IMG/VR virus record: IMGVR_UViG_3300046003_004989 | Coordinates: 80,481-144,480 of that record | Source of the DNA: a virus | Length of the DNA stretch: 64,000 bases | Strand: one strand, 5' to 3' | Part shown: positions 1 through 64,000 of the stretch, piece by piece | How the letters are laid out: every line of letters starts with the position of its first letter | Position numbering within the stretch: the first letter of the stretch is position 1 | Position numbers and translations under genes: made by a program | The notes under the pieces: generated by a model | Told to the model about the DNA's origin: nothing | Seen by the model: only the letters and a program-made list of their open reading frames with translations | Databases searched by the model: none

Positions 1-1961
1 GGAGTTAATGTCGCATCAACTTCTAAAGATTCATTGATATTACCAGTGTAAGATCTGAATGCGAATGTTGTTCCAGCAGGAATAGTTTGTGCTGAACCTG
101 TCAATCCTGGGAAAAGGAATGAAGAAACAGTTGAGAAGTTAATTATTCTATTGAAGATTGGGTTAACTCCATTGAATTGTGTAGTATAACCTGATGAGAA
201 GTTATTTGTACCACCTCTTGTAAATTCAACATAAGTGAATGTAGCACCAGTTCCATTGAAACCTGTTGCAGAGAATGCTATTCTATCTCCATCAGTAATA
301 AGACCATTCAAGTTTGCTTGATAGATATCTGAATCTTGTCCAGCTAAAATACCAGCAGTAGCACCTGTATCGTTATATTTCCATGCATTTGAACGGATAA
401 TAGTTGCAGTTGCAGTTCCACCACCATTTGTAACACCAGCACCACCAATATAATACCAACCTAAGCTAGTAGAAGTAGGACCAGCAACTGTAGATGTAGA
501 ATCTTGAGTTAAAGGAATTTTAACTGTTAGTGTGTTAGTTGTAAGGTTAAGTTCTTTAGAATTAATTCCAATGTAATTAGCATTACCAGTTGCACCTCCA
601 ACAGCAAATACTGAACCTGGAAGGAATGATTTTCCAACAGCTATTGTAGCAGCAAAAGCTTCGAATTGAGCTTGTGATGTAAAGTATGAAGTAAACAATG
701 GAGGCATAGCTGATGAAGCAGGACCGTAGATTGTTAATGTATCATAATAACCTGTACCACCAACTGAAGTCCAACCTGTACCACCAGAAGTTAAAGCGGT
801 AGAAGCAGTATATAAAGCTTGAGCACCTGTAGTTCCAGCAGTTGCAGAAACTATGAAAGGGATCGTAATAGCTGTAGCACCATTAGAAGCTCTATAAACT
901 AAGTCTTCTTGAATCGAACCGTAATAAGAAAGGAATTCAATAATACCTTCTGGGTTTGATTCTAAAGTATGACCTACTGTATCAATTAAGTCACCAGAAA
1001 CTCTACGAGATTCACCAGCAATACTGAATGGATCATCGTCAAAAGCATCAGGGTTAAGAGCCATAAGTAAACCTGTTTTAGATGTTTCTAAGTTTACTAG
1101 GTCTTGAATATAGATATTGTTACCATTTTTATCTTGGAATTCTGGAATCATAGCACCAGTATAAACTCCAAGTACATTAACTTGAGGTAAAGCAAGGAAA
1201 GAAGTAAGACCGTCTCTTTCGAAACCGAATTGGTCGATGATAGTCTTTTTAACTCCTGTAGCATCGAAATAAGGTCCGAAGATTGGATCGATTGCTAATG
1301 TTGTGTAAGATGAGAAGTCACCTTCAACTACTATTACGTCGATCATATAATCAGTAACGTAATCATTTTCATTCATCCAGAAAGGAACTTTACCAACACC
1401 GAACCAGTCTTTTGCAAGAACATCAAATCCAAGAACATCGGATTTACGAGTAATTACAGAGATAGGTTTTCTACCAACGTTAGAGAAGTTAAGTAGTCTG
1501 TTTTGAGAAAGTGATTGGTTTGCTGCAGCTGAAGTGATTAAAGCTGCTGGATCTGTGAACCAGAATTTATCTTTATTGAAGAACGAAGATACTGGAGCAG
1601 AATCTACAACACCGTTAACATCTGTTGCACATGTTGAAATTGATTGAAAGTTTGAAGTATCTAGTACGTCATCTAAATTTAAAAGGTTTAGAACGATCAC
1701 TGGTCCTCTGTCTAAGCAAGTTAATGCTGTTCTGTGGAAGAATGAACCTTTACGCTCTAATGTCGTATCAATGTCTCCAAAGATATCCTTGAAGAAAACA
1801 TTGTCTTGTACAAACACTGGAGTGTTGAATGGTCCTTTCTTTGAGAATCCAATAATTAAACGGATAGTCTCAGAGGGGATGTTAGTGATTTGGCTCTTAT
1901 CAAATTCTAGACGGTAAACACCACTAGATTTGAATTGTTGTAAGCTTGGTGATAGTGCCAT
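1..1961 (-). CDS. 18: Tail sheath protein (gp18-like), 3' end outside window
   Basis: An open frame runs from the ATG at 1961 to the window edge, giving at least 653 residues. It starts MALSPSLQQFKSSGVYRLEF and continues with a long phage sheath-type sequence (IPSETIRLIIGFSKKGPF, later GDLIDTVGHTLESNPEGII). The contractile sheath surrounds the tail tube and shortens to drive DNA injection. The call rests on this N-terminal pattern and on position directly after the large terminase, which is the T4 order 16-17-18. The frame is already as long as T4 gp18 (about 659 residues) and has not ended; a Gly/Thr/Ala-rich stretch from roughly residue 400 suggests an inserted surface domain. A late-type promoter motif lies just upstream. 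Confidence 0.85.
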   Translation of the reverse strand, partial: MALSPSLQQFKSSGVYRLEFDKSQITNIPSETIRLIIGFSKKGPFNTPVFVQDNVFFKDIFGDIDTTLERKGSFFHRTALTCLDRGPVIVLNLLNLDDVLDTSNFQSISTCATDVNGVVDSAPVSSFFNKDKFWFTDPAALITSAAANQSLSQNRLLNFSNVGRKPISVITRKSDVLGFDVLAKDWFGVGKVPFWMNENDYVTDYMIDVIVVEGDFSSYTTLAIDPIFGPYFDATGVKKTIIDQFGFERDGLTSFLALPQVNVLGVYTGAMIPEFQDKNGNNIYIQDLVNLETSKTGLLMALNPDAFDDDPFSIAGESRRVSGDLIDTVGHTLESNPEGIIEFLSYYGSIQEDLVYRASNGATAITIPFIVSATAGTTGAQALYTASTALTSGGTGWTSVGGTGYYDTLTIYGPASSAMPPLFTSYFTSQAQFEAFAATIAVGKSFLPGSVFAVGGATGNANYIGINSKELNLTTNTLTVKIPLTQDSTSTVAGPTSTSLGWYYIGGAGVTNGGGTATATIIRSNAWKYNDTGATAGILAGQDSDIYQANLNGLITDGDRIAFSATGFNGTGATFTYVEFTRGGTNNFSSGYTTQFNGVNPIFNRIINFSTVSSFLFPGLTGSAQTIPAGTTFAFRSYTGNINESLEVDATLT

Positions 1962-1977
1962 TTGACTCTAATTTTTT

Positions 1978-1990
1978 TATTATATATCTC
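1978..1990 (-). promoter_or_regulatory. Late-type promoter motif upstream of gp18
   Basis: The minus strand reads GAGATATATAATA, 16 bases before the sheath ATG. It is one of more than a dozen copies of a GATATATAA-like motif placed before late genes in this window, similar to T4 TATAAATA. Confidence 0.6.
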
Positions 1991-2006
1991 AGACTCTATA
2001 GCATAT

Positions 2007-3800
2007 TTAGAATAGTCCGCTATAAATGTCGTCATCGTCCGATGTCATTTCGATAGTCTTATCGATTTTCTTTTGTATGTTTTGATCGAGGTGATCGAAT
2101 AGTTCTTCTACTGTTTCTGTAAAGTCTAAAGTGTCAAATATTGATGCTGCTGTTACGCAAGTCATCATACAGTCATCATTACCTGATTGAGCTGAGTACG
2201 TACCATTAGGATTTCTAGAGAAAGCCTTCGCTTCTTCTATAGTTCTCGGTTCTGTGAGTATTAGTTGACCTCCACCGACACATTTTTTCATCTTTTCACA
2301 GAATAGAATTTTATTGTCTTTATTGATTCTGATACCTTGATTCTTCACTTTCGTACCAACTCGATGATGATATCTTACAATAGTTTCTTCATCAAAATCA
2401 TTACTTGCAGGGAATAGCGTAGTCAAATTTTTGATTAATTCTGAACCGTATGTATTGTATTCGATAACTAATCGTAGGTTTTCCTGATCAAATACTTTCA
2501 CACATAGAGTGTAGAGTATTTTAGAGAAGTCTTCTAAGTTATGTATATTGGAACGGAATAAACCCACTTGCTTAAGTCCGAAAAACTCTGTAATCGAACC
2601 GGGTGAGTTCATCATATCCATATCGGATTCAGCAATTGCTACTACTTTAAATATATTGACTACTGTAAAATCTCTACCGATACCTTCGGCTAGATCTATC
2701 GATAGAACAAAGAAATTCTTCGGATCTTCAACTTCTTCAATGTCAAAATCTTCAGCCCATTTAAGTGCTGAATAATCAATACAAAGGTCATCTAGAGGAT
2801 CGATTTCTCTAAATGAGAATTCTTGTTGATTCTTTTCTAAACGAAGAATTTGTTCTGATGTAAGGAGAAGTGATGATGCATTAAGGAATTGACATCCATA
2901 TTGCTGATTAAATGCTTCTTCCGATCCAAGATTAGCTATCTCTCGAGCTCTCCATGCTTCGTCTCTTCCGGGAACTTCCCACCAGTCCACACGAAGGGCA
3001 GTATATTCATTAGCACCATCTACAGATCCTTGATACAGATCATGGAATAAGTCATATCCATTTGGTGTAGATGTGATAATTACACGTGATATTTTAGAAG
3101 ATGATAGCGTTGGATAAACGTTTTCATAGAATGGCTTCTTAATATTAGTTGGAATGTGAGCAAACTCATCAAGGAATAGTAAGTGAATCGTAAAACCAAT
3201 ACCACCTGTTTTTGTAGTATTTTGACCAATGATTCTACAACGATTGTCGTATATCATTGTCATTACATCTTTCTTAGCTGTTCCAGGTTTTAAGAAGAAC
3301 GGCAGACCTTCCATAATGGCTTTAATCTTGTCCATAATCTCTTTGGTAGTAGCACCCTTATTCGACATAAGCAGTACGTTTTTATCAAAGTGAAATAGGA
3401 GATACCAAGTCAGGAATACTGATGATGTGATCGTCTTACCAACCTGTCTAGGTGCTAGGAAGATATTCCATCTATTGTCTTGATATGATCGAAGAACTCG
3501 TTCTTGATAAGGACGAAGACGGATTTTTTGATATCCATCATCCGTCATTACTTGACAGTAATTATTTGCAAAGTGAACGATATCCTTTGCACATTTTTTA
3601 ACCTCGGCATACTCCTCTTCGGTATACTCGAATACGATATTTGCTCTTTTATAAGACGGATCACCTTCAAAGAATGGATGTTGTGGTGGATCGTAACCCT
3701 CTTCCATTGCTTGTAGTAGCTTTTCAACCTTTTCGGTATTCCAAACTACTTTCTTGTCATCATTCTTATTTTCGTCTTTATATTCTTTTACCTTAAACAC
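2007..3800 (-). CDS. 17: Terminase large subunit, packaging ATPase/nuclease (gp17-like)
   Basis: This 597-residue protein is the motor that cuts concatemeric DNA and pumps it into the prohead. A Walker A motif APRQVGKT is at residues 116-123 and Walker B LLFLDE at about 207-212. The C-terminal nuclease domain starts near SIDLAEGIGRDFT at about residue 370, with the first catalytic Asp in SID. Length matches T4 gp17 (610). The reading frame begins with GTG at 3800, 14 bases after the small terminase stop; no upstream ATG is in frame. The protein ends in DDDDIYSGLF, a Leu-Phe tail shared with the polymerase C-terminal half, which may be a sliding-clamp contact (inference). Confidence 0.95.
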   Translation of the reverse strand: MFKVKEYKDENKNDDKKVVWNTEKVEKLLQAMEEGYDPPQHPFFEGDPSYKRANIVFEYTEEEYAEVKKCAKDIVHFANNYCQVMTDDGYQKIRLRPYQERVLRSYQDNRWNIFLAPRQVGKTITSSVFLTWYLLFHFDKNVLLMSNKGATTKEIMDKIKAIMEGLPFFLKPGTAKKDVMTMIYDNRCRIIGQNTTKTGGIGFTIHLLFLDEFAHIPTNIKKPFYENVYPTLSSSKISRVIITSTPNGYDLFHDLYQGSVDGANEYTALRVDWWEVPGRDEAWRAREIANLGSEEAFNQQYGCQFLNASSLLLTSEQILRLEKNQQEFSFREIDPLDDLCIDYSALKWAEDFDIEEVEDPKNFFVLSIDLAEGIGRDFTVVNIFKVVAIAESDMDMMNSPGSITEFFGLKQVGLFRSNIHNLEDFSKILYTLCVKVFDQENLRLVIEYNTYGSELIKNLTTLFPASNDFDEETIVRYHHRVGTKVKNQGIRINKDNKILFCEKMKKCVGGGQLILTEPRTIEEAKAFSRNPNGTYSAQSGNDDCMMTCVTAASIFDTLDFTETVEELFDHLDQNIQKKIDKTIEMTSDDDDIYSGLF

Positions 3801-3814
3801 ATATTCAGATATTT

Positions 3815-4453
3815 TTAAAGCTCAGTCTGATTGTCTGAGTCGAAGTCTGTAGGATCTTCTTCTGGCTCTTCATTACCTAATTCTGCTTGAATTTCTTTCA
3901 TTAGGTTTCTAGTTCCTCTAGCAACATTTCCGCTTTCTAGCTTCTTAGTTGGTTTTGCTTCACCTCCACCTCTTGCATCATCTGCATAGATATCGATGTC
4001 ACGTTTAAGTTTTTTCATATTCTCTTCGGATGCCATCATATGAAGTGTTTGATGTTTCATAATATCTAACATTGTCTTTTGAAGACCTGCTAGAACCTCA
4101 AACATACGAGGAGTAACTTCACCTGTATCAATGGTTCTCATTAATGTAGTGATAGCTCGCTCAGAGTATTGCATTTGTTGAATCAAATTAGATAGCGTTA
4201 GCATTTCTAATTTCGCCTTAGCTTGAATGTACTCGTTATTGTCTATCAGCTCTTGTGAAAGATAGAATTTAAGTAGTGAGTTCATCATCTTCTTAGATTT
4301 ATTCATAGAAGAAGCTTTCATCTCGTCATAGTCGATAGGCTCATTCAATTGGAATGCTGGAAGACCACCTCCACTTGTTGCAGGAACGTTATCGTCGTTC
4401 AAAAGGTCCTCGACTGATCTCCTTGCTGGATTGTCTTGTTTATCGTTTTCCAT
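3815..4453 (-). CDS. 16: Terminase small subunit (gp16-like)
   Basis: This 212-residue, mainly helical protein lies immediately upstream of the large terminase, the position of gp16 in T4. A central segment, TPRMFEVLAGLQKTMLDI followed by MKHQTLHMMASEENMKKLKRDI, resembles the T4 gp16 region with PRHMEVFATLMGQM and a following helix. Small terminases form rings that recognise the packaging start and regulate gp17. The N-terminal 35 residues and the acidic C-terminus look disordered. A structured repeat and a possible late promoter lie between this gene and the terminator of the gene before it. The call combines position with weak sequence similarity. Confidence 0.7.
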   Translation of the reverse strand: MENDKQDNPARRSVEDLLNDDNVPATSGGGLPAFQLNEPIDYDEMKASSMNKSKKMMNSLLKFYLSQELIDNNEYIQAKAKLEMLTLSNLIQQMQYSERAITTLMRTIDTGEVTPRMFEVLAGLQKTMLDIMKHQTLHMMASEENMKKLKRDIDIYADDARGGGEAKPTKKLESGNVARGTRNLMKEIQAELGNEEPEEDPTDFDSDNQTEL

Positions 4454-4472
4454 ATTATTGTATTCTTATAGT

Positions 4473-4482
4473 ATATGTATCT
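4473..4482 (-). promoter_or_regulatory. Possible late promoter variant upstream of gp16
   Basis: AGATACATAT on the minus strand, 20 bases before the gp16 ATG. The same ten bases occur just before the ATG of the tagged gene at 63433-63798, in both cases next to the large repeat element. It fits the GATATATAA family loosely. Confidence 0.35.
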
Positions 4483-4490
4483 CTGTACGT

Positions 4491-4590
4491 CGGAGCGGAA
4501 CCTCGACTTGACAGCCTCCTCGTGTTTTACTGTATTCCCTTTACCTGAAACCCAGTAAGGGTTATATGTTACCGAGCCGAGCTGTGTTTC
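4491..4590 (+). repeat. Structured inverted-repeat element, copy 1
   Basis: This ~100-nt intergenic element has a near copy in opposite orientation at 63830-63925. Positions 4529-4568 match the other copy perfectly over 40 bases, and the flanks match partly (CGGAACcTCGACT on one side, CGAGCCgAGCtGTGTTTC on the other). The 40-base core folds into a hairpin by pairing CCCTTTAC with GTAAGGG. The flanks pair outside it: CTCG with CGAG, and CAG with CTG. Stem bases differ between the copies while pairing is kept. Function is unknown; position beside the terminase genes and folding suggest a packaging or recombination site, or a structured RNA. Confidence 0.8.
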
Positions 4591-4597
4591 AGAATCA

Positions 4598-4635
4598 ATA
4601 AAAAAATGCGATAAACCTTTCGAGATTCATCGCAT
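4598..4635 (-). terminator. Rho-independent terminator after the tagged gene at 4655-4996
   Basis: The minus strand has stem ATGCGATGAA / TTTATCGCAT with a 10-base loop, followed by a run of seven T. It ends the 4655-4996 transcript and separates it from the terminase operon. Confidence 0.75.
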
Positions 4636-4654
4636 ATAATTAAGTTAGGGATTA

Positions 4655-4996
4655 TTATTTCTTGTAAGTAAAAGCATAGGAACCATCTCTAGTATAGCTC
4701 TTATTAATCTTGCTTTTATGTGAAGCGAAAACTTTAGCTACTAAGTCCTTAGCAAATTTTTCATCTTCTTTTAATTCGGAACCTAGCTTAGAAGTGCTAA
4801 CTACCAAAGTTTCTTTTTTGAAGCCAAATCCACCCACAGTATCTAATAAAATACCCTGAGATCCATCTAATTCAAATTTACTATGCTTCTTGCAAGCATC
4901 TACTAAGTCTTTCATAAAGTTCTCTAGGTCTGTGTATGAGCCTTCATTAATAGAAGATTCATTTAGGAACTCTTCAAATGTTGGAATGTGTTTCAT
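4655..4996 (-). CDS. Putative internal head protein with capsid-targeting N-terminus
   Basis: This 113-residue protein starts MKHIPTFEEFLNES, one of the clearest copies of the shared N-terminal tag. T4 internal proteins begin similarly and are cut by the prohead protease after (I/L)-x-E; here the cut would follow LNE at residue 13, and INE a few residues later is a second candidate. The rest is a small mixed alpha/beta domain rich in Lys and Ser (FELDGSQGILLDTVGGFGF, ending SYTRDGSYAFTYKK) that I do not recognise. It is followed by its own terminator. Packaging into the head is inferred from the tag alone. Confidence 0.8.
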   Translation of the reverse strand: MKHIPTFEEFLNESSINEGSYTDLENFMKDLVDACKKHSKFELDGSQGILLDTVGGFGFKKETLVVSTSKLGSELKEDEKFAKDLVAKVFASHKSKINKSYTRDGSYAFTYKK

Positions 4997-5011
4997 GATT
5001 ATATTTTGTGT

Positions 5012-6868
5012 TTATCTTACGTATTCTTTTACCATTCTCAAAGGTGGAATAGCATTATCGATCATTAAAGCTTGATCTTGATCTCTTACTACAAATTGAT
5101 TAAGAGTTATAGGTTGAACCTCTTCTTCCATTGATTCTTTCCATATTCTAATATTAGTTAGAAGTGTAGTTCCAGCTCTTAACATGAAAGATGTATCGGT
5201 TGGAGTTATCGCTTCAGGAGTCATATTAGAATTTTGAGTAAACAGAAGTCTAAGATTAGTAGTTTTAATTTGTCCATTTGGTGGTAAAGATGAATCGTAT
5301 CTCATACCCCAAATATGAACTGATGTTTGAGAGAATTCATTCATATGATTAACTACAATTCCATACCAATCATTAGGATTCAATTCAGGGAAATTCTGAT
5401 CAAAAACCATTGTTTGAGTGTTTCTAACAACAGTTATCGATTTTGTTTTTCCTGTGATAGGATCGTAATCTAAAGTGATTCCAATACCTTTATTTTCTGA
5501 TGGATTGTAACCATCAATTAGAATATCTGATCCATTTCCAGTAGGCTTAAACCAAGCAGAAAATGCAGTATTCACTTTGTCATCTCGATTTACCGCTAAT
5601 TTATACTTAACCGCAATATCATTTTTAGTCATACCTACAGGTAAGTTGTAGAAGTACTTACCAACTACCGTAAAGTAATTTGTTAGATCTTTTGTTTCGA
5701 TAACTAGCTTATCGTGAATATGACTTCTTACGTGATCGAATCCACCGATAGAAATTGTACGATACTGTAAGGGTTTCGTAATCTCTTCATATTCTCTTTG
5801 GATTTCTCCACCAAGAACTTCGTCTAATGAAACATGAAGATCGTTAACGTACTGATCGATTTCAGGGATGTTACGCATAACATTTAGTTTATCTTGCCAT
5901 TTGAATAGATTGACTCTGTAATAAGCTTCAGTAGCCATAAAATCACGTCTCAAATATGCCGAGTTAACTTCATATATACGATCAATTAGAGGGAAATACA
6001 AATAATCTCTTTGTTCAGGAAGATCGTCTTGTCCGAATGCTCTTTCGAAATGTTCTTTGACGATATGCACTTCTAGACCATCACCAAAATCCATATCATA
6101 AGGTAAGAATGCGATAGCATTGTCTGGGAATTGATTGTCAGGAATCATAATCTTGATATCCTTCACTTCCGTTACCTCATATAGTGAAAACTCTTTTAGA
6201 ACTGGATCAGCAGATTCAGCTTTAACTTGAGTTTTGAAATATCGAACACAATGACCAAACATTTCCGAAACTGCACATGACATTTCGTGATAGATCTTAA
6301 TAGCTGGACTCATTACATCATAAGGACGGAATAGAGCACCATCACAATTAATTGTAATTCCAGAAGAGAAATTTGTAGTAGGACAAGCATTAGCTTTACA
6401 GCCGTCTTGCGTGATTATTTTCGGAGCAACTCCTGTAGGTGTAACACCTTCTTCGAAATTGATAACAATTCTTTCAATCATTCTTGCTCCAGTTTCTGGA
6501 CCTTTTCTGACTAATCTAAATTGTAAGTCAAATGAATCAGAAATTTTATGCGGATTAGGATCAGTTGGACGAATAATGCCATTCAATGTAGATCGTAAAC
6601 TTTCTAATTGCTGACCATTCTCTGCAATTTTAACCCAAGCTGACCAAATAACATGAGGCTTTCCGGTAGCTCTATCTATTGTTGCAATATCATAACTCCA
6701 TCTAATGTAAATGTCATGATAATTCTCCGCAGTCTCTAAAGGAGAGAAGTCAAATTCAATATTTTGTATTGATTTGATATAATAGAAAGCATTCGAAAAG
6801 TCCACAAGCAGGGTATCACCTGCATTGTAAGTTATGTTATTATTGGTTATTTGATAATCGAAACGCAT
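5012..6868 (-). CDS. Putative virion structural protein with LamG-like C-terminal domain
   Basis: This 618-residue protein has no transmembrane segment or signal peptide and no enzyme motif. Residues from about 430 to 590 read like a concanavalin/LamG-type beta sandwich: FSAWFKPTGNGSDILIDG, an N-x-W-Y strand (NPNDWYGIVVNHMN), and the closing TTLLTNIRIWKESM. Such domains occur in phage neck, tail and fibre proteins. A cysteine-containing segment sits near residue 160-200 (GCKANACPTT, TINCDGALF). It lies 15 bases upstream of the small tagged gene at 4996 and close to the terminase genes. A virion role is inferred from fold and neighbours; the T4 equivalent is not known to me. Confidence 0.75.
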   Translation of the reverse strand: MRFDYQITNNNITYNAGDTLLVDFSNAFYYIKSIQNIEFDFSPLETAENYHDIYIRWSYDIATIDRATGKPHVIWSAWVKIAENGQQLESLRSTLNGIIRPTDPNPHKISDSFDLQFRLVRKGPETGARMIERIVINFEEGVTPTGVAPKIITQDGCKANACPTTNFSSGITINCDGALFRPYDVMSPAIKIYHEMSCAVSEMFGHCVRYFKTQVKAESADPVLKEFSLYEVTEVKDIKIMIPDNQFPDNAIAFLPYDMDFGDGLEVHIVKEHFERAFGQDDLPEQRDYLYFPLIDRIYEVNSAYLRRDFMATEAYYRVNLFKWQDKLNVMRNIPEIDQYVNDLHVSLDEVLGGEIQREYEEITKPLQYRTISIGGFDHVRSHIHDKLVIETKDLTNYFTVVGKYFYNLPVGMTKNDIAVKYKLAVNRDDKVNTAFSAWFKPTGNGSDILIDGYNPSENKGIGITLDYDPITGKTKSITVVRNTQTMVFDQNFPELNPNDWYGIVVNHMNEFSQTSVHIWGMRYDSSLPPNGQIKTTNLRLLFTQNSNMTPEAITPTDTSFMLRAGTTLLTNIRIWKESMEEEVQPITLNQFVVRDQDQALMIDNAIPPLRMVKEYVR

Positions 6869-6886
6869 TAAGCATTATTCGTATTT

Positions 6887-7270
6887 TTAGTGCTTTGTCA
6901 TCATTTGGAAGATTAGTGCAATAGTTAAACCTGCAACTGTAGTGAAAATAAACCAAAGAGCTTTATTAACACCTTCTTGCCATTTTTCCAAATTATCTAA
7001 ACGATTTCTTAGATCCGGAATTTCTTCTATTTGATCTTCAAATCTTAGGATAGAATCCGTATTCTTGTTTATTCTAACAATAACACCATCATCTGGATTG
7101 AAGAGTCTTTTTTTGAAGTATTCCAAATCCTCTTTAATAGATTTTTGGTCTTGACTAAGAGACTCAATCGAGCGTTTTATACTCTCAAGTTCTCCGTTTG
7201 GAAGTTTGGTCTTGATGATATCAAGGGCTTTAAGAATATCTTCTATTCTTGGATCTGAGGTAGTAGCCAT
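6887..7270 (-). CDS. Coiled-coil protein with C-terminal membrane anchor
   Basis: This 127-residue protein has about 95 residues of charged helix with heptad character (IKRSIESLSQDQKSIKEDL, LRNRLDNLEKW), then one hydrophobic segment, ALWFIFTTVAGLTIALIF, near the C-terminus, followed by QMMTKH. The plan, coiled coil then a single C-terminal transmembrane helix, resembles XhlA-type proteins associated with holins. A lysis or membrane-attachment role is possible but unproven. A late-type motif (GGATAAATATAA) lies upstream, which would give late expression and suits a lysis gene. Confidence 0.75.
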   Translation of the reverse strand: MATTSDPRIEDILKALDIIKTKLPNGELESIKRSIESLSQDQKSIKEDLEYFKKRLFNPDDGVIVRINKNTDSILRFEDQIEEIPDLRNRLDNLEKWQEGVNKALWFIFTTVAGLTIALIFQMMTKH

Positions 7271-7287
7271 CTATAATTCTCTTGTTT

Positions 7288-7299
7288 TTATATTTATCC
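7288..7299 (-). promoter_or_regulatory. Late-type promoter motif upstream of the 6887-7270 gene
   Basis: GGATAAATATAA on the minus strand, 17 bases before the ATG at 7270. It contains ATAAATA as in T4 late promoters, and an almost identical copy precedes the gene at 28642. Confidence 0.5.
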
Positions 7300-7313
7300 G
7301 TGAACCAAGAGAA

Positions 7314-7967
7314 TCATTTCTTCATGATTACAAGTGCAGTAGAATTATCTCGTTCCAATTTATGACCAAAAGCAGCCATTATATTTACAACATTAAGATA
7401 TTCGTCGTCTTCTTTTTCGAATTGATAAGAATAATTTTGAAGACGTACGAAAAGGTCACGGACAGCAACCTCAAAATAAGGTTTGGGATTGTATATTGTA
7501 GGTTGATAGACTCCAATATGTTTGAAGATTCTCTCACAATCTACTAAAAATTCAGGAAGAACTTTATTAGCGAGATCTATCCTAGAATGCATAATTTTAT
7601 ACTCAAATTTTTTGTTCTCGGATGATTCTGTAGTTTCGGATACATGAACTCTAAAGTATTTGAGTTTTTTAAATTCTCTCATAGCCGCCTCTAAATAATA
7701 AATAGAGTTAGCATTAGCTTGGAAATTTGAAGGTGAAACCGAATCAAAATTTGTGATATCTTTACGATATTTCTCCCAAAGGATCTCTTCTACCTCATGC
7801 ACTTTCACGAAGAAAGAAGAACTATCATAGTCAGGGACTGTAACAATCTGTGCTTTCTTTTTGAAGTCATTTATCAATAAACGGTCTTTGTAATTGTTCT
7901 TATTGAGATAGATCTCTAGAATTAGAGGTTCAATCATAAAATTAGTATCTTCAAAGTTATCGATCAT
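7314..7967 (-). CDS. Hypothetical protein, 217 aa
   Basis: No recognised domain. It is a soluble mixed alpha/beta protein with many aromatic residues (FFVKVHEVEEILWEKYR, YFEVAVRDLFVRLQNYSYQFE) and a basic C-terminus ending IMKK. The start overlaps the end of the clamp-loader-like gene by 11 bases, which suggests translational coupling. It could be structural or replication-associated; the sequence does not decide. Confidence 0.75.
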   Translation of the reverse strand: MIDNFEDTNFMIEPLILEIYLNKNNYKDRLLINDFKKKAQIVTVPDYDSSSFFVKVHEVEEILWEKYRKDITNFDSVSPSNFQANANSIYYLEAAMREFKKLKYFRVHVSETTESSENKKFEYKIMHSRIDLANKVLPEFLVDCERIFKHIGVYQPTIYNPKPYFEVAVRDLFVRLQNYSYQFEKEDDEYLNVVNIMAAFGHKLERDNSTALVIMKK

Positions 7968-8373
7968 ACATTTCGATTTGTTTTTCTAATGCAGAAAAAC
8001 TCTTCTTCATACCTTCTGGATTGTATTTGATAGCTTCATGTAATTCTCTTTCGCCTATCTGATTTCTTTCCATCCAAAGTTTTGCAACTTCTGGATTAGG
8101 TTTCCAGACTTTTTCGGTTGAAGATGTAGTCCTCTTAGTCTTTGTATATATCCAACCAGGGACTCTTTGGAACCTTGATGCTACGATTTGCCATAAGTCG
8201 ACGACCGCTGATCCATTGATTCCATTTCGATTTAATTGTTGTGCAGTTGCAGGATGTTTAATCGACATGAATCGATTGACCATAAAGAAGTGTTTACCTT
8301 TCTCTGCACTTTTTTGTTCTGCGTATTGTTTTGGGTTCGTGAACATTACACGAACGAAGTCAAATAGTTCCAT
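7957..8373 (-). CDS. 62: Putative clamp loader small subunit (gp62-like)
   Basis: The ATG at 8373 gives 138 residues (MELFDFVRVMF...); the frame extends 15 bases further to a TTG, a less likely start. The N-terminal pattern LFDF followed by FFMVNRFMSIKHPATAQQLNR resembles the phage clamp-loader A family, where LF-x-W/F and NRFLS-type motifs recur. The T4 clamp loader is gp44 plus gp62; the gp44-like ATPase is at 14138-15094, about 6 kb away rather than adjacent. The C-terminal half (WMERNQIGERELHEAIKYNPEG) is helical. Identification is tentative and rests on short motifs, size and the need for a partner of gp44. Confidence 0.55.
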   Translation of the reverse strand: MELFDFVRVMFTNPKQYAEQKSAEKGKHFFMVNRFMSIKHPATAQQLNRNGINGSAVVDLWQIVASRFQRVPGWIYTKTKRTTSSTEKVWKPNPEVAKLWMERNQIGERELHEAIKYNPEGMKKSFSALEKQIEMYDR

Positions 8374-8388
8374 GTTAGTTATATGCAA

Positions 8389-8694
8389 TTAAAGTTTATC
8401 GTAATCAGTCAAATCTATTTCTGTTCCGTCCCAACTTTTAGCACTGACCATATTTCCTATGCCAGTTAAAGTGAAACATATCGTAGTTCCACCTCCAATA
8501 GCACCTAAATACTTCTTTGGTTTAGATCTTTCCCATGCACGTAATTTTCTGATTTGTACTTCATCTAATTCGAATTGCCAAGACTCAGAAGTATACACTC
8601 CTTCAGGAACGACATTCCATTCTTTTGGTAAACATTTCTCCGTACACCTTCCATTTTTCTTGATGCATTTTTTGCAAAGGATTTCTTTACTCAT
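8389..8694 (-). CDS. Small cysteine-containing hypothetical protein
   Basis: Starting at the ATG at 8694 this is 101 residues. The N-terminus holds a Cys cluster, LCKKCIKKNGRCTEKC, which could bind a metal. The C-terminal half has a glycine-rich strand region, YLGAIGGGTTICFTLTGIGN. No family is recognised. It overlaps the preceding gene by 8 bases and is followed 15 bases later by the gp62-like gene, as part of a tightly packed run of small genes. Confidence 0.7.
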   Translation of the reverse strand: MSKEILCKKCIKKNGRCTEKCLPKEWNVVPEGVYTSESWQFELDEVQIRKLRAWERSKPKKYLGAIGGGTTICFTLTGIGNMVSAKSWDGTEIDLTDYDKL

Positions 8695-9001
8695 TTTCAA
8701 ATTCTTTTTTAAGACGTAGATAGCTTTCTCGTCTACGATTCTTCATTTCAATTTCGCTTCGTTTATTCCTTTCAATTCGTTTTTCAAATTCTTCATCAGA
8801 CTCTTCAACCATCCGAGTAATTTGATTATGCCAATATCCATGATAGTCGAAGTTATCATCATCAACCCAACCAGAATGAATGATGTCATCGTCTTCTAAT
8901 TGTAAATTTTTGATATGAGACCATTTCATTGGGCCGTTATTATATCCATGGAATATTTGTTTTTCCTTTAAGATTTTCTTTGGTGATTTTGTATCTTCCA
9001 T
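8687..9001 (-). CDS. Charged hypothetical protein, 104 aa
   Basis: I chose the ATG at 9001 because it overlaps the glycosylase stop as TAATG; the frame also runs upstream to a TTG at 9025. The protein is acidic in the middle (LQLEDDDIIHSGWVDDDNFDYHGYWHNQ) and ends in a Glu/Arg-rich helix (FEKRIERNKRSEIEMKNRRR). No domain is recognised. Confidence 0.7.
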   Translation of the reverse strand: MEDTKSPKKILKEKQIFHGYNNGPMKWSHIKNLQLEDDDIIHSGWVDDDNFDYHGYWHNQITRMVEESDEEFEKRIERNKRSEIEMKNRRRESYLRLKKEFENE

Positions 9002-9819
9002 TATTTTTGTATTTGTGGTACCCAATGTGTCATTCTGCCTTCTCTCGTTACTTCTTTAACGACTGGATATCCTTGTTCGCAAATGTTTCTTCCGTAAACT
9101 TTAAATGAGAAAACGAAATCTCCATCTTCTCCGTCCATACCTTTATATGTGCTAATACTTGCTCCTCGATTAGCAAAAGAAGATTTGATTACTTCTTCAG
9201 TTGCTTTATTCAGTTTAGAGAATTCGGAATCTGTGATAGATTTTACTACTCTATGTGGTGAAACTCCAGCTCTATAGAGAACTTCTGCTTTGATGTAATT
9301 TCCGATTCCACCGATCAGTGATTGATTCATTAAAACTTCTGGCATCGTAGCTTCAGGGAATTTCATTAGCCTTTCTTTGAATAGCTCATCAGATATGATA
9401 TCTGCTAGATGATTAGGTCCGATAGACTTTATTTTCTTTTTAGTCTGTTCGATATCATCTATGAATTTCATAGTTCCAAAGTTTCTAGCATCAGTAAAAA
9501 AGACCGAATTATCTTCAGTCTTAAATTCTATATGGCCATGTTTTGTATGATCGGCTCTCCAACCGCCAGACATTCCGAGAGTATTCCAAGCCCACCATTT
9601 TTTTCCGCTTTTCCCTGTGAACTGAAATAAAATCAGCTTTCCACAGAAAGTTACTTCATCTACTTTTGCAGGCAATTCTTCTCTAAATGCAGATAGACCG
9701 ACTGGATCTCCATGTCTGACATATCTACCAGAGTGAATGATAACTTCGGTTAGTAATTTACCGTTGATTCTTTGATTAATCGACAGTGCTGTCCTCGCTA
9801 CTTCTGGTAATTCTGGCAT
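9001..9819 (-). CDS. Fpg/Nei-type DNA glycosylase with a zincless finger
   Basis: This 272-residue protein begins MPELPEV, the catalytic N-terminus of formamidopyrimidine-DNA glycosylases (Pro2 forms the Schiff base, Glu3 is the acid). Lys61 in GKLILF matches the conserved beta-hairpin Lys. The helix-two-turn-helix region reads GGIGNYIKAEVLYRAGVSPHR. The usual C-terminal zinc finger (VYGR..C..C...C..C) is present only as a shape: VYGRNICEQGYPVVKEVTREGRM keeps a candidate catalytic Arg but has one Cys, so zinc cannot be held in the usual way. Zincless fingers are known in NEIL1 and mimivirus relatives. It would remove oxidised bases from phage DNA. Confidence 0.9.
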   Translation of the reverse strand: MPELPEVARTALSINQRINGKLLTEVIIHSGRYVRHGDPVGLSAFREELPAKVDEVTFCGKLILFQFTGKSGKKWWAWNTLGMSGGWRADHTKHGHIEFKTEDNSVFFTDARNFGTMKFIDDIEQTKKKIKSIGPNHLADIISDELFKERLMKFPEATMPEVLMNQSLIGGIGNYIKAEVLYRAGVSPHRVVKSITDSEFSKLNKATEEVIKSSFANRGASISTYKGMDGEDGDFVFSFKVYGRNICEQGYPVVKEVTREGRMTHWVPQIQK

Positions 9820-9988
9820 TTTCGTTTTTTTCGTTAATGAATCTTTTTTGTTCTATTAGCAATTTTTTCCCTTCGATTTTATTTGATTCGTTTAGGGCTT
9901 CGGTTAGCTTTCCTAGAACGTCTACTAATTTAGGTAGATCGTGTTCTAAGAATTTTTTACCTACTCTTGATGATGCAAAGTCTTCCAT
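9776..9988 (-). CDS. Small charged hypothetical protein, 70 aa
   Basis: Lysine- and glutamate-rich and probably helical (KLVDVLGKLTEALNESNKIEGKKLLIEQKRFINEK). It overlaps the start of the glycosylase gene by 44 bases in another frame, which is long for this genome, but it fills an otherwise empty interval and begins with ATG 4 bases after the cupin stop. No function can be assigned. Confidence 0.6.
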   Translation of the reverse strand: MEDFASSRVGKKFLEHDLPKLVDVLGKLTEALNESNKIEGKKLLIEQKRFINEKNENARITRSSEDSTVD

Positions 9989-9992
9989 TTGT

Positions 9993-10409
9993 TTAATTTA
10001 TTTGTTCACGATTCCAAGTGTATTCTTTCACTTCACCGTTAATGTATTCTTTCCAAGTCTTCTTCCAAGGACCTGCTATTAATAATGTGACACAACCTCT
10101 AGGGGATTCACCTATGCAATGATAGGAATCTCGAGGAAAGTATCGTATAAATTGTGTTCTTTCTATTGTTGTAATTTCTCCAGTGGATTCATCATCCAAT
10201 ACATATTCTCTGTATCTCCCAAAAAGTTTGAAACTTAAAGCATTAAATGCATGAGTATGAAACCTATCTTGAAAATTATCACTTTTAACGAAATGAAAGA
10301 TGACTATACTAAAGAGCCACTTACATTCGAAAATAACATATTGGTGAATCTTCCGATTACCGAAGTTAAATGTGTTCTTATGTAAAAAACTTATTGCGTT
10401 ACTCTTCAT
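9993..10409 (-). CDS. Cupin-fold protein
   Basis: This 138-residue protein has a cupin-like metal site: FHTHAFNALSFKLFGRYREYVLD carries two His in the first cupin motif, followed by the strand RTQFIRYFPRDSYHCIGE, whose His matches the second motif. The end, GCVTLLIAGPWKKTWKEY, closes the barrel. Small cupins in phages are usually of unknown role; they may act as metal-dependent dioxygenases or sugar-binding proteins. The start overlaps the preceding gene by 11 bases. Confidence 0.7.
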   Translation of the reverse strand: MKSNAISFLHKNTFNFGNRKIHQYVIFECKWLFSIVIFHFVKSDNFQDRFHTHAFNALSFKLFGRYREYVLDDESTGEITTIERTQFIRYFPRDSYHCIGESPRGCVTLLIAGPWKKTWKEYINGEVKEYTWNREQIN

Positions 10410-10791
10410 GGTTTTCTAAGTCCCAACAGATGTCAGTCAAAAAGTTTTCATCTGTTAGAGTTTTCATTAATTCGTTTTTATGTTGTCTATTGAATTGTTC
10501 AGCTTCTTCTAGCGTTTTATTTCCCCAAACCGTAACTTGATCGAAATGATTCAATCTAGCTAATCTGACTAATTCATTATAGTCTTCTTTTCTCAAATGC
10601 CCTTTAAGTGGCATAAGCCTACCTACGCAGGTATTCCACTTAAATTTTCTACCGTCGTAAGTAACCCAATAATAGTCCATATCATCTTCACCTACTGCTA
10701 CTAATCTTTCGATATCCCAACTGCAATTAATGACGAATTGTCCTTTTAGTTCTTCAAACTTCCGAATGATGAGTGTTTTATTATCTTCCAT
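10399..10791 (-). CDS. Hypothetical protein, 130 aa
   Basis: Unrecognised soluble protein. The N-terminal half is beta-rich (FVINCSWDIERLVAVGEDDMDYYWVTYDGRKF) and the C-terminal half helical (NKTLEEAEQFNRQHKNELMKTL). It is in a chain of small genes overlapping by about ten bases each (10399-11525), probably translated together. Confidence 0.75.
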   Translation of the reverse strand: MEDNKTLIIRKFEELKGQFVINCSWDIERLVAVGEDDMDYYWVTYDGRKFKWNTCVGRLMPLKGHLRKEDYNELVRLARLNHFDQVTVWGNKTLEEAEQFNRQHKNELMKTLTDENFLTDICWDLENHEE

Positions 10792-11161
10792 ATTCGTATC
10801 TAGATGCTGTTTTATCTTTATATGTGATAGATTTGATCTCGTTTGGAGTAGACTTCTTGTACACTTCTTCTACAATATAAAGATTTTCCCATTCAACATT
10901 AGTGTTTTGCATAACCCATTGAGTGCTTTCATCCCATGTCATTTGACGAGTTTCGATAACTATACCCCATTGATCTGAGAATGATTGATCTGACTCAGCC
11001 ATCGCTTCAAACATCTCGATTGAAGGTTTTCTATAAGAAGTTTTACCGTCAGTTCGAGATACTAAGAGAGTTAACCCTATCGAATTATCTCTCTCGTAAG
11101 CATCGGAATAATCTTTGTAAGCTTTCTCAAGTAGATGATTGTATTGCATTTCAGTATTCAT
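10781..11161 (-). CDS. Hypothetical protein, 126 aa
   Basis: Unrecognised. It contains a strand-rich centre with tryptophans (SDQWGIVIETRQMTWDESTQWVMQNTNVEWENLYIVEEVY). Both ends overlap neighbouring genes by 11 bases, which suggests coupled translation. Confidence 0.75.
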   Translation of the reverse strand: MNTEMQYNHLLEKAYKDYSDAYERDNSIGLTLLVSRTDGKTSYRKPSIEMFEAMAESDQSFSDQWGIVIETRQMTWDESTQWVMQNTNVEWENLYIVEEVYKKSTPNEIKSITYKDKTASRYEYGR

Positions 11162-11525
11162 TTATCTTCAAATTAAATTTTTCAAATATTTTTAGAGCTT
11201 CTTCGATACGGACTTTTATCCAAATAAAGACTTCACCGTAAGAATTGCTACCGATATTACATCCACCAAATTCCCAATAATCTTCTTCATTGCTTACATA
11301 AGATGCATTACGGAATGAAATGACCCAATGAGGTTTATTCGATTGTATAAGCTCATAAGCCTCTTCGTAAGTTAGCTTACTCGGTCTTCTTGTAGCATAT
11401 CCAGGATTGTCTATTGTGCTCTTTTCATCGACCCAAGAATCGAAAGATTTACTTAGAGCATAATCAAAAATCTCCTTCGGATCACTAGGGAGATTTTGAA
11501 TATTTGCATGTTTGTAAAGTCCCAT
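11151..11525 (-). CDS. Hypothetical protein, 124 aa
   Basis: Unrecognised. The middle, SFRNASYVSNEEDYWEFGGCNIGSNS, and the end, EVFIWIKVRIEEALKIFEKF, suggest a compact alpha/beta domain. It begins directly after the 5'-nuclease stop and overlaps the next gene by 11 bases. Confidence 0.75.
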   Translation of the reverse strand: MGLYKHANIQNLPSDPKEIFDYALSKSFDSWVDEKSTIDNPGYATRRPSKLTYEEAYELIQSNKPHWVISFRNASYVSNEEDYWEFGGCNIGSNSYGEVFIWIKVRIEEALKIFEKFNLKINEY

Positions 11526-11526
11526 C

Positions 11527-12804
11527 TTACTTTAATAAGTCTTTCCAAAATTCATCGTCGAAACCTTTGTCAGTTTCTGATGTCGATGTGATAATTACTT
11601 CACCTACAGGTTTTTCTGCAGAAGCTTTAGGTATTGCTGCTTTGAACAATCCAGATTCATTGAATGATTCTGCTTTGTCTTTTGTATATGTCGTACCTTC
11701 AAGAATTTTGTCTTTATTCATGATGGTATGTAACTCCATTGCAGAGAATGAATGCAATTTATTTGGAGTGATAGTCATAAACATTGCTTCGAGAATTTCT
11801 GCAGGAATACAATTTTTATGTAAGAAAACAAGATCTCGATTAAGTAACCATTTAGTACGAATTTCTGCAGGTTCTTTTTCAATTTTAATTACTCGTTTAG
11901 CAATTGAAACGATTTGATCGATGTATTCGTCGTTGAAAAAATGTGATTGATTAACGAAAACCTTATCATCCTTGAATTCGTTTAGAATTGTATTTGCGTG
12001 ATTATCAGTAACACCAAAACGTCTAGGACCTCCTTTAGTTTCTTTGATTACGACATGTAAAGGAGAAACGTTATCGCCCATATCCCCTATAAGAACTTTT
12101 CGGAATAAAAATTCATTAGTATTGACTTCGTCAAGTTTCATCTTATTCATTTTGATGATGTCCTTAAGGTGTTGTTTTGAGTTTGAAACGAGGTCGATAG
12201 GTAGATTGAAGATATCGTTTGTTGTATTGAAGTCTTCTTGATCTAACCAATTTTTAAAGCCAGGGAATACGTGCAAATCCTTATCGAATTTATTGTAGTA
12301 AAGTGTGTTTGCACCTGAGGAATTGTCTTTATTTACTAATTGAAGTAAGTCGTTATCTCCTGAGATAATCATTGCATTTTGACCTTGTTGATTAAGGTGA
12401 GCAGACCAAGCGAAGATTAAGTCATCGGCTTCGGCACCACGAACTCGAGAAACAATGATACCAAGTTTTTCGAGACCTGCAACGAATTCGTTATGAACTT
12501 CATAGATTTTATTCCAATCGATTTCAGAAGATTTTGTACGATTAGCTTTATACGTTTCGCCACCTGCATAGGTTTTTCGCCAAGATGATGAGTCGATAGT
12601 ATAGACGATTCGATTTGTAATTCCTTCGAATCTTTTAATTTCAGAAGCAAAGTCTACTGAAAGTTTCCAAAGAAGTAAGTTTTTATCTTCTTCAGGTTCG
12701 TCGATAAAATTGAATGGCTTGCCTTGCTTGATTTTTTGACCAATGAAGAAAGTTTTATGTAGCCAGAAGTTACCGTCGAAAATTAATGTGTATTTACCAG
12801 TCAT
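11527..12804 (-). CDS. rnh: RNase H / flap 5'-nuclease (T4 rnh-like)
   Basis: This 425-residue protein matches the 5'-3' exonuclease/FEN family that removes RNA primers and flaps in lagging-strand synthesis. The N-terminal acidic strand is TLIFDGNFWLHKTFF; the metal-binding core is RVRGAEADDLIFAW; the third acidic cluster is IISGDNDLLQLV. KVLIGDMGDNVSPLHVV fits the helix-hairpin-helix region. T4 RNase H has 305 residues, so this one carries about 100 extra at the C-terminus, a Ser/Thr/Lys-rich tail ending in DDEFWKDLLK that resembles an acidic protein-docking peptide. Confidence 0.9.
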   Translation of the reverse strand: MTGKYTLIFDGNFWLHKTFFIGQKIKQGKPFNFIDEPEEDKNLLLWKLSVDFASEIKRFEGITNRIVYTIDSSSWRKTYAGGETYKANRTKSSEIDWNKIYEVHNEFVAGLEKLGIIVSRVRGAEADDLIFAWSAHLNQQGQNAMIISGDNDLLQLVNKDNSSGANTLYYNKFDKDLHVFPGFKNWLDQEDFNTTNDIFNLPIDLVSNSKQHLKDIIKMNKMKLDEVNTNEFLFRKVLIGDMGDNVSPLHVVIKETKGGPRRFGVTDNHANTILNEFKDDKVFVNQSHFFNDEYIDQIVSIAKRVIKIEKEPAEIRTKWLLNRDLVFLHKNCIPAEILEAMFMTITPNKLHSFSAMELHTIMNKDKILEGTTYTKDKAESFNESGLFKAAIPKASAEKPVGEVIITSTSETDKGFDDEFWKDLLK

Positions 12805-12848
12805 ATGTATACGATTTTTTAGTTTTATGCAGAATTTGATTCGTGGTT

Positions 12849-12992
12849 TTATCTGTCTGCTAATCTTTTGAAGACATCGATATTTTGATCGATCTTAACG
12901 AACAATTCTTTCATTTTGTCATCTAAGAATTTTTTGTACTCAGCGTCGTTTTTGAAACGGCTTTTATCGTAGTTTAATTTTTGTTTTGCCAT
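12849..12992 (-). CDS. Small lysine-rich protein, 47 aa
   Basis: A short frame from the ATG at 12992: MAKQKLNYDKSRFKNDAEYK, then a charged helix ending FKRLADR. It overlaps the stop of the 12964-13290 gene by 29 bases and fills the space before the nuclease gene. The helical, charged composition looks like a real small protein. No function is recognised. Confidence 0.55.
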   Translation of the reverse strand: MAKQKLNYDKSRFKNDAEYKKFLDDKMKELFVKIDQNIDVFKRLADR

Positions 12993-13290
12993 TGTTCGTT
13001 GGAGTTGAAGTTATTGTTTGAACGTTTTTCGGAGTATAGTAGAATTGTAGATTTGAATCCATTGTTACGAAGTCTTCTGGAAACATATTAAAGTCGTAAA
13101 GATTATTTTTGTTGTTTTCTACTAACTTATTGAAGTATCTTAAGTACATAAAACCGTAACGATGTTGAGGAATACAAAATACAAAAACACATAGAGCATT
13201 TTTATGAGAACCTTTAGTAACTTTTACAATGTCACCTAATTCGATTTGATTGTTGTTTTGATCAGTAAAATGTAATGGATTGAATTGCAT
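12964..13290 (-). CDS. Hypothetical protein with KOW/SH3-like start, 108 aa
   Basis: The N-terminal half reads NNNQIELGDIVKVTKGSHKNALCVFVF, like a small KOW/SH3 barrel (GDxVxVxxGxxKN), then a beta-rich part (YGFMYLRYFNKLVENNKNN). The tail is Thr/Asn/Lys-rich. It is preceded by a composite host-like promoter and a terminator, so it probably starts its own transcript that continues into the 5'-nuclease gene. Confidence 0.75.
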   Translation of the reverse strand: MQFNPLHFTDQNNNQIELGDIVKVTKGSHKNALCVFVFCIPQHRYGFMYLRYFNKLVENNKNNLYDFNMFPEDFVTMDSNLQFYYTPKNVQTITSTPTNNGKTKIKLR

Positions 13291-13304
13291 AATTGAATTG
13301 TTTT

Positions 13305-13380
13305 AATTTGATATACAAATATAATACAAAAACTCGACATTAAAAAATGCCGAGTCAATTATTTTCAAAAAGTTATTAAC
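13305..13380 (-). promoter_or_regulatory. Composite host-like promoter, copy A
   Basis: The minus strand has TATATTTG (at 13316-13323), a match to the Bacteroidota -7 element TAnnTTTG, in the conserved context GTATTATATTTGTATATC. GTTAATAAC lies 48 bases further upstream at 13372-13380. The same pair of blocks occurs upstream of 15582-15782 and 45524-45880. Here a terminator hairpin lies between the two blocks. Confidence 0.65.
13327..13355 (-). terminator. Terminator after the 13384-13611 gene
   Basis: Stem ACTCGGCAT / ATGTCGAGT with a 6-base loop on the minus strand, followed by TTTTTG. Confidence 0.65.
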
Positions 13381-13383
13381 AAT

Positions 13384-13611
13384 TTAAGCCCAAAAGTTAT
13401 CATATCCGTTTTGATATGATTCCTGAAGCTGAGGTGTAATTGTTATGTGAGTGTATGCTTTTGGTACATTTAGATGCTCACAAGCTCTATCGATTGCTCC
13501 TTCATAATAGGCACAATCTAATAAGAAGTGAGAATCTCTAAACCAATTAGCTACTCCGTTTTTGTAGACTTCAATTACTCTGTCTAGTCTTTCTTGTGTG
13601 ATGTTTTCCAT
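13384..13611 (-). CDS. Small hypothetical protein, 75 aa
   Basis: Unrecognised helical protein (ITQERLDRVIEVYKNGVANWF, FLLDCAYYEGAIDRACEHL). It starts 5 bases after the collagen-like gene and is followed by a terminator, so it closes a transcription unit. Confidence 0.75.
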   Translation of the reverse strand: MENITQERLDRVIEVYKNGVANWFRDSHFLLDCAYYEGAIDRACEHLNVPKAYTHITITPQLQESYQNGYDNFWA

Positions 13612-13616
13612 ATTCT

Positions 13617-14138
13617 TTATATGATGATTATAACTCTTATTCTTTGACCTATAATAGCTCCACCGTACTTATAATCAATTTCAATATCTCCATTTGAAAC
13701 ATTTACTCTTGTATTATTTGATGGTACTCCAGTTGAAACTATAGAACCTTCAGTCATAATATGATTCCATTGTGTAGCACCGGCAATAAATGACCACATT
13801 GATATACTCATATCAGGAAACTGTGGAATATCATTACCTGCTAATCCACCTGCTGGAGGAGTTAGTATAATTCCAGGATTCAAACCATCAGGAGAAACAG
13901 CAGCTAATAATTCAGATCGAGTAATTGTCAAAGTTGTAGGTCCTAAAGGGAAAAACTCTTTTACGAATTTAATTGGAGAAGAAGTTGAACCTGCAGATCC
14001 AGCAGATCCAGCTGGTCCGGTTGGACCGATAGAACCTGTAGGACCGACTAGACCTAGGGTTGATATGTCTATCGGATTTCCGAAATAATCTACGAATCTA
14101 CCGTTTTCGATAAAAACTGCGTTGGAACTTGATGGCAT
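13617..14138 (-). CDS. Collagen-like virion surface protein candidate
   Basis: This 173-residue protein has a short run of Gly-x-y triplets, GLVGPTGSIGPTGPAGSAGSAGS, at about residues 29-51, then a beta-rich C-terminal domain with NNTRVNVSNGDIEIDYKYGG. Collagen-like repeats are common in phage fibres and surface proteins, where they form trimeric stalks. A late-type promoter motif inside the end of the preceding clamp-loader gene supports late expression and a structural role. The start codon overlaps the clamp-loader stop (ATTAATG). Confidence 0.75.
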   Translation of the reverse strand: MPSSSNAVFIENGRFVDYFGNPIDISTLGLVGPTGSIGPTGPAGSAGSAGSTSSPIKFVKEFFPLGPTTLTITRSELLAAVSPDGLNPGIILTPPAGGLAGNDIPQFPDMSISMWSFIAGATQWNHIMTEGSIVSTGVPSNNTRVNVSNGDIEIDYKYGGAIIGQRIRVIIII

Positions 14139-15094
14139 TAATTTGTACGAACTATATTTTGTATTTTATATATCAGTGATAGCATCGTTACTACTGGATC
14201 GATTACGAAACGAAGTTCGTATGAATGCTTATTTACTTCATAGCAAATTTCACCTGCTTTACGCATTAATTGAGGTCTTTCTAATTGTACATATTCAATG
14301 AAGTCAGTTCCCATTGCTTGAATTACGTCATCTACTTTTGATGAGTAATTTGAAACGAGATATTGATAGTTTTTTACTTCATCGTTTTGTGGATTGAAAA
14401 CATGTTCGTAAAGATCTTTGAATACTCCATGAAATTTCTTAACGTCATCGGCAGTAATTTTAGTCTTACCTTCGGCATGATAGCCTTGCAAAACATTAAT
14501 TGTCGAACGTAAGTCTGGGAATTTTCTACGAACAAGTTCAATTAAAGCATCTTTTTCGATATCCATGCCTTCACCTTTAATGATGTCATAGACACGTTTA
14601 AAGTATTTCTTTTCAATTTCTGCTTCTTCTGCTTCGGAAAAATCGAAGTTAAAGCATTCAAAACGAGATTGGATGTTATCAGGAATCTTATTGATGTAAT
14701 TACAAGTTGCAACGAATCTAGCAGTTTTTTCAAATTGCTCGATAGTTCCACGAAGTGCTTTCATATATTGATCAGATACTCCATCGAACTCATCTAATAT
14801 GACAACCTTAAGTTTCTTTTCGCCATCAATAACAGACAACGTAGAACAAAATTCCATAATCTTAGTACGAACAGTATCAACTCCTGTTTCAACTGAACAG
14901 TTAATGTACATATATGGATTGTCACCTGCAATAACTTTAGCAGTTGATGTTTTTCCAGTTCCTGGAGATCCATGGAATAAGAAGTTCATATACAAACCAT
15001 TGCTTAGTTTGGTTGCGATTCTTTCTGGAAGAATCAATTCATCTAAAGTAGAAGGACGATATCTTTCAGTCCACAGAGCTTTTTTTGGATTCAT
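14138..15094 (-). CDS. 44: Sliding clamp loader ATPase (gp44-like)
   Basis: A 318-residue AAA+ ATPase that opens the sliding clamp onto primed DNA. Walker A is GSPGTGKT at residues 42-49, Walker B VVILDEFD at about 98-105 and the arginine-finger motif NIQSRFECF near residue 143. The N-terminus LWTERYRPSTLDEL is the standard clamp-loader opening. Length equals T4 gp44 (319). Its small partner is probably the gene at 7957-8373. Confidence 0.95.
   Translation of the reverse strand: MNPKKALWTERYRPSTLDELILPERIATKLSNGLYMNFLFHGSPGTGKTSTAKVIAGDNPYMYINCSVETGVDTVRTKIMEFCSTLSVIDGEKKLKVVILDEFDGVSDQYMKALRGTIEQFEKTARFVATCNYINKIPDNIQSRFECFNFDFSEAEEAEIEKKYFKRVYDIIKGEGMDIEKDALIELVRRKFPDLRSTINVLQGYHAEGKTKITADDVKKFHGVFKDLYEHVFNPQNDEVKNYQYLVSNYSSKVDDVIQAMGTDFIEYVQLERPQLMRKAGEICYEVNKHSYELRFVIDPVVTMLSLIYKIQNIVRTN
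14162..14176 (-). promoter_or_regulatory. Late-type promoter inside the end of gp44
   Basis: CTGATATATAAAATA on the minus strand, inside the last codons of the clamp-loader gene and 24 bases before the collagen-like gene. It would let a structural gene be switched on late inside a replication unit. Confidence 0.55.
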
Positions 15095-15111
15095 GCTTAA
15101 ATTGTCTTTTT

Positions 15112-15123
15112 TAATTATATGTC
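15112..15123 (-). promoter_or_regulatory. Late-type promoter variant upstream of gp44
   Basis: GACATATAATTA on the minus strand, 18 bases before the clamp-loader ATG. Its GACATATAA core is shared with the motif before dUTPase and may mark a variant class. Confidence 0.4.
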
Positions 15124-15144
15124 GGAAATTGCTTTATAGATCAC

Positions 15145-15174
15145 AAATGACATTACTTGAGTGTAATGTCATTT
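15145..15174 (-). terminator. Terminator-like perfect hairpin at the end of the 15153-15566 gene
   Basis: A perfect 12-base stem AAATGACATTAC / GTAATGTCATTT with a 6-base loop covers the stop codon. No long T run follows, so it may be a weak terminator or an mRNA-stabilising hairpin. Confidence 0.4.
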
Positions 15175-15566
15175 TCTATTTGTTGAAGATTGAGAACCGT
15201 TCGGCTATCATACTTGGATTCTATTACGGTAGTTCGTTTTTCTAAAGCTCTATCAAAAGCTTCTTTAATTGAATCCATTCTACCGTTCGGTAGCCAGACG
15301 TAATATGAGAATTTACCATTAGTGATGGTAACCGCATTACCTGAGAATCGGATAAGGTAATTGCTGTTTTCTATGTAATTTGTACCTGAAAGAGGTGCAG
15401 GAACTAGAAGAGAATTCGGATGAGCGATTAGCTTCCTCGTAATTGAAAAGGCTTTTAGTTGAACTTCTGATAGCTTTTCTTCTTTCGAATCCATTATTGA
15501 TTTTAGCTTTCTTCGAAACTTTCGAAGAAACAGAAAGAAACGATTGCTGGTTTTAGATGATTTCAT
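15153..15566 (-). CDS. Hypothetical protein, up to 137 aa
   Basis: Unrecognised. The first 25 residues are very basic and aromatic (SNRFFLFLRKFRRKLKSIM); an internal ATG just after them (MDSKEEKLSEVQ) is an alternative start that would remove this segment. The remaining ~110 residues form a mixed alpha/beta domain (NAVTITNGKFSYYVWLPNGRM). It ends in a perfect hairpin. Confidence 0.7.
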   Translation of the reverse strand: MKSSKTSNRFFLFLRKFRRKLKSIMDSKEEKLSEVQLKAFSITRKLIAHPNSLLVPAPLSGTNYIENSNYLIRFSGNAVTITNGKFSYYVWLPNGRMDSIKEAFDRALEKRTTVIESKYDSRTVLNLQQIENDITLK

Positions 15567-15581
15567 ATGAGAGATTTGAGA

Positions 15582-15782
15582 TTATTCGATACAAGTTAGG
15601 ATAGCAAAAATTAAGGTTAAGACACTTGCCATCATGAAGAATCCTATTTCGTTAAGAGTTCCAGCAAAGTGAATGTGACTCTGTAAGTCACCAGTAAGAG
15701 TAGTGTAGGTTATGATAGCACATAAGAATGTTGCTAATAAATAACCGAATCTTTTGATTGATTTTGTTGTTTGAATTGTCAT
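15582..15782 (-). CDS. Small membrane protein, two TM helices
   Basis: A 66-residue protein with two hydrophobic stretches, FGYLLATFLCAIITYTTL and IGFFMMASVLTLIFAILTC, joined by a short hydrophilic turn with two His. The basic N-terminus (TTKSIKRFG) suggests it is inside. One of three composite host-like promoters lies directly upstream, so it is probably expressed early by host RNA polymerase. Early phage membrane proteins often act on the host envelope or exclude other phages; no specific role can be read here. Confidence 0.75.
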   Translation of the reverse strand: MTIQTTKSIKRFGYLLATFLCAIITYTTLTGDLQSHIHFAGTLNEIGFFMMASVLTLIFAILTCIE

Positions 15783-15799
15783 AGTTTTACCTTTTGATT

Positions 15800-15864
15800 A
15801 ATTTGATATACAAATATAATACATTTTTTTGAAATAAAAAAATTTTTACAAAAAAGTTATTAAC
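15800..15864 (-). promoter_or_regulatory. Composite host-like promoter, copy B
   Basis: TATATTTG at 15811-15818 and GTTAATAAC at 15856-15864 on the minus strand, 37 bases apart. The TATATTTG context is identical to copy A over 23 bases. No hairpin lies between the blocks here. Confidence 0.65.
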
Positions 15865-15928
15865 AATTTTTCAACACTGCCAAAAATGCGAAGAATCCAA
15901 ATAAATAAACAAAAAACTTAACACAGAC

Positions 15929-16390
15929 ATGGCATTTGTTCCTTATCATCAACATCTCCTCATTAAAGCTTACTGTAAGAATCCTATTCGTTCGGCAGCT
16001 GTATTAAATGAGTGGTTCAAGCAATTGGTAAACAAAGTCGGTATGGTTGTAGTTGCAGGTCCCACCTCAGTATACGTGGATGAACCTGGAAACGAAGGAC
16101 TAACCGGTACAGTAACCCTTGCAACTTCGCATGCATCGATCCATATTTGGGACGAATCTCAACCAGCAATGCTACAATTTGACATCTATTCTTGTAAGAA
16201 GTATGACATTCAAATTGTTATCGATCACTTAAATGAAATGGATTTAATTTCGTTCGATTGGATGACTATTGATAGAAATGACGGTATTGAAGTATCAGAT
16301 TTTGGTACAGGTATCGAATCTACTTACACGTCAACATCAGCTCTTAAAAGATTAGACAATCTAACAGAGTACCATCAAGATGAAGAGTAA
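15929..16390 (+). CDS. speD: SpeD-like pyruvoyl decarboxylase (AdoMet decarboxylase family)
   Basis: This 153-residue protein is the only convincing plus-strand gene. It matches the bacterial/archaeal S-adenosylmethionine decarboxylase fold. Ser67 in ATSHASIHIW is the expected self-cleavage residue that becomes the pyruvoyl group, with His72 and Cys89 (FDIYSCKKYD) as the conserved processing and catalytic residues; the residue before the cut is Thr instead of the common Glu. The family makes decarboxylated AdoMet for spermidine, but some members act on ornithine or arginine, so the substrate is open. It is divergent from the membrane gene upstream and ends in a two-way terminator facing a tagged gene. 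It is probably an auxiliary metabolic gene acquired separately. Confidence 0.85.
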   Translation: MAFVPYHQHLLIKAYCKNPIRSAAVLNEWFKQLVNKVGMVVVAGPTSVYVDEPGNEGLTGTVTLATSHASIHIWDESQPAMLQFDIYSCKKYDIQIVIDHLNEMDLISFDWMTIDRNDGIEVSDFGTGIESTYTSTSALKRLDNLTEYHQDEE

Positions 16391-16405
16391 TTTTTTAACT
16401 ATACA

Positions 16406-16436
16406 CGAAAAGGTCAGTATTTCTACTGACCTTTCG
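16406..16436. terminator. Bidirectional terminator between speD and the 16455 gene
   Basis: Stem AGGTCAGTA / TACTGACCT with loop TTTC, extended by CGAAA / TTTCG. T-rich sequence follows on both strands, as expected between converging genes. Confidence 0.75.
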
Positions 16437-16454
16437 TTTTGAAGTATTTCTCGA

Positions 16455-16955
16455 TTAGCTAAATTTTGTCTCTCTAGCTTTTCTTTCTTTGATATTTGTT
16501 ACAGCCTTTTGAAGTTTCATAACTGTTTGTTTTGCTTGTAGCAAATCAATTTCTGCTTTAGTTACATCAGCGTCTTCAGGTTTTTCTTTCAGTTTTGTAT
16601 ATAGCTTAGCCATATTTTCTTTCATCTTAGCTTCTGCTTCTTTCTCTCTTCTCATTTTTTCCTCTTTAGTAGCATTTTCATTTACTGTTGATTCTGTAGT
16701 ATTAGTGAAAAAATGAGTAACTTGATCTAAATTTTCATTAGCAACTGAAATGTGATCTTCTGCCCAATCATGTCCATTTTTAAGTATTTCATCCATTTTA
16801 TTAGGATCCATAGCTAAAAGAGTTTCAACATTTTTCTTGATGCTTTTTAGATTTCCGAAAACCATGTAGTTTTCTGGTTTTCCTCCGATCGGAGCTTGTA
16901 AAGCTGCTTCATTAACGTATTCGTCGAATGAGTATATGTTTTTAAGTGTTTTCAT
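16455..16955 (-). CDS. Putative internal head protein, coiled coil, tagged N-terminus
   Basis: This 166-residue protein starts MKTLKNIYSFDEYVNEA, a clear copy of the shared tag with a predicted cut after VNE. The C-terminal ~75 residues are a long Lys/Glu-rich helix (EEKMRREKEAEAKMKENM, later ITNIKERKARETK-like sequence) likely to be coiled coil. Basic, helical internal proteins bind DNA inside T4 heads. It ends at the bidirectional terminator and starts 5 bases after the ATP-grasp gene, so both are probably made late and together. Confidence 0.8.
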   Translation of the reverse strand: MKTLKNIYSFDEYVNEAALQAPIGGKPENYMVFGNLKSIKKNVETLLAMDPNKMDEILKNGHDWAEDHISVANENLDQVTHFFTNTTESTVNENATKEEKMRREKEAEAKMKENMAKLYTKLKEKPEDADVTKAEIDLLQAKQTVMKLQKAVTNIKERKARETKFS

Positions 16956-16960
16956 TTTGA

Positions 16961-18454
16961 TTATTTCTTTTCTGATTCAAATTTGATACCTGCATGACTA
17001 ACTCCTTTAGATTTACCTGCATGATATTCGCCATCAAATGATGTTACCATGAAAGTTTTGTAAGGAGAAACTGAACAACCGATTCTTTCCATGAATTTAC
17101 GATTAGCAAGGAATTTAGTAGATTTTTCTTTTCTGTCTACTAGAGAAACGTGTACATCTTTATAAGTTTTACCACCGAAAGAAACTTCCATTTCGATGAT
17201 GGGACGATTATGAATATCATCACCTACTTCGGTATTTGCAAAGCCTATAACTTTTGATTCGAATGAATTATTACCAAGTTTCCACTTTACAGTTTTTTCA
17301 TCTTCAGATAATTTAACTTCGTCATATGTTAGAGAACAAGACATAGAGCCATTACCAGTGTCGAATTTAGCAACAATATCACCAATTCCAGGGATTGTGA
17401 TAACTTCTCGGAAACCAATAACTCTCTTAGAACGAATCCAATTTGCTTTATCTGATATGAAGTCTATTACATCAGAAACAACATCAATACCTGTAGCTTT
17501 TTTCAAACCGTGAGTTCCTGGAGAAGCATTAACTTCTAGAACATAGTTTTTACCGGTTTTCTTATCAACAATAATGTCAACTCCACACCAGTTACAACCT
17601 ACTGCTTTAGCTGATTCGATTGCTATTCTTTCTTGTTCAGGAGTAACTTTAGTTTTTTCTACGGTACCACCTAAAGAATAATTTGTACGGAAGTCTTTCT
17701 TAACTCGATTTCTTCTCATATATCCAAGAAGAACCGAATCAGTGTCTTGTGGAGTAGGAGAATTGAAACGTCTAGTTAAAACGTGAATACGTAAGTCATA
17801 TTCAGAGTCTATTTTTTCTTGAATAAGAGTTTCAATATTTGGTTGTACTTTCCAAAGAGTTTGAAGTACAGATTTCAAAGAAGCGAGAGAATCAACGATT
17901 GATACACCAATACCTTGAGATCCAGAAAGTAATTTGAGGACTACTGGAAATTGTCCACCAATTGCTTTAACAGCTCCATCAATCGATTCTTCGGAATCAA
18001 CAATTGCCATTTTAGGGACAGGAATACCTGCATCCATTAGAATTTTAGAAGTAACGTATTTGTTTTCACAAGCAAGAACTGATTCTAATGTGTTAACTAC
18101 GAAGAAGTTTGCATCTTCCAATTGAGAAACCAAATCTCTTGTGAAAGTACTTCTTACAATACCACGTCTAGTTAGGATTGCTGTGTCTTCAGAATCTATC
18201 TTAAATGGTTTTTTAGTTTTGTCAACTATTATGAATCCATTACCATCTTTGTCAGGTACTAGATTTGCAGTATTGATGTCAATTATACGGAATTGTACAC
18301 CTCTCTTTTTACATTCAGCTTCAACTGCTGGAACTGTGTAAGATTCTTCACTAATATTAGATAGAAGAACAAGTTTTACTTTTTGTTTCTTCGCTGAGGT
18401 TTTAACTGCCTCATTGATTACGAATTCATCAAAGTATGCTAGACGATTTTTCAT
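16961..18454 (-). CDS. RimK-like ATP-grasp ligase fused to a retropepsin-like (RimB-type) domain, tagged
   Basis: This 497-residue protein has three parts. Residues 1-16 are the tag MKNRLAYFDEFVINEA, with a predicted cut after INE. Residues ~25-340 are an ATP-grasp ligase like RimK: NKYVTSKILMDAGIPVP, the ATP-binding FPVVLKLLSGSQGIGV, YDLRIHVL, and the metal-binding GVDIIVDKKTGKNYVLEVNASPG. Residues ~345-497 resemble the RimB/ATP-dependent zinc-protease retropepsin family, with FDTGNGSMSCSL for the D-T-G-A-x-S active-site loop. RimK adds glutamates to ribosomal protein S6 and RimB is its partner. Here both functions are joined and tagged for the head, so the enzyme may be injected or may modify capsid proteins (inference). 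Confidence 0.85.
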   Translation of the reverse strand: MKNRLAYFDEFVINEAVKTSAKKQKVKLVLLSNISEESYTVPAVEAECKKRGVQFRIIDINTANLVPDKDGNGFIIVDKTKKPFKIDSEDTAILTRRGIVRSTFTRDLVSQLEDANFFVVNTLESVLACENKYVTSKILMDAGIPVPKMAIVDSEESIDGAVKAIGGQFPVVLKLLSGSQGIGVSIVDSLASLKSVLQTLWKVQPNIETLIQEKIDSEYDLRIHVLTRRFNSPTPQDTDSVLLGYMRRNRVKKDFRTNYSLGGTVEKTKVTPEQERIAIESAKAVGCNWCGVDIIVDKKTGKNYVLEVNASPGTHGLKKATGIDVVSDVIDFISDKANWIRSKRVIGFREVITIPGIGDIVAKFDTGNGSMSCSLTYDEVKLSEDEKTVKWKLGNNSFESKVIGFANTEVGDDIHNRPIIEMEVSFGGKTYKDVHVSLVDRKEKSTKFLANRKFMERIGCSVSPYKTFMVTSFDGEYHAGKSKGVSHAGIKFESEKK

Positions 18455-18938
18455 TTTTGCGTATATATTTTAGGAATGATTTCTGATTATCTATCATCAT
18501 CCTCTTGCAATTTTCTGTGAAAGCCAAAGATGATTCAATTACTCTCTGATCGATTCTTTCCGAACCTTTAAGATAGTATTTGAAGCACTTTTCGCAAGTA
18601 AAATTACTAGGAACGAATGTGTCAATTCTGGATTTTATTGGAGTAGTACAATAAGCACAATGCCAAGAAAAAATCCTATATGAATCTTTCACTGCATTAT
18701 ACTGTTGGACCTCTCTTGACTCTGGTTGAATCGAAGGACGGGTAGAATGAGATACACTTATCCTCCCATCTTCCAATCTAAAAATGGCCTGTAAGAACCT
18801 GTCATCATCAGCGTACTTCTTAATGACTGGATTTTCTTTCAAAACCTTTTGATATCTAGGAGCAAGACCTCTCAAAACAATTCCATGCTTTGTAGGAGTC
18901 TTGCCTTTATTTTGTCTTTTTATTTCAATCTTAGCCAT
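18429..18938 (-). CDS. Zinc-finger-like hypothetical protein, 169 aa
   Basis: Two Cys pairs, CAYCTTPIKS and CEKCFKYYL, are spaced about 30 residues apart like a zinc ribbon or treble-clef finger. The N-terminus is strongly basic (IEIKRQNKGKTPTKHG) and contains LRGLAPRYQKVLKENP. It overlaps the ATP-grasp gene by 26 bases and the coiled-coil gene by 8. A nucleic-acid-binding role is plausible; T4 has no equivalent known to me. Confidence 0.75.
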   Translation of the reverse strand: MAKIEIKRQNKGKTPTKHGIVLRGLAPRYQKVLKENPVIKKYADDDRFLQAIFRLEDGRISVSHSTRPSIQPESREVQQYNAVKDSYRIFSWHCAYCTTPIKSRIDTFVPSNFTCEKCFKYYLKGSERIDQRVIESSLAFTENCKRMMIDNQKSFLKYIRKNEKSSSIL

Positions 18939-20958
18939 AGATTAAGTAGTTGTCTATCTCAGAAGATAGTGCTTCTATAAGAACATCAATTGCCCAAACT
19001 TCATTTTCGAAAGATGTGAAAGATTCACCTAAAGCTTCTTTTCTTTTCTTAAGTTCAGCAATAGCTTTCTCTAGTTTTTCGACGTTAACAGAAGCTTGTT
19101 CTTTTCTTTTCGGATCTTCAATCTTAGAAACTGCTGCTTTAATTTTAGCAAGTTTATCTGCTTGAGGTTTTAAAACATCATCGATAGCTTTTATCTTCGC
19201 TTCTTTATCGCTAGGTTTTTCTTCCGATTGTTTGTTTTTCAACTTATCTTTTCTTTCAGCTTCAGCTTTTTTCTTATCTTGAGCTTTCTCGTACTCAACA
19301 GTTCCAGGAATTAAAGCTCCTTCAGAATCATCTTCTTTCTTATCTTCTTTCCCTTTAGGTTCTTCGGATTTTGAATCTTCTGTACTCTCAGATTCAGCTT
19401 TAGCCTTTTCTAATTTCTTAGGATCAGTTTCTTCTGCTGATTCTTCTCCACGTTTCTCAGCATCTTTCATCTGATCTTCGTGTTTCTTAAGAGCTTCTTG
19501 AGCTTTCTTAATTTGATCGTCAAGATTTTTCTTAGCTTCTGGACTAGGAATAAGTTTCATAAGTTGTTCAAGGAATTCAACTCTATTTCTGTTGCGTTCT
19601 TTCATAATGAATAACCAACAAAAGAAGTTTGCTTTCCCGAGTGCACCACCTACGAGTCCGTTCGTATTTTCTTTTTGAGATTTGATAGATTTATCAATAT
19701 CTTCGAGGAATGCTTCATATGATTTTTCAGCTTTATCAATTTGATCTCTTAAAGCTTGTTCTTTGTCTTGATCTTCAATTGCTTTATCTTCGGCAGATGT
19801 ATCATTATCTTCTTCTTTATAATCGTCAGGCATATCAGCTTCTTTAGCTTTATCAACAGCACTTTTAGCATCTGTTATTTGAGCCTTGATTACATCTTTT
19901 TTGTCTGGATCTGTTTCGTCTTTTAGAGAAGATTTAAGACTGTCAAGTTTGGACTTAGCAGCTTGAAGTTTTTCAAGATTAGCAGCTTTTGCTTTATCAT
20001 CTTCTGCTTTCTTATTAGTTTCTTTCTCTTTCTCTTTTCCGATTTCAGTATTGACTTCATCTTCTGCTTCTTTAGAATTTCCTTTAAGGTCATCTAATTC
20101 CTTTGCTAATACACCTTTATCGGATTTAGCACGTTCAATATTAGCCTTGATTTCTGCTTTCTTTTCAGAATCCTCTTCATTTTCATATTCATCTTGAAGC
20201 TTATGAATTTCTCTAATCTTAGTATGAAGTTCAGCTTTCTTGGTAATGATCGGCTCAAGATTTGCTAACCTTTCTTGTCTTTCATCGTCTTCTTCTGCTT
20301 TAGCTACTTTTTTATCGATAGCTAACTTTTCTTTATTCAATTCATCAATTGATTTAATGATTGCATCTGAAGCAATTTTATTATTAGGATCAGCCTTTTC
20401 GAGCTCTGTATTTTTAGCGATAATCTTGTCTTTAATCTCTTTCGCTTGAGCTCTTAATTTTTCAATCTCTTCATTTTTAGATTTACCTTTCTTTTCAGGT
20501 TTAGGCGCATCACCGTCTTTAGTTTCCGGTTTTTTAGTGTCATCACCTTTAAGACCAGGAGCTTCTAACTTTTGAGGTTTTATCATGTCCGGTTTCGGAG
20601 CTTCTTTAGGACCAGTAGAAGATGCATTTGAATCAGGAGCTTTAGAAGGAGCTTCTTTCTTTTTTACTACAGCTTTTTTATTAGTGTTTGTTGGAGTAGA
20701 TCTTTTCTGATTCTTATTCGGTTTTGATTGTCTTCTCTTTTGATTTTTGTTTGCTTCAACTAATTCAGCGTACATTGAATTTCCTTCAAAATCAAATTGA
20801 GATAGTTCTTCCATCAAATCTTCATATGAACAATCATCTGACATAGCAACCTCAAAATTTTCTGATATGCTAATCAAGAAATTCTCAAGGAGTTCTAAAA
20901 ATCTTTGTTCTTCGTATGATTCAAGAATGAACTGTTGTAGTTTGTTATTTTCCATCAT
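18931..20958 (-). CDS. Large, highly charged coiled-coil protein, possible internal head protein
   Basis: This 675-residue protein is dominated by Lys, Glu, Asp and Ala (for example KAESADPVLK-like and KAKAANLEKLQAAKSKL stretches) and is predicted to be long coiled coil with disordered linkers. The start MMENNKLQQFILESYEEQ is a weak form of the shared tag, with ILE as possible cleavage site. A short hydrophobic patch, GKANFFCWLFIM, lies near residue 445. The C-terminus returns to a compact helical part (VWAIDVLIEALSSEIDNYL). T4 prohead core proteins have comparable composition. It sits between the tagged block and the capsid genes. Confidence 0.75.
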   Translation of the reverse strand: MMENNKLQQFILESYEEQRFLELLENFLISISENFEVAMSDDCSYEDLMEELSQFDFEGNSMYAELVEANKNQKRRQSKPNKNQKRSTPTNTNKKAVVKKKEAPSKAPDSNASSTGPKEAPKPDMIKPQKLEAPGLKGDDTKKPETKDGDAPKPEKKGKSKNEEIEKLRAQAKEIKDKIIAKNTELEKADPNNKIASDAIIKSIDELNKEKLAIDKKVAKAEEDDERQERLANLEPIITKKAELHTKIREIHKLQDEYENEEDSEKKAEIKANIERAKSDKGVLAKELDDLKGNSKEAEDEVNTEIGKEKEKETNKKAEDDKAKAANLEKLQAAKSKLDSLKSSLKDETDPDKKDVIKAQITDAKSAVDKAKEADMPDDYKEEDNDTSAEDKAIEDQDKEQALRDQIDKAEKSYEAFLEDIDKSIKSQKENTNGLVGGALGKANFFCWLFIMKERNRNRVEFLEQLMKLIPSPEAKKNLDDQIKKAQEALKKHEDQMKDAEKRGEESAEETDPKKLEKAKAESESTEDSKSEEPKGKEDKKEDDSEGALIPGTVEYEKAQDKKKAEAERKDKLKNKQSEEKPSDKEAKIKAIDDVLKPQADKLAKIKAAVSKIEDPKRKEQASVNVEKLEKAIAELKKRKEALGESFTSFENEVWAIDVLIEALSSEIDNYLIYG

Positions 20959-20966
20959 ATTTAGTA

Positions 20967-21539
20967 TTATTCGTCTCCAGGTTTTGAAGGTTTTTCCATC
21001 TCAGGACCTTCAGACATCGAAGGTATTTGAGCAGACATTTTAGGCATTTCTTTACCTGTCATTTCAGCGTATTGAGTTTTCAATTTAGCTAATTCCCCAA
21101 ACTGATCAAGTTTCTTCATTTCTAAAGCTTGTTCTTGTTTCAGAGATGACTTGATTTTACCTCTTTTAAAAAGGAATGCAATATATAATGCTGTTAGTGC
21201 AGCACCTACAACTAACCCTTTTGTTATTTTTTTGGCAGTACCTACAGTTGCGTTAACTGCACTGTCCCATTCTTCTGAACCAGTATTTTCTAGATGTCCT
21301 CCAGCTTCATTAAGTGATTCATTAAACGATTCATATAGGTATGTTAAAGTTGATTCGTTAACGTCTTCAATTGATTTGATTGATTCATTAATTCCATCAC
21401 CACTATGCAGTAGAATGAAATTTACGATATCTTCAAATTCCTGTTTTGCAGGAGAGTGATTGTAGGCGTTACAAAGCTTTCTATATTCTTTCAATTCGTC
21501 TTGAATTCGAAGAACATTCATTGGCAATATAAAACTCAT
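20967..21539 (-). CDS. Membrane-anchored protein with several protease-like sites, 190 aa
   Basis: Residues 50-80 hold four Asn-Glu motifs in close succession: GINES, DVNES, SFNES and SLNEAGG. INE, VNE and LNE fit or nearly fit the gp21 cleavage rule. A transmembrane helix, GLVVGAALTALYIAFLF, lies at about residues 108-124, followed by a basic segment and a Met/Pro-rich tail. It is transcribed from a late-type promoter just after the capsid gene terminator. It is probably a virion or prohead protein cleaved during maturation; the function is unknown. Confidence 0.75.
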   Translation of the reverse strand: MSFILPMNVLRIQDELKEYRKLCNAYNHSPAKQEFEDIVNFILLHSGDGINESIKSIEDVNESTLTYLYESFNESLNEAGGHLENTGSEEWDSAVNATVGTAKKITKGLVVGAALTALYIAFLFKRGKIKSSLKQEQALEMKKLDQFGELAKLKTQYAEMTGKEMPKMSAQIPSMSEGPEMEKPSKPGDE

Positions 21540-21570
21540 AGTTATTGTATGTTGTTAGTCTTTACGATTT

Positions 21571-21581
21571 AATTATATATC
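21571..21581 (-). promoter_or_regulatory. Late-type promoter upstream of the 20967-21539 gene
   Basis: GATATATAATT on the minus strand, 31 bases before the ATG and just downstream of the capsid-gene terminator, so it restarts transcription. Confidence 0.6.
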
Positions 21582-21599
21582 CTCAGCTTAAAGGTCGGC

Positions 21600-21627
21600 A
21601 AAAAAAAAGCTCTTCCGAAGAAGAGCT
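21600..21627 (-). terminator. Terminator of the major capsid gene
   Basis: Stem AGCTCTTC / GAAGAGCT with loop TTCG on the minus strand, then nine T. This is the strongest terminator in the window and sits directly after the capsid gene. Confidence 0.9.
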
Positions 21628-21651
21628 TTTGTATGGGTTGGTTGTATAAGA

Positions 21652-23262
21652 TTATACTAAAGAACCTAAGTTTGGATGCATGAAAACACCTGAAGTTAAG
21701 TACATAGTTTCTGGGTGGAAACCAGCTTCTACTAAAGCATAACGAGATTTAACCGCAACTTTAGGAGCCATAGTACCTTCAGCAATTGTTTGTACGCTTT
21801 CAGCCATTAAGTAAGGCATGAATACTAAACCAGGAGAATTACCATCACCTTTACGTCCTACCAAGAAACGTGTATCACCCCAAGCCATGTTAGGATCGTT
21901 GTAGATCGCTAGACCAGCAAGAGTACCGATTGGGTAAAGTGAACCAGACATTTGGTTGATAGTGTTTGCCATTGGAGCAGGTACGAAACCAGCAACGTCT
22001 TGAAGAGCAGAACATACTTGACCGTTAGTTACAACGAAAGTAGCTGGTCCACGACGACCTCTAATAGCAATAAGGTTAGCGATAGCTAATACCTTAGACA
22101 TGATTTTTCTTTGACGAGTTGACATGTTCTCTGAAGCAGAGTTAAGTACCTCATTTTTAACAGCTGTAGCACCTGTAAGTGTAGAGTTGTATAAGTAAGA
22201 TCCGAAGTTAGTCAACGGGTTAGTTGTAGTACCAGAAACTAATACGTCAGTAGCACCAATATTCAAGAAGAAGTTGATTGCTTGTGACTTAATTACGTTA
22301 GCGTGGTTAGTTTCACCTAAGAAGAATAATCTAGTTAAGATGTTTTTGTTGATTGATTGAGTCAATTCGTTAATCAATACTGATTCTACTTGAGATACAG
22401 CATCTACTCCGAATTGTTTCAAATCTTGAACTTGCTCACGAGTTACAGCAGCAGCAACTTGGAAAGTTTTAGCTTCTACTGATTTGTTGAACAATGAAAG
22501 GTTCATGATGTTATCCATCGTACCTTCACCAGTTTCTCTTGAGTAAGGATCGTTGATTGTTTCGTTTGTTGGATAAGAAGCAGCAGCAAGAGCATTACCA
22601 GAGAATCCAGTGATGTGATCTTCAAGAGCTTTTACTAATTCAACAGAAGTAAATGATGTTGCAGTAACACCACCGATAAGAATACCAGAGATTGCAGCAG
22701 CAACAGTTGCAGTACCTGTAGTACCAGCTACTTTGAAGATTGGGTAACCATCAAGACGTGATCCACCGATGTAAGTAAATGTGTAACCAGCAGATGAACC
22801 AACAGCACCAGCAGTAAAGCCAGGTGATGGAGTAGCACCGTAGTTTAATTTAATTAAAAGTGGAGCATTACCTAAAGTACCAGCAGTTTTACCACCACCG
22901 TATACGAAGTCTAAATAAGTAAGAACACCCATTGGACCAGGCATTGGTACAACTGGAACTAAGTCAAGACCAATTGTTTGAGCAGCAACTTGCATAGCAA
23001 GAGGCAATAATGTGTGTGCTTTGTCACCTGAACCAGTCGTTTGGCTATCAAAACCAGACTGAGTAGTCGGAGAATCAGGGAAACGGGTAGCACCCATACC
23101 GTTAACAGCGCCTAATTGAGCTAAGTTGTTGTTTTCGTACAATTCATGGTAATGACAGTATTTAGACATCCACTCAACTTTAGAACGCTCAGTGATTCCA
23201 GTATTAGACTCTACGATAGAAGCCCATTTACCAAAAATTTCTTGTTCGTTAATAAGATACAT
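21652..23262 (-). CDS. 23: Major capsid protein (gp23-like)
   Basis: This 536-residue protein follows the protease-scaffold gene as in T4. Length is close to T4 gp23 (521). The N-terminal ~43 residues would be removed by the prohead protease: HELYE ends in L-Y-E at residue 43, fitting (I/L)-x-E. The mature start, NNNLAQLGAVNGMG, is followed by a QSGFDSQTTGSGD segment that also occurs in the DUF3008-like protein at 51297-51719. Gly/Thr/Ala-rich strands in residues 130-240 fit an inserted surface domain. Its own late promoter with an ~80-base leader and a strong terminator suggest high late expression. Confidence 0.9.
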   Translation of the reverse strand: MYLINEQEIFGKWASIVESNTGITERSKVEWMSKYCHYHELYENNNLAQLGAVNGMGATRFPDSPTTQSGFDSQTTGSGDKAHTLLPLAMQVAAQTIGLDLVPVVPMPGPMGVLTYLDFVYGGGKTAGTLGNAPLLIKLNYGATPSPGFTAGAVGSSAGYTFTYIGGSRLDGYPIFKVAGTTGTATVAAAISGILIGGVTATSFTSVELVKALEDHITGFSGNALAAASYPTNETINDPYSRETGEGTMDNIMNLSLFNKSVEAKTFQVAAAVTREQVQDLKQFGVDAVSQVESVLINELTQSINKNILTRLFFLGETNHANVIKSQAINFFLNIGATDVLVSGTTTNPLTNFGSYLYNSTLTGATAVKNEVLNSASENMSTRQRKIMSKVLAIANLIAIRGRRGPATFVVTNGQVCSALQDVAGFVPAPMANTINQMSGSLYPIGTLAGLAIYNDPNMAWGDTRFLVGRKGDGNSPGLVFMPYLMAESVQTIAEGTMAPKVAVKSRYALVEAGFHPETMYLTSGVFMHPNLGSLV

Positions 23263-23340
23263 TTTGTGTATTTTGTTTTTTATTTGAGTTATGCTTCTGC
23301 TTTTTGTGTTTTAGCAGATTTTGCATTTTGTTTTATTATT

Positions 23341-23351
23341 GATTATATATC
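23341..23351 (-). promoter_or_regulatory. Late promoter of the major capsid gene
   Basis: GATATATAATC on the minus strand, 78 bases before the capsid ATG. The leader is A-rich and contains no other gene. Confidence 0.6.
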
Positions 23352-23380
23352 AGGGAGACTGAGATATTTTTTCTAGAAGT

Positions 23381-23406
23381 CAAACTAGCCAATTAAGACT
23401 AGTTTG
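23381..23406 (-). terminator. Hairpin after the protease-scaffold gene
   Basis: CAAACTAG / CTAGTTTG with a 10-base loop. No T run follows on the minus strand, so it is a weak terminator or processing hairpin. Confidence 0.4.
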
Positions 23407-23428
23407 CTTTAAATTATAATGTGATAGA

Positions 23429-25333
23429 TTAGTAGCCTCTACCGAAACGTTTTTTAAGACCTGCATGAACAGCTTCCATATAAGCGTCTGGAGTTTGATA
23501 TGCTGCTGTTTCATTAATAGGAGCAGAAGCATTTTCATTGATAGGTGCATCTAATTTAGAAGGACGTAAATCTCTTGTAGACCAGAAGTTATCAACTGCA
23601 TATTGATTATCTAAAACTTTCACAGAAGCTTGAGCTTTGATAGCATTCTTTTGTGATTCGTTAAGACCATTCCAAGATTCTTTGTATTTAGCTGGCATAT
23701 TAGTCAACCAATTGAAAGATGGAGCAGCAATAATAAATGCTGATTCATAAAGTCTTTCAGCATCTACTGAACCATAGAATTTATTGTTTTCAAAGATAGT
23801 GATTACTTCGTCTTTCTTTTCAGGTGTTAAAGAAGCAAATTGATTTCTTTTAGTTTCAGTTAAGAAGTTTAAGAAATGTAATTTGTTAGAGTTATTAGCT
23901 TCATTTACTGCTTTAGCTGATTCTAAAATAGAATTCAATTTATCAGTAAGATTTTTCTCATAATTATCAGAACCTGCATCAATAGTAACATCGATTGCGG
24001 CTGGAGTAGCAGTAGGTTCAGAACCTTCATTTACTGGTTCAGCATTTGCATCAATAACAACTTTACCTTCATTGATTTCTTTAACGATGTGATTTAAGTA
24101 ACCGCTTAAGTTTTCTGTTTGTTCTTTCAAATATTCAGTGTATTCAATGATAGATGATGTACCTTCAACGATATAATCGTTATGAGAAATTACGTTATCT
24201 AATTGTTCATTGATATGATTTTGATAAGACCAACGGTTATTAGATTCGTTAGCTACATATTTAGTGAATTCAATACCTTGATCAGCTTTTTCAGCTACAA
24301 CTTTAGTATATTCAATTCCTTCATCAGCTTTCTTAGCTACAACTTTAGTGTATTCGATTAAGTGGTCAACTGATTCAGCAAGTTTTTCTGAATAGTTAAT
24401 TCCTTGATTAGATCTTTCACCAACAAGTTCAGCGTAATTTTTAACTTTCTCTAGGTTTTCGATGATGTAGTCATTATGTGAAATAAGACCATCAACAGAC
24501 TCAGCAAGTTTTCCAATGTATTCTTGAATTTGGTTAACTCTTTTAGCTGTTTCTTCAGTGTACTTAACAAGTCCTTCATTTACAGAAGTATTGTTATTTG
24601 CATTTTGGGATTCAGTTAAAGCTTTTTTAAGATTGTCAACCTCATTTTTTACATGTTTTGAGTACTCATTAAAGTCTTCAACTGTAATGTATTTTTTAGA
24701 ATCCATTTCGTTGATTTTTGTTTCTTTGTTTGATTCAGTATATTTATCTTCTTCCGTAGATTTGATAGTAGACTCATCCAATGTGAAGTCAGTTTCATAG
24801 ATAGAAATTAGGCTATCTTCACCGAAACCGAAAGATTCATTTACTCTTTTTAATTCAGCATTAGCAAATCCGGGATCTGCTACTAAATCGTAAGTAAACA
24901 TTTTTTTGATCTTAACATGTCCATTAGATTCAACAACACCTGCTGCTCTAGATGAAATATGAAGTGGAACTCCAGCATCAACTAATGCCATAGCTTGTTT
25001 ACCTGCATCTGTATTAAGAAGTCTAATACGACCAGTTACTTTTTTAGATTTTGGATCGTATGAAAGGTCCTCAATGATATGAGAAGCATTTTTTAGGGAG
25101 ATGTCAAAAGACTTAGGATGGTCAAGTTCACCAAGAAGTTTATTACCTTGCAATTTAGCTTGGAGTTCTTGGATGTGAGGCATTAACTCTTTTTCGTCGT
25201 AGATTCTATTGTTTTTGTTTCTAACGCCGATTTCAGTAAATGTACCTTCTAGCACATACTTATCTCCGTCTTTAGAAGATTGAAGATTCCCTTCGGATCT
25301 TTCTAATACGAGTAGATATTTGTTATTGCTCAT
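23429..25333 (-). CDS. 21: Prohead protease fused to scaffold (gp21+gp22-like)
   Basis: This 634-residue protein combines two functions that are separate genes in T4. Residues 1-165 are a gp21-type serine protease: His72 in GELDHP, Ser127/128 in HISSRAAG and Asp153 in LVADPGF fit the S80-family catalytic set. From about 205 the protein is long coiled coil with near-repeats of about 14 residues (EYTKVVAKKADEGI, EYTKVVAEKADQGI, EFTKYV), as expected for a scaffold core. Candidate self-cleavage sites include VNES at about 164, KINEMD near 206, and APINENASAPINETA near the C-terminus. Fusion would place the protease inside the core at a fixed ratio. It lies between portal and capsid genes, the T4 position. 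Confidence 0.9.
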   Translation of the reverse strand: MSNNKYLLVLERSEGNLQSSKDGDKYVLEGTFTEIGVRNKNNRIYDEKELMPHIQELQAKLQGNKLLGELDHPKSFDISLKNASHIIEDLSYDPKSKKVTGRIRLLNTDAGKQAMALVDAGVPLHISSRAAGVVESNGHVKIKKMFTYDLVADPGFANAELKRVNESFGFGEDSLISIYETDFTLDESTIKSTEEDKYTESNKETKINEMDSKKYITVEDFNEYSKHVKNEVDNLKKALTESQNANNNTSVNEGLVKYTEETAKRVNQIQEYIGKLAESVDGLISHNDYIIENLEKVKNYAELVGERSNQGINYSEKLAESVDHLIEYTKVVAKKADEGIEYTKVVAEKADQGIEFTKYVANESNNRWSYQNHINEQLDNVISHNDYIVEGTSSIIEYTEYLKEQTENLSGYLNHIVKEINEGKVVIDANAEPVNEGSEPTATPAAIDVTIDAGSDNYEKNLTDKLNSILESAKAVNEANNSNKLHFLNFLTETKRNQFASLTPEKKDEVITIFENNKFYGSVDAERLYESAFIIAAPSFNWLTNMPAKYKESWNGLNESQKNAIKAQASVKVLDNQYAVDNFWSTRDLRPSKLDAPINENASAPINETAAYQTPDAYMEAVHAGLKKRFGRGY

Positions 25334-25349
25334 TTGGGCTACTATTTTT

Positions 25350-25360
25350 TATTATATATC
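25350..25360 (-). promoter_or_regulatory. Late promoter of the protease-scaffold gene
   Basis: GATATATAATA on the minus strand, 16 bases before the ATG. Confidence 0.6.
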
Positions 25361-25386
25361 AATGGTATAAAGGAATTGTTTGACTA

Positions 25387-27000
25387 TTACATACCCGTAA
25401 CTTCAGCATCTTTCTTAGCTGCTTCACGTTTTGCTTCGTCTTCTAATTCTTTTAATTTTTTGTTTAATCTTAGATCTTCTGCTGATAAACCGAGGAATCT
25501 TTGTATCAAGAATTCGGATGAGAAGTATTTAATTTCGTTCATATTAGCATCTGTTTCAACTAGACCATCTTTCATAGATTGTACGAAGTCTAATCGTTTT
25601 TGTAAGATTTCTATCTCTTTCATTTCTTCGAAGATATTGTATCTGTGATATTTGATACCAATTTGTGCTTTGAATGCATCATCTTCTTTTAATTCAGGGA
25701 AGTCAAGACACATCTGAATCCAAAGAGGTTTAACAAGAATTTCTTGGAAAACTGAACGAAGACGAGTAACAAAACGACCGAATTTAATTTCATCTCGAGT
25801 CATACCTTCGGCATTCATCTCCCATGAAGGAGGTGATTCCATATCAAAACGAGAAAGAGGAATTTTAGATACTTTGATTAACTTCTCACGGAAGTATTTA
25901 AGTGCATCAGTATCAGACAAGTCTGGACCATCATTACCAATTGTTTCAATTGTTGGTTCACCTGCATCACCTGAAGGAAACCAATATTCTTTATTGAACG
26001 GCATCATCGCTTTACCATTAACTTTCAATTCACCTGAATCGGTATCGAAGTCAATTTGTTCACGGTAGTTTTGCATCAAAACACCAAGAGATTGTTTTGC
26101 TCTAGTTTTTGATTTACCACCGACTGGTATAACGAATTTAGTTTTGAATGATGCATTTACTGTTGCCCAAATAACTCTTGAGTGCTCCATAATTCGGAGT
26201 AAGTTAAATGAACGGATAAGACGCTCAACATAAGAAACACGATTAACTGTGTTAACGTTGGCATATGATATGTAAATTACTTGAGAATCGTAAATTACAC
26301 GTTCTTTATTAGGTTGACCTTTGAACTGTTTCCAAAGTTTTTTACCTTCTTTGTCAAGACCTGGCTCTAATGAGATAGGATCTAATTCTTTGAAACCGAT
26401 AATTCTGGTTTGCTCTTTATTATAAATTATCTCAAATGCGAGATAACCATCAACTAACCATTTTCTAAAGTATGACCAAGCTGCGATATCATTATTGAAT
26501 CCGAAGTATTGGTAAACTCTTTTAAAGTTAGTCTCTAATGCGATTTTTATTGCTTCTAATGTGCCAGGTTCTAATGTTTCATCATCAAATGCTAGCGGAT
26601 AACAAAAATAATTTTTATCATCAAATACAATACACTCATCACACAGAGTGTCTAGAATATCTTCAATTTCATCTTGTATAGCGAATTTACGAAGGTCTTC
26701 TCGTTTCTTTGGATATGATTTATCAAAAATTGAAATTGATTTTCTTAAATTGATATCTGTCATTGATAGGTTTGCAAATAGAGCATAATCGTCATATTCA
26801 CCACCTGCAACGTTTCTTGGATCCATTGTCCAACCGTAACGATCTTCGTTTATACCAATAGCCTTAGAGTTCTTCAACACCATATCGTCATACATCATAC
26901 CGAATGATGATAACGACTTAAGAGCTTTACTAACGAGGTTTCTAGATGCTGGATTTGGTTTTCCAGCTGAAGTTTCGTCTCTGTTTACGAATCCTGCCAT
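25387..27000 (-). CDS. 20: Portal protein (gp20-like)
   Basis: This 537-residue protein (T4 gp20: 524) forms the twelve-subunit ring at the head vertex through which DNA enters. Typical portal sequences are visible: SYFRKWLVDGYLAFEIIY, FKELDPISLEPG, RSFNLLRIMEHSRVIWATV, and the C-terminal SRFDMESPPSWEMNAEG with REKLIKVSKIP just before. The order portal, protease-scaffold, capsid confirms it. The C-terminus is Lys/Glu-rich. Confidence 0.92.
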   Translation of the reverse strand: MAGFVNRDETSAGKPNPASRNLVSKALKSLSSFGMMYDDMVLKNSKAIGINEDRYGWTMDPRNVAGGEYDDYALFANLSMTDINLRKSISIFDKSYPKKREDLRKFAIQDEIEDILDTLCDECIVFDDKNYFCYPLAFDDETLEPGTLEAIKIALETNFKRVYQYFGFNNDIAAWSYFRKWLVDGYLAFEIIYNKEQTRIIGFKELDPISLEPGLDKEGKKLWKQFKGQPNKERVIYDSQVIYISYANVNTVNRVSYVERLIRSFNLLRIMEHSRVIWATVNASFKTKFVIPVGGKSKTRAKQSLGVLMQNYREQIDFDTDSGELKVNGKAMMPFNKEYWFPSGDAGEPTIETIGNDGPDLSDTDALKYFREKLIKVSKIPLSRFDMESPPSWEMNAEGMTRDEIKFGRFVTRLRSVFQEILVKPLWIQMCLDFPELKEDDAFKAQIGIKYHRYNIFEEMKEIEILQKRLDFVQSMKDGLVETDANMNEIKYFSSEFLIQRFLGLSAEDLRLNKKLKELEDEAKREAAKKDAEVTGM

Positions 27001-27018
27001 GTTTTTATATTTTGAGTT

Positions 27019-27030
27019 ATAGTATATATC
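27019..27030 (-). promoter_or_regulatory. Late-type promoter of the portal gene
   Basis: GATATATACTAT on the minus strand, 18 bases before the portal ATG. The central AA of the consensus is AC here. Confidence 0.5.
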
Positions 27031-27041
27031 CGATCTAAAAA

Positions 27042-27791
27042 TCAGTTATCGAACTTATATTTACCTTTCATTTTTGCTGCATCTCGCTTTAAACGAGCTT
27101 CTCCTCTATTATCCCTTTGATATTGTACATGAAGTTTAAAACTTTCATAAATATTTTGTAACGAATAATAAGGATTGTTTATTTGAAGTTCTGGGAATAT
27201 TTTAGGCTGATCTAATTTAACAGCTTTGTCCCAATCTTCATAACAAATACACACCTTTGGTGTTTGCATTCTACTAGGAATGTATTGTCTTAAAGCGAAA
27301 GAAAATCCTAGCGTATCTAAAGCAGTTTTTAAATTATATAGATCCATCACTACAGATTTCTGTTCTATGGCTTTATTACTACTTTTCACAATAGCTGCTT
27401 TATAACTTGCAGCATACATCTTACGTATTTGTTCTACGATAAATTTTCTTGCTTCTGGTGGATACCAACTAATATTAAGTCCTAAACAATTTTTACCGTT
27501 TGCTCCTTGAACGTTACCTAGAGCTAGAACAATAGGATGTTGGTCCCAGTAGTCTAATTCGTTTTTGTAAAGTGGAGTGTATTTAAAGACGTATATTTTG
27601 CCAGGTTCTAAATATGGCTGTTTAACTTGTTGAACTCTCGTACTATTCTTGTTTTCAATTTCCGACATCAACCAAGCATAAGCATCTTTAGCATCCTTAG
27701 TAGTCTTTTCATCTTCCTTAGATGTAGGAGCAGATGATTGTAATGTGAGGAGTTTAATTACTTCCCCTAAAAAGTCTAATAGTGATTTCAT
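27042..27791 (-). CDS. Phage head/neck protein of unknown role, 249 aa
   Basis: The recognisable part is EPGKIYVFKYTPLYKNELDYWDQHP followed by IVLALGNVQGANGKNCLGLNISWYPP, a pattern I know from T4-like phage structural proteins (K-x-x-Y-W/Y-D-x-x-P, then GxNxxYxP). The C-terminus is basic (RLKRDAAKMKGKYKFDN). It starts at the gp4 stop and is followed by the portal, so a head-completion, neck or DNA-end role is likely. I cannot match it to a T4 gene with confidence. Confidence 0.75.
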   Translation of the reverse strand: MKSLLDFLGEVIKLLTLQSSAPTSKEDEKTTKDAKDAYAWLMSEIENKNSTRVQQVKQPYLEPGKIYVFKYTPLYKNELDYWDQHPIVLALGNVQGANGKNCLGLNISWYPPEARKFIVEQIRKMYAASYKAAIVKSSNKAIEQKSVVMDLYNLKTALDTLGFSFALRQYIPSRMQTPKVCICYEDWDKAVKLDQPKIFPELQINNPYYSLQNIYESFKLHVQYQRDNRGEARLKRDAAKMKGKYKFDN

Positions 27792-28270
27792 TATTCAGTT
27801 TTAACTTTAAAGAAGTCTTCTGTTACTAGTAAGAATTGCCAACCTTTGGCTTTTGCAAATTCTTCAGCTGCTGATTTCTTACACATATTAGTGACCCATG
27901 TTTCATAAGCCCATTTGTAAGATTTCATAGACTTTTCAGTTTTTCGTTTAGGTGGTTCGGGTTTAAGCAATTGAGCTTTAGGTTTTACCTCTACGATATA
28001 GACTGATCCATTTTTAAGACTGACAAGATAATCAGGAAAGTAGTTATGATATTTATTGTCCAAAGGACTAAAATACTTAATGGAAAAAGATTCCGAAGAC
28101 CATGAAACGATCTCCGGATTCCTTTCGCAGTATAAGCAAAATTTTCTTTCCCATGAGGAACGATATATGATAGGACCGTTTCCTCTATACTTTTTGCATT
28201 CATTAATAGGGAAATATCCCTGAATAAACCCCGACTTTTTAGACGGTTTGTTACTTTTTATTGAATGCAT
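27791..28270 (-). CDS. 4: Head completion nuclease-like protein (gp4-like)
   Basis: This 159-residue protein resembles T4 gp4 (150 residues) and the TnsA-like endonuclease fold. PIIYRSSWERKFCLYCERNPEI includes the conserved Glu; YHNYFPDYLVSLKNGSVYIVEVKPK holds the acidic PDY and the E-x-K catalytic pair. In T4 gp4 acts with gp50 when the head is completed. The N-terminus is basic (KSNKPSKKSGF). Confidence 0.85.
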   Translation of the reverse strand: MHSIKSNKPSKKSGFIQGYFPINECKKYRGNGPIIYRSSWERKFCLYCERNPEIVSWSSESFSIKYFSPLDNKYHNYFPDYLVSLKNGSVYIVEVKPKAQLLKPEPPKRKTEKSMKSYKWAYETWVTNMCKKSAAEEFAKAKGWQFLLVTEDFFKVKTE

Positions 28271-28288
28271 ACATTGACTTTTTAAATG

Positions 28289-28642
28289 TTATTCTTCGTC
28301 TTCGTCTTCAGTAGAAGCACCTTCTTGAACTTGTGCGATTCCACCTTTACCGATCAAAGCAGAAATTTCTTCTTCTGTGAATTGAACGTCATTAGCTTTG
28401 TCTTCACCATTAAAGATATAAACACCATTAGTAACACCTTGATAGATCATATCTGTATGTTTGTCAGCATCAACAGTTAAAACGTACTCTTTACCAGGAG
28501 TAAGATCTGCAACAGTTGCAAGAGCTCCACCTACTGGATCAGCATCCGTTGTGTTAGTTGGGTTGAATCCGTCAGCATCATTAGCTTCTTGAACGTTATA
28601 ATGTTCGTTTACGAATTCATCAAATGATAGTAAATTTTTCAT
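28289..28642 (-). CDS. Tagged internal-protein candidate with a small beta domain
   Basis: This 117-residue acidic protein starts MKNLLSFDEFVNEHY, a clear shared tag with a predicted cut after VNE. Residues ~47-100 (LTPGKEYVLT, MIYQGVTNGVYIFNGEDK, FTEEEISALIGKGGI) form a small beta domain that recurs at the C-terminus of the 554-residue protein at 31775-33439. The tail is almost pure Asp/Glu. A late-type motif lies just upstream. Confidence 0.8.
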   Translation of the reverse strand: MKNLLSFDEFVNEHYNVQEANDADGFNPTNTTDADPVGGALATVADLTPGKEYVLTVDADKHTDMIYQGVTNGVYIFNGEDKANDVQFTEEEISALIGKGGIAQVQEGASTEDEDEE

Positions 28643-28660
28643 TTTAGTAATTTTTCTTTT

Positions 28661-28673
28661 TTATATTTATCTC
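28661..28673 (-). promoter_or_regulatory. Late-type promoter of the 28289-28642 gene
   Basis: GAGATAAATATAA on the minus strand, 18 bases before the ATG, next to a short CTCAG/CTGAG hairpin. It contains ATAAATA. Confidence 0.5.
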
Positions 28674-28693
28674 AGAACATACTGAGAGGTTTG

Positions 28694-29509
28694 TTAGTAT
28701 ACTGGATGACTACCAGCAGAAGCTGAATCAGTCGAATTCGTATATCCTTTAGTGTTTACATTTTGATCAGGTCCAGATGTAGGAGTGAGAGTACCCGTAC
28801 CTACCATCGTAGCTTCTTCCTCTAATTTCTTACCTTGGTCATCTGTTAGAGGTTTATCTCTAAGAACTTTGTTTATTTCTACAAAGAATTGAGATTCTTC
28901 TGGTGTTAGATTAGCTTTAACATATTTGGAAATATCTCTCATAATTTTTGAGCGCATATTATTGTTAGTTTTAATCTTTTCGTAAGATGAACCTTTCTTA
29001 AAAGTACCGTCAATGTAAGGATATTTTTGAAGGTCCGCTAGTAGAGAATTTAATTTTGCGTCTGCATTAAATTTAGCAGCTATATTTTCTGCTTCATCTC
29101 TCATTTTAGCATAAGCTTTATCAGATTTTATCTTTGAAAGTTTAGCAACAATGGATTGTCTCCAATTAGAAAAAATATAACCTGCAATAATCAGACCACC
29201 TCCAGCTAAAGCAGCTCCAGCTTTAATTAGATCTGCTGCAAGAATACCTTTTGTTACTTCCCACCATTGCAAATCCTCATTAATCATTTCATCAACTACA
29301 ATTTCTTGAGATTCACATATATGAATTGTTCCTTTATTATCACGGAATTGAACTCTTCCGTTTGAAGTTTCTTTTGATACGATTACACCAGAAAATCCAT
29401 CCAAAGATGTAACATAATCACCGACTTCTAATTGACATCCGTCAAATGAATATACAGGACTAGGATAATTTTCGTTTAGGTATTGATCGTAAGATGGTAG
29501 ATTTTTCAT
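28694..29509 (-). CDS. Tagged protein with SH3-like domain and membrane helix
   Basis: This 271-residue protein starts MKNLPSYDQYLNENYPS, with a predicted cut after LNE; MINED at about residue 76 is a second candidate. Residues ~20-70 look like a small SH3/KOW barrel (LEVGDYVTSLDGFSGVIVSK, GRVQFRDNKGTIH). A transmembrane helix, AGAALAGGGLIIAGYIF, lies near residue 100, then a basic helical region. The tail is Ser/Thr/Gly-rich. It belongs to a run of tagged genes, and its start codon overlaps the stop of the one before by a single base. Confidence 0.78.
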   Translation of the reverse strand: MKNLPSYDQYLNENYPSPVYSFDGCQLEVGDYVTSLDGFSGVIVSKETSNGRVQFRDNKGTIHICESQEIVVDEMINEDLQWWEVTKGILAADLIKAGAALAGGGLIIAGYIFSNWRQSIVAKLSKIKSDKAYAKMRDEAENIAAKFNADAKLNSLLADLQKYPYIDGTFKKGSSYEKIKTNNNMRSKIMRDISKYVKANLTPEESQFFVEINKVLRDKPLTDDQGKKLEEEATMVGTGTLTPTSGPDQNVNTKGYTNSTDSASAGSHPVY

Positions 29510-30672
29510 TACTCTTCTTCGTTTTCTTTTTGTTTATCTTCTGGTTTGTCTTCTTCGTCGTGCTTATCGTCATGTTTATCATCACCTTTGGTGACCATTC
29601 CAATAGCTGTTTCACAAATACCTACAACCCAAAGACCTTTTGCAGTATATTTCATACACATTAAAATAACTCCAATTCCTGGAAGTGCTGTCATTATCAT
29701 AGTTCCAATAGCAGAAACGCCCATTTCTTTTATTAAACTTGTAACTCCAGCTTTAATAGCATATCCAGTAACAAGTGCAAATACTGCTCCAACTATAGTG
29801 AATTCAAATGGACCAGGAGCTTTAGCTACTTTTGAAAGGAATGACGAGATTCCAGAAAGACCCTTATTGGCAGCTGAACCAGCGGCATGTTCAGTAGAAT
29901 GTAAAGCTTTAAATGGTTGAAACTCTGCAACTTTATGTACTAAAGCTGAAAGGAAAGGAATTTTAATTCCTCCATGATCAGAACTTTCTTTTAGGTATTG
30001 AACAAAGTCATAACTTTCAACGATCAAATCAGAAGCAGCTAAATAAAGAGCTGTTTCTAACATTTCCGAATAACCTTCATTTGTAGAGGCAGCTTGATTT
30101 AAACCTGCACCCATTTCACTTGAGATACCACCAAACCATTTAGCAGTTGCTTTTGCCATAGATCCGAGATTTTTAACCTCTTCTTTTGCGACATCAGCTT
30201 TACCTTTAAATTTTCCTTTAGCAGCTTCTGTTATTTTTTCTTTCGATTTAGCGTAACCAGATTCTACCTGTCCTTTAATATAGTCCCAAGCTTTTTGAAT
30301 GAAAGCTTTAACGATACCGAGGATTTTTTGTATTAAAGCAGAAACAGATCCACCAATTTTCATGATAGCTTCTTGAGTACCTGAAAGATATTCTTTACCC
30401 TTTTCTTTTGCTACTTGTATAGCAGCTTTAGCTTTAGCTTTTAATTTATCTGCAATCGATTCTTCATTGAGAGTACCTTCAAAGATCGAATCCCATTGTT
30501 CAGTTTCAATGATTGCTTCAGATAGAAGACGTTCTTCTTCTGAAATATGTGGAGATTTAGATAGAGCCTCAAATAGATATTTTTTAGCGTCTATTGATTG
30601 AGATTTGAATTCAGAATAAATTCTTTGAGCTTCAAATATCATATACTCTTCGTAAGATAATATTCTTTTCAT
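29509..30672 (-). CDS. Tagged protein with several hydrophobic helices, 387 aa
   Basis: The start MKRILSYEEYMIFEAQ is a variant tag (possible cut after IFE); GTLNEES near residue 69 is a second candidate. The first half is Lys/Ala-rich amphipathic helix (ADKLKAKAKAAIQVAKEKG). The second half contains strongly hydrophobic segments, FTIVGAVFALVTGYAI and IGTMIMTALPGIGVILMC, plus VVGICETAIGMV. The C-terminus is Asp/Lys/Glu-rich with a DDKHDDKHDE repeat. A head protein able to enter membranes could help DNA cross the host envelope; this is inference. The gene abuts its neighbours. Confidence 0.78.
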   Translation of the reverse strand: MKRILSYEEYMIFEAQRIYSEFKSQSIDAKKYLFEALSKSPHISEEERLLSEAIIETEQWDSIFEGTLNEESIADKLKAKAKAAIQVAKEKGKEYLSGTQEAIMKIGGSVSALIQKILGIVKAFIQKAWDYIKGQVESGYAKSKEKITEAAKGKFKGKADVAKEEVKNLGSMAKATAKWFGGISSEMGAGLNQAASTNEGYSEMLETALYLAASDLIVESYDFVQYLKESSDHGGIKIPFLSALVHKVAEFQPFKALHSTEHAAGSAANKGLSGISSFLSKVAKAPGPFEFTIVGAVFALVTGYAIKAGVTSLIKEMGVSAIGTMIMTALPGIGVILMCMKYTAKGLWVVGICETAIGMVTKGDDKHDDKHDEEDKPEDKQKENEEE

Positions 30673-30674
30673 GT

Positions 30675-31151
30675 TTATATCTTAAATTCGTCGTCTTCTT
30701 CAGAATCTTCTTCGTCACTTGCAGCTTCTTTCTCTCCAGCTTTATCAGCCTTTTCTTCTCCAGTTTCTTTCTTAGCGTCTGGATCTTCAACATCCACTTC
30801 TTTGAATTTTTCTAGATCTTCAGGAGATACTTCTTGTTTAAGAATGAATATAGAAGGAGCTTCGTTTGTAAAGATTTTATAGCGACCATAGTCATAAACA
30901 AAGAGAACTGTTCCATCTTTGCTTATTTCGTAAGTTTTTGTAAATGCATCTTGTTTGATCTGATAACCCTTTTCTGCATTTTCTTTTCTCCATGCTGTCC
31001 ACCAAGTAGGAGACATAGCATAAAGACGATGGAAGTCAGATAGCTTAGTTTTCTTACCATCATTTTCTTTGGCATCATCTAAAGCTTGCTTCACACCGAA
31101 ATAAGGCAAATATTGCTCGTTAAATTGTTCGTATGACGGTAGATTTTTCAA
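30675..31151 (-). CDS. Tagged protein, probably starting at TTG, 158 aa
   Basis: I place the start at the TTG at 31151, because that gives MKNLPSYEQFNEQYLP, nearly identical to the tag of the gene at 29509, and a 10-base gap from the gene before. The frame can be extended to a GTG at 31205, but this would add 18 residues before the tag and overlap gp55 by 44 bases. The middle (YQIKQDAFTKTYEISKDGTV, FVYDYGRYKIF) is a small beta domain; the tail is very acidic (SDEEDSEEDDEF). The cleavage site would be FNE, a weaker match. Confidence 0.75.
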   Translation of the reverse strand: MKNLPSYEQFNEQYLPYFGVKQALDDAKENDGKKTKLSDFHRLYAMSPTWWTAWRKENAEKGYQIKQDAFTKTYEISKDGTVLFVYDYGRYKIFTNEAPSIFILKQEVSPEDLEKFKEVDVEDPDAKKETGEEKADKAGEKEAASDEEDSEEDDEFKI

Positions 31152-31161
31152 TTTAAGTTCT

Positions 31162-31518
31162 TTATATTGAATAGATTCCTTCGGAATCTGATGAACCTTT
31201 TCCACTTAGTGAAATGGTTCCTTTGTATTTTCCTGGATGTATTTTATTCCAACCTTTAGCATAACCATTTTTTGCGATCTGTGTAAAATATGAGAAAGCA
31301 TTAGTGGTTTTTTCTGGTTTGAAAGATCTCCAGTATTTAAACAAATCCAAAAGAGCAAAAGATATGCAATCTTCTCGATCCATCGGATTCTCATACGACA
31401 ATCTCGTATTAGCTCGATAGGCAATTAGGATTAGCATTTCCTCTGCTCTTTTAGTCAGTTTATCTTGTTTCTGTGAGAGACAAATCTCTTCATAGAATTC
31501 TTTTGGTTTTACGTACAT
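31162..31518 (-). CDS. 55: Late-transcription sigma factor (gp55-like)
   Basis: This 118-residue protein resembles the core of T4 gp55 (185 residues), the small sigma factor that directs host RNA polymerase to late promoters. The matching part is EEMLILIAYRANTRLSY, then MDREDCISFALLDLFKYW and TTNAFSYFTQIAKNGYAKGW, comparable to the gp55 region 2 (PHAYITQACFNAFVQRI). It lacks most of the gp55 C-terminal part. It ends in GIYSI, a hydrophobic tail where T4 gp55 carries its clamp-binding peptide. It lies among tagged head genes. The recurring GATATATAA motif would be its target. Confidence 0.75.
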   Translation of the reverse strand: MYVKPKEFYEEICLSQKQDKLTKRAEEMLILIAYRANTRLSYENPMDREDCISFALLDLFKYWRSFKPEKTTNAFSYFTQIAKNGYAKGWNKIHPGKYKGTISLSGKGSSDSEGIYSI

Positions 31519-31538
31519 GTTAATGTGTTTTAGAAAGT

Positions 31539-31763
31539 TTAGAACTTCACATCTAAAAATTTCTTTTCTACCATGTCTGATTTTCCATTCGATAGGATAA
31601 CTTCAACTTTGTCGTTGTTACCACCTTTTGTATACTGAAGAGCATCAACTTTCACAGTATCACCTTTTTTAAGGGATTTTGTAGAAGCATTAACTGTTGC
31701 ATTGACATGAGTGTCAGAGGTCTTTGCTTCATTTAGCCATTCTTCAAATGTAGTAAGTTTCAT
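31539..31763 (-). CDS. Tagged small SH3-like protein, 74 aa
   Basis: Starts MKLTTFEEWLNEAKTSD, one of the clearest tags, with a predicted cut after LNE leaving about 62 residues. The rest looks like a five-stranded barrel: LKKGDTVKVDALQYTKGG, then KVEVILSNGKSDMVEKKFL. Such a small basic domain could bind DNA in the head. Confidence 0.8.
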   Translation of the reverse strand: MKLTTFEEWLNEAKTSDTHVNATVNASTKSLKKGDTVKVDALQYTKGGNNDKVEVILSNGKSDMVEKKFLDVKF

Positions 31764-31774
31764 AGAAAAGTTTT

Positions 31775-33439
31775 TTATTGTGTGATTTCACCTGCAGAGA
31801 TCAATTCTTCGACCTCGCTTTCTTTTATATGAATAGGTTGTGCAGAAGTTTCAAGATCTTTCTGATTAAACATATAAGAACCATCAGCTTCACCTTGGAA
31901 TACATAACCAGTTGTTCCTTTTACAGTGTACTCTTGACCAGCAACTAGATCTTTACAAGATGTAAGTTTTGTATCACCTGAAGTAGGTAATTCAGCAGTT
32001 GCAGGATCGAATGTATCAGCTGCTGCTTCAACAATTTCACCTTTTAATTTAGAAAGTGCATCATTTTGTTCTTTCAATTGAGACTCAAGAAGAGATTTAG
32101 CTTGATCGATAAATTCTGATTTACCTAAAGTCTTTTCAGCAGCTTCAATATCAGCAAGTTTCTCGATAATGAATTTAACTCTACTTTCTACTTTATTTAA
32201 TTCAGCAGTTTTTCTTTCAACTTCAGCTTTTTCATTTTCTAATAAATGATTAAGTGATTCTGAAATATCATAGTTCATGAAAGTTTTAACGATATCAACA
32301 GCTTCAGTTGCATTAGCAGCTTCAACGATTGAATTTTCTTGCATACCCTTGTTTACTTTTTGAATGAAAATACGATCATTAGTATTGAAAATTGTAGCAG
32401 AAAGACCTTCAAAAATAGAAGATGTTACTTTATAACCGAAGTCAATTTCTTTAATTTTAGATCCTTCATTGATAGCTCTTCCGATCATAGCAAGTTTTTC
32501 TTGTTCATTCATACGAACGATACCAGAAGCCATTAATTGAGATGTAATATTAGAAGATTCTACTAATTTACCATTCAATGATACTTTAGTTTCTTCACCG
32601 AAAGCGATATCTAAAACTGAATTAGGGTTTGGATAAACTCTCATTGTATTATTTGCAAATTTAGCAGATTCAGCTAAACGAACTAATGAAGTAAAGTCAT
32701 CAGATGCAGGATTCGTAGATTCAGTGATAGCTCCACCTTCGGAAACTACTAAGAATTTACCGCTTGATGCGAAAGCGAAAGTGTTTTCGTCGATAGCTTC
32801 AACTGGAGAATAAATTTTAGAAACTTTAAAGTTAGGATTCTGTCCGTTAATTGCACCTTTTTGAGTATTGCAATATTCGTATAATCTCTTAACTAAAGGA
32901 ATCCAAACTTCAGATTCCATAGTATCAACTACTGCAAATACTGGATTTTCTGAGTTAGATGCTTCACGTAAAGCAGTAATAGCTTTAGTGTAGTATGATT
33001 TGTTACGATCAACTTCTAAGTCACGAATTACAGATTCAATAAGAATGTAAGTTTGGTTAGATTTGATAAAGTCTTCACCTTCTGTGATGAAAGTTTTAAC
33101 TTGTGGCATCCAAGAATAAGCTTTAAGTTCTTTAATAGCTGATTCAAGAATAGCAACTCTACCTAAAAGGTATGAGTCAGCAATAGTTGTTTTTGCTTCA
33201 GAAAGTGTAGAAGCTGTTGCAAGGTGACGAGCTTGATTTTGCTCAACGCCTTTACCAAGCAATTCTGTATAAGCATCTTTTGCTGTGATAGTTCCTTCAG
33301 CAATTTCCAATGAAGCTAGTTTACCGTAGTATCTTTCAACAATCATTTTAGATGTATTGTTTCTGTCGATACTTTCAAGTAATTCTGAAAACTTCACTTT
33401 AAGTGACGCTGAATCAAATTTTGATTTTAGTTGTGACAT
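31775..33439 (-). CDS. Large internal or structural protein, 554 aa
   Basis: This protein has a helical N-terminal half, a beta-rich middle (SGKFLVVSEGGAITES, RVYPNPNSVLDIAFGEETK), then a coiled coil from about residue 395 (ENEKAEVERKTAELNKVES). The last ~60 residues (LVAGQEYTVKGTTGYVFQG, SYMFNQKDLE, SEVEELISAGEI) repeat the beta domain of the tagged protein at 28289-28642. The N-terminus is not the standard tag, though FSELLES may be a cleavage site. It is led by an exact TATAAATA late motif. A head-core role is likely. Confidence 0.78.
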   Translation of the reverse strand: MSQLKSKFDSASLKVKFSELLESIDRNNTSKMIVERYYGKLASLEIAEGTITAKDAYTELLGKGVEQNQARHLATASTLSEAKTTIADSYLLGRVAILESAIKELKAYSWMPQVKTFITEGEDFIKSNQTYILIESVIRDLEVDRNKSYYTKAITALREASNSENPVFAVVDTMESEVWIPLVKRLYEYCNTQKGAINGQNPNFKVSKIYSPVEAIDENTFAFASSGKFLVVSEGGAITESTNPASDDFTSLVRLAESAKFANNTMRVYPNPNSVLDIAFGEETKVSLNGKLVESSNITSQLMASGIVRMNEQEKLAMIGRAINEGSKIKEIDFGYKVTSSIFEGLSATIFNTNDRIFIQKVNKGMQENSIVEAANATEAVDIVKTFMNYDISESLNHLLENEKAEVERKTAELNKVESRVKFIIEKLADIEAAEKTLGKSEFIDQAKSLLESQLKEQNDALSKLKGEIVEAAADTFDPATAELPTSGDTKLTSCKDLVAGQEYTVKGTTGYVFQGEADGSYMFNQKDLETSAQPIHIKESEVEELISAGEITQ

Positions 33440-33470
33440 TTTTATGTTCGTTTTTTTACGTTTTTCTTTT

Positions 33471-33480
33471 ATTATTTATA
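33471..33480 (-). promoter_or_regulatory. T4-type late promoter TATAAATA overlapping a stop codon
   Basis: TATAAATAAT on the minus strand contains the exact T4 late promoter octamer. It covers the last codons and the TAA stop of the gene at 33472-34152 and lies 31 bases before the next ATG. Confidence 0.6.
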
Positions 33481-34152
33481 CACGTAACAAGGAATTGATT
33501 TCCCATATAGTGGAATAAGTTCTTCTGAATGTGGTGCTTCGATATAATCGATCATAGTACCATCAAACATAGGTCTTCCTGTTTGATCGTGTGCAAAATA
33601 ACCTTTAGTTCCTATCTGCCAAATTGGAGTAGAACCAGAAGTAATGACTGCTCTATAAACTTTATAACCTACTTCCCATATTTCGATAGTAGAGTTAACT
33701 TGATATGTGTCTCTTAAAGAGAAGTACTTATTTTGACCTGTTTTAAGATTCAATGAACCGCAAGGTAAAATAGCAGCACCTCTTCCTTGATATCCACCAG
33801 TGAATTTTCTAGTAGTTTTGAATTGTTCTCCAGAAGATCTTTTAGAACCTGGAAGAACTTTTACTTGAGTTGCTTTACCAGCAACGTCCATTCCAAGAGC
33901 TTCTGCTCTAGAAAAGAAAGCTTTAGTTACTTCATGGTCAGCTCCAAGAATTTGATCAGCTGCAACTCCACGGTCATAAGCTTTATCTTTATCAGTGATT
34001 AACTTACACATAGTATTCGCTAATGTAAGCATTTTGTTTGTATCACCTTTAGATTTGGTTACGATATCTTGAACTCTTTGAACATCTTTTTGAGATGCTT
34101 CAAGAACTAGACTCTCTAGGATAAAATCGTCGTAAGAAGGTATATTGTTCAT
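33472..34152 (-). CDS. Tagged internal-protein candidate, 226 aa
   Basis: Starts MNNIPSYDDFILESLVLEA, with ILE as predicted cleavage site (I-L-E fits the rule exactly). The N-terminal half is helical; the C-terminal half is beta-rich and aromatic (FTGGYQGRGAAILPCGSLNL, STIEIWEVGYKVYRAVI, TKGYFAHDQTGRPMFDG) and looks like a compact folded domain, perhaps enzymatic. No family is recognised. Confidence 0.8.
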   Translation of the reverse strand: MNNIPSYDDFILESLVLEASQKDVQRVQDIVTKSKGDTNKMLTLANTMCKLITDKDKAYDRGVAADQILGADHEVTKAFFSRAEALGMDVAGKATQVKVLPGSKRSSGEQFKTTRKFTGGYQGRGAAILPCGSLNLKTGQNKYFSLRDTYQVNSTIEIWEVGYKVYRAVITSGSTPIWQIGTKGYFAHDQTGRPMFDGTMIDYIEAPHSEELIPLYGKSIPCYVYK

Positions 34153-34161
34153 GTTGTTATA

Positions 34162-34932
34162 TTATTTAGCAGCACCAACCCCTTTTAATTGAGGATATTT
34201 CTTAAGAACGGCAGCAACTACTTCTTTTTTAATGTCTTTGTATTGTGGCCATGTAGCCCAAACTAATGCAGTTTTTGCATGTTTTTCGTCATGTATTGGC
34301 CAAGATCTTTTATCAGGGAATATGAAGTCTTCTGGTTTTAATTTTTCTTTCTCTGCTGGAGAAAGACCTTCAAGAACTTTATGATAATCTAAAACGCTTT
34401 CAAGAACTTCATCTTCAATACCTTCGATATCGAATTCTAAAGATTCAGAAAGAATTTTCTTGATTTTCTCTAATTTTTGAGCATCTTTTAAAGCCGATTG
34501 AAGAGCTTGTACCTTAGCTGATTCTTCATCTTCTTCAGGTTTTTTAGTTTCTTCTTCGTCTTTTTCTGGCTCAGTTTCACCTTTCTTAAGCTTATCTAAT
34601 GCAGCTTTAACATCTACATCTGGTTTTGCTTTTGAAGGATCTATACCTTTTGCTAGATCTGATGCGTCTGCTTTAAGGATATCGTCAGCTTCATCTAATG
34701 ATTGAAGTGCTTCGAAGTCAATTGATTCACCTAAAAATACTTTTGACATAACTCGAACTTTACGTTCTTCGTCAATGCCTATAGTAGTTAAAAATAGATA
34801 AATTTGTTCAGGTGTTTTTCCTTCAGAAGCTAATTTGCTAACGATAGGGAAAAGAGATCCTGCACCGTAGTATGAATACTGTCCAGCTAGATTCTCGTTC
34901 ACAAATTCTGTGTATGATTTAATAAGTCCCAT
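34162..34932 (-). CDS. Tagged internal-protein candidate, 256 aa
   Basis: Starts MGLIKSYTEFVNENLAGQ, with a predicted cut after VNE. The middle is a charged low-complexity linker (EPEKDEEETKKPEEDEE). The C-terminal ~50 residues (FIFPDKRSWPIHDEKHAKTA, then LVWATWPQYKDIKKEVVAA) match a small helical domain common in phage head and tail proteins, with a P-D-x-R-x-x-P-I-x-D core. A late-type motif precedes it. Confidence 0.8.
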   Translation of the reverse strand: MGLIKSYTEFVNENLAGQYSYYGAGSLFPIVSKLASEGKTPEQIYLFLTTIGIDEERKVRVMSKVFLGESIDFEALQSLDEADDILKADASDLAKGIDPSKAKPDVDVKAALDKLKKGETEPEKDEEETKKPEEDEESAKVQALQSALKDAQKLEKIKKILSESLEFDIEGIEDEVLESVLDYHKVLEGLSPAEKEKLKPEDFIFPDKRSWPIHDEKHAKTALVWATWPQYKDIKKEVVAAVLKKYPQLKGVGAAK

Positions 34933-34945
34933 CGACTAAATTTTT

Positions 34946-34958
34946 ATTTATATATCTC
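34946..34958 (-). promoter_or_regulatory. Late promoter of the 34162-34932 gene
   Basis: GAGATATATAAAT on the minus strand, 13 bases before the ATG; it contains both GATATATAA and TATAAAT. Confidence 0.6.
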
Positions 34959-34974
34959 TCCTAATAGTTATCGA

Positions 34975-35898
34975 TTAACTAGTTGGACCAGTTTCGGTAG
35001 GAGGAAGGTTTGTACTTGGATTTATTGGCCAAAATGGACCGTTTAGTGTTGGATCGTCATAAGCTGCATTCAACATAGGATTGTAACCGACTGTATTTGA
35101 GGCTCCTGTTGTACCTGATGCTCCAGGAACACCGATATTTCCGAGGAGTGCAGAAGCACCTCCACCCGAAGGACCCATCATAAGTGGCGGTATGAAAGTT
35201 GTTGCTTGGAATGAAGCCATATTCGTACCAGCAAATATTGTAGTTTCTGGTTTGAAGACTGGTATATGAGATTTAATTTGAACCGAGAAAGTTACTTTAT
35301 ACTCTTTTTTATCAGAGAATGAGAATTCTACAGTTCTCTCTTGTGTATAATCATCAGGGAATGTGATTAAGCAAGGGATTCTCGTATAAGCTATATCGAC
35401 TTGATATGCTTTTGCTTTATAGAATGTTCGAATGATTGCTTCCGAACATTTTAACTGATCCAAAATTGAATCGACTGTTATTTCAACAGAAAGATCCATG
35501 GTGATAGGCACCATGAAAGCTTCTGTATTATATGTGTTTAGAGTTCCATCGTCTTCTTGCTTTAAGTGTTGCATTCGGACGTATTTATTAACAATAGCTT
35601 GAGTTTCTATAGAAAATGATTCAAAATTAACTACTCCTCTCGGGATTTGATTATAGAATGCTTCTGCATGTAAATTTTCTGGATCGAAGTCTATGTTATT
35701 CAAGAAGTTATCTTGCAAATATCTCTCAGAACCTGTAGTAGAAAAGTAAAAAGGGACGTTTATTTTTCTCTTATCGGCAACAGCTATTCCAATTTGATTG
35801 TTCCAGTTAATGTTATCCGAAAGGGTAGCCAAACATCCAATCAGAATGTTTCTAATAGATACGTCGTCTTTATTAAAATGTAAGTCATATACAGACAT
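34975..35898 (-). CDS. Putative tail sheath stabiliser / neck protein (gp15-like)
   Basis: This 307-residue protein has a core (FMVPITMDLSVEITVDSIL, QLKCSEAIIRTFYKAKAY, ERTVEFSFSDKKEYKVTFSV) that resembles the strand-helix-strand pattern of T4 gp15-type tail completion proteins, which cap the tube and stabilise the sheath. The start (NILIGCLATLSDNINWNNQIGIAVADKR) also fits that family. The C-terminal 80 residues are Pro/Gly-rich and probably flexible. It has its own late-type promoter although it sits beside recombination genes. The gp15 assignment is tentative; a virion role is more secure. Confidence 0.7.
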   Translation of the reverse strand: MSVYDLHFNKDDVSIRNILIGCLATLSDNINWNNQIGIAVADKRKINVPFYFSTTGSERYLQDNFLNNIDFDPENLHAEAFYNQIPRGVVNFESFSIETQAIVNKYVRMQHLKQEDDGTLNTYNTEAFMVPITMDLSVEITVDSILDQLKCSEAIIRTFYKAKAYQVDIAYTRIPCLITFPDDYTQERTVEFSFSDKKEYKVTFSVQIKSHIPVFKPETTIFAGTNMASFQATTFIPPLMMGPSGGGASALLGNIGVPGASGTTGASNTVGYNPMLNAAYDDPTLNGPFWPINPSTNLPPTETGPTS

Positions 35899-35915
35899 TG
35901 ATCGCTAATTTGTTT

Positions 35916-35926
35916 AGTTATATATC
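35916..35926 (-). promoter_or_regulatory. Late promoter of the 34975-35898 gene
   Basis: GATATATAACT on the minus strand, 17 bases before the ATG, right after the gp46 stop. Confidence 0.6.
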
Positions 35927-35934
35927 ATCACTAA

Positions 35935-37605
35935 TTACGTGATGTTTTCTATGATTAGCTTAGAGAATCCGCCTTCTTTTACAGCTTCTACTTTCTTATC
36001 GAAAAGTTCGGTTGGTAATTCTGTATGATTGATAACCCAAGTGTTTAGGTGATTTTCTTTCGATACTTCACTTAAGATTTTGATAATCTCATAAACTCCT
36101 GCAGAATCTACGGATGAGAAAATTTCATCCAAGAATAAAATGTTGAGTGAAGGATAACGAATTTTAAGCATCTTTAGAAGAGCAATAATAATGATAAAGT
36201 CAGCTTTCTTTCTTTCACCTGTAGACATACTACGAGGATTGATTTCTTCACCGAGAGCATTGATTACACAATCAAACTTGTCATTGAATTTTACTGAATA
36301 AGGAAGATGCATTTGTTTGCTCATATTAGCTATCGATTGATTCAATGACGGTAGAATCGTTTTCATAGCTAAGTTCTTTACTCCGTCATCACCTAAAACC
36401 GATTCAACAGTTTCGAGGAATGCATCATCGATTGCTTTTTCTGAATGGGATTTTCTCTTCTCTTCTTTTTTTCCTACGTTTTCAATAACTAATTGTTGTA
36501 GATATTCAGAGTCCAATTCTTTCGATTCATTAACAGCTTTATCAACTTCTCGTTTGTATTGATTTATCATCATATTCACACGAACAATTGAAGACTCAAG
36601 TTCTTTTACTTTAGTTCCGATAGTTTTAACCTTTTCGGTTCCATCTTTTAGTTCAGTTCGTAAAGTATCGAATTTACTCTTTTTAGAGGTTTTCTGTTCT
36701 TCTAGTTCTGATTTGTGATGATGGTGTTCATCGGTATCTAGAGATGAACCACATGTAGGACATTGTGAATTTTCATATAGGTTGATTTTTTCATCTATCG
36801 ATTTCAATTCATAACCTAGCTTAGAGAATTCTTGTTTCTTTGATTCGAAATTAGTTGTTACTCGAGTTTCAAGTTCTTTGATTTTGACTAAGTCACCTTC
36901 TACTTTTTTCTTATTTTCGATTAGCTCTTCAATCTTTTCTTTGAACTCTTGAATCAATTTAGTTTTATCCTCTTTCTTAGCTTCTTCTAGATTTTTAATC
37001 TTTTCTGATACTGAAGTAATTGTATCTTCAATAATTCCTAACTCATCGGACAAAGTCTTAATTGCATCTTTGATTTCTTTTCTTTCATGTCGGATAGAAT
37101 CTTTCATTTGATTGATTACTGTGAATCCGAAAAGGCGATCTATGATGTTACGTTTGTCACCTGGAGACATCGTAAGGAATGAACGGAAGTCATTAATAGA
37201 TAACACAATGATGTTCTTGAAAACCTGATACGGGATGTCGAAAAGCTCAATTTCTAGATAGTCTTGAACGTTCGAGTTTCCTGCAGTTTCGTAAGGTACG
37301 CCATCGATAATTACTTCAAATAGACCTGGCGATACACCACGTACAATTTCTATTTTCTTATTACGGCTTTTAATTACGATTCTACACCAAAGGTTTTTAT
37401 TGATACGATTAGGTAGATCCGATTTATTCTTTCTTTCAATTCTTCCATAAAGAGCAAATGTAATAACCTCGGCAATCGTAGATTTACCATGGCCATTACC
37501 ACCGAGAAGCAAGTACAAGTCTCCCTGATCATTTTCAAATTCTACGTGAGATATAGAATTTCCATAGGAGTTGAAATTCCTCCATTCAATTGATTGTATT
37601 TTCAT
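35935..37605 (-). CDS. 46: Recombination nuclease ATPase subunit (gp46, Rad50/SbcC-like)
   Basis: A 556-residue SMC-type ATPase that works with gp47 to resect DNA ends for recombination-dependent replication. Walker A GGNGHGKST is at residues 35-43, the zinc hook CPTC at 282-285 in the middle of a long coiled coil, the signature motif MSTGERKKADFI near residue 460, and Walker B ILFLDEIFSSVD near 500. Length matches T4 gp46 (560). The gp47 stop overlaps its ATG by one base. Confidence 0.95.
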   Translation of the reverse strand: MKIQSIEWRNFNSYGNSISHVEFENDQGDLYLLLGGNGHGKSTIAEVITFALYGRIERKNKSDLPNRINKNLWCRIVIKSRNKKIEIVRGVSPGLFEVIIDGVPYETAGNSNVQDYLEIELFDIPYQVFKNIIVLSINDFRSFLTMSPGDKRNIIDRLFGFTVINQMKDSIRHERKEIKDAIKTLSDELGIIEDTITSVSEKIKNLEEAKKEDKTKLIQEFKEKIEELIENKKKVEGDLVKIKELETRVTTNFESKKQEFSKLGYELKSIDEKINLYENSQCPTCGSSLDTDEHHHHKSELEEQKTSKKSKFDTLRTELKDGTEKVKTIGTKVKELESSIVRVNMMINQYKREVDKAVNESKELDSEYLQQLVIENVGKKEEKRKSHSEKAIDDAFLETVESVLGDDGVKNLAMKTILPSLNQSIANMSKQMHLPYSVKFNDKFDCVINALGEEINPRSMSTGERKKADFIIIIALLKMLKIRYPSLNILFLDEIFSSVDSAGVYEIIKILSEVSKENHLNTWVINHTELPTELFDKKVEAVKEGGFSKLIIENIT

Positions 37606-38699
37606 TAGTCTCTTACTTCTTTAATTACTGAGGTGTAAAGGTTATTAATTTTATGCATAACTTTATCTTTAGTACTGTCATCCAATGTTGAGATACGTCT
37701 AACATATTTTTCACACAACCCATAAATGTTAAATGATTCATCTTCCAATTCATCGAATAGATCTCCTTCTGAATTTGATTCATCTTCAAATGGAATTACC
37801 TCTAATTTCTTTGTTATTTCGCTTAGAATATCAATGATAGGATTGATCTGAAATTTCAACAGGAAGCTAGAAGGGACATACAGGTCAACTCGATTGTTCG
37901 TACAGATATCCTTTAGTTCTCCAACAGATTTGTCCAAGAATTTATTCAGATAGACTCTGATGAACTTCGGAGAGTATGTATTTTCGATAAATTCTTCCGT
38001 TCCTTCGTTTATGTCTAGGATATACCAACCTTTCTGATTACCTGCATCAGACCTAGTCATTTGATAAGGGTTACCTACCATTGTAACATTCCCTCGGTGT
38101 TGACCCCAGTGAATGTGTCCCGAATAAACTCTACGGAAATTAACTAAGTCAGATATTCCAAGACCTTCTTCAACGTTTCTACCGTTATCGAATTTTAAAT
38201 TTCGGATATTCGTATGACAGAAGAGATAGTGCAATTCTTGTACTTTATACTCTTCTAAACATCTTAATTCCTCTTCTTCGTTAGTTCTCCAAGGCATAAA
38301 AAGTGCTTTAGTTTCACCAAAATCAGCAACTACTGGTTCTTTGATGATATGCACTTTAGGGATGTACTTTAAACAATCAAGAGAAGAAACATCATTAGTT
38401 GTCTTTCTCATGACATCGTGATTTCCAGCAATAACATAGATTCCGTCTACGAAGATTTTTGATAGCTCTTCGAATAATCTAATTCCTTCATGTAATACAA
38501 GTAGATTTACAGATTGTCTATTATCAAATACGTCTCCACAATGAATGAGGATGTCTCCAGGTCTGTAATTTTCTTTAGCTTTAGGTATGAAGTCTTGATA
38601 GAACCAATCTCTCATTACGTCTAGCCATTCTACGGAATTTGAACGAGCACCTAAATGTGTGTCCGATACTATAAATGCGCGTTTAGCTTCAATTTTCAT
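37605..38699 (-). CDS. 47: Recombination nuclease (gp47, Mre11/SbcD-like)
   Basis: This 364-residue metallophosphatase is the nuclease partner of gp46. Conserved motifs are SDTHLGAR (residues 12-19), ILIHCGDVFDNRQSV, VIAGNHDVMRKT, the histidine pair YLFCHTNIRN, and VYSGHIHWGQHRG. T4 gp47 has 339 residues. It is followed directly by gp46 and preceded by the 157-residue unknown gene. Confidence 0.95.
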   Translation of the reverse strand: MKIEAKRAFIVSDTHLGARSNSVEWLDVMRDWFYQDFIPKAKENYRPGDILIHCGDVFDNRQSVNLLVLHEGIRLFEELSKIFVDGIYVIAGNHDVMRKTTNDVSSLDCLKYIPKVHIIKEPVVADFGETKALFMPWRTNEEEELRCLEEYKVQELHYLFCHTNIRNLKFDNGRNVEEGLGISDLVNFRRVYSGHIHWGQHRGNVTMVGNPYQMTRSDAGNQKGWYILDINEGTEEFIENTYSPKFIRVYLNKFLDKSVGELKDICTNNRVDLYVPSSFLLKFQINPIIDILSEITKKLEVIPFEDESNSEGDLFDELEDESFNIYGLCEKYVRRISTLDDSTKDKVMHKINNLYTSVIKEVRD

Positions 38700-38700
38700 A

Positions 38701-39174
38701 TTAGAACAGGGTTTTACTCTTTTTGAGATAGCCTCTACTTTTCAATTCTGTTATCAATTCTGTCTTAAATAGATTTGATAGAGATTCATAAAATTTGTCT
38801 GCGTTTACGTCAAACATTGATGAAATGATAGAGAAAATTTCAATTCGAGGTTCATTTGCTAAGTGAGTTGTTACGTAAGAATAAACATCATTAATGTCAC
38901 TCTTATTCATTTTTTTGAAGTTACCTGCTTCATCAGCTTTTAAAAAACGATCAAATCGTCTTTCGTTTGAGATTAAAGATTCAACTTTAACCAGTATGAG
39001 TTTTTCATCTAATGTATATTCGTAAGATTTCTGTTCCATTGAAGGATCGACTTTAAATTCGATCGCTGTTGTGTCAATTTCTATTTCGTCATATGTATTG
39101 TCAAAGATTTTATCTCTCTTAACTACTGGTTCGTCGTCTTCAAAATTTTCTATTTCGTCATTTTGATTAAACAT
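38701..39174 (-). CDS. Hypothetical protein with acidic N-terminus and Leu-Phe tail, 157 aa
   Basis: The first 45 residues are acidic and probably disordered (NDEIENFEDDEPVVKRDK), followed by a helical domain (DEKLILVKVESLISNERRFD, EIFSIISSMFDVNADKFYE). It ends KKSKTLF, one of four C-terminal Leu-Phe ends in this window that may bind the clamp. It lies between helicase gp41 and gp47. T4 has gp33, a small late-transcription coactivator with a C-terminal clamp-binding motif; that role is possible but unproven. Confidence 0.78.
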   Translation of the reverse strand: MFNQNDEIENFEDDEPVVKRDKIFDNTYDEIEIDTTAIEFKVDPSMEQKSYEYTLDEKLILVKVESLISNERRFDRFLKADEAGNFKKMNKSDINDVYSYVTTHLANEPRIEIFSIISSMFDVNADKFYESLSNLFKTELITELKSRGYLKKSKTLF

Positions 39175-39178
39175 GTCT

Positions 39179-40477
39179 TTATATTGTTGAGTTTACAATA
39201 GTGTCTGTTTCTAGTAGTCGCATATATGTGTAGTCTATACGATAGAGACATCTACTGTTTTTACCTGTACCGTTACGTACTTTCAGGATTTTTAACCAAT
39301 ACTCGTTATTCATGTGCATTGATGAATCTTGAATGATACCGTAAATGATATCGGCAGTGTGTGATAAACCGGCAGATTCTGCGATATGTCCCATTGTTAA
39401 TTCAGTTGAGTCATATCCACCACGGTTAATTTGAGTTGCGGTGATAACTACCCATTCGTTTCGAACAGCCATAGCTCGAAGATCTTCTGCAATTTGCTTG
39501 ATCTTCATATATGTGTTTTCAGTGTTGGGATTTCTGTGATTAGCTAAGATGTTAATGTAGTCAATAACAATTGCTTTCAACTTAATTCCATTTACTGCTT
39601 CCAATTCTTTCAAATAAGATTCAATATCTGGAACTGATGCTTGTGATGTTGGATATTCTTTTACGAAAAGATTTCCTGGTGGAATTACACCATTAGTCAA
39701 TTGGCCTAATCTACTCTTAATAAAGTTAGGTTGTTTTGATAGCTTTTCGTATTCCGAAACTTTAACATTCAATAAGTTAGCACCTATACGATGAATGAAG
39801 TCGATATCCGCCATTTCCGCAGTGATTACTGCTACGTCATAACCTGCTTTAACGTAATTTACGGCATCGTTTGCCAACCAAATAGATTTACCGATGTTTT
39901 GTTCACCTGCATAAACAACTAGGGATTTTGTACGATATCCACCTGTGGATTGATCGATCCAATTATGACCTGTTGTTATTTTGGAATTTGATTCTGGTAT
40001 ATGTGATTCAGCTTCAAAGAAATTCTTACCTAGGTTTTGATTGAAGGTAATTGAATTTCTATCGTTGATAAGGTTTTTAACCGTATTGATGACGTCTTTA
40101 ACATTGTTAGGATTTACTTTTACCGTTTTAACGTATTCAAGAGTATCGATCAATGATCGGTCTAATGATTTCCAAAGAATCCATGATTGACAAGTTTCTT
40201 GTACCCATTCTGAATCATAAGCACTTATTGGTTCGTCAAACACTAAGTCAATGACTGAATCAGTGACTTTTTCTTTGAATTTTTCTTGTTTGGAAACTAT
40301 TTTAAGCTGTTCTTCTGAAGGGACTTGATTGAATCTATCATAGAATTGCTTGGTGATTGTATGTAAAGTTCCGATCTGATCATTCTCGTAAAATGAGTCA
40401 TTTATGTTTTTGAGGTATTTTGGATTTTCTCTCGTATAGAGATAGAAGACTTTTTCAAATTCTGCGGAACCTATCAT
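39179..40477 (-). CDS. 41: Replicative DNA helicase (gp41, DnaB-like)
   Basis: A 432-residue RecA-fold hexameric helicase that unwinds DNA ahead of the fork and carries the primase. Walker A GEQNIGKS is at residues 191-198 and Walker B AIVIDYINILAN near 305. WVVITATQINRGGYDSTELTMG, with AESAGLSHTADIIYGI after it, is the DnaB-type motif region with the sensor Gln. T4 gp41 has 475 residues. Confidence 0.92.
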   Translation of the reverse strand: MIGSAEFEKVFYLYTRENPKYLKNINDSFYENDQIGTLHTITKQFYDRFNQVPSEEQLKIVSKQEKFKEKVTDSVIDLVFDEPISAYDSEWVQETCQSWILWKSLDRSLIDTLEYVKTVKVNPNNVKDVINTVKNLINDRNSITFNQNLGKNFFEAESHIPESNSKITTGHNWIDQSTGGYRTKSLVVYAGEQNIGKSIWLANDAVNYVKAGYDVAVITAEMADIDFIHRIGANLLNVKVSEYEKLSKQPNFIKSRLGQLTNGVIPPGNLFVKEYPTSQASVPDIESYLKELEAVNGIKLKAIVIDYINILANHRNPNTENTYMKIKQIAEDLRAMAVRNEWVVITATQINRGGYDSTELTMGHIAESAGLSHTADIIYGIIQDSSMHMNNEYWLKILKVRNGTGKNSRCLYRIDYTYMRLLETDTIVNSTI

Positions 40478-40487
40478 GTTTATTTTT

Positions 40488-40814
40488 TTATATGAGTTCT
40501 TTACTATTTAGTATTTCGTAGTATGTGGTAAAACGTGTATTTTTAACTACTTTGATTGTGTCAGAAGCGAGAAGAGATTCGAGAAGACTTTTAGTCGTCT
40601 TCTCGTCTCCGTTTAATTTCTCTTTAAGAACAACGTCAGTAAAACAAGTATTGCCGGTTTCATCAACCGCTCGATATTCATGAATGAAGTGCTTACCACC
40701 TTCATTATAGAACCAATTCGACATCAAATAGACGAAGTCTTCAGTTGTCGGATATCCTGGTTCATCTCTAAATGAGCCTATCAAATACTTGATTTTGATA
40801 TTGTTGTTATTCAT
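40488..40814 (-). CDS. Hypothetical protein, 108 aa
   Basis: I use the ATG at 40814 (MNNNNIKIKYL), which overlaps the UvsX stop by 8 bases; ATG at 40823 and TTG at 40829 are in-frame alternatives. The protein is alpha/beta with a helical C-terminus (TTKSLLESLLASDTIKVVK). No family is recognised. Position between uvsX and gene 41 suggests a replication or recombination accessory. Confidence 0.72.
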   Translation of the reverse strand: MNNNNIKIKYLIGSFRDEPGYPTTEDFVYLMSNWFYNEGGKHFIHEYRAVDETGNTCFTDVVLKEKLNGDEKTTKSLLESLLASDTIKVVKNTRFTTYYEILNSKELI

Positions 40815-41994
40815 CTTCGTCATTTCCAATTAAGAATTGTTCAACTTCTTCGGCTTCATTAGCATCGATACCATAGCTGAACTTCGCTTTAATTTTCTTA
40901 TCGTTGATTTGTGAAAGAACATCATGATTGAATACTTCAGCAGTGAATAATTCATAAGGAGAAACTCCTCTGCCTAAGTGTTTTACGATGAAGTTACGAG
41001 CTGTTTCTTTCCCAACGAAATATTTAGTCTCACCTTCAACTTGGAATGGATGAGCACTTGCTTGATCTTTCTCAGATAGCTTATCATAATCTTTCTGATT
41101 AATGATATTACCTTTTTGAATTCCACAAGTTTCCCAATCGATGTATTCTTCCATACCGATGTAAGGATTCATACCTCTGTCCCAACGAATATGGAACTTG
41201 ATTGGAATAGGTTTACCGAAACGATTTTTCAAAGTCTTAACCGAGACAATGATACCTGTTTGAACTGTACCTTCTTTAATTTGAGCTTTTGAAAGAGCTA
41301 GAATTACAGAAGCAGAATAAACAAGACCTCCACCACCTGAAAGGTTAATCGTCGGGAACATACCAGTAGATGCGTATGTGTGATTGGTGAATAGGAATGG
41401 TATTCCAAGACCTGTTAAATCGGAAGTGATAATACGGAATAGTGAACGAACCATTTTAGCACGAGTCATATCGGCTGCTGTGTTTCCACTTTGTGCATCA
41501 TCAATTTCTTTCGTAGTTGCAAGCATCCCTAATGAATCTAAACAGATTGCAATTTTAGGAGTTTTGAAACCTTTCTCTTTAGCTTCCATCATTCTCTTAC
41601 AAAGAGTTGTAATAGATGTACGGAATCTAGCAAGGTCAGACATCGGTTGATGATCGAAACGATCTGGATCAACACCAAAGTTTTGAATGTTATCCACGTC
41701 TACAGCACCTTCTGTATCATAATAGATGACATAATAACCTTTAGCTTGTAATTCTCGACACATATTTAGCATCAAGAAAGTCTTTCCTGTACCTGATTCA
41801 CCTGCTAAACAGATAGTACGGTTGTTTGGAATACCACCAAATAGATCTCCAGAGAATACCGCATTTAAGTGATAGTTACCTGTGTCAATCCACTCGGTGA
41901 TTTTTGAGAAGTCATTTTTACTAATGACATCTCCAAAAGGGTTGATTTTCTTTAACTCCTTTTGTAGTTCTAGGATTGAATACTCTTTACTCAT
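40807..41994 (-). CDS. uvsX: RecA-like recombinase UvsX
   Basis: This 395-residue protein (T4 UvsX: 391) forms filaments on ssDNA and catalyses strand invasion. Walker A GESGTGKT is at residues 65-72; the Walker B strand is KIAICLDSLGML. The loop with NTAADMTRAKMVRSLFRII and the L2-like sequence ASTGMFPTINLSGGGGLVYSAS are characteristic of phage UvsX. The C-terminus is acidic (NEAEEVEQFLIGNDEDE), as in RecA-type proteins. Confidence 0.93.
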   Translation of the reverse strand: MSKEYSILELQKELKKINPFGDVISKNDFSKITEWIDTGNYHLNAVFSGDLFGGIPNNRTICLAGESGTGKTFLMLNMCRELQAKGYYVIYYDTEGAVDVDNIQNFGVDPDRFDHQPMSDLARFRTSITTLCKRMMEAKEKGFKTPKIAICLDSLGMLATTKEIDDAQSGNTAADMTRAKMVRSLFRIITSDLTGLGIPFLFTNHTYASTGMFPTINLSGGGGLVYSASVILALSKAQIKEGTVQTGIIVSVKTLKNRFGKPIPIKFHIRWDRGMNPYIGMEEYIDWETCGIQKGNIINQKDYDKLSEKDQASAHPFQVEGETKYFVGKETARNFIVKHLGRGVSPYELFTAEVFNHDVLSQINDKKIKAKFSYGIDANEAEEVEQFLIGNDEDE

Positions 41995-42024
41995 TTTTAC
42001 TTACTTTTTTTCTTTAGTTGTTAT

Positions 42025-43221
42025 TTAGAATAGTCCACCAACCGTATAAGCGAGAGAAGGATGCAAAGGTGGCAAGCCTGCTGGTACGATAATTCGGTTA
42101 AGAGGATCTAAAATTGTTTTTTGGAATTGAACTTCGAGATTCATTTTTGGTGCAAATTCAATTGGATAATTTCCAGCTTTATAAGCGAAAACATCACAAA
42201 ATTGATCAGATGAATGATACCATTTTACTTTGTCACCACCACGAATAAGTTCATATTTACCTTTCAATCTATCTTCTTGATTAAGTAGATAGTTATGATA
42301 ACCACCTGCTCGAACATGGATAGGTGTTCCTGATTTCAATTCTAATCTATCTTGGTCATTTAAGATAAATTTATTGTATTCAGATATACCACGAGTCATC
42401 GAGATTTTTTCGATATTGGAAAGCTTGAATTCAGTTTTGATTTCTTTAATTAGCTTAACCAAATCTTGATTGTCTTTTGATGTGATTTTTGTTTTCGAAA
42501 AGATGTACTTTACGGCATCAATTAACTTTTGTCTACAGAAAGGTGGTGTAGACGATTGGATAATTTCTAGTCCTGTAGTTTTGATGTATGTTAGATTGTC
42601 ATAATCTTTACCATCTTTCCAAATGATATTTTGAATGTATTTCTTTTTAGCTACCCAAATAGCATTCTCTGCAATTGTTTCTAACTCGAAATCTAAGTGA
42701 TTATCTGTGTGTCTAGATTCTGCATAATCATCAAGTACTTTCTTAATATAAGCAGCTAAACGATTTGCATTTAGAGTTAAAACGAATTCCTTTACAGTTC
42801 CTTGCCAATTAACAGCTTCCATTACTTCTTCAAAAATTAAGTAACCTGAATCAGTATCGGTATATTTCCATACTTGACCTTTGATAGGACGAACTTCCCA
42901 ATCTGGTTTAACGAGTAATTTTTCATGAAGAGCTTTGTCTTTATGAAAGAATTCTTTGAAATATCGATCAACCATTTTTTCGGTGAATCGGATTGCATCT
43001 TGTCCTTGTAAAGTTACAGTTTCAGCGATTGCAATGTTATAGAAGTGAAAATACTCATTGGCGAAGGCACCATAAATTGAGTTAATGATTAATTTGATTG
43101 CTTGCTCTGAAGAATAACATCTCAAAGATTCGGTCTTTAATGCATCAATATCTTCTGGTGATAGAGTAGAAAAGTCTAATTCGTTAATTTTTTCTACTGT
43201 TAGAGAGCTTGTATTAATCAT
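42025..43221 (-). CDS. 43B: DNA polymerase family B, C-terminal half (gp43B)
   Basis: This 398-residue protein has the second half of a family B polymerase: motif B in CYSSEQAIKLIINSIYGAFAN (Lys and NSxYG present), motif C KYTDTDSGYL with the two catalytic Asp, then the thumb. Motif A and the exonuclease are missing; they are in the gene at 48872-50263. The split falls in the fingers domain. A start-like segment MINTSSLTVEKINELDFST precedes motif B. It ends SLAYTVGGLF; Leu-Phe tails in polymerases often bind the clamp. Together with 43A the length is 861, close to T4 gp43 (898), so the pair is probably active as a heterodimer. Confidence 0.92.
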   Translation of the reverse strand: MINTSSLTVEKINELDFSTLSPEDIDALKTESLRCYSSEQAIKLIINSIYGAFANEYFHFYNIAIAETVTLQGQDAIRFTEKMVDRYFKEFFHKDKALHEKLLVKPDWEVRPIKGQVWKYTDTDSGYLIFEEVMEAVNWQGTVKEFVLTLNANRLAAYIKKVLDDYAESRHTDNHLDFELETIAENAIWVAKKKYIQNIIWKDGKDYDNLTYIKTTGLEIIQSSTPPFCRQKLIDAVKYIFSKTKITSKDNQDLVKLIKEIKTEFKLSNIEKISMTRGISEYNKFILNDQDRLELKSGTPIHVRAGGYHNYLLNQEDRLKGKYELIRGGDKVKWYHSSDQFCDVFAYKAGNYPIEFAPKMNLEVQFQKTILDPLNRIIVPAGLPPLHPSLAYTVGGLF

Positions 43222-43390
43222 GTTTTTCTATTTTATGAGCTTCTAATAATTCTTCGATTGTATCATAAGTCTCTAGAGTTTTCATCTTTGATCTATCGTT
43301 TAGATAGAGACCTTGTTCTGATCTTTCGAAAGCATTCCAAGTCTTATCGTATTCATTAAAATGAATGTATTTACTATAGAGTTTGTACAT
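43214..43390 (-). CDS. Small hypothetical protein, 58 aa
   Basis: A short frame from the ATG at 43390: MYKLYSKYIHFNEYDKTW, then a charged helix ending AHKIEKHD. It starts directly after the clamp gene stop and overlaps the gp43B start by 8 bases (ATGATTAA), so it fits the operon exactly. It is too short to classify. Confidence 0.65.
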   Translation of the reverse strand: MYKLYSKYIHFNEYDKTWNAFERSEQGLYLNDRSKMKTLETYDTIEELLEAHKIEKHD

Positions 43391-43391
43391 A

Positions 43392-44138
43392 TTATTCGGT
43401 GATTGCTAAATTTAAAGCGATTGATGTATTTGATTCTTCGGAAACAAGGATCATTTTGTTTTCACAAACAGAAACGTTATAAGTTTCTTTGTCTACTCTT
43501 TGTAAGAAAGATTTGAAGATAGAAGTTGCTGCATGTGTTTCTTTTTTATTATCGTCAATTACGATATCGAAAGATTCAGAACTAACATGAACACCTGCAG
43601 TATCAGAATAAATTTTGAATAATTCGCTTTTGTCTAAAGTTTGTAGAGAAGTTACTTTAGCGAAGTCTTCAGATGACAATTTAAAGTCATAAAGTTTTGT
43701 AGTTACATCGAATGCTCTGCTTACTTGTTCAGATGTCATTGATGTGAAACCTAAAGAGATGTCTTGACAGTGCAATTCAATTTTCAATTGATTGTCTTTA
43801 AATACGATTTTTTCGGCATAAAGGATGCCATCGTCTTCATCTTTAAATACGTTGATTTCCGCTGATAAATTATGCGGATCAAAATAACCTAAACAAGAAA
43901 GCAACCTTTGTCCTGAAAAGAACGATAACTTAATTGTTTCTGTTTGTGGTTTTTCAAACTGTAATACGTCGTTTACAGGAAGTGAAACTGATTTAACTAC
44001 GTCTTTTGTTGGAGTATAAACATCCGACCAAATACGTTCACCGTCTACGTTTAGATAGACAGAAGTGTCCATAAGTAACATTCTTTTAATCAGAGAAGTT
44101 AAATACGGTACTGATACTTTCTTTACTTGAATTTTCAT
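43392..44138 (-). CDS. 45: Putative sliding clamp (gp45-like)
   Basis: This 248-residue protein (T4 gp45: 228) is beta-rich with two similar halves, as expected for a clamp. VLQFEKPQTETIKLSFFSGQ and GVHVSSESFDIVIDDNKKET are typical strand patterns. It lies just upstream of the polymerase C-terminal half. The clamp tethers polymerase to DNA and, in T4, also activates late transcription with gp55. I saw no other candidate for this essential protein; the call rests on size, composition and place. Confidence 0.65.
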   Translation of the reverse strand: MKIQVKKVSVPYLTSLIKRMLLMDTSVYLNVDGERIWSDVYTPTKDVVKSVSLPVNDVLQFEKPQTETIKLSFFSGQRLLSCLGYFDPHNLSAEINVFKDEDDGILYAEKIVFKDNQLKIELHCQDISLGFTSMTSEQVSRAFDVTTKLYDFKLSSEDFAKVTSLQTLDKSELFKIYSDTAGVHVSSESFDIVIDDNKKETHAATSIFKSFLQRVDKETYNVSVCENKMILVSEESNTSIALNLAITE

Positions 44139-44156
44139 TTGCTTGATTTAGTTTTG

Positions 44157-44169
44157 ATTATTATATGTG
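44157..44169 (-). promoter_or_regulatory. Promoter-like motif upstream of the clamp gene
   Basis: CACATATAATAAT on the minus strand, 18 bases before the ATG. It is a weaker member of the GATATATAA family. Confidence 0.35.
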
Positions 44170-44177
44170 ATTTTTGG

Positions 44178-44426
44178 CTATTTGGATACCGATTCAACAA
44201 ACGTATAGCCTTCATTTAGATAGCTATCTAACCAAGTCTGCATGTTGCTTTCACAAATACAGCTTTCATGTTTATATTCCGGTTTTTTCTTATTGGTATG
44301 TCGGACAGTAATAAACCATCCATCGTCTGCCATTCCGAGATCTTCTACGAAGATAATTTCTCTACGGCCTTTCTTTATATGATGCAGGATTTTACCGTCT
44401 ACCTGCTGATAGTCATTATACTTCAT
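44178..44426 (-). CDS. Small hypothetical protein, 82 aa
   Basis: Beta-rich start (GKILHHIKKGRREIIFVEDLG) and a C-terminal helix with two Cys (HESCICESNMQTWLDSYL). It overlaps the previous gene by 11 bases in a run of small genes (44178-45452). Function not recognised. Confidence 0.72.
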   Translation of the reverse strand: MKYNDYQQVDGKILHHIKKGRREIIFVEDLGMADDGWFITVRHTNKKKPEYKHESCICESNMQTWLDSYLNEGYTFVESVSK

Positions 44427-44655
44427 AGTGATTTAATGATTTTACGAAACCTTCGTTAGTTGCTAATCTCATGAAATATCGATAGCTTTCAGGAGTTCCT
44501 TCTATTTGAAATGTATAATAGCCATCAGGATCATCAAATTCTGATAGGACTCTGACTGCATATTTCCAATCGCCTATTTCGTTTAGATGTTCTACATGTC
44601 TTTCAAATTCTTCACGTTCTTCAGGCAAAATGCCTAGATAGTACTCAAATTTCAT
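44416..44655 (-). CDS. Small hypothetical protein, 79 aa
   Basis: An alpha/beta fold likely of ferredoxin type: FEYYLGILPEEREEFERHVE, then YAVRVLSEFDDPDGYYTFQIEG and YRYFMRLATNEGFV. Overlaps both neighbours by 11 bases. Function not recognised. Confidence 0.72.
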   Translation of the reverse strand: MKFEYYLGILPEEREEFERHVEHLNEIGDWKYAVRVLSEFDDPDGYYTFQIEGTPESYRYFMRLATNEGFVKSLNHYEV

Positions 44656-45073
44656 TTTTTTCTTGATTTAATTCTGTGATGTAATGTACAAGAGCAAGCC
44701 AAACAGCTTCTTTAGTGGATTTGGAATTAGATGCATTATAATTGCAAACTACTGCTTTATCAGCAGGCCAATTATGATTTATCATATGAGAGATTTCACA
44801 TCTTCTTCCACAAATTTCTATGAAAGGACTATGAGGGTCTTGTTCAATTTTATCAATAACTGACATCAGTTCATTCCAATCGGAATCATACTTAAAAATA
44901 CCTATTCGAGCATATTCGTCTCTAGAATGAGAATAGCTATCGAATTCCCAATGTTCAATAGTTCCTGTTGAATGTGAACCATGTGGCATTTCGTACTCTT
45001 CAGTACGAACAATTCTTCCGCCCATGAACTTAGCGAGAATTTTATTGCCTTCTGTTTTATTAATCTTCGTCAT
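44645..45073 (-). CDS. Hypothetical protein, 142 aa
   Basis: I start at the ATG at 45073 (MTKINKTEGNKILAKFMGG); an in-frame GTG at 45091 would add six residues and deepen the overlap with the next gene. RYARIGIFKYDSDW-like and CEISHMINHNW segments suggest a compact domain, and NYNASNSKSTKEAVWLALVHYI near the end is a pattern seen in many phage early proteins. No function is assigned. Confidence 0.7.
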   Translation of the reverse strand: MTKINKTEGNKILAKFMGGRIVRTEEYEMPHGSHSTGTIEHWEFDSYSHSRDEYARIGIFKYDSDWNELMSVIDKIEQDPHSPFIEICGRRCEISHMINHNWPADKAVVCNYNASNSKSTKEAVWLALVHYITELNQEKNEI

Positions 45074-45452
45074 AATGATCTCTCCCTTCACCTGATTTTA
45101 AACGTAGATATTCATCATCTGAATGATCGTCTTCTTCGATTTCAAAACCTTCTTCATCGAATTCATATTCACAACAAGGCCATCTTCTACCTCTACTGTC
45201 GATATTAGCCCATGAAGTTTTTTCTTCATTAGTCCATATCCAATCAACTCCTTCTTTACCATCTTCTTCGTCAGGACTAATTCCTCCTGGCGGATGATAA
45301 TGTTCAGCAACTACTGAGTATTCGTTACATGAACAACCTCGATGAACGCATTCATCACAGAAATAAGGACTGCATCCACTTGAATAACCTGGCATGTATA
45401 TCCAAGTTGCTTTTTGACCACAGTCACATTTTTCGAATTGTTTATCTTCCAT
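45060..45452 (-). CDS. Cysteine-rich zinc-binding-like phage protein, 130 aa
   Basis: The first 45 residues contain six to eight Cys: CDCGQKATWIYMPGYSSGC, then FCDECVHRGCSCN. This W-x-Y-x-P-G plus CxxC...GCSCN pattern is familiar from small phage proteins and probably binds zinc. A second half with PCCEYEF is acidic. It begins the small-gene run, just after a terminator. Role unknown. Confidence 0.75.
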   Translation of the reverse strand: MEDKQFEKCDCGQKATWIYMPGYSSGCSPYFCDECVHRGCSCNEYSVVAEHYHPPGGISPDEEDGKEGVDWIWTNEEKTSWANIDSRGRRWPCCEYEFDEEGFEIEEDDHSDDEYLRLKSGEGRDHYDED

Positions 45453-45467
45453 AGTCTTTTTATGTCT

Positions 45468-45501
45468 AAAACAAAAGCGAGATTCAATTAAGAATCTCGC
45501 T
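45468..45501 (-). terminator. Terminator after the 45524-45880 gene
   Basis: Perfect 10-base stem AGCGAGATTC / GAATCTCGCT with a 6-base loop, followed on the minus strand by TTTTGTTTT. Confidence 0.85.
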
Positions 45502-45523
45502 AGAGTTGAGTTTCGGGTATTGA

Positions 45524-45880
45524 TTATTTGACGAAACTTCCGTATTCGTCGATTAAGTTTAGTGAATCAAGTAAAGCGTAACCTTCATTTGTAATTTTAA
45601 TTGTACCGAAGTTTAAACCGTCTCTTGACCAATATTTGTTTAGGATTTTATTACCGTCTTTGTCTTTGATAAATTTCTTTTCACCTTCTTGAATATTTAC
45701 TAGACCTTTTTGAACTAGTGAAGAGAAAACACCTGAACGAGTTTTACCAGTGAAAGGGCAACAATCATAAACTGAAAAGTCCCAAAGAATTGAATCTCTT
45801 CCGTTTTCATAAAAATCTGAATGAGTTATCGCTTTTAAACCTTGTAACTCTAAGTCTGTTAAATTTACTGAATTTGTCAT
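45524..45880 (-). CDS. Winged-helix-like protein, 118 aa
   Basis: NLTDLELQGLKAITHSDF, then SGVFSSLVQKGLVNI and TIKITNEGYALLDSL, read as helix, recognition helix and wing of a small winged-helix fold. It stands alone between a composite host-like promoter and a strong terminator. An early transcription or regulatory protein fits, but DNA binding is inferred only from this pattern. Confidence 0.72.
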   Translation of the reverse strand: MTNSVNLTDLELQGLKAITHSDFYENGRDSILWDFSVYDCCPFTGKTRSGVFSSLVQKGLVNIQEGEKKFIKDKDGNKILNKYWSRDGLNFGTIKITNEGYALLDSLNLIDEYGSFVK

Positions 45881-45896
45881 ATTGTTTTAATTTGAT

Positions 45897-45983
45897 TAAT
45901 TTGATATACAAATATAAAACAATAAGTTGATAAAAAAAAATTTCTATCAACTTATTTTCAAAAAAGTTTCAAAAGTTATTAAC
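45897..45983 (-). promoter_or_regulatory. Composite host-like promoter, copy C
   Basis: TATATTTG at 45909-45916 followed downstream by GTATATCAAATTAA, and GTTAATAAC at 45975-45983 58 bases upstream, all on the minus strand. The blocks match copies A and B. A hairpin that probably ends nrdA lies between them. Confidence 0.65.
45917..45956 (-). terminator. Terminator of nrdA inside composite promoter C
   Basis: Perfect 12-base stem AATAAGTTGATA / TATCAACTTATT with a T-rich loop, then GTTTTA on the minus strand. The long A/T loop could itself be an extra regulatory site. Confidence 0.6.
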
Positions 45984-45987
45984 AATC

Positions 45988-47844
45988 TTATCCGTCACAA
46001 CTAAGACAATTCTCGTCTAAAGCTTTAGCAGCAATATCACCTCGAAGTACTGATTCGGTTCTCATGTAATACAAAGTTTTGATACCTTGTTTGTAAGCTT
46101 CCATGTGAACTTGATTAATAAATTTAGGAGTTGCTTCAGTTGGAAATGCAAGATTCAGAGAAACCGATTGGTCAATATATTGTTGACGTAAACCTGCTTG
46201 CTTAACTAATTCTAATTGATTTACTTCTTTGAAAGTTTTGAATACTTCTTTAAAAGGAACCAAGTCAGCTTTTTGCATTTCTGTCAGAGTTTCAGCTTTC
46301 TCTGAACTAACTAGGGAATCATCATGGAAGAACCATTCATCTAAGAATTGTAGTCCTTGTACTGAACCTCCATCAATAAGAATTTGATCCCAAACTTCTT
46401 TTTGATTTCTTTTCATTTTTTTCAAGTACTTCTCTAATGTAGGATTTTTACGAATGAATGTTCCTTTAGCAGTTTGTTCAGTGAATACATTAGCTGCCCA
46501 AGGTTCAATACCTGCAGAAACATTTCCACTTAATTTTGAATTTGATACCGTAGGAGCAATTGCTCGTAAGTGAGTATTACGCATACCTGTTCCGATACAC
46601 CAAAGTGGTTCGCCGTATTCTCTTGCCATATCTCTAGAAGCTTGTTCAGATTCTAATTTGATTTGTGAGAATATTTTACGAGTTTCATATTGTGCAAGAA
46701 GACCTTCAAATGGAATTCCTTTCTCTTGTAAGTAAGTATGCCATCCTAGAACACCAAGTCCTAAAGCTCTTCCCTTTTCAGCAGATCTAACGGAATTTTG
46801 GAATCCAGACATGTATTTTGCTTTCTGTATAAATTCTTCTAATACACCATCTAAGAACCAAGTTGAAGTATAGACAAGATCAGTGTCTTTCCATTCATCG
46901 TATTTAGCAAGATTGATAGAAGATAAACAACAAACAAATGAATGTGATTCGTCGGTATGTAAAGTAATTTCCGAACAAATGTTCGTCATGTAAACTTTAA
47001 GACCATTTTGTTTGTATGCTTCTGGATTGTTACGATTAACATTCCCTTTGTACATAATATAAGGTTCGCCTGTTTGACGTCTCTTACGAAGAACTGCTGT
47101 CCATCTTGCTCTTGCTTCTTTATCACCACTTTCAACCTTTTGCATAAATGCATCAGAAATGATTACACATTGGTGTAAATTTAAAGATTGACGATTAACA
47201 TCACCTTTAGGTTCACGAATTTCTAACCATTCCCAGAAGTCACCATGTTCAATGTCAATATTAACTGATGCTGCACCACGTCTAACTGACCCTTGAGAAG
47301 TTGCTAGAATAGTTGAATCGTAAATTTTACAAAACGGAACTACACCATCGGATGTACCGTTATTTTTGATGATTGTACCTGCTTGTCGGATTTGATTGAT
47401 ACCTACTCCAACACCTCCACCATGTTTAGCGAGAAGCATTAATTCAAGGTTTTTTGTACCAATATCGAAAATTGAATCAGCTACATCAATACCAAAACAT
47501 GAGATAGGTAAACCTCTTTCTGTTCCTGTATTAGAAAGTACAGGAGTTGCTAGATTTAACCAACCTTTCCAGATATAATCAAAAAACTTAGAAGCCATTT
47601 CAGGTTTTCCTAGTCTTTTTGCGACTGTTGTACAAACTCTCCAATAGGCATCTTTTGGAGTTTCTCCTTTCATTAAGTAACCTTTACTGATAGTCTTAAC
47701 GTAGATTTCTGTATTTCCCCACGTAGGATAATCAACACCTAATTCCCAACCGAGAGAAGCACCAAAGTGTGTACCTTCAGGCTTTGGGTCTCCATTGTGC
47801 TTAGGTATTTTGTTCGGCTCATCGCCTTCTCTATTTCTAAACAT
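45988..47844 (-). CDS. nrdA: Ribonucleotide reductase large subunit (NrdA)
   Basis: Class I RNR alpha subunit, 618 residues, reducing ribonucleotides to deoxyribonucleotides for phage DNA synthesis. Cys116 in GLPISCFG, the active-site NICSE (Asn, Cys, Glu) near residue 288 and the second redox Cys in FVCCLSSINLA are present, as is the C-terminal pair CLSC. It is shorter than T4 NrdA (754) because the N-terminal ATP-cone region is missing; the start MFRNREGDEPNK leads straight into the catalytic barrel, so dATP feedback may be lost. nrdB lies 21 bases upstream, the reverse of the T4 order. Confidence 0.95.
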   Translation of the reverse strand: MFRNREGDEPNKIPKHNGDPKPEGTHFGASLGWELGVDYPTWGNTEIYVKTISKGYLMKGETPKDAYWRVCTTVAKRLGKPEMASKFFDYIWKGWLNLATPVLSNTGTERGLPISCFGIDVADSIFDIGTKNLELMLLAKHGGGVGVGINQIRQAGTIIKNNGTSDGVVPFCKIYDSTILATSQGSVRRGAASVNIDIEHGDFWEWLEIREPKGDVNRQSLNLHQCVIISDAFMQKVESGDKEARARWTAVLRKRRQTGEPYIMYKGNVNRNNPEAYKQNGLKVYMTNICSEITLHTDESHSFVCCLSSINLAKYDEWKDTDLVYTSTWFLDGVLEEFIQKAKYMSGFQNSVRSAEKGRALGLGVLGWHTYLQEKGIPFEGLLAQYETRKIFSQIKLESEQASRDMAREYGEPLWCIGTGMRNTHLRAIAPTVSNSKLSGNVSAGIEPWAANVFTEQTAKGTFIRKNPTLEKYLKKMKRNQKEVWDQILIDGGSVQGLQFLDEWFFHDDSLVSSEKAETLTEMQKADLVPFKEVFKTFKEVNQLELVKQAGLRQQYIDQSVSLNLAFPTEATPKFINQVHMEAYKQGIKTLYYMRTESVLRGDIAAKALDENCLSCDG

Positions 47845-47865
47845 ATTTTTATTTTGATTTAATTT

Positions 47866-48870
47866 TTAGTTCCATAAATTGTCATCAGACCAATCTTCAC
47901 CTTCACCAGCTTTAGCATAGTCGGTTGAACGGATTGCAAAGAAGTCTGTGTGAGTAGTTCCTCCTGTAAGATGATCGAACCATTCTAATTGATTAGCTGA
48001 TTCCAAATCAAATTCAAATATCGGTTCATAACCGAGTTCAATTAATTTTTCGTTTGCTCTACGAGAAATGAAATTCTTTACATCGTAAGCTTTTAGATTT
48101 TCGAGATCACCTTGTTCAAACATTCTATCAATGAAATTGTGTTCCATTTGAACCATTAATCTAGCTGCTTCTTCAACATCATATCTAACATCAGCTTTTA
48201 ATTCTGTATATTCGTCACACATATGACGGAATAATTGACAGCCCATTTTAGAGTGAAGTGATTCATCTCTAACAGACCATTTCATTTGTTGCCCTATACC
48301 CTTTAGCATGTTTCTCATTTGGAATGAGTATAAAACAGCGAAAGATGAATAAAGGGAAACACCTTCAGCAAAGCCTGAGAAAATTGCTAAGGATTTTGCG
48401 GCATCTTTTCTAGCTCTATGAGAATTTGCTAGATCTACGTGAGTATAATCTGATTCCGTAGATAGCAAAAATTCAAATTTAGCAGCAATTGTAGGTTCGT
48501 GCATAAATGCAGCGAAGTCTTCCAATCCGAGAGTTTCATTCAGATATGAATAAGCAGTAGCATGGATCGTTTCCTGTGAACCGAAAGCCATTGCCATTTG
48601 TTTAATTTCATGTTTTGGAAACCATTTGGTTACCATACCAGTCCAATAGTCAGATACTGCACATTCAGTTTGAGCAAAACCTAAAAGGATGTTACCTACT
48701 AAATTTCTTTCATGTGGTAAGAGATTTTCTTTCCAATCTTTTACATCACCTTGCATTTGAATTTCTGTATGCAACCAAAATGCTTGCATCTGTTTGAGCC
48801 ATCCTTCATTATAATAGACAGGAAACTCAAACGGTTTGTATTCTATACGTTCTTCGAATAATTTAGCCAT
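47866..48870 (-). CDS. nrdB: Ribonucleotide reductase small subunit (NrdB)
   Basis: This 334-residue protein is the class I RNR beta subunit that holds the di-iron centre and tyrosyl radical. Metal-binding motifs are visible: QTECAVSDYW with an E, QETIHATAYSYL (E and H), SGFAEGVSLYSSFAVLYSF and SVRDESLHSKMGCQLF (E and H). The C-terminus GEDWSDDNLWN carries the acidic-aromatic tail that docks on NrdA. It is 1 base after gp43A. Confidence 0.95.
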   Translation of the reverse strand: MAKLFEERIEYKPFEFPVYYNEGWLKQMQAFWLHTEIQMQGDVKDWKENLLPHERNLVGNILLGFAQTECAVSDYWTGMVTKWFPKHEIKQMAMAFGSQETIHATAYSYLNETLGLEDFAAFMHEPTIAAKFEFLLSTESDYTHVDLANSHRARKDAAKSLAIFSGFAEGVSLYSSFAVLYSFQMRNMLKGIGQQMKWSVRDESLHSKMGCQLFRHMCDEYTELKADVRYDVEEAARLMVQMEHNFIDRMFEQGDLENLKAYDVKNFISRRANEKLIELGYEPIFEFDLESANQLEWFDHLTGGTTHTDFFAIRSTDYAKAGEGEDWSDDNLWN

Positions 48871-48871
48871 T

Positions 48872-50263
48872 TTACTTTTTGTTCTTTAATTTTGAGAATT
48901 TCATTTCGATTGCTAAGTGAATGTTCTTATTTCTCTTACGTTCAGCATAGAGATTTGTAAGAATTTCTTTTAGTACGGAAATTTCTCGATTGTCGTATAT
49001 TGCACCAGTTGTTGATACAATAAATTGTTTGTCTTGTTTATGTGCTTCTAATTTCGTTTGATCTTGAGTCTTCGTTATGAATGATTCAGGAGAAACATTA
49101 AATTGACGCATAATTGAAGGGTATAGAGAAGCGTAGTCAAAACATGTTGCTGCTCTGAACATACCTTGTTCTGGTTCTTTTACATAAGCACCTTCATATG
49201 CACCTCTTGGTGTTTCTACTTTTTTATCGGCGATAACCATGTTTCTTGCATAATAGCCTTTCCAAAGAAGTGCTTCGGTAAGATTAACAGCAGAGGAAGC
49301 TTTGTATATTGATAGATTACAAAGACATGATACAGATAAAACGGAATTTAAAGTCAATAATTTTTTGTGAATGAGACACACTAAGGCAGCATCGACTGCG
49401 TTATACAAAACGTATTTATCGTAATCGTTTTCGTATAATTCTTGTAACGTTCCATTATATTTCAATTTAGTAGTTCCTAGAACTGCATTTGCAACGAAAT
49501 CTAATGAGTTACTTTCTTTAATAGCTACGGTTCTGTCCCATCTTTTATAAACTTCCATATAGTCAATCATACCTACGTGCATAGGAATGTTATCGTTACC
49601 TTGAAGTTTACGAGTTGGAGATGCTAAAGTTACGTCGATACCTAATCTTTTGCATCTGTTAAATATGTATTTCCAGTCAAAAGCCATAAAGTTCCAACCA
49701 ATTGCTAATGAAAAGTTAGGAAGGAATTTATTAATGAATGTGTACATCATGTTATATTCGTCTTCAAAGCAAATATACTTAAATGTCCAATCACCATAGT
49801 CCTTTAGGTATTCTCGATGTTGATCGAAAATAGCCTTTTCTTGTTCTTTTGAAATTTGTTTCCAACCGAGGACTAGAGTAGAATTTGATTCAGTTGCGAT
49901 TGCGATTGTTGTGATACGTTCACGTGCAATTTCTGGAACAGGGAATGAATCAATTACCTCGGTTTCAATATCTATTGATTGAACTTTTGGAAAATTAAGA
50001 GCAGTGATTTCTTCACGGTCTTCTTCTGGAAGATTGTTAATGTATTCGTATATGGACCATTTATTGAGACGTTTTTCTGTTACTTTCTTAACTGGTTTTC
50101 CGTCCCAGTTTTGAAAGTCTTTTTCACGTTTAGGATCCGTGGCTGAACAGATTGTCCAGTTCTGAGGTGTTGGGATATCGAATTTTCTTAATTTCGATTT
50201 TCCTTCTTTGTCAAAATATGACAGAATTAATGAGTTATCGTTTAGTTCTACGTCGAGAATCAT
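48872..50263 (-). CDS. 43A: DNA polymerase family B, N-terminal half (gp43A)
   Basis: This 463-residue protein has the exonuclease and first palm part of a family B polymerase. Exo I is SIDIETEVID, exo II IGWNFMAFDWKY and exo III YNAVDAALVC. Motif A is FDYASLYPSIMRQFNVSPESF with the first catalytic Asp. It stops in the fingers domain after LYAERKRNKNIHLAIEMKFS; motifs B and C are in the gene at 42025-43221. Both halves are intact at their ends, so this looks like a stable split and not a decaying gene. Split gp43 is known in some T4-like Aeromonas phages. Confidence 0.93.
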   Translation of the reverse strand: MILDVELNDNSLILSYFDKEGKSKLRKFDIPTPQNWTICSATDPKREKDFQNWDGKPVKKVTEKRLNKWSIYEYINNLPEEDREEITALNFPKVQSIDIETEVIDSFPVPEIARERITTIAIATESNSTLVLGWKQISKEQEKAIFDQHREYLKDYGDWTFKYICFEDEYNMMYTFINKFLPNFSLAIGWNFMAFDWKYIFNRCKRLGIDVTLASPTRKLQGNDNIPMHVGMIDYMEVYKRWDRTVAIKESNSLDFVANAVLGTTKLKYNGTLQELYENDYDKYVLYNAVDAALVCLIHKKLLTLNSVLSVSCLCNLSIYKASSAVNLTEALLWKGYYARNMVIADKKVETPRGAYEGAYVKEPEQGMFRAATCFDYASLYPSIMRQFNVSPESFITKTQDQTKLEAHKQDKQFIVSTTGAIYDNREISVLKEILTNLYAERKRNKNIHLAIEMKFSKLKNKK

Positions 50264-50267
50264 GTGC

Positions 50268-50486
50268 TTAAAATTTAGGGATGAATTCAGTATTTATATG
50301 CCCACACTTAGAACATTTATACGTAGGAATCGGTACATACGTATCTTTTGGTGCACCAGTTATTAACTTTGATACTTTTCTAATAAAGACTACGTCTTCA
50401 AATGTATCATTCCCACATCCTTCTGCTTCACATACAATTGAAGTAGAATTCTTACGGATGTCGATATTCATGTTTGGTTGTTCCAT
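50268..50486 (-). CDS. Small zinc-ribbon protein, 72 aa
   Basis: Two Cys pairs, CEAEGC and YKCSKCGH, form a zinc ribbon; the middle is KVSKLITGAPKDTYVPIP. Similar small zinc ribbons occur in many T4-like phages next to replication genes. It starts 6 bases after dut and ends 4 bases before gp43A. Confidence 0.75.
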   Translation of the reverse strand: MEQPNMNIDIRKNSTSIVCEAEGCGNDTFEDVVFIRKVSKLITGAPKDTYVPIPTYKCSKCGHINTEFIPKF

Positions 50487-50492
50487 AATTTG

Positions 50493-50936
50493 TTATTTAG
50501 TTCCTGTTGAACCGAAGCCTCCTTCACCTCTTTCTGTGATTTTGCCTTCCCATAGATCTTCTTCAGTTTCTACCATTTCAACTGATTCATATACGATTGG
50601 CATAACTATGCATTGAATGATTTTATCGCCTGCATTGATTTCTCTCGGTTCTGTACCAGCGTTCAAAAGGTGAATATGGATTTCACCTTGATAGTCTTCG
50701 TCGATAACACAAGCACCTACTACTAGATGCTTCTTGGTGGCTACACCTGACTTATTAAATGCAATAAAAGCATGATTCTCTGGTATATTTACTTTCAAAC
50801 CTGCTGGAATTAAAATAGATTCGCTAGGATTTAATGTGATTGACTCGAATTCATCTGGGATGTATAAGTCAATTCCTGCGGATTGTGATGTACCTCTAGT
50901 TGGGGACTTTACTTTTCGGACTTTTAGAAATTTCAT
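50493..50936 (-). CDS. dut: dUTP diphosphatase
   Basis: A 147-residue trimeric dUTPase that removes dUTP and supplies dUMP. All five motifs are present: AGIDLY, FNKSGVATKKHLVV (motif 2), GACVIDEDYQGEIHIHLLN (motif 3), AGDKIIQCIV (motif 4) and the C-terminal arm RGEGGFGSTG (motif 5). It heads the gp43A-nrdB-nrdA operon, so nucleotide supply and replication are made together. A GACATATAA motif precedes it. Confidence 0.95.
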   Translation of the reverse strand: MKFLKVRKVKSPTRGTSQSAGIDLYIPDEFESITLNPSESILIPAGLKVNIPENHAFIAFNKSGVATKKHLVVGACVIDEDYQGEIHIHLLNAGTEPREINAGDKIIQCIVMPIVYESVEMVETEEDLWEGKITERGEGGFGSTGTK

Positions 50937-50954
50937 TTACGTAATTGATTTTTA

Positions 50955-50965
50955 CGTTATATGTC
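50955..50965 (-). promoter_or_regulatory. Promoter-like motif upstream of dut
   Basis: GACATATAACG on the minus strand, 18 bases before the ATG. The same GACATATAA form precedes gp44, suggesting a variant used for replication genes. Confidence 0.4.
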
Positions 50966-50982
50966 GTTTCGAATTCAGAGGT

Positions 50983-51258
50983 TCAATTATCCAGCCTATT
51001 TAGATAGCGTGTAAGCAATATATATGCCAACCAAAAACAACCTGAAATGGAGTAAAAAACTACGTCTGCTACCCAATAAGAACCACTTAGATCCATTATC
51101 AATTTGAATAAGGCATCGTAACCAAGCGGCAGAAAGAACATCGCTAACATTAAAGAGGTCTCCCTCATCAATCCTACTCGATGCTTCTTCTCCTTGTACT
51201 TCTGTACCTTCTCTGTCGGGAGTTGAAGTTTTTTTCTGAGTCTGTTTATTGGGGTCAC
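50983..51258 (-). CDS. Small membrane protein, two TM helices, GTG start
   Basis: A 91-residue protein: basic N-terminus (INRLRKKLQLPTEKVQKYKEKK), then ETSLMLAMFFLPLGYDALFKLIM and VADVVFYSISGCFWLAYILL as membrane helices. FFLPLGYDALFKLIMDL is a pattern I recall from T4-like cyanophage membrane proteins. It starts with GTG; an internal ATG at 51168 would remove the basic part. Another frame across the same bases starts with ATG at 51265 but looks less protein-like. Confidence 0.65.
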   Translation of the reverse strand: MTPINRLRKKLQLPTEKVQKYKEKKHRVGLMRETSLMLAMFFLPLGYDALFKLIMDLSGSYWVADVVFYSISGCFWLAYILLTRYLNRLDN

Positions 51259-51296
51259 CGTCCATTTTATTGATTTTTGGTTAGGATCAGCTAACC

Positions 51297-51719
51297 TTAA
51301 AAGGCTGATCTTAGTTCTTTACTTCCTTGAATAAAGTCTTGAAAAGACTGAAAAGAAGATTTTTTCTTTTTTCTCGGTTGGCCTTTAACCAATGAGTAAG
51401 GTATGTCACCAGAACCAGTTTTTTGACTAGCAAAACCTGATTGAGAGCCCGGATTTCCTGGAAGTGCAGGAGAACCCATTCCATTGACATTAGAAACTGT
51501 TGCCATTCCACCGTCTTCATTAACTTCGTCTTTTGAGACAGGAAGGCCTTCATGTTTTGTTTTAGCAAAGTCTTCTAAGTCCTTTTTAGACATAGAGTCT
51601 GCTAGGTCTTGGATTTGCTTTCTATATTCTGGATTGATATCAGAAGCTTTCAAATCACCCATTTTGAGTGCATAGGCTTGACCCATTAATCTTTGTTGTG
51701 ATTGTGAAACTGCTGGCAT
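51297..51719 (-). CDS. DUF3008-like protein sharing a segment with the major capsid protein
   Basis: Residues 1-60 (MPAVSQSQQRLMGQAYALK, then MSKKDLEDFAKTKHEGLP) match the DUF3008 helical family often found in phages. After a candidate cleavage site, DEVNE at about residue 68, follows NVNGMG ... QSGFASQKTGSGD, which matches the start of the mature capsid protein (AVNGMG ... QSGFDSQTTGSGD) over about 27 residues. The C-terminus is very basic (KGQPRKKKKSSF). It may bind where the capsid N-terminus binds, or be processed with it. Confidence 0.8.
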   Translation of the reverse strand: MPAVSQSQQRLMGQAYALKMGDLKASDINPEYRKQIQDLADSMSKKDLEDFAKTKHEGLPVSKDEVNEDGGMATVSNVNGMGSPALPGNPGSQSGFASQKTGSGDIPYSLVKGQPRKKKKSSFQSFQDFIQGSKELRSAF

Positions 51720-52363
51720 TATGCTCTAGTTGATTTATATGACATGTCTTTCAGAAGTTTCTCCACTATTTGAGTAGCTTCTTCTTTAGTAGAATAGTCT
51801 TGAGAGAAGATAATTGATCCGTTTGAATTTCCTAAATTCTTAGCATCTATAGAATATGTTGTACATGTAACAGATGCTTGATATTCTGTAACACCTTTCC
51901 AATTCATTTCTTGTACTCCAAATAAGAAGATAGCTGCTAAGCCATTTCCAATTTTAACTGTCCATCTACCAACTTCAGTAAAGACTTTTTTATCATAAGA
52001 GTTCAGATTACCTTTATTGTCTGGGTAAACTGATTCTGTTATTGCTTCTGGATTTTCCCCTTCAAATAAATAAAGTTCGTAGCGATATTTATAAGCTTTA
52101 TCTGCAGTAGATTTTGAAAGTTTTTTAGCAGGAACTCCGAAAGCTCTTAATTTACTCATAATTTCATCTCTTCTTGATGAACTATCATGTCTGAAGATTA
52201 ATCGGTTGCTATTTCCTCTTTCACCTTTAACGAATTCTACACTTTGTGCACCGATACCGTAAGGATTTTCAGTGAATTTATCTTTAATTTCGTCAAATGT
52301 CAATGACTCATTAATTCCTTCGATTAAGAATTCATCAAATGAAGGTATTGGCTTAATTTCCAT
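51719..52363 (-). CDS. Tagged internal-protein candidate, 214 aa
   Basis: Starts MEIKPIPSFDEFLIEGINES, with LIE (and INE) as predicted cleavage sites, both exact fits to (I/L)-x-E. A second part with a helix and strands (DEIMSKLRAFGVPAKKLSKS, YRYELYLFEGENP) and a beta-rich C-terminus (QASVTCTTYSIDAKNLG, IIFSQDYSTKEEATQIVE). Function unknown. The start overlaps the preceding tagged gene's end by at most a few bases. Confidence 0.8.
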   Translation of the reverse strand: MEIKPIPSFDEFLIEGINESLTFDEIKDKFTENPYGIGAQSVEFVKGERGNSNRLIFRHDSSSRRDEIMSKLRAFGVPAKKLSKSTADKAYKYRYELYLFEGENPEAITESVYPDNKGNLNSYDKKVFTEVGRWTVKIGNGLAAIFLFGVQEMNWKGVTEYQASVTCTTYSIDAKNLGNSNGSIIFSQDYSTKEEATQIVEKLLKDMSYKSTRA

Positions 52364-52364
52364 T

Positions 52365-52709
52365 TTAGTTTTTTATTTTGAATCCGATAATGATTTCGCA
52401 ATCTTGATCGTAATATCTTCGGTCTTCAGCAAAATATGATTGCTCAAAGACTGTCTTTTTATTTTCATTAAGATGAATGAATAGCTCTGATTCAGAAGTC
52501 CAAGTCATGAAAGTATAAACTAGATTCCTGTCTTTATCTTCTGCTACATAAACTTTAGCGTTCTCTACATCATCATTATCATTCTGAAATTTATCTTTCA
52601 ATTCTTGATTAAAAGTCCATTTCATTTTATCCAGACGATATGCTTCGATATCATACGGAACATCGGCTTCATTTAGCCATTGTGTGAATGTAGGAATGTG
52701 ATTTTTCAT
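52365..52709 (-). CDS. Tagged internal-protein candidate, 114 aa
   Basis: Starts MKNHIPTFTQWLNEADVPY, close to the tag at 4996, with a predicted cut after LNE. The mature part is a small alpha/beta domain with many acidic residues and a strand pair (NAKVYVAEDKDRNLVYTFMT) and ends YYDQDCEIIIGFKIKN. Function unknown. Confidence 0.8.
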   Translation of the reverse strand: MKNHIPTFTQWLNEADVPYDIEAYRLDKMKWTFNQELKDKFQNDNDDVENAKVYVAEDKDRNLVYTFMTWTSESELFIHLNENKKTVFEQSYFAEDRRYYDQDCEIIIGFKIKN

Positions 52710-52710
52710 C

Positions 52711-53904
52711 TTAAGATTCTTGTGCTATCATTGCATCAATAACATCAGATGATATCCAACCTTTAGCTTTAAGAAATTGTTTTGCTAATGCCAATACTTT
52801 CTTTTCACCCGCAGGAGTAACTTCGTTTTCTTTACCCATTTCGTTATTATCATTCCACTCTTCAACTGAAGCTTCTACTTCTTGTTTTAGTTGCATATCA
52901 TTTAAACGAGAAAGTTTAGAAGAATTTTCATGATAATCTTCCCAGTACTTAGCATTAAAACTTTCATCGATAGATTCATCAACTGATTCGTTGATTTTCT
53001 TCTTTAATTCAGCTAATTCTGGTTTTAATTTAGCATCTAAACCTCTTTCAATTCCCCAATTGTATGATGCTTTGATTAGCATATAAAGCGGTAGATTTGC
53101 ATTCTTTTTACCGAATGGAGAAGTTCTGATCCAATCGAAGATATGTTCTGCTAAGTCTTTAGAAAGTTTAATACCTTCTGCAGATGATGTTTCACCTTTA
53201 ACGATAGATTGAAGTAGCTTACTTGCCATTCCATGAGAACCTTCGTTAATGTTTGATTCGTTTATTGTCGAGAACTTGAAAAGTCCAATTGATTCTTTTA
53301 TCATGCCTTTTTGATTTTGTGTTTTTGCTTTTACTATTTGTTCAAGTACACGCTTACCAAATTTAGAAAGAGACCAAACTTGCTGTCCTCGATTTTCTTT
53401 TGATTCGAAATACTTTTCATTACGAGAGAACCATTTTCTTTGATCGATAGCATTTCCTCTATCTTCTTCTAGTGAAGTCAAAAAGTTTTTAAGTTCTTCA
53501 TTAGTTACATAACGTTTACCAACAAACTCAACAACTCTATTTCGTATAGGAGCTTGAGTATTGATGTTATGTGCACTATATTCGCCGTATTTTCTTTTGA
53601 TTTGTACTCTTTCATTAACTTCCTCTTCTACGGATTCATCAACGATTTTTACTACATTAGCGTTAAGATAGTCAAGATTAACATCAATTGCTAAACTGAC
53701 ATTTTTATCTTTTGCTATTTTATTGAAAGGTTTGATAGTAACTTCATCAGATTGTTTACGATTATTAGAACCTCGCAAACCAGATTTAACTACCTTCCAA
53801 ACTTCTCCATCTTTAAAATGAATCAATTTATCGATAGCATAATCTTCAATTTTTGTCTTTTTACTCTCATTAAGAGCTTTAAGGATTGAGATTTCTTTTG
53901 CCAT
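52711..53904 (-). CDS. Putative internal/structural protein, 397 aa
   Basis: Starts MAKEISILKALNESKKTK; LNE at residues 11-13 is a possible cleavage site although the aromatic part of the tag is absent. The N-terminal ~95 residues look beta-rich (DKLIHFKDGEVWKVVKSGLRG). Further LNE/INE-like sites occur (FSTINESNINEGSHG near residue 215; KKINESVDESIDES near 310). The C-terminus is helical and contains a small domain, VEEWNDNNEMGKENEVTPAG. The upstream promoter motif overlaps the stop of the ligase-like gene. Confidence 0.75.
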   Translation of the reverse strand: MAKEISILKALNESKKTKIEDYAIDKLIHFKDGEVWKVVKSGLRGSNNRKQSDEVTIKPFNKIAKDKNVSLAIDVNLDYLNANVVKIVDESVEEEVNERVQIKRKYGEYSAHNINTQAPIRNRVVEFVGKRYVTNEELKNFLTSLEEDRGNAIDQRKWFSRNEKYFESKENRGQQVWSLSKFGKRVLEQIVKAKTQNQKGMIKESIGLFKFSTINESNINEGSHGMASKLLQSIVKGETSSAEGIKLSKDLAEHIFDWIRTSPFGKKNANLPLYMLIKASYNWGIERGLDAKLKPELAELKKKINESVDESIDESFNAKYWEDYHENSSKLSRLNDMQLKQEVEASVEEWNDNNEMGKENEVTPAGEKKVLALAKQFLKAKGWISSDVIDAMIAQES

Positions 53905-53920
53905 TGTAATGGTTTTCTTT

Positions 53921-53930
53921 TATATATTTA
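53921..53930 (-). promoter_or_regulatory. Late-type promoter overlapping a stop codon
   Basis: TAAATATATA on the minus strand begins with the TAA stop of the ligase-like gene and lies 16 bases before the next ATG, as at 33471. Confidence 0.45.
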
Positions 53931-55154
53931 GTCTTTGATCGTCCAAGACTTTTCTGCTTTATTCTTCAGATAGTCTTCGAAAGTCATAATACCACCTAAA
54001 GTATCGGTAGTTTCTGCATCGACTTTATTTTTGATTTTAGCAGATACAGATTTAAGGTCATCTACTAACATTTGAGTTACAGTTCCACTAGGCTTTTTTC
54101 TGGGTCTAGAGAATGAAGCAACCATGATCTTAAAGATATTCTTATTGATCGAAGATTCTTTGATAAGTTCACGAGTTTTCGTGTCTGGAATAAGACCAGC
54201 ATTCAAATCAAATTTAGGTGTAGATGCGAATGAAAGAGAATCAAGCTCAACACCATCAAATTTATAACCGTTCTTTTTAATATAGTCGTTGTAAATTTGA
54301 CAAATAAGAGATATGAATCTCTCGTCAGCCGAACCCTCTTCTAATGAGTATTTTTGAAGACCGTTCATTGATACGAATTCTACGATATCTGATAGTATGA
54401 TACCATACATATCTTGAGGTTCTCTGTCTTCCTCATTTGTTTTATTGATAAGTTGAACCATCGGATCAACTGCTTTAGCATAAAAAGTTTCGTTTTTCTC
54501 TTGTCCTAAAAACTTAAATACGATAGAATCTATCGGACTATCAATACCATTTCCTAGTGAAGTCTTCTTCATCGAAGGATTGAGAATTGATATGATATAT
54601 TTAGTGAAAGAGTTAGTTTCGAATTTCTTAATTATTTGGTCTTCTGGAGTTCTCAAATAATCTAATAGTCTAGTTTTTTGAGCGTCGTCTAGTTTACCGT
54701 ACCAAATGATTGGTGGTTTTTCTACCATCATCAAATCGGATAGAGCATTCAAAATAGTCATATCATCTACGATTTTACTATCATCTACTCTTTTCATATC
54801 AGTCAAAACTAGTCCATTGAGTGGTAGTCGATCATATTTGATATTAATTGGAGTGGTTGAATGAAAATATCTGAATCCAAAACGATATCCAGTAGGAATT
54901 TCTGCTAAAACATCTTTTGGCAGATTTGATATGTAATTGATTGGTTCTTCGAAAAGTTGATTGAGAGTTCTTTCGATGGCAGTTATCTTTCCATCTTTAC
55001 GATAGAAAGTTAATTCTCCATCTTTAGATTTTTCAAATGCAAACCTCGTGGCATTAAGCTTTTCGGAGATTATCACAAATCCATCGAAAAGCTTATGCAC
55101 GAATTGAAGGCCTTCTTTTCTAAAAACTTCTCTTAAAGTTAGTATTTCTGCCAT
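53928..55154 (-). CDS. Ligase-like nucleotidyltransferase-fold protein, 408 aa
   Basis: ISEKLNATRFAFEK places Lys32 and Arg37 in the K-x-x-x-x-R spacing of motif I (KxDGxR) of the ATP-dependent DNA/RNA ligase superfamily. YRFGFRYF near residue 115 could be motif III, DSIVFKF near 210 motif IV and TFYAKAV shortly after it motif V. The classical DG of motif I is replaced by NA, so catalysis is uncertain. The C-terminus holds MTFEDYLKNKAEKSW, reminiscent of the shared tag but at the wrong end. It lies among tagged head genes. It could be a ligase, an inactive structural relative or a nucleic-acid-binding head protein. Confidence 0.65.
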   Translation of the reverse strand: MAEILTLREVFRKEGLQFVHKLFDGFVIISEKLNATRFAFEKSKDGELTFYRKDGKITAIERTLNQLFEEPINYISNLPKDVLAEIPTGYRFGFRYFHSTTPINIKYDRLPLNGLVLTDMKRVDDSKIVDDMTILNALSDLMMVEKPPIIWYGKLDDAQKTRLLDYLRTPEDQIIKKFETNSFTKYIISILNPSMKKTSLGNGIDSPIDSIVFKFLGQEKNETFYAKAVDPMVQLINKTNEEDREPQDMYGIILSDIVEFVSMNGLQKYSLEEGSADERFISLICQIYNDYIKKNGYKFDGVELDSLSFASTPKFDLNAGLIPDTKTRELIKESSINKNIFKIMVASFSRPRKKPSGTVTQMLVDDLKSVSAKIKNKVDAETTDTLGGIMTFEDYLKNKAEKSWTIKD

Positions 55155-55165
55155 TTAGTATTTTA

Positions 55166-56383
55166 TTATCGTAATTCTAATTTAGATTTACCTTCAGGTG
55201 TAAGTAAACCATCTAACATTGTTAAACCAGAAGCAACTTCTTTTTCGTATTTATCAAATTGGTGTTTGTAGTCTACGAATTTAACTGCTCTTTGTTTTAA
55301 GTCTTGTTGATAGTACTCAACTTGAGCAGCATATCTTTGTCTTAATTCTTCTGTCAATTCAGCACCATCTTCAGTTTTTCCACTTTCAATACAAGCTGCT
55401 ATTCTTTCGATACGAGCTTCATATCTAGCAAATTCTACGTAATCATACATATAGCTTCCGAAAGTAGAATAGATTTTTTCTAGAGCATAACCTGGAGTAT
55501 TTCTCCAATGACCACCTAATTGAAATTCACCATATTGCTTAACCACTTCAATATCATCTAATTTAATCTTAGAAGCCCATGAAGCGATTCCATTAGAAAC
55601 TGAAGTGAATATACGTTGGAATTGAGCAAGGATATCTGCTGGACCAACTTTTTCAGAAAGAATTTTCTTGTAACGAGCAGTGTTTTCTGCTTTGATAGTT
55701 TTATTATCAATTAGTGCCATAGCACCTTTTCTTGCAGCAGCTCTTTGGTTTTGCTTATCAGATACGCTATATTTAGCTCTTAGATCTTCTAAGTTGATAA
55801 CATAAACTTTAGTCGTAAATTCTTGAATCCATTTAGCATTTGAAGGTTTGATGTCGCTATATTTCAATCCGAAATAAGAAGACTGACCCCATTTGTCTGC
55901 TAATGCACCATATTTATCTTCACCACCTTGTCTTGAACTTGGCTCTTTACCGAAACCATAGAAAAGACCTCTACCACCTGCAGCAATTGCAATAAGAAGT
56001 GGATTTCCTGAAGTACGTCTTTCAACTCTTTGCATTACTTCTGGATTGTCGTTAACACAAAATCCGATAAAGTTATCGTTGTTTTTATAAGGTGCTTTAA
56101 AGAAAGCTGTAGGGTCAGTAAGAACAGTAAAGTCTGTATCTTGAATATCACCGATAGCTAATTTGTATTTTTTGTACAAATCAATTTGGAATTTATTCGC
56201 CCATCTTCCTTGTTTAGTATCACCTGCGATTAGTTGTTGTAGGATTGTAGAAGAGAAACCTTCGTTAAGCAATTGTTCTGCTTCCCATTGTTCCATTCTT
56301 TCTAACAAATTTCCTTCTAGCAATTCTTCGTTTTCAACGATAGCTTGCATTCTTTTGAAATTGTCAAAACTTAATAGTTTCAT
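55166..56383 (-). CDS. Tagged internal-protein candidate, 405 aa
   Basis: Starts MKLLSFDNFKRMQAIVENEE, a variant tag; LLEG at about residues 21-24 and QLLNEG at about 38-42 are candidate cleavage sites, the latter a better match. The body has a conserved-looking segment with glycines (PLLIAIAAGGRGLFYGFGKE, SSYFGLKYSDIKPSN) and a C-terminal helical region. No family recognised. It could be an enzyme carried in the head. Confidence 0.75.
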   Translation of the reverse strand: MKLLSFDNFKRMQAIVENEELLEGNLLERMEQWEAEQLLNEGFSSTILQQLIAGDTKQGRWANKFQIDLYKKYKLAIGDIQDTDFTVLTDPTAFFKAPYKNNDNFIGFCVNDNPEVMQRVERRTSGNPLLIAIAAGGRGLFYGFGKEPSSRQGGEDKYGALADKWGQSSYFGLKYSDIKPSNAKWIQEFTTKVYVINLEDLRAKYSVSDKQNQRAAARKGAMALIDNKTIKAENTARYKKILSEKVGPADILAQFQRIFTSVSNGIASWASKIKLDDIEVVKQYGEFQLGGHWRNTPGYALEKIYSTFGSYMYDYVEFARYEARIERIAACIESGKTEDGAELTEELRQRYAAQVEYYQQDLKQRAVKFVDYKHQFDKYEKEVASGLTMLDGLLTPEGKSKLELR

Positions 56384-56592
56384 TAGTTTGTTTGTTTTTT
56401 TCTGTATGATTTCATTCCTTCTAGGAATTCTGCTAATTGTTCTTCGTCAAGCTGAGAAGCATCAGTAACACCGTAAGCACTAAGTCTTTCGTTATAGACT
56501 TTCTTAAATGATTCAGCTAGCTTCTCTAACTCTTTCTGTGTCTTAACTTCTTTGAGCATTTTGTTAAACGCTCTATATTTAAGTAGTGCCAT
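56383..56592 (-). CDS. Small helical protein, 69 aa
   Basis: Two helices rich in Lys and Glu (FNKMLKEVKTQKELEKLAESF, then LDEEQLAEFLEGMKSYRKK). It has a late-type promoter directly upstream and starts the transcript of the 50983-56592 block of tagged genes; its stop overlaps the next ATG by one base. Function unknown. Confidence 0.75.
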   Translation of the reverse strand: MALLKYRAFNKMLKEVKTQKELEKLAESFKKVYNERLSAYGVTDASQLDEEQLAEFLEGMKSYRKKQTN

Positions 56593-56609
56593 AGAGTTCG
56601 ATACTTTTT

Positions 56610-56622
56610 AGTTATATATCTC
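56610..56622 (-). promoter_or_regulatory. Late promoter upstream of the 56383-56592 gene
   Basis: GAGATATATAACT on the minus strand, 17 bases before the ATG and just after the UvsW stop, starting the second block of tagged genes. Confidence 0.6.
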
Positions 56623-56623
56623 G

Positions 56624-58141
56624 TTAGCCGTAGATCTTGCCAACGTCAACCGAACGAACATTATAAGGAAAGTTTTGATCTCGATATATTTCTTGTCGAG
56701 CTAACCCGTGTTTATATAAGTAGTTGTTGTATCTACCTATTCGATAGTCATCAATAAAGTCGATAATTAGAAGTTTATCTTTGTCAGCGTGTTTACGTAA
56801 ACCACGACCAATTGACTGACGGATGATTACTTCAGATTTGAAAGATTCACATAAATAGATCGTGTGAATATTTTTAACGTTGATACCAGTAGAGAAAGTT
56901 CCGTATGATGCAATCATGATTTTTTGTTCACCTTCTTCGAGGTTATCCTTATGCATTGCTCTTAGGTCTTTGTCAGTTCCACCGTCAATATAGAAGATAC
57001 GACGACTAGTTTTCTCTCTAAGTTTATCATATAGCTTGTTACCATATTCAATACGATAGAACAGAACAAGGGCGTTCTTCTTATTTTTCAGGATCATATC
57101 AGTTATGAACTCTAATCTAGCTTCGGATTGTATAGCGTAATTCTGTTCAAGATGAAGCAGTTTCTTACGATCTTCTTCGGATCTAGCATGTAGAGTTTTA
57201 AAGCCTTCCCGTACCTCGGTGGATGCGTAATTCATTTCAATAGCATACACTTCACATGGAGTAATATGTCCTTGTTCTATCAAGAAGTCAGCTCGAATAG
57301 ATGTGATAATTGGTCCAGTATAAGCCATCAATGTTAAACGATCAAGAGTTCCAGGCTTTGGTATTGTACCCGAAAGTCCAAATTTTCTATCAGCTTCTTC
57401 ACATTTTTCTAAAATAGATTTGATACTTGCAGATTTAGCTTTGTGAGTTTCATCGACAATTACACAATCAAAAGCATCAAAATATTCTTTATCTTTCTTA
57501 ACAAGGGATTGATACGTACCAACAACTATATTTGCACCATCTCTAATAACGGATCCGGCAAAGATTTGTTGAATTTGTAATTTCAGTCCTATAGATCCCT
57601 CATTATACTCGTAAAAATCTTCGGATGATTGAACTACTAGATCGACTGTCGGTACGATCATCAGAATTTTTTTACTCTTTTTGCTTTCAAGTAGATAGGC
57701 CATTACCATAAAAATAATCAAAGTCTTACCTGCTGATGTAGCTAATTCTGCTAAACAACTTTTGTATTTGATTATTTGGAATGCTGTTTCTATTTGATAG
57801 TCACGAGGCTTCATCGGAGAATCTGCCCATTTTTCATTTACCCAAGCTACAAACTCTTCTTTATCGATATCTCTATCGAATTTTCTTTGAATGCCGTTTA
57901 TGTTGATTTCGAAGTTATATTGTTTAGATACTTCTACTAGTTCATGCCATAGACCTGAAGGTAAGTATCTGTTAGATTTAAAGTAAGAGATTTTTCCGTC
58001 CCACCAACCTTTCTTTACTCTCGGATCCCACTTGGCATTGGCTGCTTCTCTGGTAAATGACAACTTCACTTGCTCCATCTCCATTTCTGTAGCTGCAGTA
58101 AGTGTTAGTAATTTGTCATTATGCGTTAATTCCCATTGCAT
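56624..58141 (-). CDS. uvsW: Recombination DNA/RNA helicase UvsW
   Basis: This 505-residue SF2 helicase (T4 UvsW: 503) branch-migrates recombination intermediates and unwinds R-loops at origins, switching replication to the recombination mode. Motif I is ATSAGKT ending at residue 140, motif II DETH at 230-233, motif III GLSGTI, motif V ASYGTFSTGINV and motif VI RQSIGRGLRKH. The N-terminal ~95 residues form the UvsW-specific domain (KGWWDGKISYFKSNRYLPSG). Confidence 0.95.
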   Translation of the reverse strand: MQWELTHNDKLLTLTAATEMEMEQVKLSFTREAANAKWDPRVKKGWWDGKISYFKSNRYLPSGLWHELVEVSKQYNFEININGIQRKFDRDIDKEEFVAWVNEKWADSPMKPRDYQIETAFQIIKYKSCLAELATSAGKTLIIFMVMAYLLESKKSKKILMIVPTVDLVVQSSEDFYEYNEGSIGLKLQIQQIFAGSVIRDGANIVVGTYQSLVKKDKEYFDAFDCVIVDETHKAKSASIKSILEKCEEADRKFGLSGTIPKPGTLDRLTLMAYTGPIITSIRADFLIEQGHITPCEVYAIEMNYASTEVREGFKTLHARSEEDRKKLLHLEQNYAIQSEARLEFITDMILKNKKNALVLFYRIEYGNKLYDKLREKTSRRIFYIDGGTDKDLRAMHKDNLEEGEQKIMIASYGTFSTGINVKNIHTIYLCESFKSEVIIRQSIGRGLRKHADKDKLLIIDFIDDYRIGRYNNYLYKHGLARQEIYRDQNFPYNVRSVDVGKIYG

Positions 58142-58165
58142 TGGTTATGTCTTTTTTTAGGAACC

Positions 58166-58615
58166 TTAAAGGTTACGTCTATCGTTCATCTCTTCGATAG
58201 AAATTTTATTTTTGATTGAGAATCCCATTCGGTCAAGTGTTTCAATACATTGAGAATAGAAGTTTATTTGGTTTTCTAAAAGATCCGATTGTCGAATTCT
58301 TAGAGCCATGTCAGATGCTATAAAGTCATTGATTTCTCGATAATCAAGACGAACATCATGTTGTGTTTTGTAATACTCATATCGAAGCTTTTTGAAGTTC
58401 TGATCGTTTGCTTTCTTTTTGAAATTAGCAGCTCGATATCTAACAAGCTTATCAACCATCATATGTCGATATGAAAGCATAAGAACTTGTGCTTCTGATA
58501 TTTTATCTATCCGATTCAACATTGGGATCAGATCATTCATCTTAGATGTGAATTCTACTCTTTCCGTATCTAATGCTGCTTCGAGTTCTGATACTTTTTG
58601 TTCTTCTGCTGTCAT
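58166..58615 (-). CDS. uvsY: Putative recombination mediator (UvsY-like)
   Basis: A 149-residue helical protein similar in size to T4 UvsY (137) and next to uvsW, as in T4. The sequence KKLRYEYYKTQHDVRLDYREI in the middle and the end INFYSQCIETLDRMGFSIKN match the UvsY pattern (a long helix, then A-x-x-x-x-x-RGFAIKH). UvsY loads UvsX on gp32-covered ssDNA. Similarity is by pattern, so the call is moderate. Confidence 0.65.
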   Translation of the reverse strand: MTAEEQKVSELEAALDTERVEFTSKMNDLIPMLNRIDKISEAQVLMLSYRHMMVDKLVRYRAANFKKKANDQNFKKLRYEYYKTQHDVRLDYREINDFIASDMALRIRQSDLLENQINFYSQCIETLDRMGFSIKNKISIEEMNDRRNL

Positions 58616-58821
58616 TAGAATAGATTTTGTGAAGATTTATTTTTGTCTTTCAGATTGATTGTTTCTTGAGACAGCTTCTTCTTCGGCTTTTTATATTTTA
58701 TGACGCCTATGTCAAATTGTTTTCCTTGGAATTCCAGATCCACCTCCTTAAAGTCGATTATTAACTTTCCAGTACCATTTTCGGTAATGCGGTCTTCGAA
58801 TTTATCAAGTTCTTCGTTCAT
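58615..58821 (-). CDS. Small hypothetical protein with Leu-Phe tail, 68 aa
   Basis: I choose the ATG at 58821 because it follows the primase stop by one base; the frame has earlier ATGs at 58884 and 58920 that overlap primase by up to 98 bases. The protein has a strand (KLIIDFKEVDLEFQG) and a Lys-rich tail ending SSQNLF, one of four terminal Leu-Phe ends in the window. It may bind the clamp (inference). Confidence 0.65.
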   Translation of the reverse strand: MNEELDKFEDRITENGTGKLIIDFKEVDLEFQGKQFDIGVIKYKKPKKKLSQETINLKDKNKSSQNLF

Positions 58822-58822
58822 C

Positions 58823-59878
58823 TTAGACAGATCTGATATCCAGTGGGTTGTTTGTGAAGTATTTATCGTAGTTTTTAATTGCATCGCTTTTTCTGTTCCA
58901 ACAGTATTTAAGTAAGTCATTAAAGTCTTTAACCTTTTCTTGAACCTTATAGTCTCGGACTATTTTATTCCACATAAAGACGGATTTTCTTTTCTTTAGT
59001 AAGTATTCCATTTTCTTTCTACCTGCAACATCATTATCAAACAGATATCTTACTGTCGGTATTTCGTCGAACATATCTACAGGTTTATCTACTCCAGAAA
59101 TTGCAATTGAATTTTTGCAAAGTAGAGAATCGATAGGTCCTTCAAATACGGTAACAGATTGCATGAAGTCGACAGATGCTATATTGAAATATATGCTTAA
59201 AGTATTCATTCGAATTATTTCATCTTCAGAAGCTTCAATTTTTCTTTCTGAAACGAGGTAGTTAATTTTCTCGATATTATAGCTGACATATTTAGTTCTT
59301 CCTGGTTTGAAATTACGTATTTGCCAACCGAAAGTACTTTGCTTATCTGGTGATAGATTGAAAATATAAAGCTGTTCTTCTTTAGGGTCGAACATGAAAT
59401 ATTCGAGATTATGATGCATAAAGCGACCTTTCAAATACCTTTCAATTCTCATATTCTCTTTTGCCGTTACGAGGTTAAATTTTTTCTTAACTACGTCTAG
59501 AGGAATTGAGTATTCTTTTAGATTTTCAAATACGGTCAATTGCATATAGTCTTTGGATGCAACTACTACTTGATTTTGACGGATATAATCTAGATAGTAG
59601 ATTAGATCATCAGTATTAGAAATTGATTGATTGTGGTCTTTAAAGAATTCAACTAGGTTTGAATGCTTTGAACAATTATAGCAATGAAATGTGAGAGATT
59701 TGAGATAGATATTTCCACGCTTTTTATGAGGATCGTTAGAGTCACCACAATAAGGACATGCAAAATTCAACCTATCTCGATGAGGCTTCATTGCAGTCTT
59801 AGGTCCTGTAAATGTATCGTATAAAACTCTTTGTACTTTTTGAGTGATTTCTCCTATTTTCTGTTGTGTTAATTCCAT
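58823..59878 (-). CDS. 61: DNA primase (gp61-like)
   Basis: A 351-residue primase (T4 gp61: 342) that makes RNA primers while bound to helicase gp41. The N-terminal zinc finger has Cys41, Cys44, Cys66 and Cys69 (ACPYCGDSNDP ... HCYNCSKH). The TOPRIM core is TVFEGPIDSLLCKNSIAISG, with the acidic pair in YLFDNDVAGRKK. It is downstream of gp32 behind a terminator. Confidence 0.93.
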   Translation of the reverse strand: MELTQQKIGEITQKVQRVLYDTFTGPKTAMKPHRDRLNFACPYCGDSNDPHKKRGNIYLKSLTFHCYNCSKHSNLVEFFKDHNQSISNTDDLIYYLDYIRQNQVVVASKDYMQLTVFENLKEYSIPLDVVKKKFNLVTAKENMRIERYLKGRFMHHNLEYFMFDPKEEQLYIFNLSPDKQSTFGWQIRNFKPGRTKYVSYNIEKINYLVSERKIEASEDEIIRMNTLSIYFNIASVDFMQSVTVFEGPIDSLLCKNSIAISGVDKPVDMFDEIPTVRYLFDNDVAGRKKMEYLLKKRKSVFMWNKIVRDYKVQEKVKDFNDLLKYCWNRKSDAIKNYDKYFTNNPLDIRSV

Positions 59879-59891
59879 CTTTCTTTAAAAT

Positions 59892-59924
59892 AAAAAAGGC
59901 ACCCTCTTATGGAAAGAGAATGCC
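59892..59924 (-). terminator. Terminator of the gp32 gene
   Basis: Stem GGCATTCTCTT / AAGAGGGTGCC with a 5-base loop on the minus strand, then TTTTTTATTTT. It separates gp32 from primase. Confidence 0.9.
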
Positions 59925-59942
59925 TTTTGGTTATGAAATTTA

Positions 59943-60893
59943 TTACTTGATATCGAATTCTTTCAACCAGTCTTCAATTTCAGCATCTGATCCATTAGCA
60001 GCATCTGTGCTAGCAGTATCAATATTTGCCGATGGAGCAGGTTGAGAAGCTGTTTCGGTAGGAGTATAAGTTTGAGCTGGAGTAGCTGGTTTGCTTGGTG
60101 CAGTTACAGCATTATAAGCTGATCCTGGATTTCCAGTCAATTCAGATAAGAATTTGTGAACTCTGTCTCTTTGTTCATCAGACCAAGGTTTGAAGTCAAA
60201 TGTTTCCAATTCAGTAAGACCTTCATTGTAAAGGCTTAAGATTAAGTTACGAGATTCAGCGTTGTTATCCATTTTAACTCCTTTAACAGAGATTGGAGAA
60301 TTTGCTGGAGCGAATTTACATTCGTCATAATTCCAGTAACCACCTTTAAGTGTTACTTTAATTGAGAAGTCTTTACCATTGAAGAAGTCAAAGATATTTG
60401 TAGGTTCAGCACCCATTTCGATTTCTTCTGCAGATGGTTGGATTTGTGCATCGATTAATTTCTTAACCGCTTTAGGGAAACGTAGAATTTGAATTGTTCC
60501 TTCCATTTCTGGACGTTGTGGGTCTTTCACGATTTCAACATATGAGTAGTAGTACTCTTTACGTTTAATGTGTTCAGCTTGTTTCTTATCGAATGCAGAT
60601 TCAGATTTGAAAAGCTTCCAGAATGTGTCTTGAATTACGGATTTTTCATTGATTGATGAGGGACAATCAACATAGAAACCTTCACCTTCGTTTAATTCTA
60701 ACCAATATGAGAATTTCTTAACGATAGATTTTTTAGGATTCTTGATGTTCGGTACGAAACGAACGATTGCTCTGTAGACAGAGTCTTTAGAAAGCTTCGG
60801 GTCAGTTTTATATTCTGAACTTTTTGCTACTTGTTTTTCTTCTGGTTTGAAGTCGTCTAATGACGTGTTGAAGATGTCGAAATTGTTTTCCAT
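59943..60893 (-). CDS. 32: Single-stranded DNA-binding protein (gp32-like)
   Basis: This 316-residue protein (T4 gp32: 301) coats ssDNA at forks and organises recombination proteins. The OB-fold part reads VYRAIVRFVPNIKNPKKSI, KKFSYWLELNEGEGFYVDCP and EHIKRKEYYYSYVEIVKDPQRPE. A Pro/Ala/Thr-rich linker leads to the acidic end SDAEIEDWLKEFDIK, typical of gp32 tails. The zinc-binding Cys/His set of T4 gp32 is not evident. It has a 165-base leader, the longest for a replication gene here, and a strong terminator, so it is a separate, probably autoregulated unit. Confidence 0.88.
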   Translation of the reverse strand: MENNFDIFNTSLDDFKPEEKQVAKSSEYKTDPKLSKDSVYRAIVRFVPNIKNPKKSIVKKFSYWLELNEGEGFYVDCPSSINEKSVIQDTFWKLFKSESAFDKKQAEHIKRKEYYYSYVEIVKDPQRPEMEGTIQILRFPKAVKKLIDAQIQPSAEEIEMGAEPTNIFDFFNGKDFSIKVTLKGGYWNYDECKFAPANSPISVKGVKMDNNAESRNLILSLYNEGLTELETFDFKPWSDEQRDRVHKFLSELTGNPGSAYNAVTAPSKPATPAQTYTPTETASQPAPSANIDTASTDAANGSDAEIEDWLKEFDIK

Positions 60894-61058
60894 TTTTACT
60901 TACTTTTATTTACGTTGTTTATTTATTATGCGCCTAGTTCTGATTAGATTCACTTACTTTTAAACTCATTCGCGACTAAGGTTAGTTAGTAGCAAATTTA
61001 ACCTTGATAGGACTTTTACTTACTGATAGTTGTTATATGCTTTATATATCTCGATGGT
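60894..61058 (-). promoter_or_regulatory. Leader and promoter region of gp32
   Basis: No gene is seen in this interval. On the minus strand GAGATATATAAAG (61040-61052) is a late-type motif, TAAATTTG around 60995-61002 matches TAnnTTTG, and short AGTAAGTAAAA repeats occur near both ends. T4 gp32 represses its own translation by binding its leader; a similar role for this A-rich leader is possible. Confidence 0.5.
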
Positions 61059-62108
61059 TTACATATTTTTGAGTAAATAGTCATAAAAGTGTTGAACCCC
61101 GGCTTCTAGAAAAGGTTCACAGAAGCCGGTTTGGTTCTCACCACTCATATGAAGAGATGCACGTCCTCGTTCGAGCAATCGACAAGCTTCTTCGTCTTCT
61201 TTGGCAGTTTCGACGTAGACTTCTTCAATCGCTTCATAAAATTCAGGATGCTTTTCATAGAGTTCTTTTTTGTAGTAGTACTCGACATGATTCACACATT
61301 TATTTGGGGATATAGGATATATCGTACTAATCGCCATCGTATGTGGGTACCACTCAATCATTATGTTTGGGTAAAGGTAGATCCATATTGCGCCATATCG
61401 TGGTAACTCATCTCCAAAGACAGATTTAATCTGTTCCTGCCATTCTTTGTAAATTTCCGAACCGTATATGTCAAGGTTCGAGCCTATTCCAACTTTTTGA
61501 ACTGAATAATCATCACCAAAATGCCACTCCAGATCGGTAGGCGTAACAAAGTTTCGCAAACCTGGATGCATTGAGAATACGTGGTAATTTTCTAGATATA
61601 TTTCTGAAAAGGTTTTCCAATTGTAATTGTATTCTGTAGTTTCTACTTTATGAAATTTGTACTCGTCAAAATTGATATATTGATCGATATCACATGATTT
61701 CAAATCCAATGAAGGAGTTTTACCTTCAAAGAGTAGACCGTTCCAATTTGTTAATTTTCTAGTCTCTAATTTAGAGTCTGGTTTTTCTTTAAAATGAGGA
61801 GCAGTTTTAATATTACCGTCTAATTGATAAGTCCAGCAATGAACTCTACACGATATCAATTTTTTCTTACCACTTCCCTCTGCTAATAAAGATTGTCTAT
61901 GAAGACAAACATTTGAAAGGAGTTTATGTTCGCCACCGTCATTAACTAGCAACCATCGATCGTTAGTATGTGGTAGTGAGATATATTTGTTAGGTTCATC
62001 AGCCATGAGTTGATGTCCTCTATATTTCAAATCAAATCGGAAAATCGTATCTAGCTCAGCTTGTTGTATTTCTGAATCGATATAATTTTTAATAGGCAAA
62101 ACATTCAT
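61059..62108 (-). CDS. Rieske non-haem iron oxygenase (auxiliary metabolic gene)
   Basis: Starting at the ATG at 62108 the protein has 349 residues; an in-frame TTG at 62126 overlaps the HNH gene. The Rieske [2Fe-2S] site is Cys68-x-His70 ... Cys87-x-x-His90 (NVCLHRQSLL, SCRVHCWTYQLDG). The mononuclear iron site has His176 and His181 in ENYHVFSMHPG and an acidic residue in KEDEEACRLLERG. This is the alpha-subunit layout of ring-hydroxylating and N-demethylating oxygenases. Such genes occur in marine phages, but the substrate cannot be told. No ferredoxin or reductase gene lies near, so it would use host electrons. Confidence 0.88.
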   Translation of the reverse strand: MNVLPIKNYIDSEIQQAELDTIFRFDLKYRGHQLMADEPNKYISLPHTNDRWLLVNDGGEHKLLSNVCLHRQSLLAEGSGKKKLISCRVHCWTYQLDGNIKTAPHFKEKPDSKLETRKLTNWNGLLFEGKTPSLDLKSCDIDQYINFDEYKFHKVETTEYNYNWKTFSEIYLENYHVFSMHPGLRNFVTPTDLEWHFGDDYSVQKVGIGSNLDIYGSEIYKEWQEQIKSVFGDELPRYGAIWIYLYPNIMIEWYPHTMAISTIYPISPNKCVNHVEYYYKKELYEKHPEFYEAIEEVYVETAKEDEEACRLLERGRASLHMSGENQTGFCEPFLEAGVQHFYDYLLKNM

Positions 62109-62112
62109 ATAC

Positions 62113-62463
62113 TTAAACTTCACCAAAGGAATCTATCTTAGAATATAACTCTTCGATAGTATGTCCACATTTGGCATTTTTCTTTTTATTTTCTCTAGCT
62201 TTTAACATCTGTAGATTACAAGGATGTGCTATAAAAAATGGATTTATTTTATCTTTATATGCTTGAGATATCGAATAAATATGATCGAGATGATTAGCTT
62301 TCCAACTTCTCTTCAGACCTTTTGGATTTATTTGCTTCTTAAAAAGATCATAGTTCTTTTCAGTCAAAGCTCTAACAAATATAAAATAATCTTCTTTAGT
62401 CTCAAATAACCATTCCCAATCATTTCGATAATTTTCAAATACAATTAAATTCGGATTCAACAT
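62113..62463 (-). CDS. HNH-type endonuclease-like protein, 116 aa
   Basis: The core is HLDHIYSISQAYKDKINPFF, then AHPCNLQMLKARENKKK, which resembles the H-N-H pattern of small homing endonucleases (DHIxSI ... NLxxL ... N). The N-terminus is helical. It overlaps the tagged KTSC gene by one base. It may be a selfish nuclease or a cellular-type helper; no intron or insertion boundary was seen. Confidence 0.75.
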   Translation of the reverse strand: MLNPNLIVFENYRNDWEWLFETKEDYFIFVRALTEKNYDLFKKQINPKGLKRSWKANHLDHIYSISQAYKDKINPFFIAHPCNLQMLKARENKKKNAKCGHTIEELYSKIDSFGEV

Positions 62464-62786
62464 TATAATTTCTCGTATGTATAGGATCCTCTTCTAATCA
62501 ATGCCCAGAATCTAGTTCCATAAGTAGATGAGTCATCTCCTTTCTTGAACAGGGCTTTAATTTTAGATCCAACTTTATTAAATAGATTTGGTTCATCTGC
62601 GAACTCTCTAAACACCTCTTTAGGTACATCAAAATATTGATATTTCGAGTCATTCCAAAATTCTACTTCTAGAACTTTAGTATCACTATCATACTCAATA
62701 GATCGCAAATGAGAAGACGAAACTGATTTGTTCCACGTCTTCTCAAAAAGCTCATTAAATTCATTGTATGTGAGGAATTGACTCAT
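62463..62786 (-). CDS. Tagged KTSC-domain protein
   Basis: The first 18 residues (MSQFLTYNEFNELFEKTW) resemble the shared tag in a weaker form. The rest is a KTSC domain: VSSSHLRSIEYDSDTKVLEV, then KYQYFDVPKEVFREF and NLFNKVGSKIKALF, named for a domain found near lysyl-tRNA synthetase and in many phages. The length is normal for a single KTSC domain plus tail. Function unknown; possibly a head-packaged protein. Confidence 0.78.
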   Translation of the reverse strand: MSQFLTYNEFNELFEKTWNKSVSSSHLRSIEYDSDTKVLEVEFWNDSKYQYFDVPKEVFREFADEPNLFNKVGSKIKALFKKGDDSSTYGTRFWALIRRGSYTYEKL

Positions 62787-63436
62787 TAGGTTTTTCTATT
62801 ATCTTCTATCCACTTTTTGAAAACAGGAATAGCGGCTTTCATTCCATCAGTTTGATTCGCTGAATGTTCTGCTCGATTCATCATAGTTGTAGCAATTGCC
62901 ATAGCATGTTTATGATCAGTTTTCTTCAATTTATTCATAATCGTTACAGTCTTTTCTGCTTTCTCTTTTGAACCATAACCAGTACCTTTAACTGCATCTT
63001 TAGTTCCTGGGTTAAAGAGACCATCACCTTCATCTATCAAATCTTCAGAAATAATCAAATCTAAGTCAAAACCTTCAATTTCTTCGGATTCTGATTTCTT
63101 ATTTTTATCAATCCACTCTCTGAAAATTTTCTGAGCTTCTCTCATTTCAGGTGTTTGATGTTTATGTATTTTAGCTCGTGTTTCCATCGTTGTAGCAATA
63201 GACATTGCCCATACATTTTCACCTTTACTCATCAACCAATCGAGTTTCTTTACTGTAAATTCGGCCTTTTCTTTATTAGCGTATCCAGTTCCTTTGATTG
63301 CTGACTTACCTCCTTTTGAATAAAGTCCTTCTTCAGGTGGATCGTCTTTATACTCTCTTCTTTTAACAGTATGACCAACTCTAGGTTTTTTCTCTTCTTC
63401 GTTTAAGAAGTCTTCGTAAGATATTAAATTTCTCAT
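62786..63436 (-). CDS. Tagged protein with a duplicated domain, 216 aa
   Basis: The ATG at 63436 gives MRNLISYEDFLNEEEKKP, a good tag, and overlaps the upstream stop as ATGA; an in-frame TTG at 63472 would add 12 residues before it. Two copies of a ~75-residue domain follow: the first has KSAIKGTGYANKEKAEFTV ... SIATTMETRAKIHKHQ, the second KDAVKGTGYGSKEKAEKTV ... AIATTMMNRAEHSANQ, each ending in a W-I-x-x-N helix. The duplication looks old. Function is unknown; both copies are rich in Lys. Confidence 0.82.
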   Translation of the reverse strand: MRNLISYEDFLNEEEKKPRVGHTVKRREYKDDPPEEGLYSKGGKSAIKGTGYANKEKAEFTVKKLDWLMSKGENVWAMSIATTMETRAKIHKHQTPEMREAQKIFREWIDKNKKSESEEIEGFDLDLIISEDLIDEGDGLFNPGTKDAVKGTGYGSKEKAEKTVTIMNKLKKTDHKHAMAIATTMMNRAEHSANQTDGMKAAIPVFKKWIEDNRKT

Positions 63437-63798
63437 TTTGGATCTGGTTTTTCGCCTTTTCCTTCTAACCAATCTGCTACATCTTTATCGGATGTGGAAT
63501 AAGCTTTTTGTTTGTTTATAAATGCGTTCATTCTAGCATAACCCCAAGCATTGTATGCTGCTGGTCTTCCTAGAGCTTTTATTTGAGGTCTTAAAGCACC
63601 CCAATTAGTTTGTGCAGCTCCATATCCTCGTTTAAAGAGAACCATTAGAGCATGTTTGAGTTTTCCTTCGTCAGAGATGCCAAGTTTCTTTTGGGTCTCA
63701 GGATCTTTAGAAAGATCTTCAACTCTAGTTTCAGGTCCACTCTCTTCATTGATGACAGATTCATCAAGAAATTCTGTATAAGATAAGAATGTTTTCAT
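63433..63798 (-). CDS. Tagged internal-protein candidate, 121 aa
   Basis: Starts MKTFLSYTEFLDESVINEES, very close to T4 internal-protein starts; LDE and INE are predicted cleavage sites. The mature part is helical (GKLKHALMVLFKRGYGAAQT, ALGRPAAYNAWGYARMNAF) and ends in a charged tail. Its start is preceded by an AGATACATAT motif and by copy 2 of the structured repeat. Confidence 0.82.
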   Translation of the reverse strand: MKTFLSYTEFLDESVINEESGPETRVEDLSKDPETQKKLGISDEGKLKHALMVLFKRGYGAAQTNWGALRPQIKALGRPAAYNAWGYARMNAFINKQKAYSTSDKDVADWLEGKGEKPDPK

Positions 63799-63829
63799 AA
63801 AATATGTATCTAAAATAAATTTGATTTTT

Positions 63830-63925
63830 GAAACACGGCTGGGCTCGAAGTCATATAACCCTTACTGGGTTTCAGGTAAAGGGAATACAGTTACTCAAGA
63901 TGAGCCAGTCGAGGACGTTCCGCCG
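63830..63925 (-). repeat. Structured inverted-repeat element, copy 2
   Basis: The near copy of the element at 4491-4590 in opposite orientation. Positions 63852-63891 match that copy perfectly over 40 bases. The flanks pair here as CTGGCTC with GAGCCCAG (one bulge), a different stem sequence from copy 1. The 3' part overlaps the last codons of the gene that ends at 63895, coding for GGTSSTGSS. It lies between that gene and a tagged gene. Confidence 0.8.
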
Positions 63926-64000
63926 AGGAGCACTTCTGCCAGAGCAATAGAATCAACAAGATCATCAACAGGCTTTGGTATAACGAATTCTCCTTCTACA
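63895..64000 (-). CDS. C-terminal end of an unknown protein (rest outside window)
   Basis: A frame enters from the window edge and ends at a TGA at 63895. The visible 34 residues include VIPKPVDDLVDSIALAEVLL and end in GGTSSTGSS; the last nine are encoded by part of the structured repeat. Too little is present to classify. Confidence 0.6.
   Translation of the reverse strand, partial: VEGEFVIPKPVDDLVDSIALAEVLLGGTSSTGSS

What the first reader, a model, noticed from the sequence alone, without database searches (positions are those of the whole stretch)
4655..63798. About sixteen unrelated proteins share an N-terminal peptide resembling a capsid-targeting sequence
Seen directly: genes starting at 4996, 16955, 18454, 28642, 29509, 30672, 31151, 31763, 34152, 34932, 52363, 52709, 56383, 62786, 63436 and 63798 begin with variants of M-K-x-[LI]-x-[ST]-[FY]-x-[ED]-[FYW]-[LVI]-N-E (for example MKHIPTFEEFLNES, MKLTTFEEWLNEA, MKTFLSYTEFLDES), followed by bodies with no similarity to each other. 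Established knowledge: T4 internal proteins start with a similar peptide (MKTYQEFIAEA-type) that sends them into the prohead, and gp21 cuts after (I/L)-x-E. Inference: this phage packs an unusually large and varied protein cargo in its head, including a RimK-like ligase, a KTSC protein and a multi-helix membrane-active protein. T4 has only a few such proteins. This may be a modular system for delivering proteins with the DNA.
Basis: partly seen in the sequence, partly recalled or inferred. Interest (0 to 1): 0.92.

Follow-up and report, generated by a model that had tools for sequence, protein, structure and literature searches.

The report
Phage head packed with tagged proteins
This large bacterial virus tags dozens of unrelated proteins with the same short, cut-off-able address label that the well-studied virus T4 puts on a few, most likely to load them into its head and inject them with its DNA.

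Summary
Of the 16 window starts, 11 carry the peptide strictly, 4 are variants backed to differing degrees by homologues, and 1 (56383) is doubtful. A second, dense cluster lies outside the window on the same 144-kb phage record. In all, 27 of 218 predicted genes match a strict motif (1.2 expected after shuffling, 0 reversed), about 11% of coding capacity. Four relatives carry 30-49 each.

The peptide matches T4's capsid-targeting sequence at the four positions mapped in T4. Conservation collapses right after the predicted cut. Codons are synonymously saturated, so selection acts on the peptide. The phage encodes a T4-type prohead protease, and its capsid protein keeps an L-x-E site. Tagged bodies are mutually unrelated, more basic and cysteine-poor.

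In cultured relative PAU, 4 of 5 proteins annotated "internal capsid protein" carry PAU's own version. A RimK-like enzyme keeps the tag in 27 of 27 homologous loci found.

The mechanism, CTS-directed packaging and gp21-type trimming, is known from T4. The scale, the enzymes and the cargo islands in jumbo-phage relatives look new. Packaging and injection remain unproven without virion proteomics.

The parts
4655..4996 (-). Tagged protein, MKHIPTFEEFLNE|SSINE|GS, two candidate cut sites
16455..16955 (-). Tagged protein, MKTLKNIYSFDEYVNE|AA
   Evidence: homologues
16961..18454 (-). Tagged RimK-like ATP-grasp ligase plus weakly matched Zn_protease-like region, MKNRLAYFDEFVINE|AV
   Evidence: PF08443 2.7e-34, PF05618 0.0064 below its cut-off; peptide ending [LIV]xE|[AS] in 27 of 27 homologous loci by eye, 20 by the core pattern
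21652..23262 (-). Major capsid protein (T4 gp23 type); L-Y-E43|N44 before the conserved core, about window 23134
   Evidence: phrog_138 2.3e-34; alignment with 32 relatives
23429..25333 (-). T4 gp21-type (S77) prohead protease, 634 aa, enlarged
   Evidence: PF03420 6.8e-14; phrog_207 9.7e-41
25387..27000 (-). Portal protein (T4 gp20 type)
   Evidence: phrog_213 2.1e-74
28289..28642 (-). Tagged protein, MKNLLSFDEFVNE|HYNVQE|ANDADGF; in one relative (L026) the tag directly precedes ANDADGF
28694..29509 (-). Tagged protein, MKNLPSYDQYLNE|NY
29509..30672 (-). Tagged protein, variant MKRILSYEEYMIFE|AQ
   Evidence: one non-identical homologue with a similar N-terminus
30675..31151 (-). Tagged protein, weak variant with TTG start, MKNLPSYEQFNE|QY
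   Evidence: some homologues have the full tag
31539..31763 (-). Tagged protein, MKLTTFEEWLNE|AK
33472..34152 (-). Tagged protein, MNNIPSYDDFILE|SLVLE|AS
   Evidence: weak phrog membrane-protein match
34162..34932 (-). Tagged protein, MGLIKSYTEFVNE|NL; well conserved
   Evidence: 15 of 16 homologous loci keep the tag, the 16th is truncated
51719..52363 (-). Tagged protein, MEIKPIPSFDEFLIE|GINE|SL
52365..52709 (-). Tagged protein, MKNHIPTFTQWLNE|AD
52711..53904 (-). Possible degenerate tag, MAKEISILKALNE|SK; parts of the body match separately tagged proteins of G007 and G024
62463..62786 (-). Tagged KTSC-domain protein (variant tag; orthologues strict)
   Evidence: PF13619 4.9e-15; orthologues
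62786..63436 (-). Tagged protein, MRNLISYEDFLNE|EE
63433..63798 (-). Tagged protein, MKTFLSYTEFLDE|SVINE|ES

Best explanation
The shared N-terminal peptide is a capsid-targeting sequence. During head assembly its two aromatic residues, three apart, dock the protein onto the prohead core. The phage's own gp21-type (S77) protease then cuts after [LIV]-x-E, sometimes a second time a few residues on, and removes the tag. The mature, often basic, cysteine-poor body stays among the DNA and is ejected into the host with it. One tag therefore serves as a common loading address for dozens of unrelated effectors. A subset beside the head genes is mostly conserved (including the RimK-like ligase), and a fast-changing set sits in cargo islands, plausibly aimed at host take-over and first-line defences. 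Shown here: the motif, its statistics, the protease gene, the capsid-protein site, conservation and composition. Inferred: docking, cutting, packaging, ejection and the purpose of the cargo.
For: Counts: 173 tagged of 1,553 predicted genes in five records (27/218, 49/446, 35/353, 32/323, 30/213), against a shuffled mean of 0.6-1.3 per record and 0 reversed in each. A separate DNA-pattern search of 25 relatives gave 218 matches to 5 control matches, with 24 of 25 records hit (sums).

T4 logic: in IPIII, residues 4 and 7 matter for targeting and 8 and 10 for processing (passages of PMC9026906). In T4's IPII/IPIII peptide (read from the record) these are Y, F, I and E. Here the same spacing holds F/Y, F (149 of 173), L/V/I and E. 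Information falls from 3.0 bits (P2) and 1.4 (P1', S/A/G in 121 of 173) to 0.6 or less from P2' on.

Second site: [LIV]NE within 12 residues of the first in 30 of 170, 0 of 170 in each of three later windows, 26 of 1,147 in untagged controls; the looser [LIVMF]xE gives 39, then 12, 10 and 10 of 170, and 127 of 1,147 in controls.

Protein-level selection: different-codon fraction at identical residues 0.470 against 0.460 expected from codon usage.

Machinery: S77 protease, gp20/gp23-type head genes, an [LI]-x-E before the capsid core in 33 of 33 aligned capsid proteins, comparable to T4 FLTE65|A.

Independent profile: PHROG 'internal head protein' gave 4 hits at E<=0.05 in nine records, all 4 at the N-termini of tagged genes.

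Cultured relative PAU: about 19 tagged proteins; 4 of 5 'internal capsid protein' CDS carry the tag, Fisher p 6e-5 with the hand-set 19. PAU's mature capsid protein (520 of 585 residues, N-terminal sequencing, Table 1 of PMC5646251) starts within one residue of LME64|N.

Body composition: tagged bodies are cysteine-poor (0.40% against 0.83%; 105 of 173 without Cys against 47 of 161 length-matched) and more basic (median pI 7.9 against 5.9) than conserved untagged genes.

Tag kept in 27 of 27 RimK loci and 15 of 16 loci of the 34162 gene.
Against: I found no virion proteomics for this phage or its near relatives (listings). One of five PAU 'internal capsid protein' CDS (gp70) lacks the tag, and the basis of those annotations is not stated. 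PAU's sequenced capsid N-terminus, taken literally, is one residue past the Glu. The candidate cut sites differ in detail: FVNE|S in tags, LYE|N in the capsid protein, whose leader holds other [LIV]xE as well. PTm1, Lak-B5, PAU and MA9V-2 gave no match to the DNA pattern, so this dialect is not general; nine of 25 IMG/VR relatives had only 0-2 matches. The Glu and the aromatics are built into the strict search, so their invariance is circular; the fall-off around them is not. The other three PHROG hits are weak and the family also rang in 2 of 14 controls. The scans that fetched the loci used one peptide from inside the tag among six, which favours loci with a tag. Several homologues lack the strict tag.
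Confidence: 0.88

Rival explanations
1. Most tagged proteins are prohead core or scaffold parts, like T4 gp22, gp67 and gp68, that are loaded, chopped up and lost, rather than cargo delivered to the host.
For: Nine tagged or variant genes sit near the portal, protease and capsid genes, most of them conserved in relatives. PAU gp152, annotated 'scaffolding', carries PAU's tag. No gp22-type scaffold was recognised among the ten proteins scanned. PTm1's homologue of the protease is annotated 'prohead core scaffolding protein and protease'.
Against: Candidate [LIV]NE cuts cluster at the N-terminus, with none in residues 13-48 after the first. Some bodies are recognisable enzymes or domains (RimK, CTP_transf_like, KTSC). 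The island genes vary between relatives, unlike scaffold. It may hold for a minority.
Confidence: 0.08
2. The peptide is a localisation signal for something other than the head, such as a replication compartment or the membrane.
For: An N-terminal signal shared by unrelated proteins can serve any compartment, and jumbo phages do sort proteins (passages of PMC13282480).
Against: It matches the mapped T4 targeting and cleavage positions. Conservation ends at a gp21-type site. Four of five PAU 'internal capsid' proteins carry their form of it.
Confidence: 0.03
3. The tags are remnants of one duplicated gene family, or a DNA/RNA leader copied between genes, with no present function as a peptide.
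For: Tagged genes lie in runs: 14 adjacent pairs in G000 against 3.2 by chance. Tags within one phage resemble each other.
Against: Synonymous sites are saturated while residues are kept. Bodies are unrelated. Homologous pairs with about 30-50% body identity both keep the strict core (which compared tagged pairs only).
Confidence: 0.01

Closest known systems
[quoted passage not shown]
   Same: 10-19-residue N-terminal peptide with the same aromatic, aliphatic and Glu positions (IPII and IPIII; IPI differs); unrelated, basic bodies; T4-type protease and head genes; variable gene sets in hotspots.
   Different: T4 has three and its relatives 'at least 10 reported' (PMC12373910). Here 27 strict tags sit on one 144-kb record and 49 on one 294-kb relative, including enzymes, some with two successive candidate cut sites, in jumbo-phage relatives far from T4.
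T4 Alt, a packaged ADP-ribosyltransferase (PMC9026906, passage)
   Same: An enzyme packaged in the head and trimmed by gp21, which modifies a host protein at entry; the tagged RimK-like ligase would be comparable.
   Different: Different chemistry; the RimK-like target is unknown.
Ejection or inner-head proteins of phiKZ and SPN3US (PMC13282480, PMC5694885, PMC10052503: passages)
   Same: Giant phages carrying many proteins in the head, some with protease-trimmed propeptides.
   Different: Their propeptides are mostly long, and in SPN3US 42 head proteins were judged uncleaved. Here one short common tag is used on dozens.
Sphingomonas phage PAU
   Same: About 19 genes with a common N-terminal peptide MK[ST][LI]xxLYE[AS], often followed by LNE[AS], many near T4-type head genes.
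   Different: Own dialect of the peptide; separate short protease and scaffold genes.

Membership tests
T4-type CTS-tagged internal head proteins | Short N-terminal peptide with aromatics at T4 positions 4 and 7, aliphatic at 8, Glu at 10 | tested here: met
   T4 peptides read from the record; functional mapping from PMC9026906 passages
T4-type CTS-tagged internal head proteins | Phage encodes a gp21-type (S77) prohead protease | tested here: met
   PF03420 E 6.8e-14, above cut-off
T4-type CTS-tagged internal head proteins | Bodies unrelated except for the leader | tested here: met
   no pair among 27 G000 bodies at E<=1e-4; 111 families among 173 proteins
T4-type CTS-tagged internal head proteins | Bodies basic | tested here: inconclusive
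   a trend only: median pI 7.9 against 5.9; 84 of 173 above pI 8 against 198 of 777
T4-type CTS-tagged internal head proteins | Sequence relation to known internal-head-protein profiles | tested here: inconclusive
   phrog_2667: best E 1.6e-5, others weak, all 4 at tagged N-termini, none in G000 itself
T4-type CTS-tagged internal head proteins | Present in the virion with N-terminus cut after the Glu | not testable with these tools
   needs virion mass spectrometry; indirect: PAU annotations
T4-type CTS-tagged internal head proteins | Injected into the host with the DNA; anti-restriction or take-over role | not testable with these tools
   needs infection experiments
RimK-like ATP-grasp ligases | RimK ATP-grasp domain | tested here: met
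   PF08443 2.7e-34 in 16961-18454

The most novel reading that the evidence does not exclude
A whole clade of jumbo phages uses the head as a general-purpose injection system. About 6-11% of coding capacity goes to effectors that share one detachable address label. They are swapped in and out of cargo islands with shared borders and include enzymes for protein modification (RimK-like), NAD or nucleotide chemistry (NMNAT/cytidylyltransferase-like), and RNA or nucleotide joining (ligase-like and nucleotidyltransferase-like). These would act in the first minutes, before phage genes are read, against host defences. The label then lets injected effectors be read directly from sequence.
Probability: 0.45. 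Interest if true: 0.87.

Novelty: new variant of a known kind. Interest (0 to 1): 0.74.

Why it matters
The three T4 internal proteins are injected inhibitors of host restriction enzymes (PMC12373910, passages), but few such proteins are known. A recognisable tag on 27-49 proteins per record would turn a long-standing question, which proteins a giant phage injects, into a list read from sequence. It also points to a culturable phage (PAU) where one proteomics run could decide the matter. The tagged set is rich in unknown families and possible counter-defence proteins, and the tag may be usable to load chosen proteins into large phage heads.

Tried and rejected
Structure prediction of the 34162-34932 protein with 12 sequences gave a poor model (mean pLDDT 54), so I made no fold search and draw nothing from it. 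A solved-structure search with the capsid protein found nothing at E<=0.01, so I used relatives and the T4 record instead. A scan for relatives of 33472-34152 confirmed none, although homologues are present in 13 loci already held. An exact-pattern scan of IMG/VR for one dialect gave only 6 stretches, too narrow to measure spread. YerA41's RimK homologue is annotated 'structural protein' and the virion study reports 63 particle proteins (PMC7354516, passages). Its N-terminus lacks the tag, and enzymes such as a ribonucleotide reductase subunit are also noted as present in the particle, so I count it only as a hint. The PHROG polynucleotide-kinase and RNA 2'-phosphotransferase matches among relatives' tagged proteins are single weak hits, so I do not claim an RNA-repair kit. 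Papers were seen as search listings with the start of abstracts, as passages, and one section part; none was read whole. In the full-text searches no listed paper was, by title or abstract start, about large sets of CTS-tagged genes in such phages; some searches listed only the best 30, 20 and 12 of more papers, and the library lacks most subscription papers.


Full report
What was checked. The window is bases 80481-144480 of a 144,480-base phage record, G000. A DNA pattern gave 19 matches on the coding strand and 1 on the other; the pattern read backwards gave 1 and 0. At protein level 27 of 218 predicted genes begin with M-x(2-8)-[FYW]-x-x-[FYW]-[LIVM]-x-E; shuffled N-termini give 1.2 on average and reversed proteins 0. 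The densest cluster, G000 30867-43518, lies outside the window: 18 genes on one strand in my hand list, two of them not strict. The gene picker missed one strict case, G000 35324-35602, seen.

Which phage. The head genes are of T4 type: portal, S77 prohead protease, gp23-type capsid protein, DNA end protector and head closure protein. The capsid protein is 56% identical to that of a 462-kb huge phage (LR756500), 35-39% to Lak phages and about 32-33% to Tenacibaculum, Sphingomonas PAU and Chryseobacterium phages. IMG/VR relatives reach 294 and 429 kb, so the record is probably a fragment of a jumbo phage. That the host is a Bacteroidota bacterium is an inference from the hosts of some of these relatives.

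Relatives. A DNA-pattern search of 25 of the 80 capsid-gene records found 218 matches and 5 control matches; 24 of 25 records matched, though nine had 0-2 each and three records are probably one phage. Four were read in stretches: strict tags in 49 of 446, 35 of 353, 32 of 323 and 30 of 213 predicted genes. Five named phages were tested with the same pattern: LR756500 matched (17 places, 1 control), while PTm1, Lak-B5, PAU and MA9V-2 did not. PAU has a dialect of its own, MK[ST][LI]xxLYE[AS], often followed by KLNE[AS]: 23 pattern hits of 591 ORFs, of which I judge about 19 real (about 6 kb of PAU was not held).

Why a capsid-targeting sequence. In T4 IPIII, amber-suppressor tests showed that targeting depends mainly on residues 4 and 7 and processing on residues 8 and 10 (PMC9026906 passages). 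In the T4 peptide read from the record these are Tyr, Phe, Ile and Glu. The peptides here have F/Y, F/W/Y, L/V/I and E at the same spacing, usually three residues further from the start (129 of 173 have a 13-residue propeptide). The strict pattern fixes those classes, so their invariance is no evidence by itself. What is not fixed is telling. P5 is acidic in 128 of 173, P2 is Asn in 141, and P1' is Ser, Ala or Gly in 121. Information content drops to 0.6 bits or less from P2' onward, as expected if a protease separates a common leader from unrelated bodies. A second [LIV]NE follows within 12 residues in 30 of 170 and in none of the next three windows; untagged controls give 26 of 1,147. The looser [LIVMF]xE gives 39 of 170, then 12, 10 and 10, and 127 of 1,147 in controls. 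In homologues with different leaders the conserved body starts straight after a Glu: LNE|GGAYGHL, ILE|GGSYGHL, and INE|ANDADGF or xxE|A[TN]DADGF.

Selection is on the peptide. Among the 27 G000 tags, identical residues use different codons as often as codon usage predicts (0.470 against 0.460). Recent copying and a DNA or RNA signal are therefore unlikely.

The protease and its other substrate. In T4 gp23 the site is FLTE65|A. In this capsid protein and its 32 aligned relatives, 33 of 33, an [LI]-x-E stands shortly before the conserved core, LYE43|N here; the leaders hold further [LIV]xE, so which is cut is not settled. PAU's mature capsid protein is given as 520 of 585 residues from N-terminal sequencing (PMC5646251 Table 1), within one residue of LME64|N.

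Evidence from composition and profiles. Tagged bodies have half the cysteine of conserved untagged proteins (120 in 30,097 residues against 1,869 in 225,107), 105 of 173 have none against 47 of 161 length-matched controls, and they are more basic. The PHROG profile 'internal head protein' matched four places at E<=0.05 in nine records, all four at the N-termini of tagged genes, none in G000; only one is strong (1.6e-5), and the profile also rang in 2 of 14 control genomes. In PAU, 4 of the 5 genes annotated 'internal capsid protein' carry the tag and gp70 does not; Fisher p 6e-5 with 19 tags among about 295 genes. How the depositors reached that annotation is not stated. PAU gp152, annotated 'scaffolding', carries the tag too.

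The cargo. The 173 bodies form 111 families by single linkage, 84 of them singletons. Most match nothing. Named matches in the window record are RimK with a weak Zn_protease-like region (16961-18454), KTSC (62463-62786) and a cytidylyltransferase/NMNAT-like domain (G000 34446-35252). Among 146 tagged proteins of four relatives, Pfam and PHROGs give a RimK-like, three or four cytidylyltransferase-like and three KTSC proteins, and single matches to PAP2, glycosyltransferase, polynucleotide kinase, RNA 2'-phosphotransferase and others. The RimK-like gene keeps a leader ending [LIV]xE|[AS] in 27 of 27 IMG/VR loci down to 46% identity (20 by the core pattern, 7 read by eye, one of them truncated). 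One of the 27 is the window's own sequence, several come from the records above, and one of the six search peptides lay in the tag, so the set is not independent or unbiased. Homologues in Pelagibacter phage Mosig and Methylophilales phage Melnitz-3 start with T4-like leaders (PFKNYLEE|A and KFSQFITE|E), while Synechococcus phage S-RIM8 as annotated and YerA41 do not.

Organisation. Tagged genes lie in runs: 14 adjacent pairs in G000 against 3.2 expected, and similarly in the four relatives. One island is bordered in G000, G024 and G005 by the same two kinds of gene: a protein with a KTDG motif (ligase-like; motif recalled, no family match) that is 81% and 72% identical in G024 and G005, and a [GS]GNA protein that looks like a nucleotidyltransferase (recalled motif; the three are linked through G014 89526-90455). 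Between them lie 16, 18 and 4 predicted genes, of which 13, 15 and 1 are strictly tagged; only 5 of the 13 G000 bodies have a match among the 15 of G024. G007 and G014 were not compared in this way.

Reading. The most likely mechanism is the T4 one: the leader docks the protein on the prohead core, the gp21-type protease removes it, and the body is ejected with the DNA. T4's three internal proteins share only the leader and each blocks a different type IV restriction enzyme; at least 10 such proteins were reported for T4's relatives (PMC12373910 passages). Here the same principle is expanded several-fold in a distant jumbo-phage group, with enzymes among the cargo. Packaging, cutting and injection are inferred. 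Some head-locus members may instead be core proteins.

Noticed in passing
window 23429-25333: The S77 protease gene is 634 aa, three times T4 gp21. PTm1's homologue is annotated 'prohead core scaffolding protein and protease', so protease and scaffold may be fused here.
   Followed up: partly
G000 42223-43518 and 31968-33152 (outside the window): The two genes bordering the cargo island look like a KxDG ligase-type and a pol-beta-type nucleotidyltransferase (motifs recalled); no Pfam, PHROG or (for the first) PDB sequence match.
   Followed up: partly
G000 34446-35252; G024 79550-80371; G016 307744-308319: A tagged NMNAT/cytidylyltransferase-like protein, and in two of six records searched a NAPRTase/NAMPT-family gene, hint at an NAD salvage pathway partly carried in the head.
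   Followed up: partly
window 31162-31518: Small gene among the tagged genes with a sub-threshold sigma-70 region 2 match (E 7e-4).
   Followed up: no
window 18931-20958: 675-aa gene shortly after the capsid gene, fast-diverging; its N-terminus MENNKLQQFILE|S resembles a tag but is not conserved in relatives.
   Followed up: partly
window 15929-16390: One of the few likely plus-strand genes on the record (153 aa); a similar-looking gene lies in G005 at 190467-190850.
   Followed up: no
PAU record JQ362498: PAU genes annotated with 'mango' and 'banana' capsid names and five 'internal capsid proteins', pointing to structural work that I did not find in print.
   Followed up: partly
tagged proteins of G005, G007, G014, G024 (alignment A1): One of 146 has a weak match to PF20798, a cysteine methyltransferase family named after a bacterial effector (E 7e-5); not located.
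   Followed up: no

What the first reader, a model, noticed from the sequence alone, without database searches (positions are those of the whole stretch)
16961..18454. RimK-like ligase fused to a retropepsin-like domain and tagged for the head
RimK and RimB are separate proteins in bacteria and modify ribosomal protein S6 tails. Here an ATP-grasp domain with intact ATP and metal motifs and a DTG-type retropepsin-like domain are one protein, preceded by the capsid-targeting peptide. If injected, it could add or remove amino acids on host ribosomes at once, or modify capsid proteins in the prohead. The combination of domains and delivery signal is unusual as far as I know.
Basis: partly seen in the sequence, partly recalled or inferred. 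Interest (0 to 1): 0.8.

Follow-up and report, generated by a model that had tools for sequence, protein, structure and literature searches.

The report
Head-tagged phage glutamate ligase–protease fusion
A large T4-like phage carries one protein that joins an enzyme predicted to add glutamate tails to other proteins, an enzyme predicted to trim such tails, and an N-terminal tag like the one T4 uses to pack proteins into its head, so the phage may deliver a protein-modifying tool with its DNA, although the target is unknown.

Summary
Window 16961–18454 (−) is a conserved 497-aa protein with three parts. (1) A head-targeting leader ending in VINE|A, which fits the T4 prohead-protease site L/I-x-E. 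(2) A complete RimK-family alpha-L-glutamate ligase with intact ATP/metal residues; the best PDB fold matches are RimK. (3) A RimB/RloA-like retropepsin domain (FDTGN). The leader is real: 28 of 218 ORFs in this genome carry such leaders against about 1.6–2.4 expected by shuffling, and the same pattern finds T4 IPII and IPIII. The ligase–protease (K–B) fusion forms at least 65 clusters in viral contigs; 41 keep the leader motif (0.6 expected), mostly away from head genes.

Host S6 as target is not supported (S6-specific model 96 bits, cut-off 331). The protease motif is DTGN, not DTGA.

Best explanation: a packaged, probably injected glutamylase with a built-in trimmer, like T4 Alt in delivery but with RimK/RimB chemistry. 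A homologue in phage YerA41 was found in virions by LC-MS/MS, though carry-over is possible. Substrate, activity and injection are untested. I found no earlier description of a head-tagged K–B fusion in the papers searched.

The parts
16961..18454 (-). whole gene: leader + RimK-family glutamate ligase + RimB/RloA-like retropepsin (497 aa)
18410..18454 (-). head-targeting leader, residues 1-15 (MKNRLAYFDEFVINE), predicted prohead-protease cut after E15 (E|A); disordered in the model
   Evidence: NEA (14-16) invariant in 17 homologues; leader enrichment; L/I-X-E rule and Glu-Ala cut of T4 gp21; pLDDT <50 for residues 1-23
18071..18379 (-). pre-ATP-grasp (RimK N-terminal) domain, about residues 26-128; R96 = RimK R64
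   Evidence: TIGR00768 residues 28-333
17456..18067 (-). ATP-grasp domain, residues 130-333; invariant K132, K174, E213, R222, N258, D293, E307, N309
17045..17422 (-). RimB/RloA-like retropepsin domain, residues 345-470; catalytic-type FDTGN with D365 (codon 17360-17362)
16455..16955 (-). neighbouring small leader-bearing protein (166 aa, MKTLKNIYSFDEYVNEA...), 5 bases downstream
   Evidence: no family match
18429..18938 (-). upstream 169-aa protein with four paired Cys (zinc-ribbon-like by eye), overlapping the start of the fusion gene by 26 bases; syntenic in close relatives
   Evidence: (phrog_35685, unknown)
18931..20958 (-). Lys/Glu-rich 675-aa protein, probable head scaffold/core (position and composition only)
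   Evidence: no family match
20967..21539 (-). 190-aa protein between the putative scaffold and the major capsid protein
21652..23262 (-). major capsid protein (Gp23 family)
   Evidence: PF07068 6.9e-37; phrog_138
23429..25333 (-). prohead maturation protease (gp21 type), the likely remover of the leader
   Evidence: phrog_207 9.7e-41, residues 16-381 of 634

Best explanation
The protein is a cargo of the phage head. It is made together with head-core genes and drawn into the prohead by its N-terminal leader, which is clipped at VINE|A by the gp21-type protease. It is then ejected with the DNA into the next cell. There its RimK-type ATP-grasp domain, using the new host's ATP and glutamate, adds alpha-linked glutamates to the C-terminus of a target protein, and its RimB/RloA-type retropepsin domain trims the tail, so one molecule is both writer and length-setter. 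Shown by computation: domain content, fold, intact catalytic residues, the leader, conservation, and the presence of capsid protein and prohead protease in the same genome. Inferred: packaging (strong), leader cleavage, injection, poly-glutamate chemistry. Unknown: the target. Host translation factors are only one option, and S6 is not favoured by the sequence. Estimated likelihood per step: RimK-type glutamate ligase about 0.85, poly-Glu-directed protease about 0.65, packaged in the head about 0.75, acts in the newly infected host about 0.55, target is S6 about 0.15.
For: Ligase: TIGR00768 above cut-off. Top PDB fold hits are RimK, including the RimK-RpsF complex (TM 0.84-0.88 by target). Residues that bind ADP in Pseudomonas RimK (K141, E178, I180, F210, N213) and the metal-site residues correspond to invariant K174, E213, I215, F255, N258, D293, E307, N309; poly-Glu contacts R64, R189 and N262 correspond to invariant R96, R222, N309. 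Protease: profile 9e-10 to RloA2, fold matches to RloA and HIV protease; the poly-Glu contacts K46, R114, R137 of RloA align with K363, R417, R441. Leader: 16 of 218 ORFs with the strict pattern against 0.2 expected; looser pattern 28 against 1.6-2.4; the same pattern recovers T4 ipII and ipIII. Family: 41 of 65 clusters have the leader in the first 32 residues against 0.6 by shuffle, 0 of 879 segments elsewhere in the same proteins and 1 of 84 cellular RimK-type ORFs; 24 of 37 with full upstream flanks and no head genes nearby still have it. Melnitz phages lost the protease domain but kept a leader. Virion detection: YerA41 g112 'ribosomal protein modification protein*' is an LC-MS/MS particle-associated protein (PMC7354516). 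In T4, leader-tagged proteins and Alt are packaged and ejected (PMC9026906).
Against: No experiment on this phage. YerA41's homologue lacks a recognisable leader, is a middle gene, and its particle list also holds DNA polymerases and ribonucleotide reductase, so carry-over is possible. Twenty-four of 65 clusters lack the leader under the pattern used. In Mosig the leader is the only one in the genome, which chance alone would give once. RimK poly-Glu contacts R8 and S68 are not conserved and S14 is Thr. The protease has DTGN where RloA and retroviral enzymes have DTGA. In marine relatives the gene lies among replication genes (RegA-like, DNA polymerase), not head genes.
Confidence: 0.5

Rival explanations
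1. The enzyme works during head assembly, not after injection: the leader docks it to the prohead core, where it adds or trims glutamates on head or core proteins of the phage.
For: In the window and its close relatives the gene lies directly downstream of, and overlaps, head-region genes next to the capsid gene. The leader is shared with many other presumed core proteins of the genome. Several phage proteins end in acidic tails (28289-28642 ...TEDEDEE; 29509-30672 ...NEEE).
Against: The leader persists in distant relatives where the gene is not near head genes. No predicted protein of this genome has five or more consecutive Glu for the protease to act on. In T4 the proteins with such leaders stay in the head and many are ejected.
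Confidence: 0.22
2. An ordinary cytoplasmic phage enzyme made during infection that modifies host or phage proteins, with the N-terminal peptide serving another role or being a relic.
For: Cyanophage RimK proteins have no leader at all. In marine relatives the gene sits in the replication module after a RegA-like gene. YerA41's gene is expressed in the middle phase and its leader is not recognisable.
Against: NEA is invariant across 17 homologues while the linker behind it varies freely. The same leader stands on at least 15 other proteins of the genome.
Confidence: 0.2
3. The ligase makes free poly-glutamate or glutamylates a small molecule, as MptN, CofF and free poly-Glu synthesis by RimK do, rather than modifying a protein.
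For: MptN scores second to the general RimK family (131 bits, below its cut-off of 350) and above the S6-ligase model (96 bits). Free poly-alpha-glutamate synthesis by RimK stimulated by RimB is published (PMC11957791).
Against: No reason to package such an activity is evident; all equivalog models are well below cut-off.
Confidence: 0.06
4. Specifically host ribosomal protein S6 is poly-glutamylated at entry to bias translation to phage messages.
For: Closest solved structures are RimK, including the RimK-RpsF complex; RimK and RimB act together on S6 in Pseudomonas (PMC7343187).
Against: S6-ligase equivalog model 96 bits against cut-off 331; two of the seven poly-Glu contact residues differ; host unknown.
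Confidence: 0.15

Closest known systems
RimBK hybrid of bacteria (e.g. Desulfotalea psychrophila DP2392; PMC11957791)
   Same: RimK-type ligase and RimB-type retropepsin in one polypeptide; the hybrid's protease is active on poly-glutamylated S6
   Different: Opposite domain order (B-K there, K-B here), separate branch in the ligase tree, and no head-targeting leader
RimK (S6--L-glutamate ligase) and RimB of Pseudomonas / E. coli
   Same: Fold, ATP and metal residues, three poly-Glu contacts in RimK; DTG and poly-Glu contacts in RimB
   Different: Separate proteins there; S6 specificity not shown here; DTGN motif here
RloA/RloA2 retropepsins (9g58, 9g59; PMC12239564)
   Same: Best sequence and fold match of the C-terminal domain; conserved Lys/Arg contacts for poly-Glu
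   Different: RloA are secreted single-domain enzymes with DTGA
T4 internal proteins IPI-III and Alt
   Same: N-terminal propeptide ending in an L/I-x-E site; probable packaging and ejection
   Different: Cargo chemistry: ADP-ribosylation for Alt, glutamate ligation/trimming predicted here
Homologues in Pelagibacter phage Mosig, Yersinia phages YerA41 and GN1, Methylophilales phages Melnitz
   Same: Same family; Mosig and YerA41 have the K-B fusion; Mosig and Melnitz have leader-like N-termini
   Different: 29-35% identical; Melnitz lacks the protease domain; YerA41 lacks a clear leader

Membership tests
RimK-family alpha-L-glutamate ligases (TIGR00768, PF08443) | Profile match above curated cut-off over the whole domain | tested here: met
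   TIGR00768 155.4 bits (cut-off 143.4), residues 28-333; PF08443 118.9 (21)
RimK-family alpha-L-glutamate ligases (TIGR00768, PF08443) | Intact ATP and metal residues | tested here: met
   K132, K174, E213, N258, D293, E307, N309 invariant in A2 and A3
RimK-family alpha-L-glutamate ligases (TIGR00768, PF08443) | ATP-dependent glutamate ligation | not testable with these tools
   needs purified protein
Ribosomal protein S6--L-glutamate ligase (RimK proper, NF007764) | Match above the equivalog cut-off | tested here: not met
   96.3 bits against 331
Ribosomal protein S6--L-glutamate ligase (RimK proper, NF007764) | Poly-Glu contact residues S7, R8, S14, R64, S68, R189, N262 | tested here: inconclusive
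   R64, R189, N262 conserved and invariant; S7 Ser in the window protein; S14 Thr; R8 and S68 changed
RimB/RloA retropepsins (PF05618) | Curated Pfam cut-off for the window sequence | tested here: not met
   16.9 bits against 27; but 8 of 15 homologues match at E<0.01, best 1.1e-6
RimB/RloA retropepsins (PF05618) | Profile and fold similarity | tested here: met
   9g59 9e-10 by profile; 9g59/2pma/9g58 best by Foldseek, TM 0.73-0.79 by target
RimB/RloA retropepsins (PF05618) | DTG followed by Ala | tested here: not met
   D-T-G conserved but followed by Asn (FDTGN) in nearly all clusters
RimB/RloA retropepsins (PF05618) | Lys/Arg poly-Glu contacts (RloA K46, R114, R137) | tested here: met
   K363, R417, R441 by alignment and spacing
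RimB/RloA retropepsins (PF05618) | Active dimer | not testable with these tools
   only monomer models available
Bacterial RimBK hybrid | Order RimB then RimK | tested here: not met
   K-B order here; bacterial B-K hybrids (L127, L129, L130, L133, L135, L136, L167) form their own clade, support 0.998
T4-type internal head proteins (capsid-targeting propeptide) | N-terminal [FY]xx[FYW][ILV]..E leader with L/I-x-E|A site | tested here: met
T4-type internal head proteins (capsid-targeting propeptide) | gp21-type prohead protease in the genome | tested here: met
   23429-25333, phrog_207 9.7e-41
T4-type internal head proteins (capsid-targeting propeptide) | Presence in the virion, leader removed | not testable with these tools
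   only indirect: YerA41 homologue in LC-MS/MS list

The most novel reading that the evidence does not exclude
A widespread class of virion-delivered glutamylation effectors: T4-like and jumbo phages inject a writer plus length-setter of poly-glutamate tails that re-programmes a host protein, possibly of the translation machinery, in the first minutes of infection.
Probability: 0.35. Interest if true: 0.82.

Novelty: new variant of a known kind. Interest (0 to 1): 0.6.

Why it matters
Phage RimK-like proteins and bacterial RimB–RimK hybrids are known separately. What appears new is a ligase–protease fusion in the phage order that carries a head-targeting leader and is conserved over at least 65 clusters of phages. 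If it is injected, protein poly-glutamylation joins ADP-ribosylation as a modification delivered inside the head, and it can be tested directly: look for the protein in virions and for a mass shift on host proteins after infection.

Tried and rejected
Chance leader: rejected by shuffles, internal segments and cellular RimK controls. Hitch-hiking of the leader with head-gene context: rejected because most leader-bearing homologues have no detectable head genes nearby. Descent from the bacterial RimBK hybrid: not supported, reversed order and separate clades, though the support at the phage clade's base is weak, 0.34. Anti-phage defence annotation: no PADLOC match. Encoded poly-Glu substrates in the phage proteome: none with five or more consecutive Glu. 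Annotation of the other leader-bearing proteins gave almost nothing: one cytidylyltransferase-like protein, one weak 'internal head protein' hit. The older review of amidoligases (Iyer 2009) is not held, so whether it mentions this phage family could not be checked.

Full report
What was checked. The ORF at 16961–18454 (−) encodes 497 aa from an ATG with no internal stop. The window is part of a 144,480-base virus record. Its nearest deposited relatives by capsid protein and terminase are an uncultured 462-kb phage (LR756500) and, further off, the Lak megaphages and other large T4-like phages, at about 30–56% identity. The genome has a Gp23-type capsid protein, a gp21-type prohead protease, a portal and a clamp loader, so it is T4-like in head building.

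Ligase domain. Residues 28–333 match the RimK family of alpha-L-glutamate ligases above NCBI's curated cut-off (155.4 against 143.4 bits) and Pfam RimK at 2.6e-34. The structure model (mean pLDDT 79.6) matches RimK crystal structures first, including the RimK–RpsF complex, with TM 0.84–0.88 by target length, ahead of ArgX/LysX and D-Ala ligases. Mapped on the alignment to Pseudomonas RimK and the published contacts (PMC10092738), the ADP contacts K141, E178, I180, F210, N213 are K174, E213, I215, F255, N258, and the metal-side residues (assigned from general knowledge of ATP-grasp enzymes) are D293, E307, N309. All are invariant in the family alignments. Of the seven poly-Glu contacts, R64, R189 and N262 are kept as invariant R96, R222, N309; R8 and S68 are not. 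So it is a RimK-family ligase. But the S6-specific model scores only 96 bits against a cut-off of 331, and S6 should not be named as the target.

Protease domain. Pfam PF05618 is below its cut-off for this one sequence. A profile of 13 homologous C-terminal domains hits the solved retropepsins RloA2 and RloA at 9e-10 and 9e-8, and a separate model of the domain (pLDDT 83.6) matches RloA2, a Legionella relative and RloA, then HIV protease. D365-T-G is conserved; the next residue is Asn in nearly all clusters instead of Ala. The basic residues that bind poly-glutamate in RloA (K46, R114, R137; PMC12239564) align with K363, R417 and R441. A poly-glutamate-trimming role is therefore plausible but unproven, and the DTGN motif leaves a doubt about activity.

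Leader. The first 16 residues, MKNRLAYFDEFVINEA, look like T4's capsid-targeting propeptide (IPII and IPIII begin MKTYQEFIAEA). T4's prohead protease cuts after Glu in L/I-X-E (PMC9026906); VINE|A fits. A strict pattern finds 16 of 218 ORFs in this genome against 0.2 by shuffling (maximum 3 in 1000); a looser one finds 28 against 1.6–2.4. On T4 the same looser pattern picks ipII and ipIII among four hits. The N-E-A triplet is invariant in 17 homologues while the nine residues behind it vary freely.

Family. A profile scan of viral contigs gave 581 confirmed candidates, of which 80 loci were kept. Fusion proteins from the fetched loci form 65 clusters at 90% identity; 41 carry the leader motif in their first 32 residues against 0.6 expected, 0 of 879 other segments of the same proteins do, and 1 of 84 cellular RimK-type ORFs does. 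In close relatives the gene sits between the head genes and the clamp loader gp44; in marine relatives it lies between a RegA-like gene and DNA polymerase. Most leader-bearing homologues have no head genes nearby (24 of 37 with full upstream flanks), so the leader is not a by-product of location. The phage K–B fusion and the bacterial B–K hybrid lie in separate branches of the ligase tree, although the base of the phage group is weakly supported. Melnitz phages, nested in the phage group, lack the protease but have a leader, which suggests that the ligase is the essential cargo.

Virion evidence. The YerA41 homologue (annotated 'structural protein', with K–B fusion) corresponds to g112, listed as particle-associated by LC-MS/MS (PMC7354516). 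The correspondence is by gene order (g109/g110 ribonucleotide reductase, then g112). That list also contains polymerases and ribonucleotide reductase, the gene is middle-expressed, and this homologue has no clear leader; so it is supporting, not decisive.

Mechanism and rivals. The likeliest course is packaging through the leader, clipping by the gp21-type protease, ejection with DNA, and glutamylation of a host protein with self-trimming. Modelling of RimB in Pseudomonas has it narrowing tail lengths to about four residues (PMC7343187); having both activities in one chain would do the same for every modified molecule. Rivals are action on phage head proteins during assembly, an ordinary cytoplasmic role, and poly-glutamate or small-molecule synthesis. 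None is excluded.

Known or new. Phage RimK-like proteins are annotated as 'ribosomal protein S6 glutaminyl transferase' in cyanophages and PHROGs. In the papers searched I found no description of a head-tagged K–B fusion; the library is open-access only, and the relevant 2009 amidoligase review was not available. I rate it a new variant of a known kind.

Noticed in passing
record positions about 30.8-43.5 kb (outside the window) and window 4655-4996, 16455-16955, 28289-29509, 31539-31763, 33472-34932, 51719-52709, 62786-63798: About 25 further ORFs carry the same head-targeting leader; about 14 sit in one cluster and almost all lack family matches: a large, unstudied set of presumed head cargo proteins.
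   Followed up: partly
window 15929-16390 (+): S-adenosylmethionine decarboxylase (PF02675, 5e-13) on the opposite strand, flanked by minus-strand genes; kept in several close relatives.
   Followed up: no
L023:7434-8408 and L065:7373-8341: A second RimK-like ATP-grasp gene (322-324 aa) directly overlaps or follows the K-B fusion gene in these two phages.
   Followed up: partly
window 23429-25333: The prohead protease ORF has 634 aa but matches the family only over residues 16-381; about 250 extra C-terminal residues are unexplained.
   Followed up: no
window 21572-21630 (-): A strong terminator-like hairpin (11 pairs, T run) followed at once by a promoter-like TTGCCG-18-TATAAT lies between the capsid gene and the unit that ends with the fusion gene, suggesting a separate transcription unit (consensus matches only; their number in the region is no higher than in shuffles).
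   Followed up: no
L094:2705-4870, L110:2172-5886, L029:9170-14491: In marine relatives the fusion gene is inserted between a RegA-like translational repressor gene and the DNA polymerase gene of the T4 replication module.
   Followed up: partly
window 13617-14138 (-): Short protein with a collagen-like Gly-X-Y stretch (GPTGSIGPTGPAGSAGSAG) beside the clamp-loader gene.
   Followed up: no
L003, L004, L008, L012 and others, upstream of the fusion gene: The putative scaffold protein varies greatly in length between close relatives (about 365 to 1070 aa by ORF length) at low identity (27-37%).
   Followed up: no
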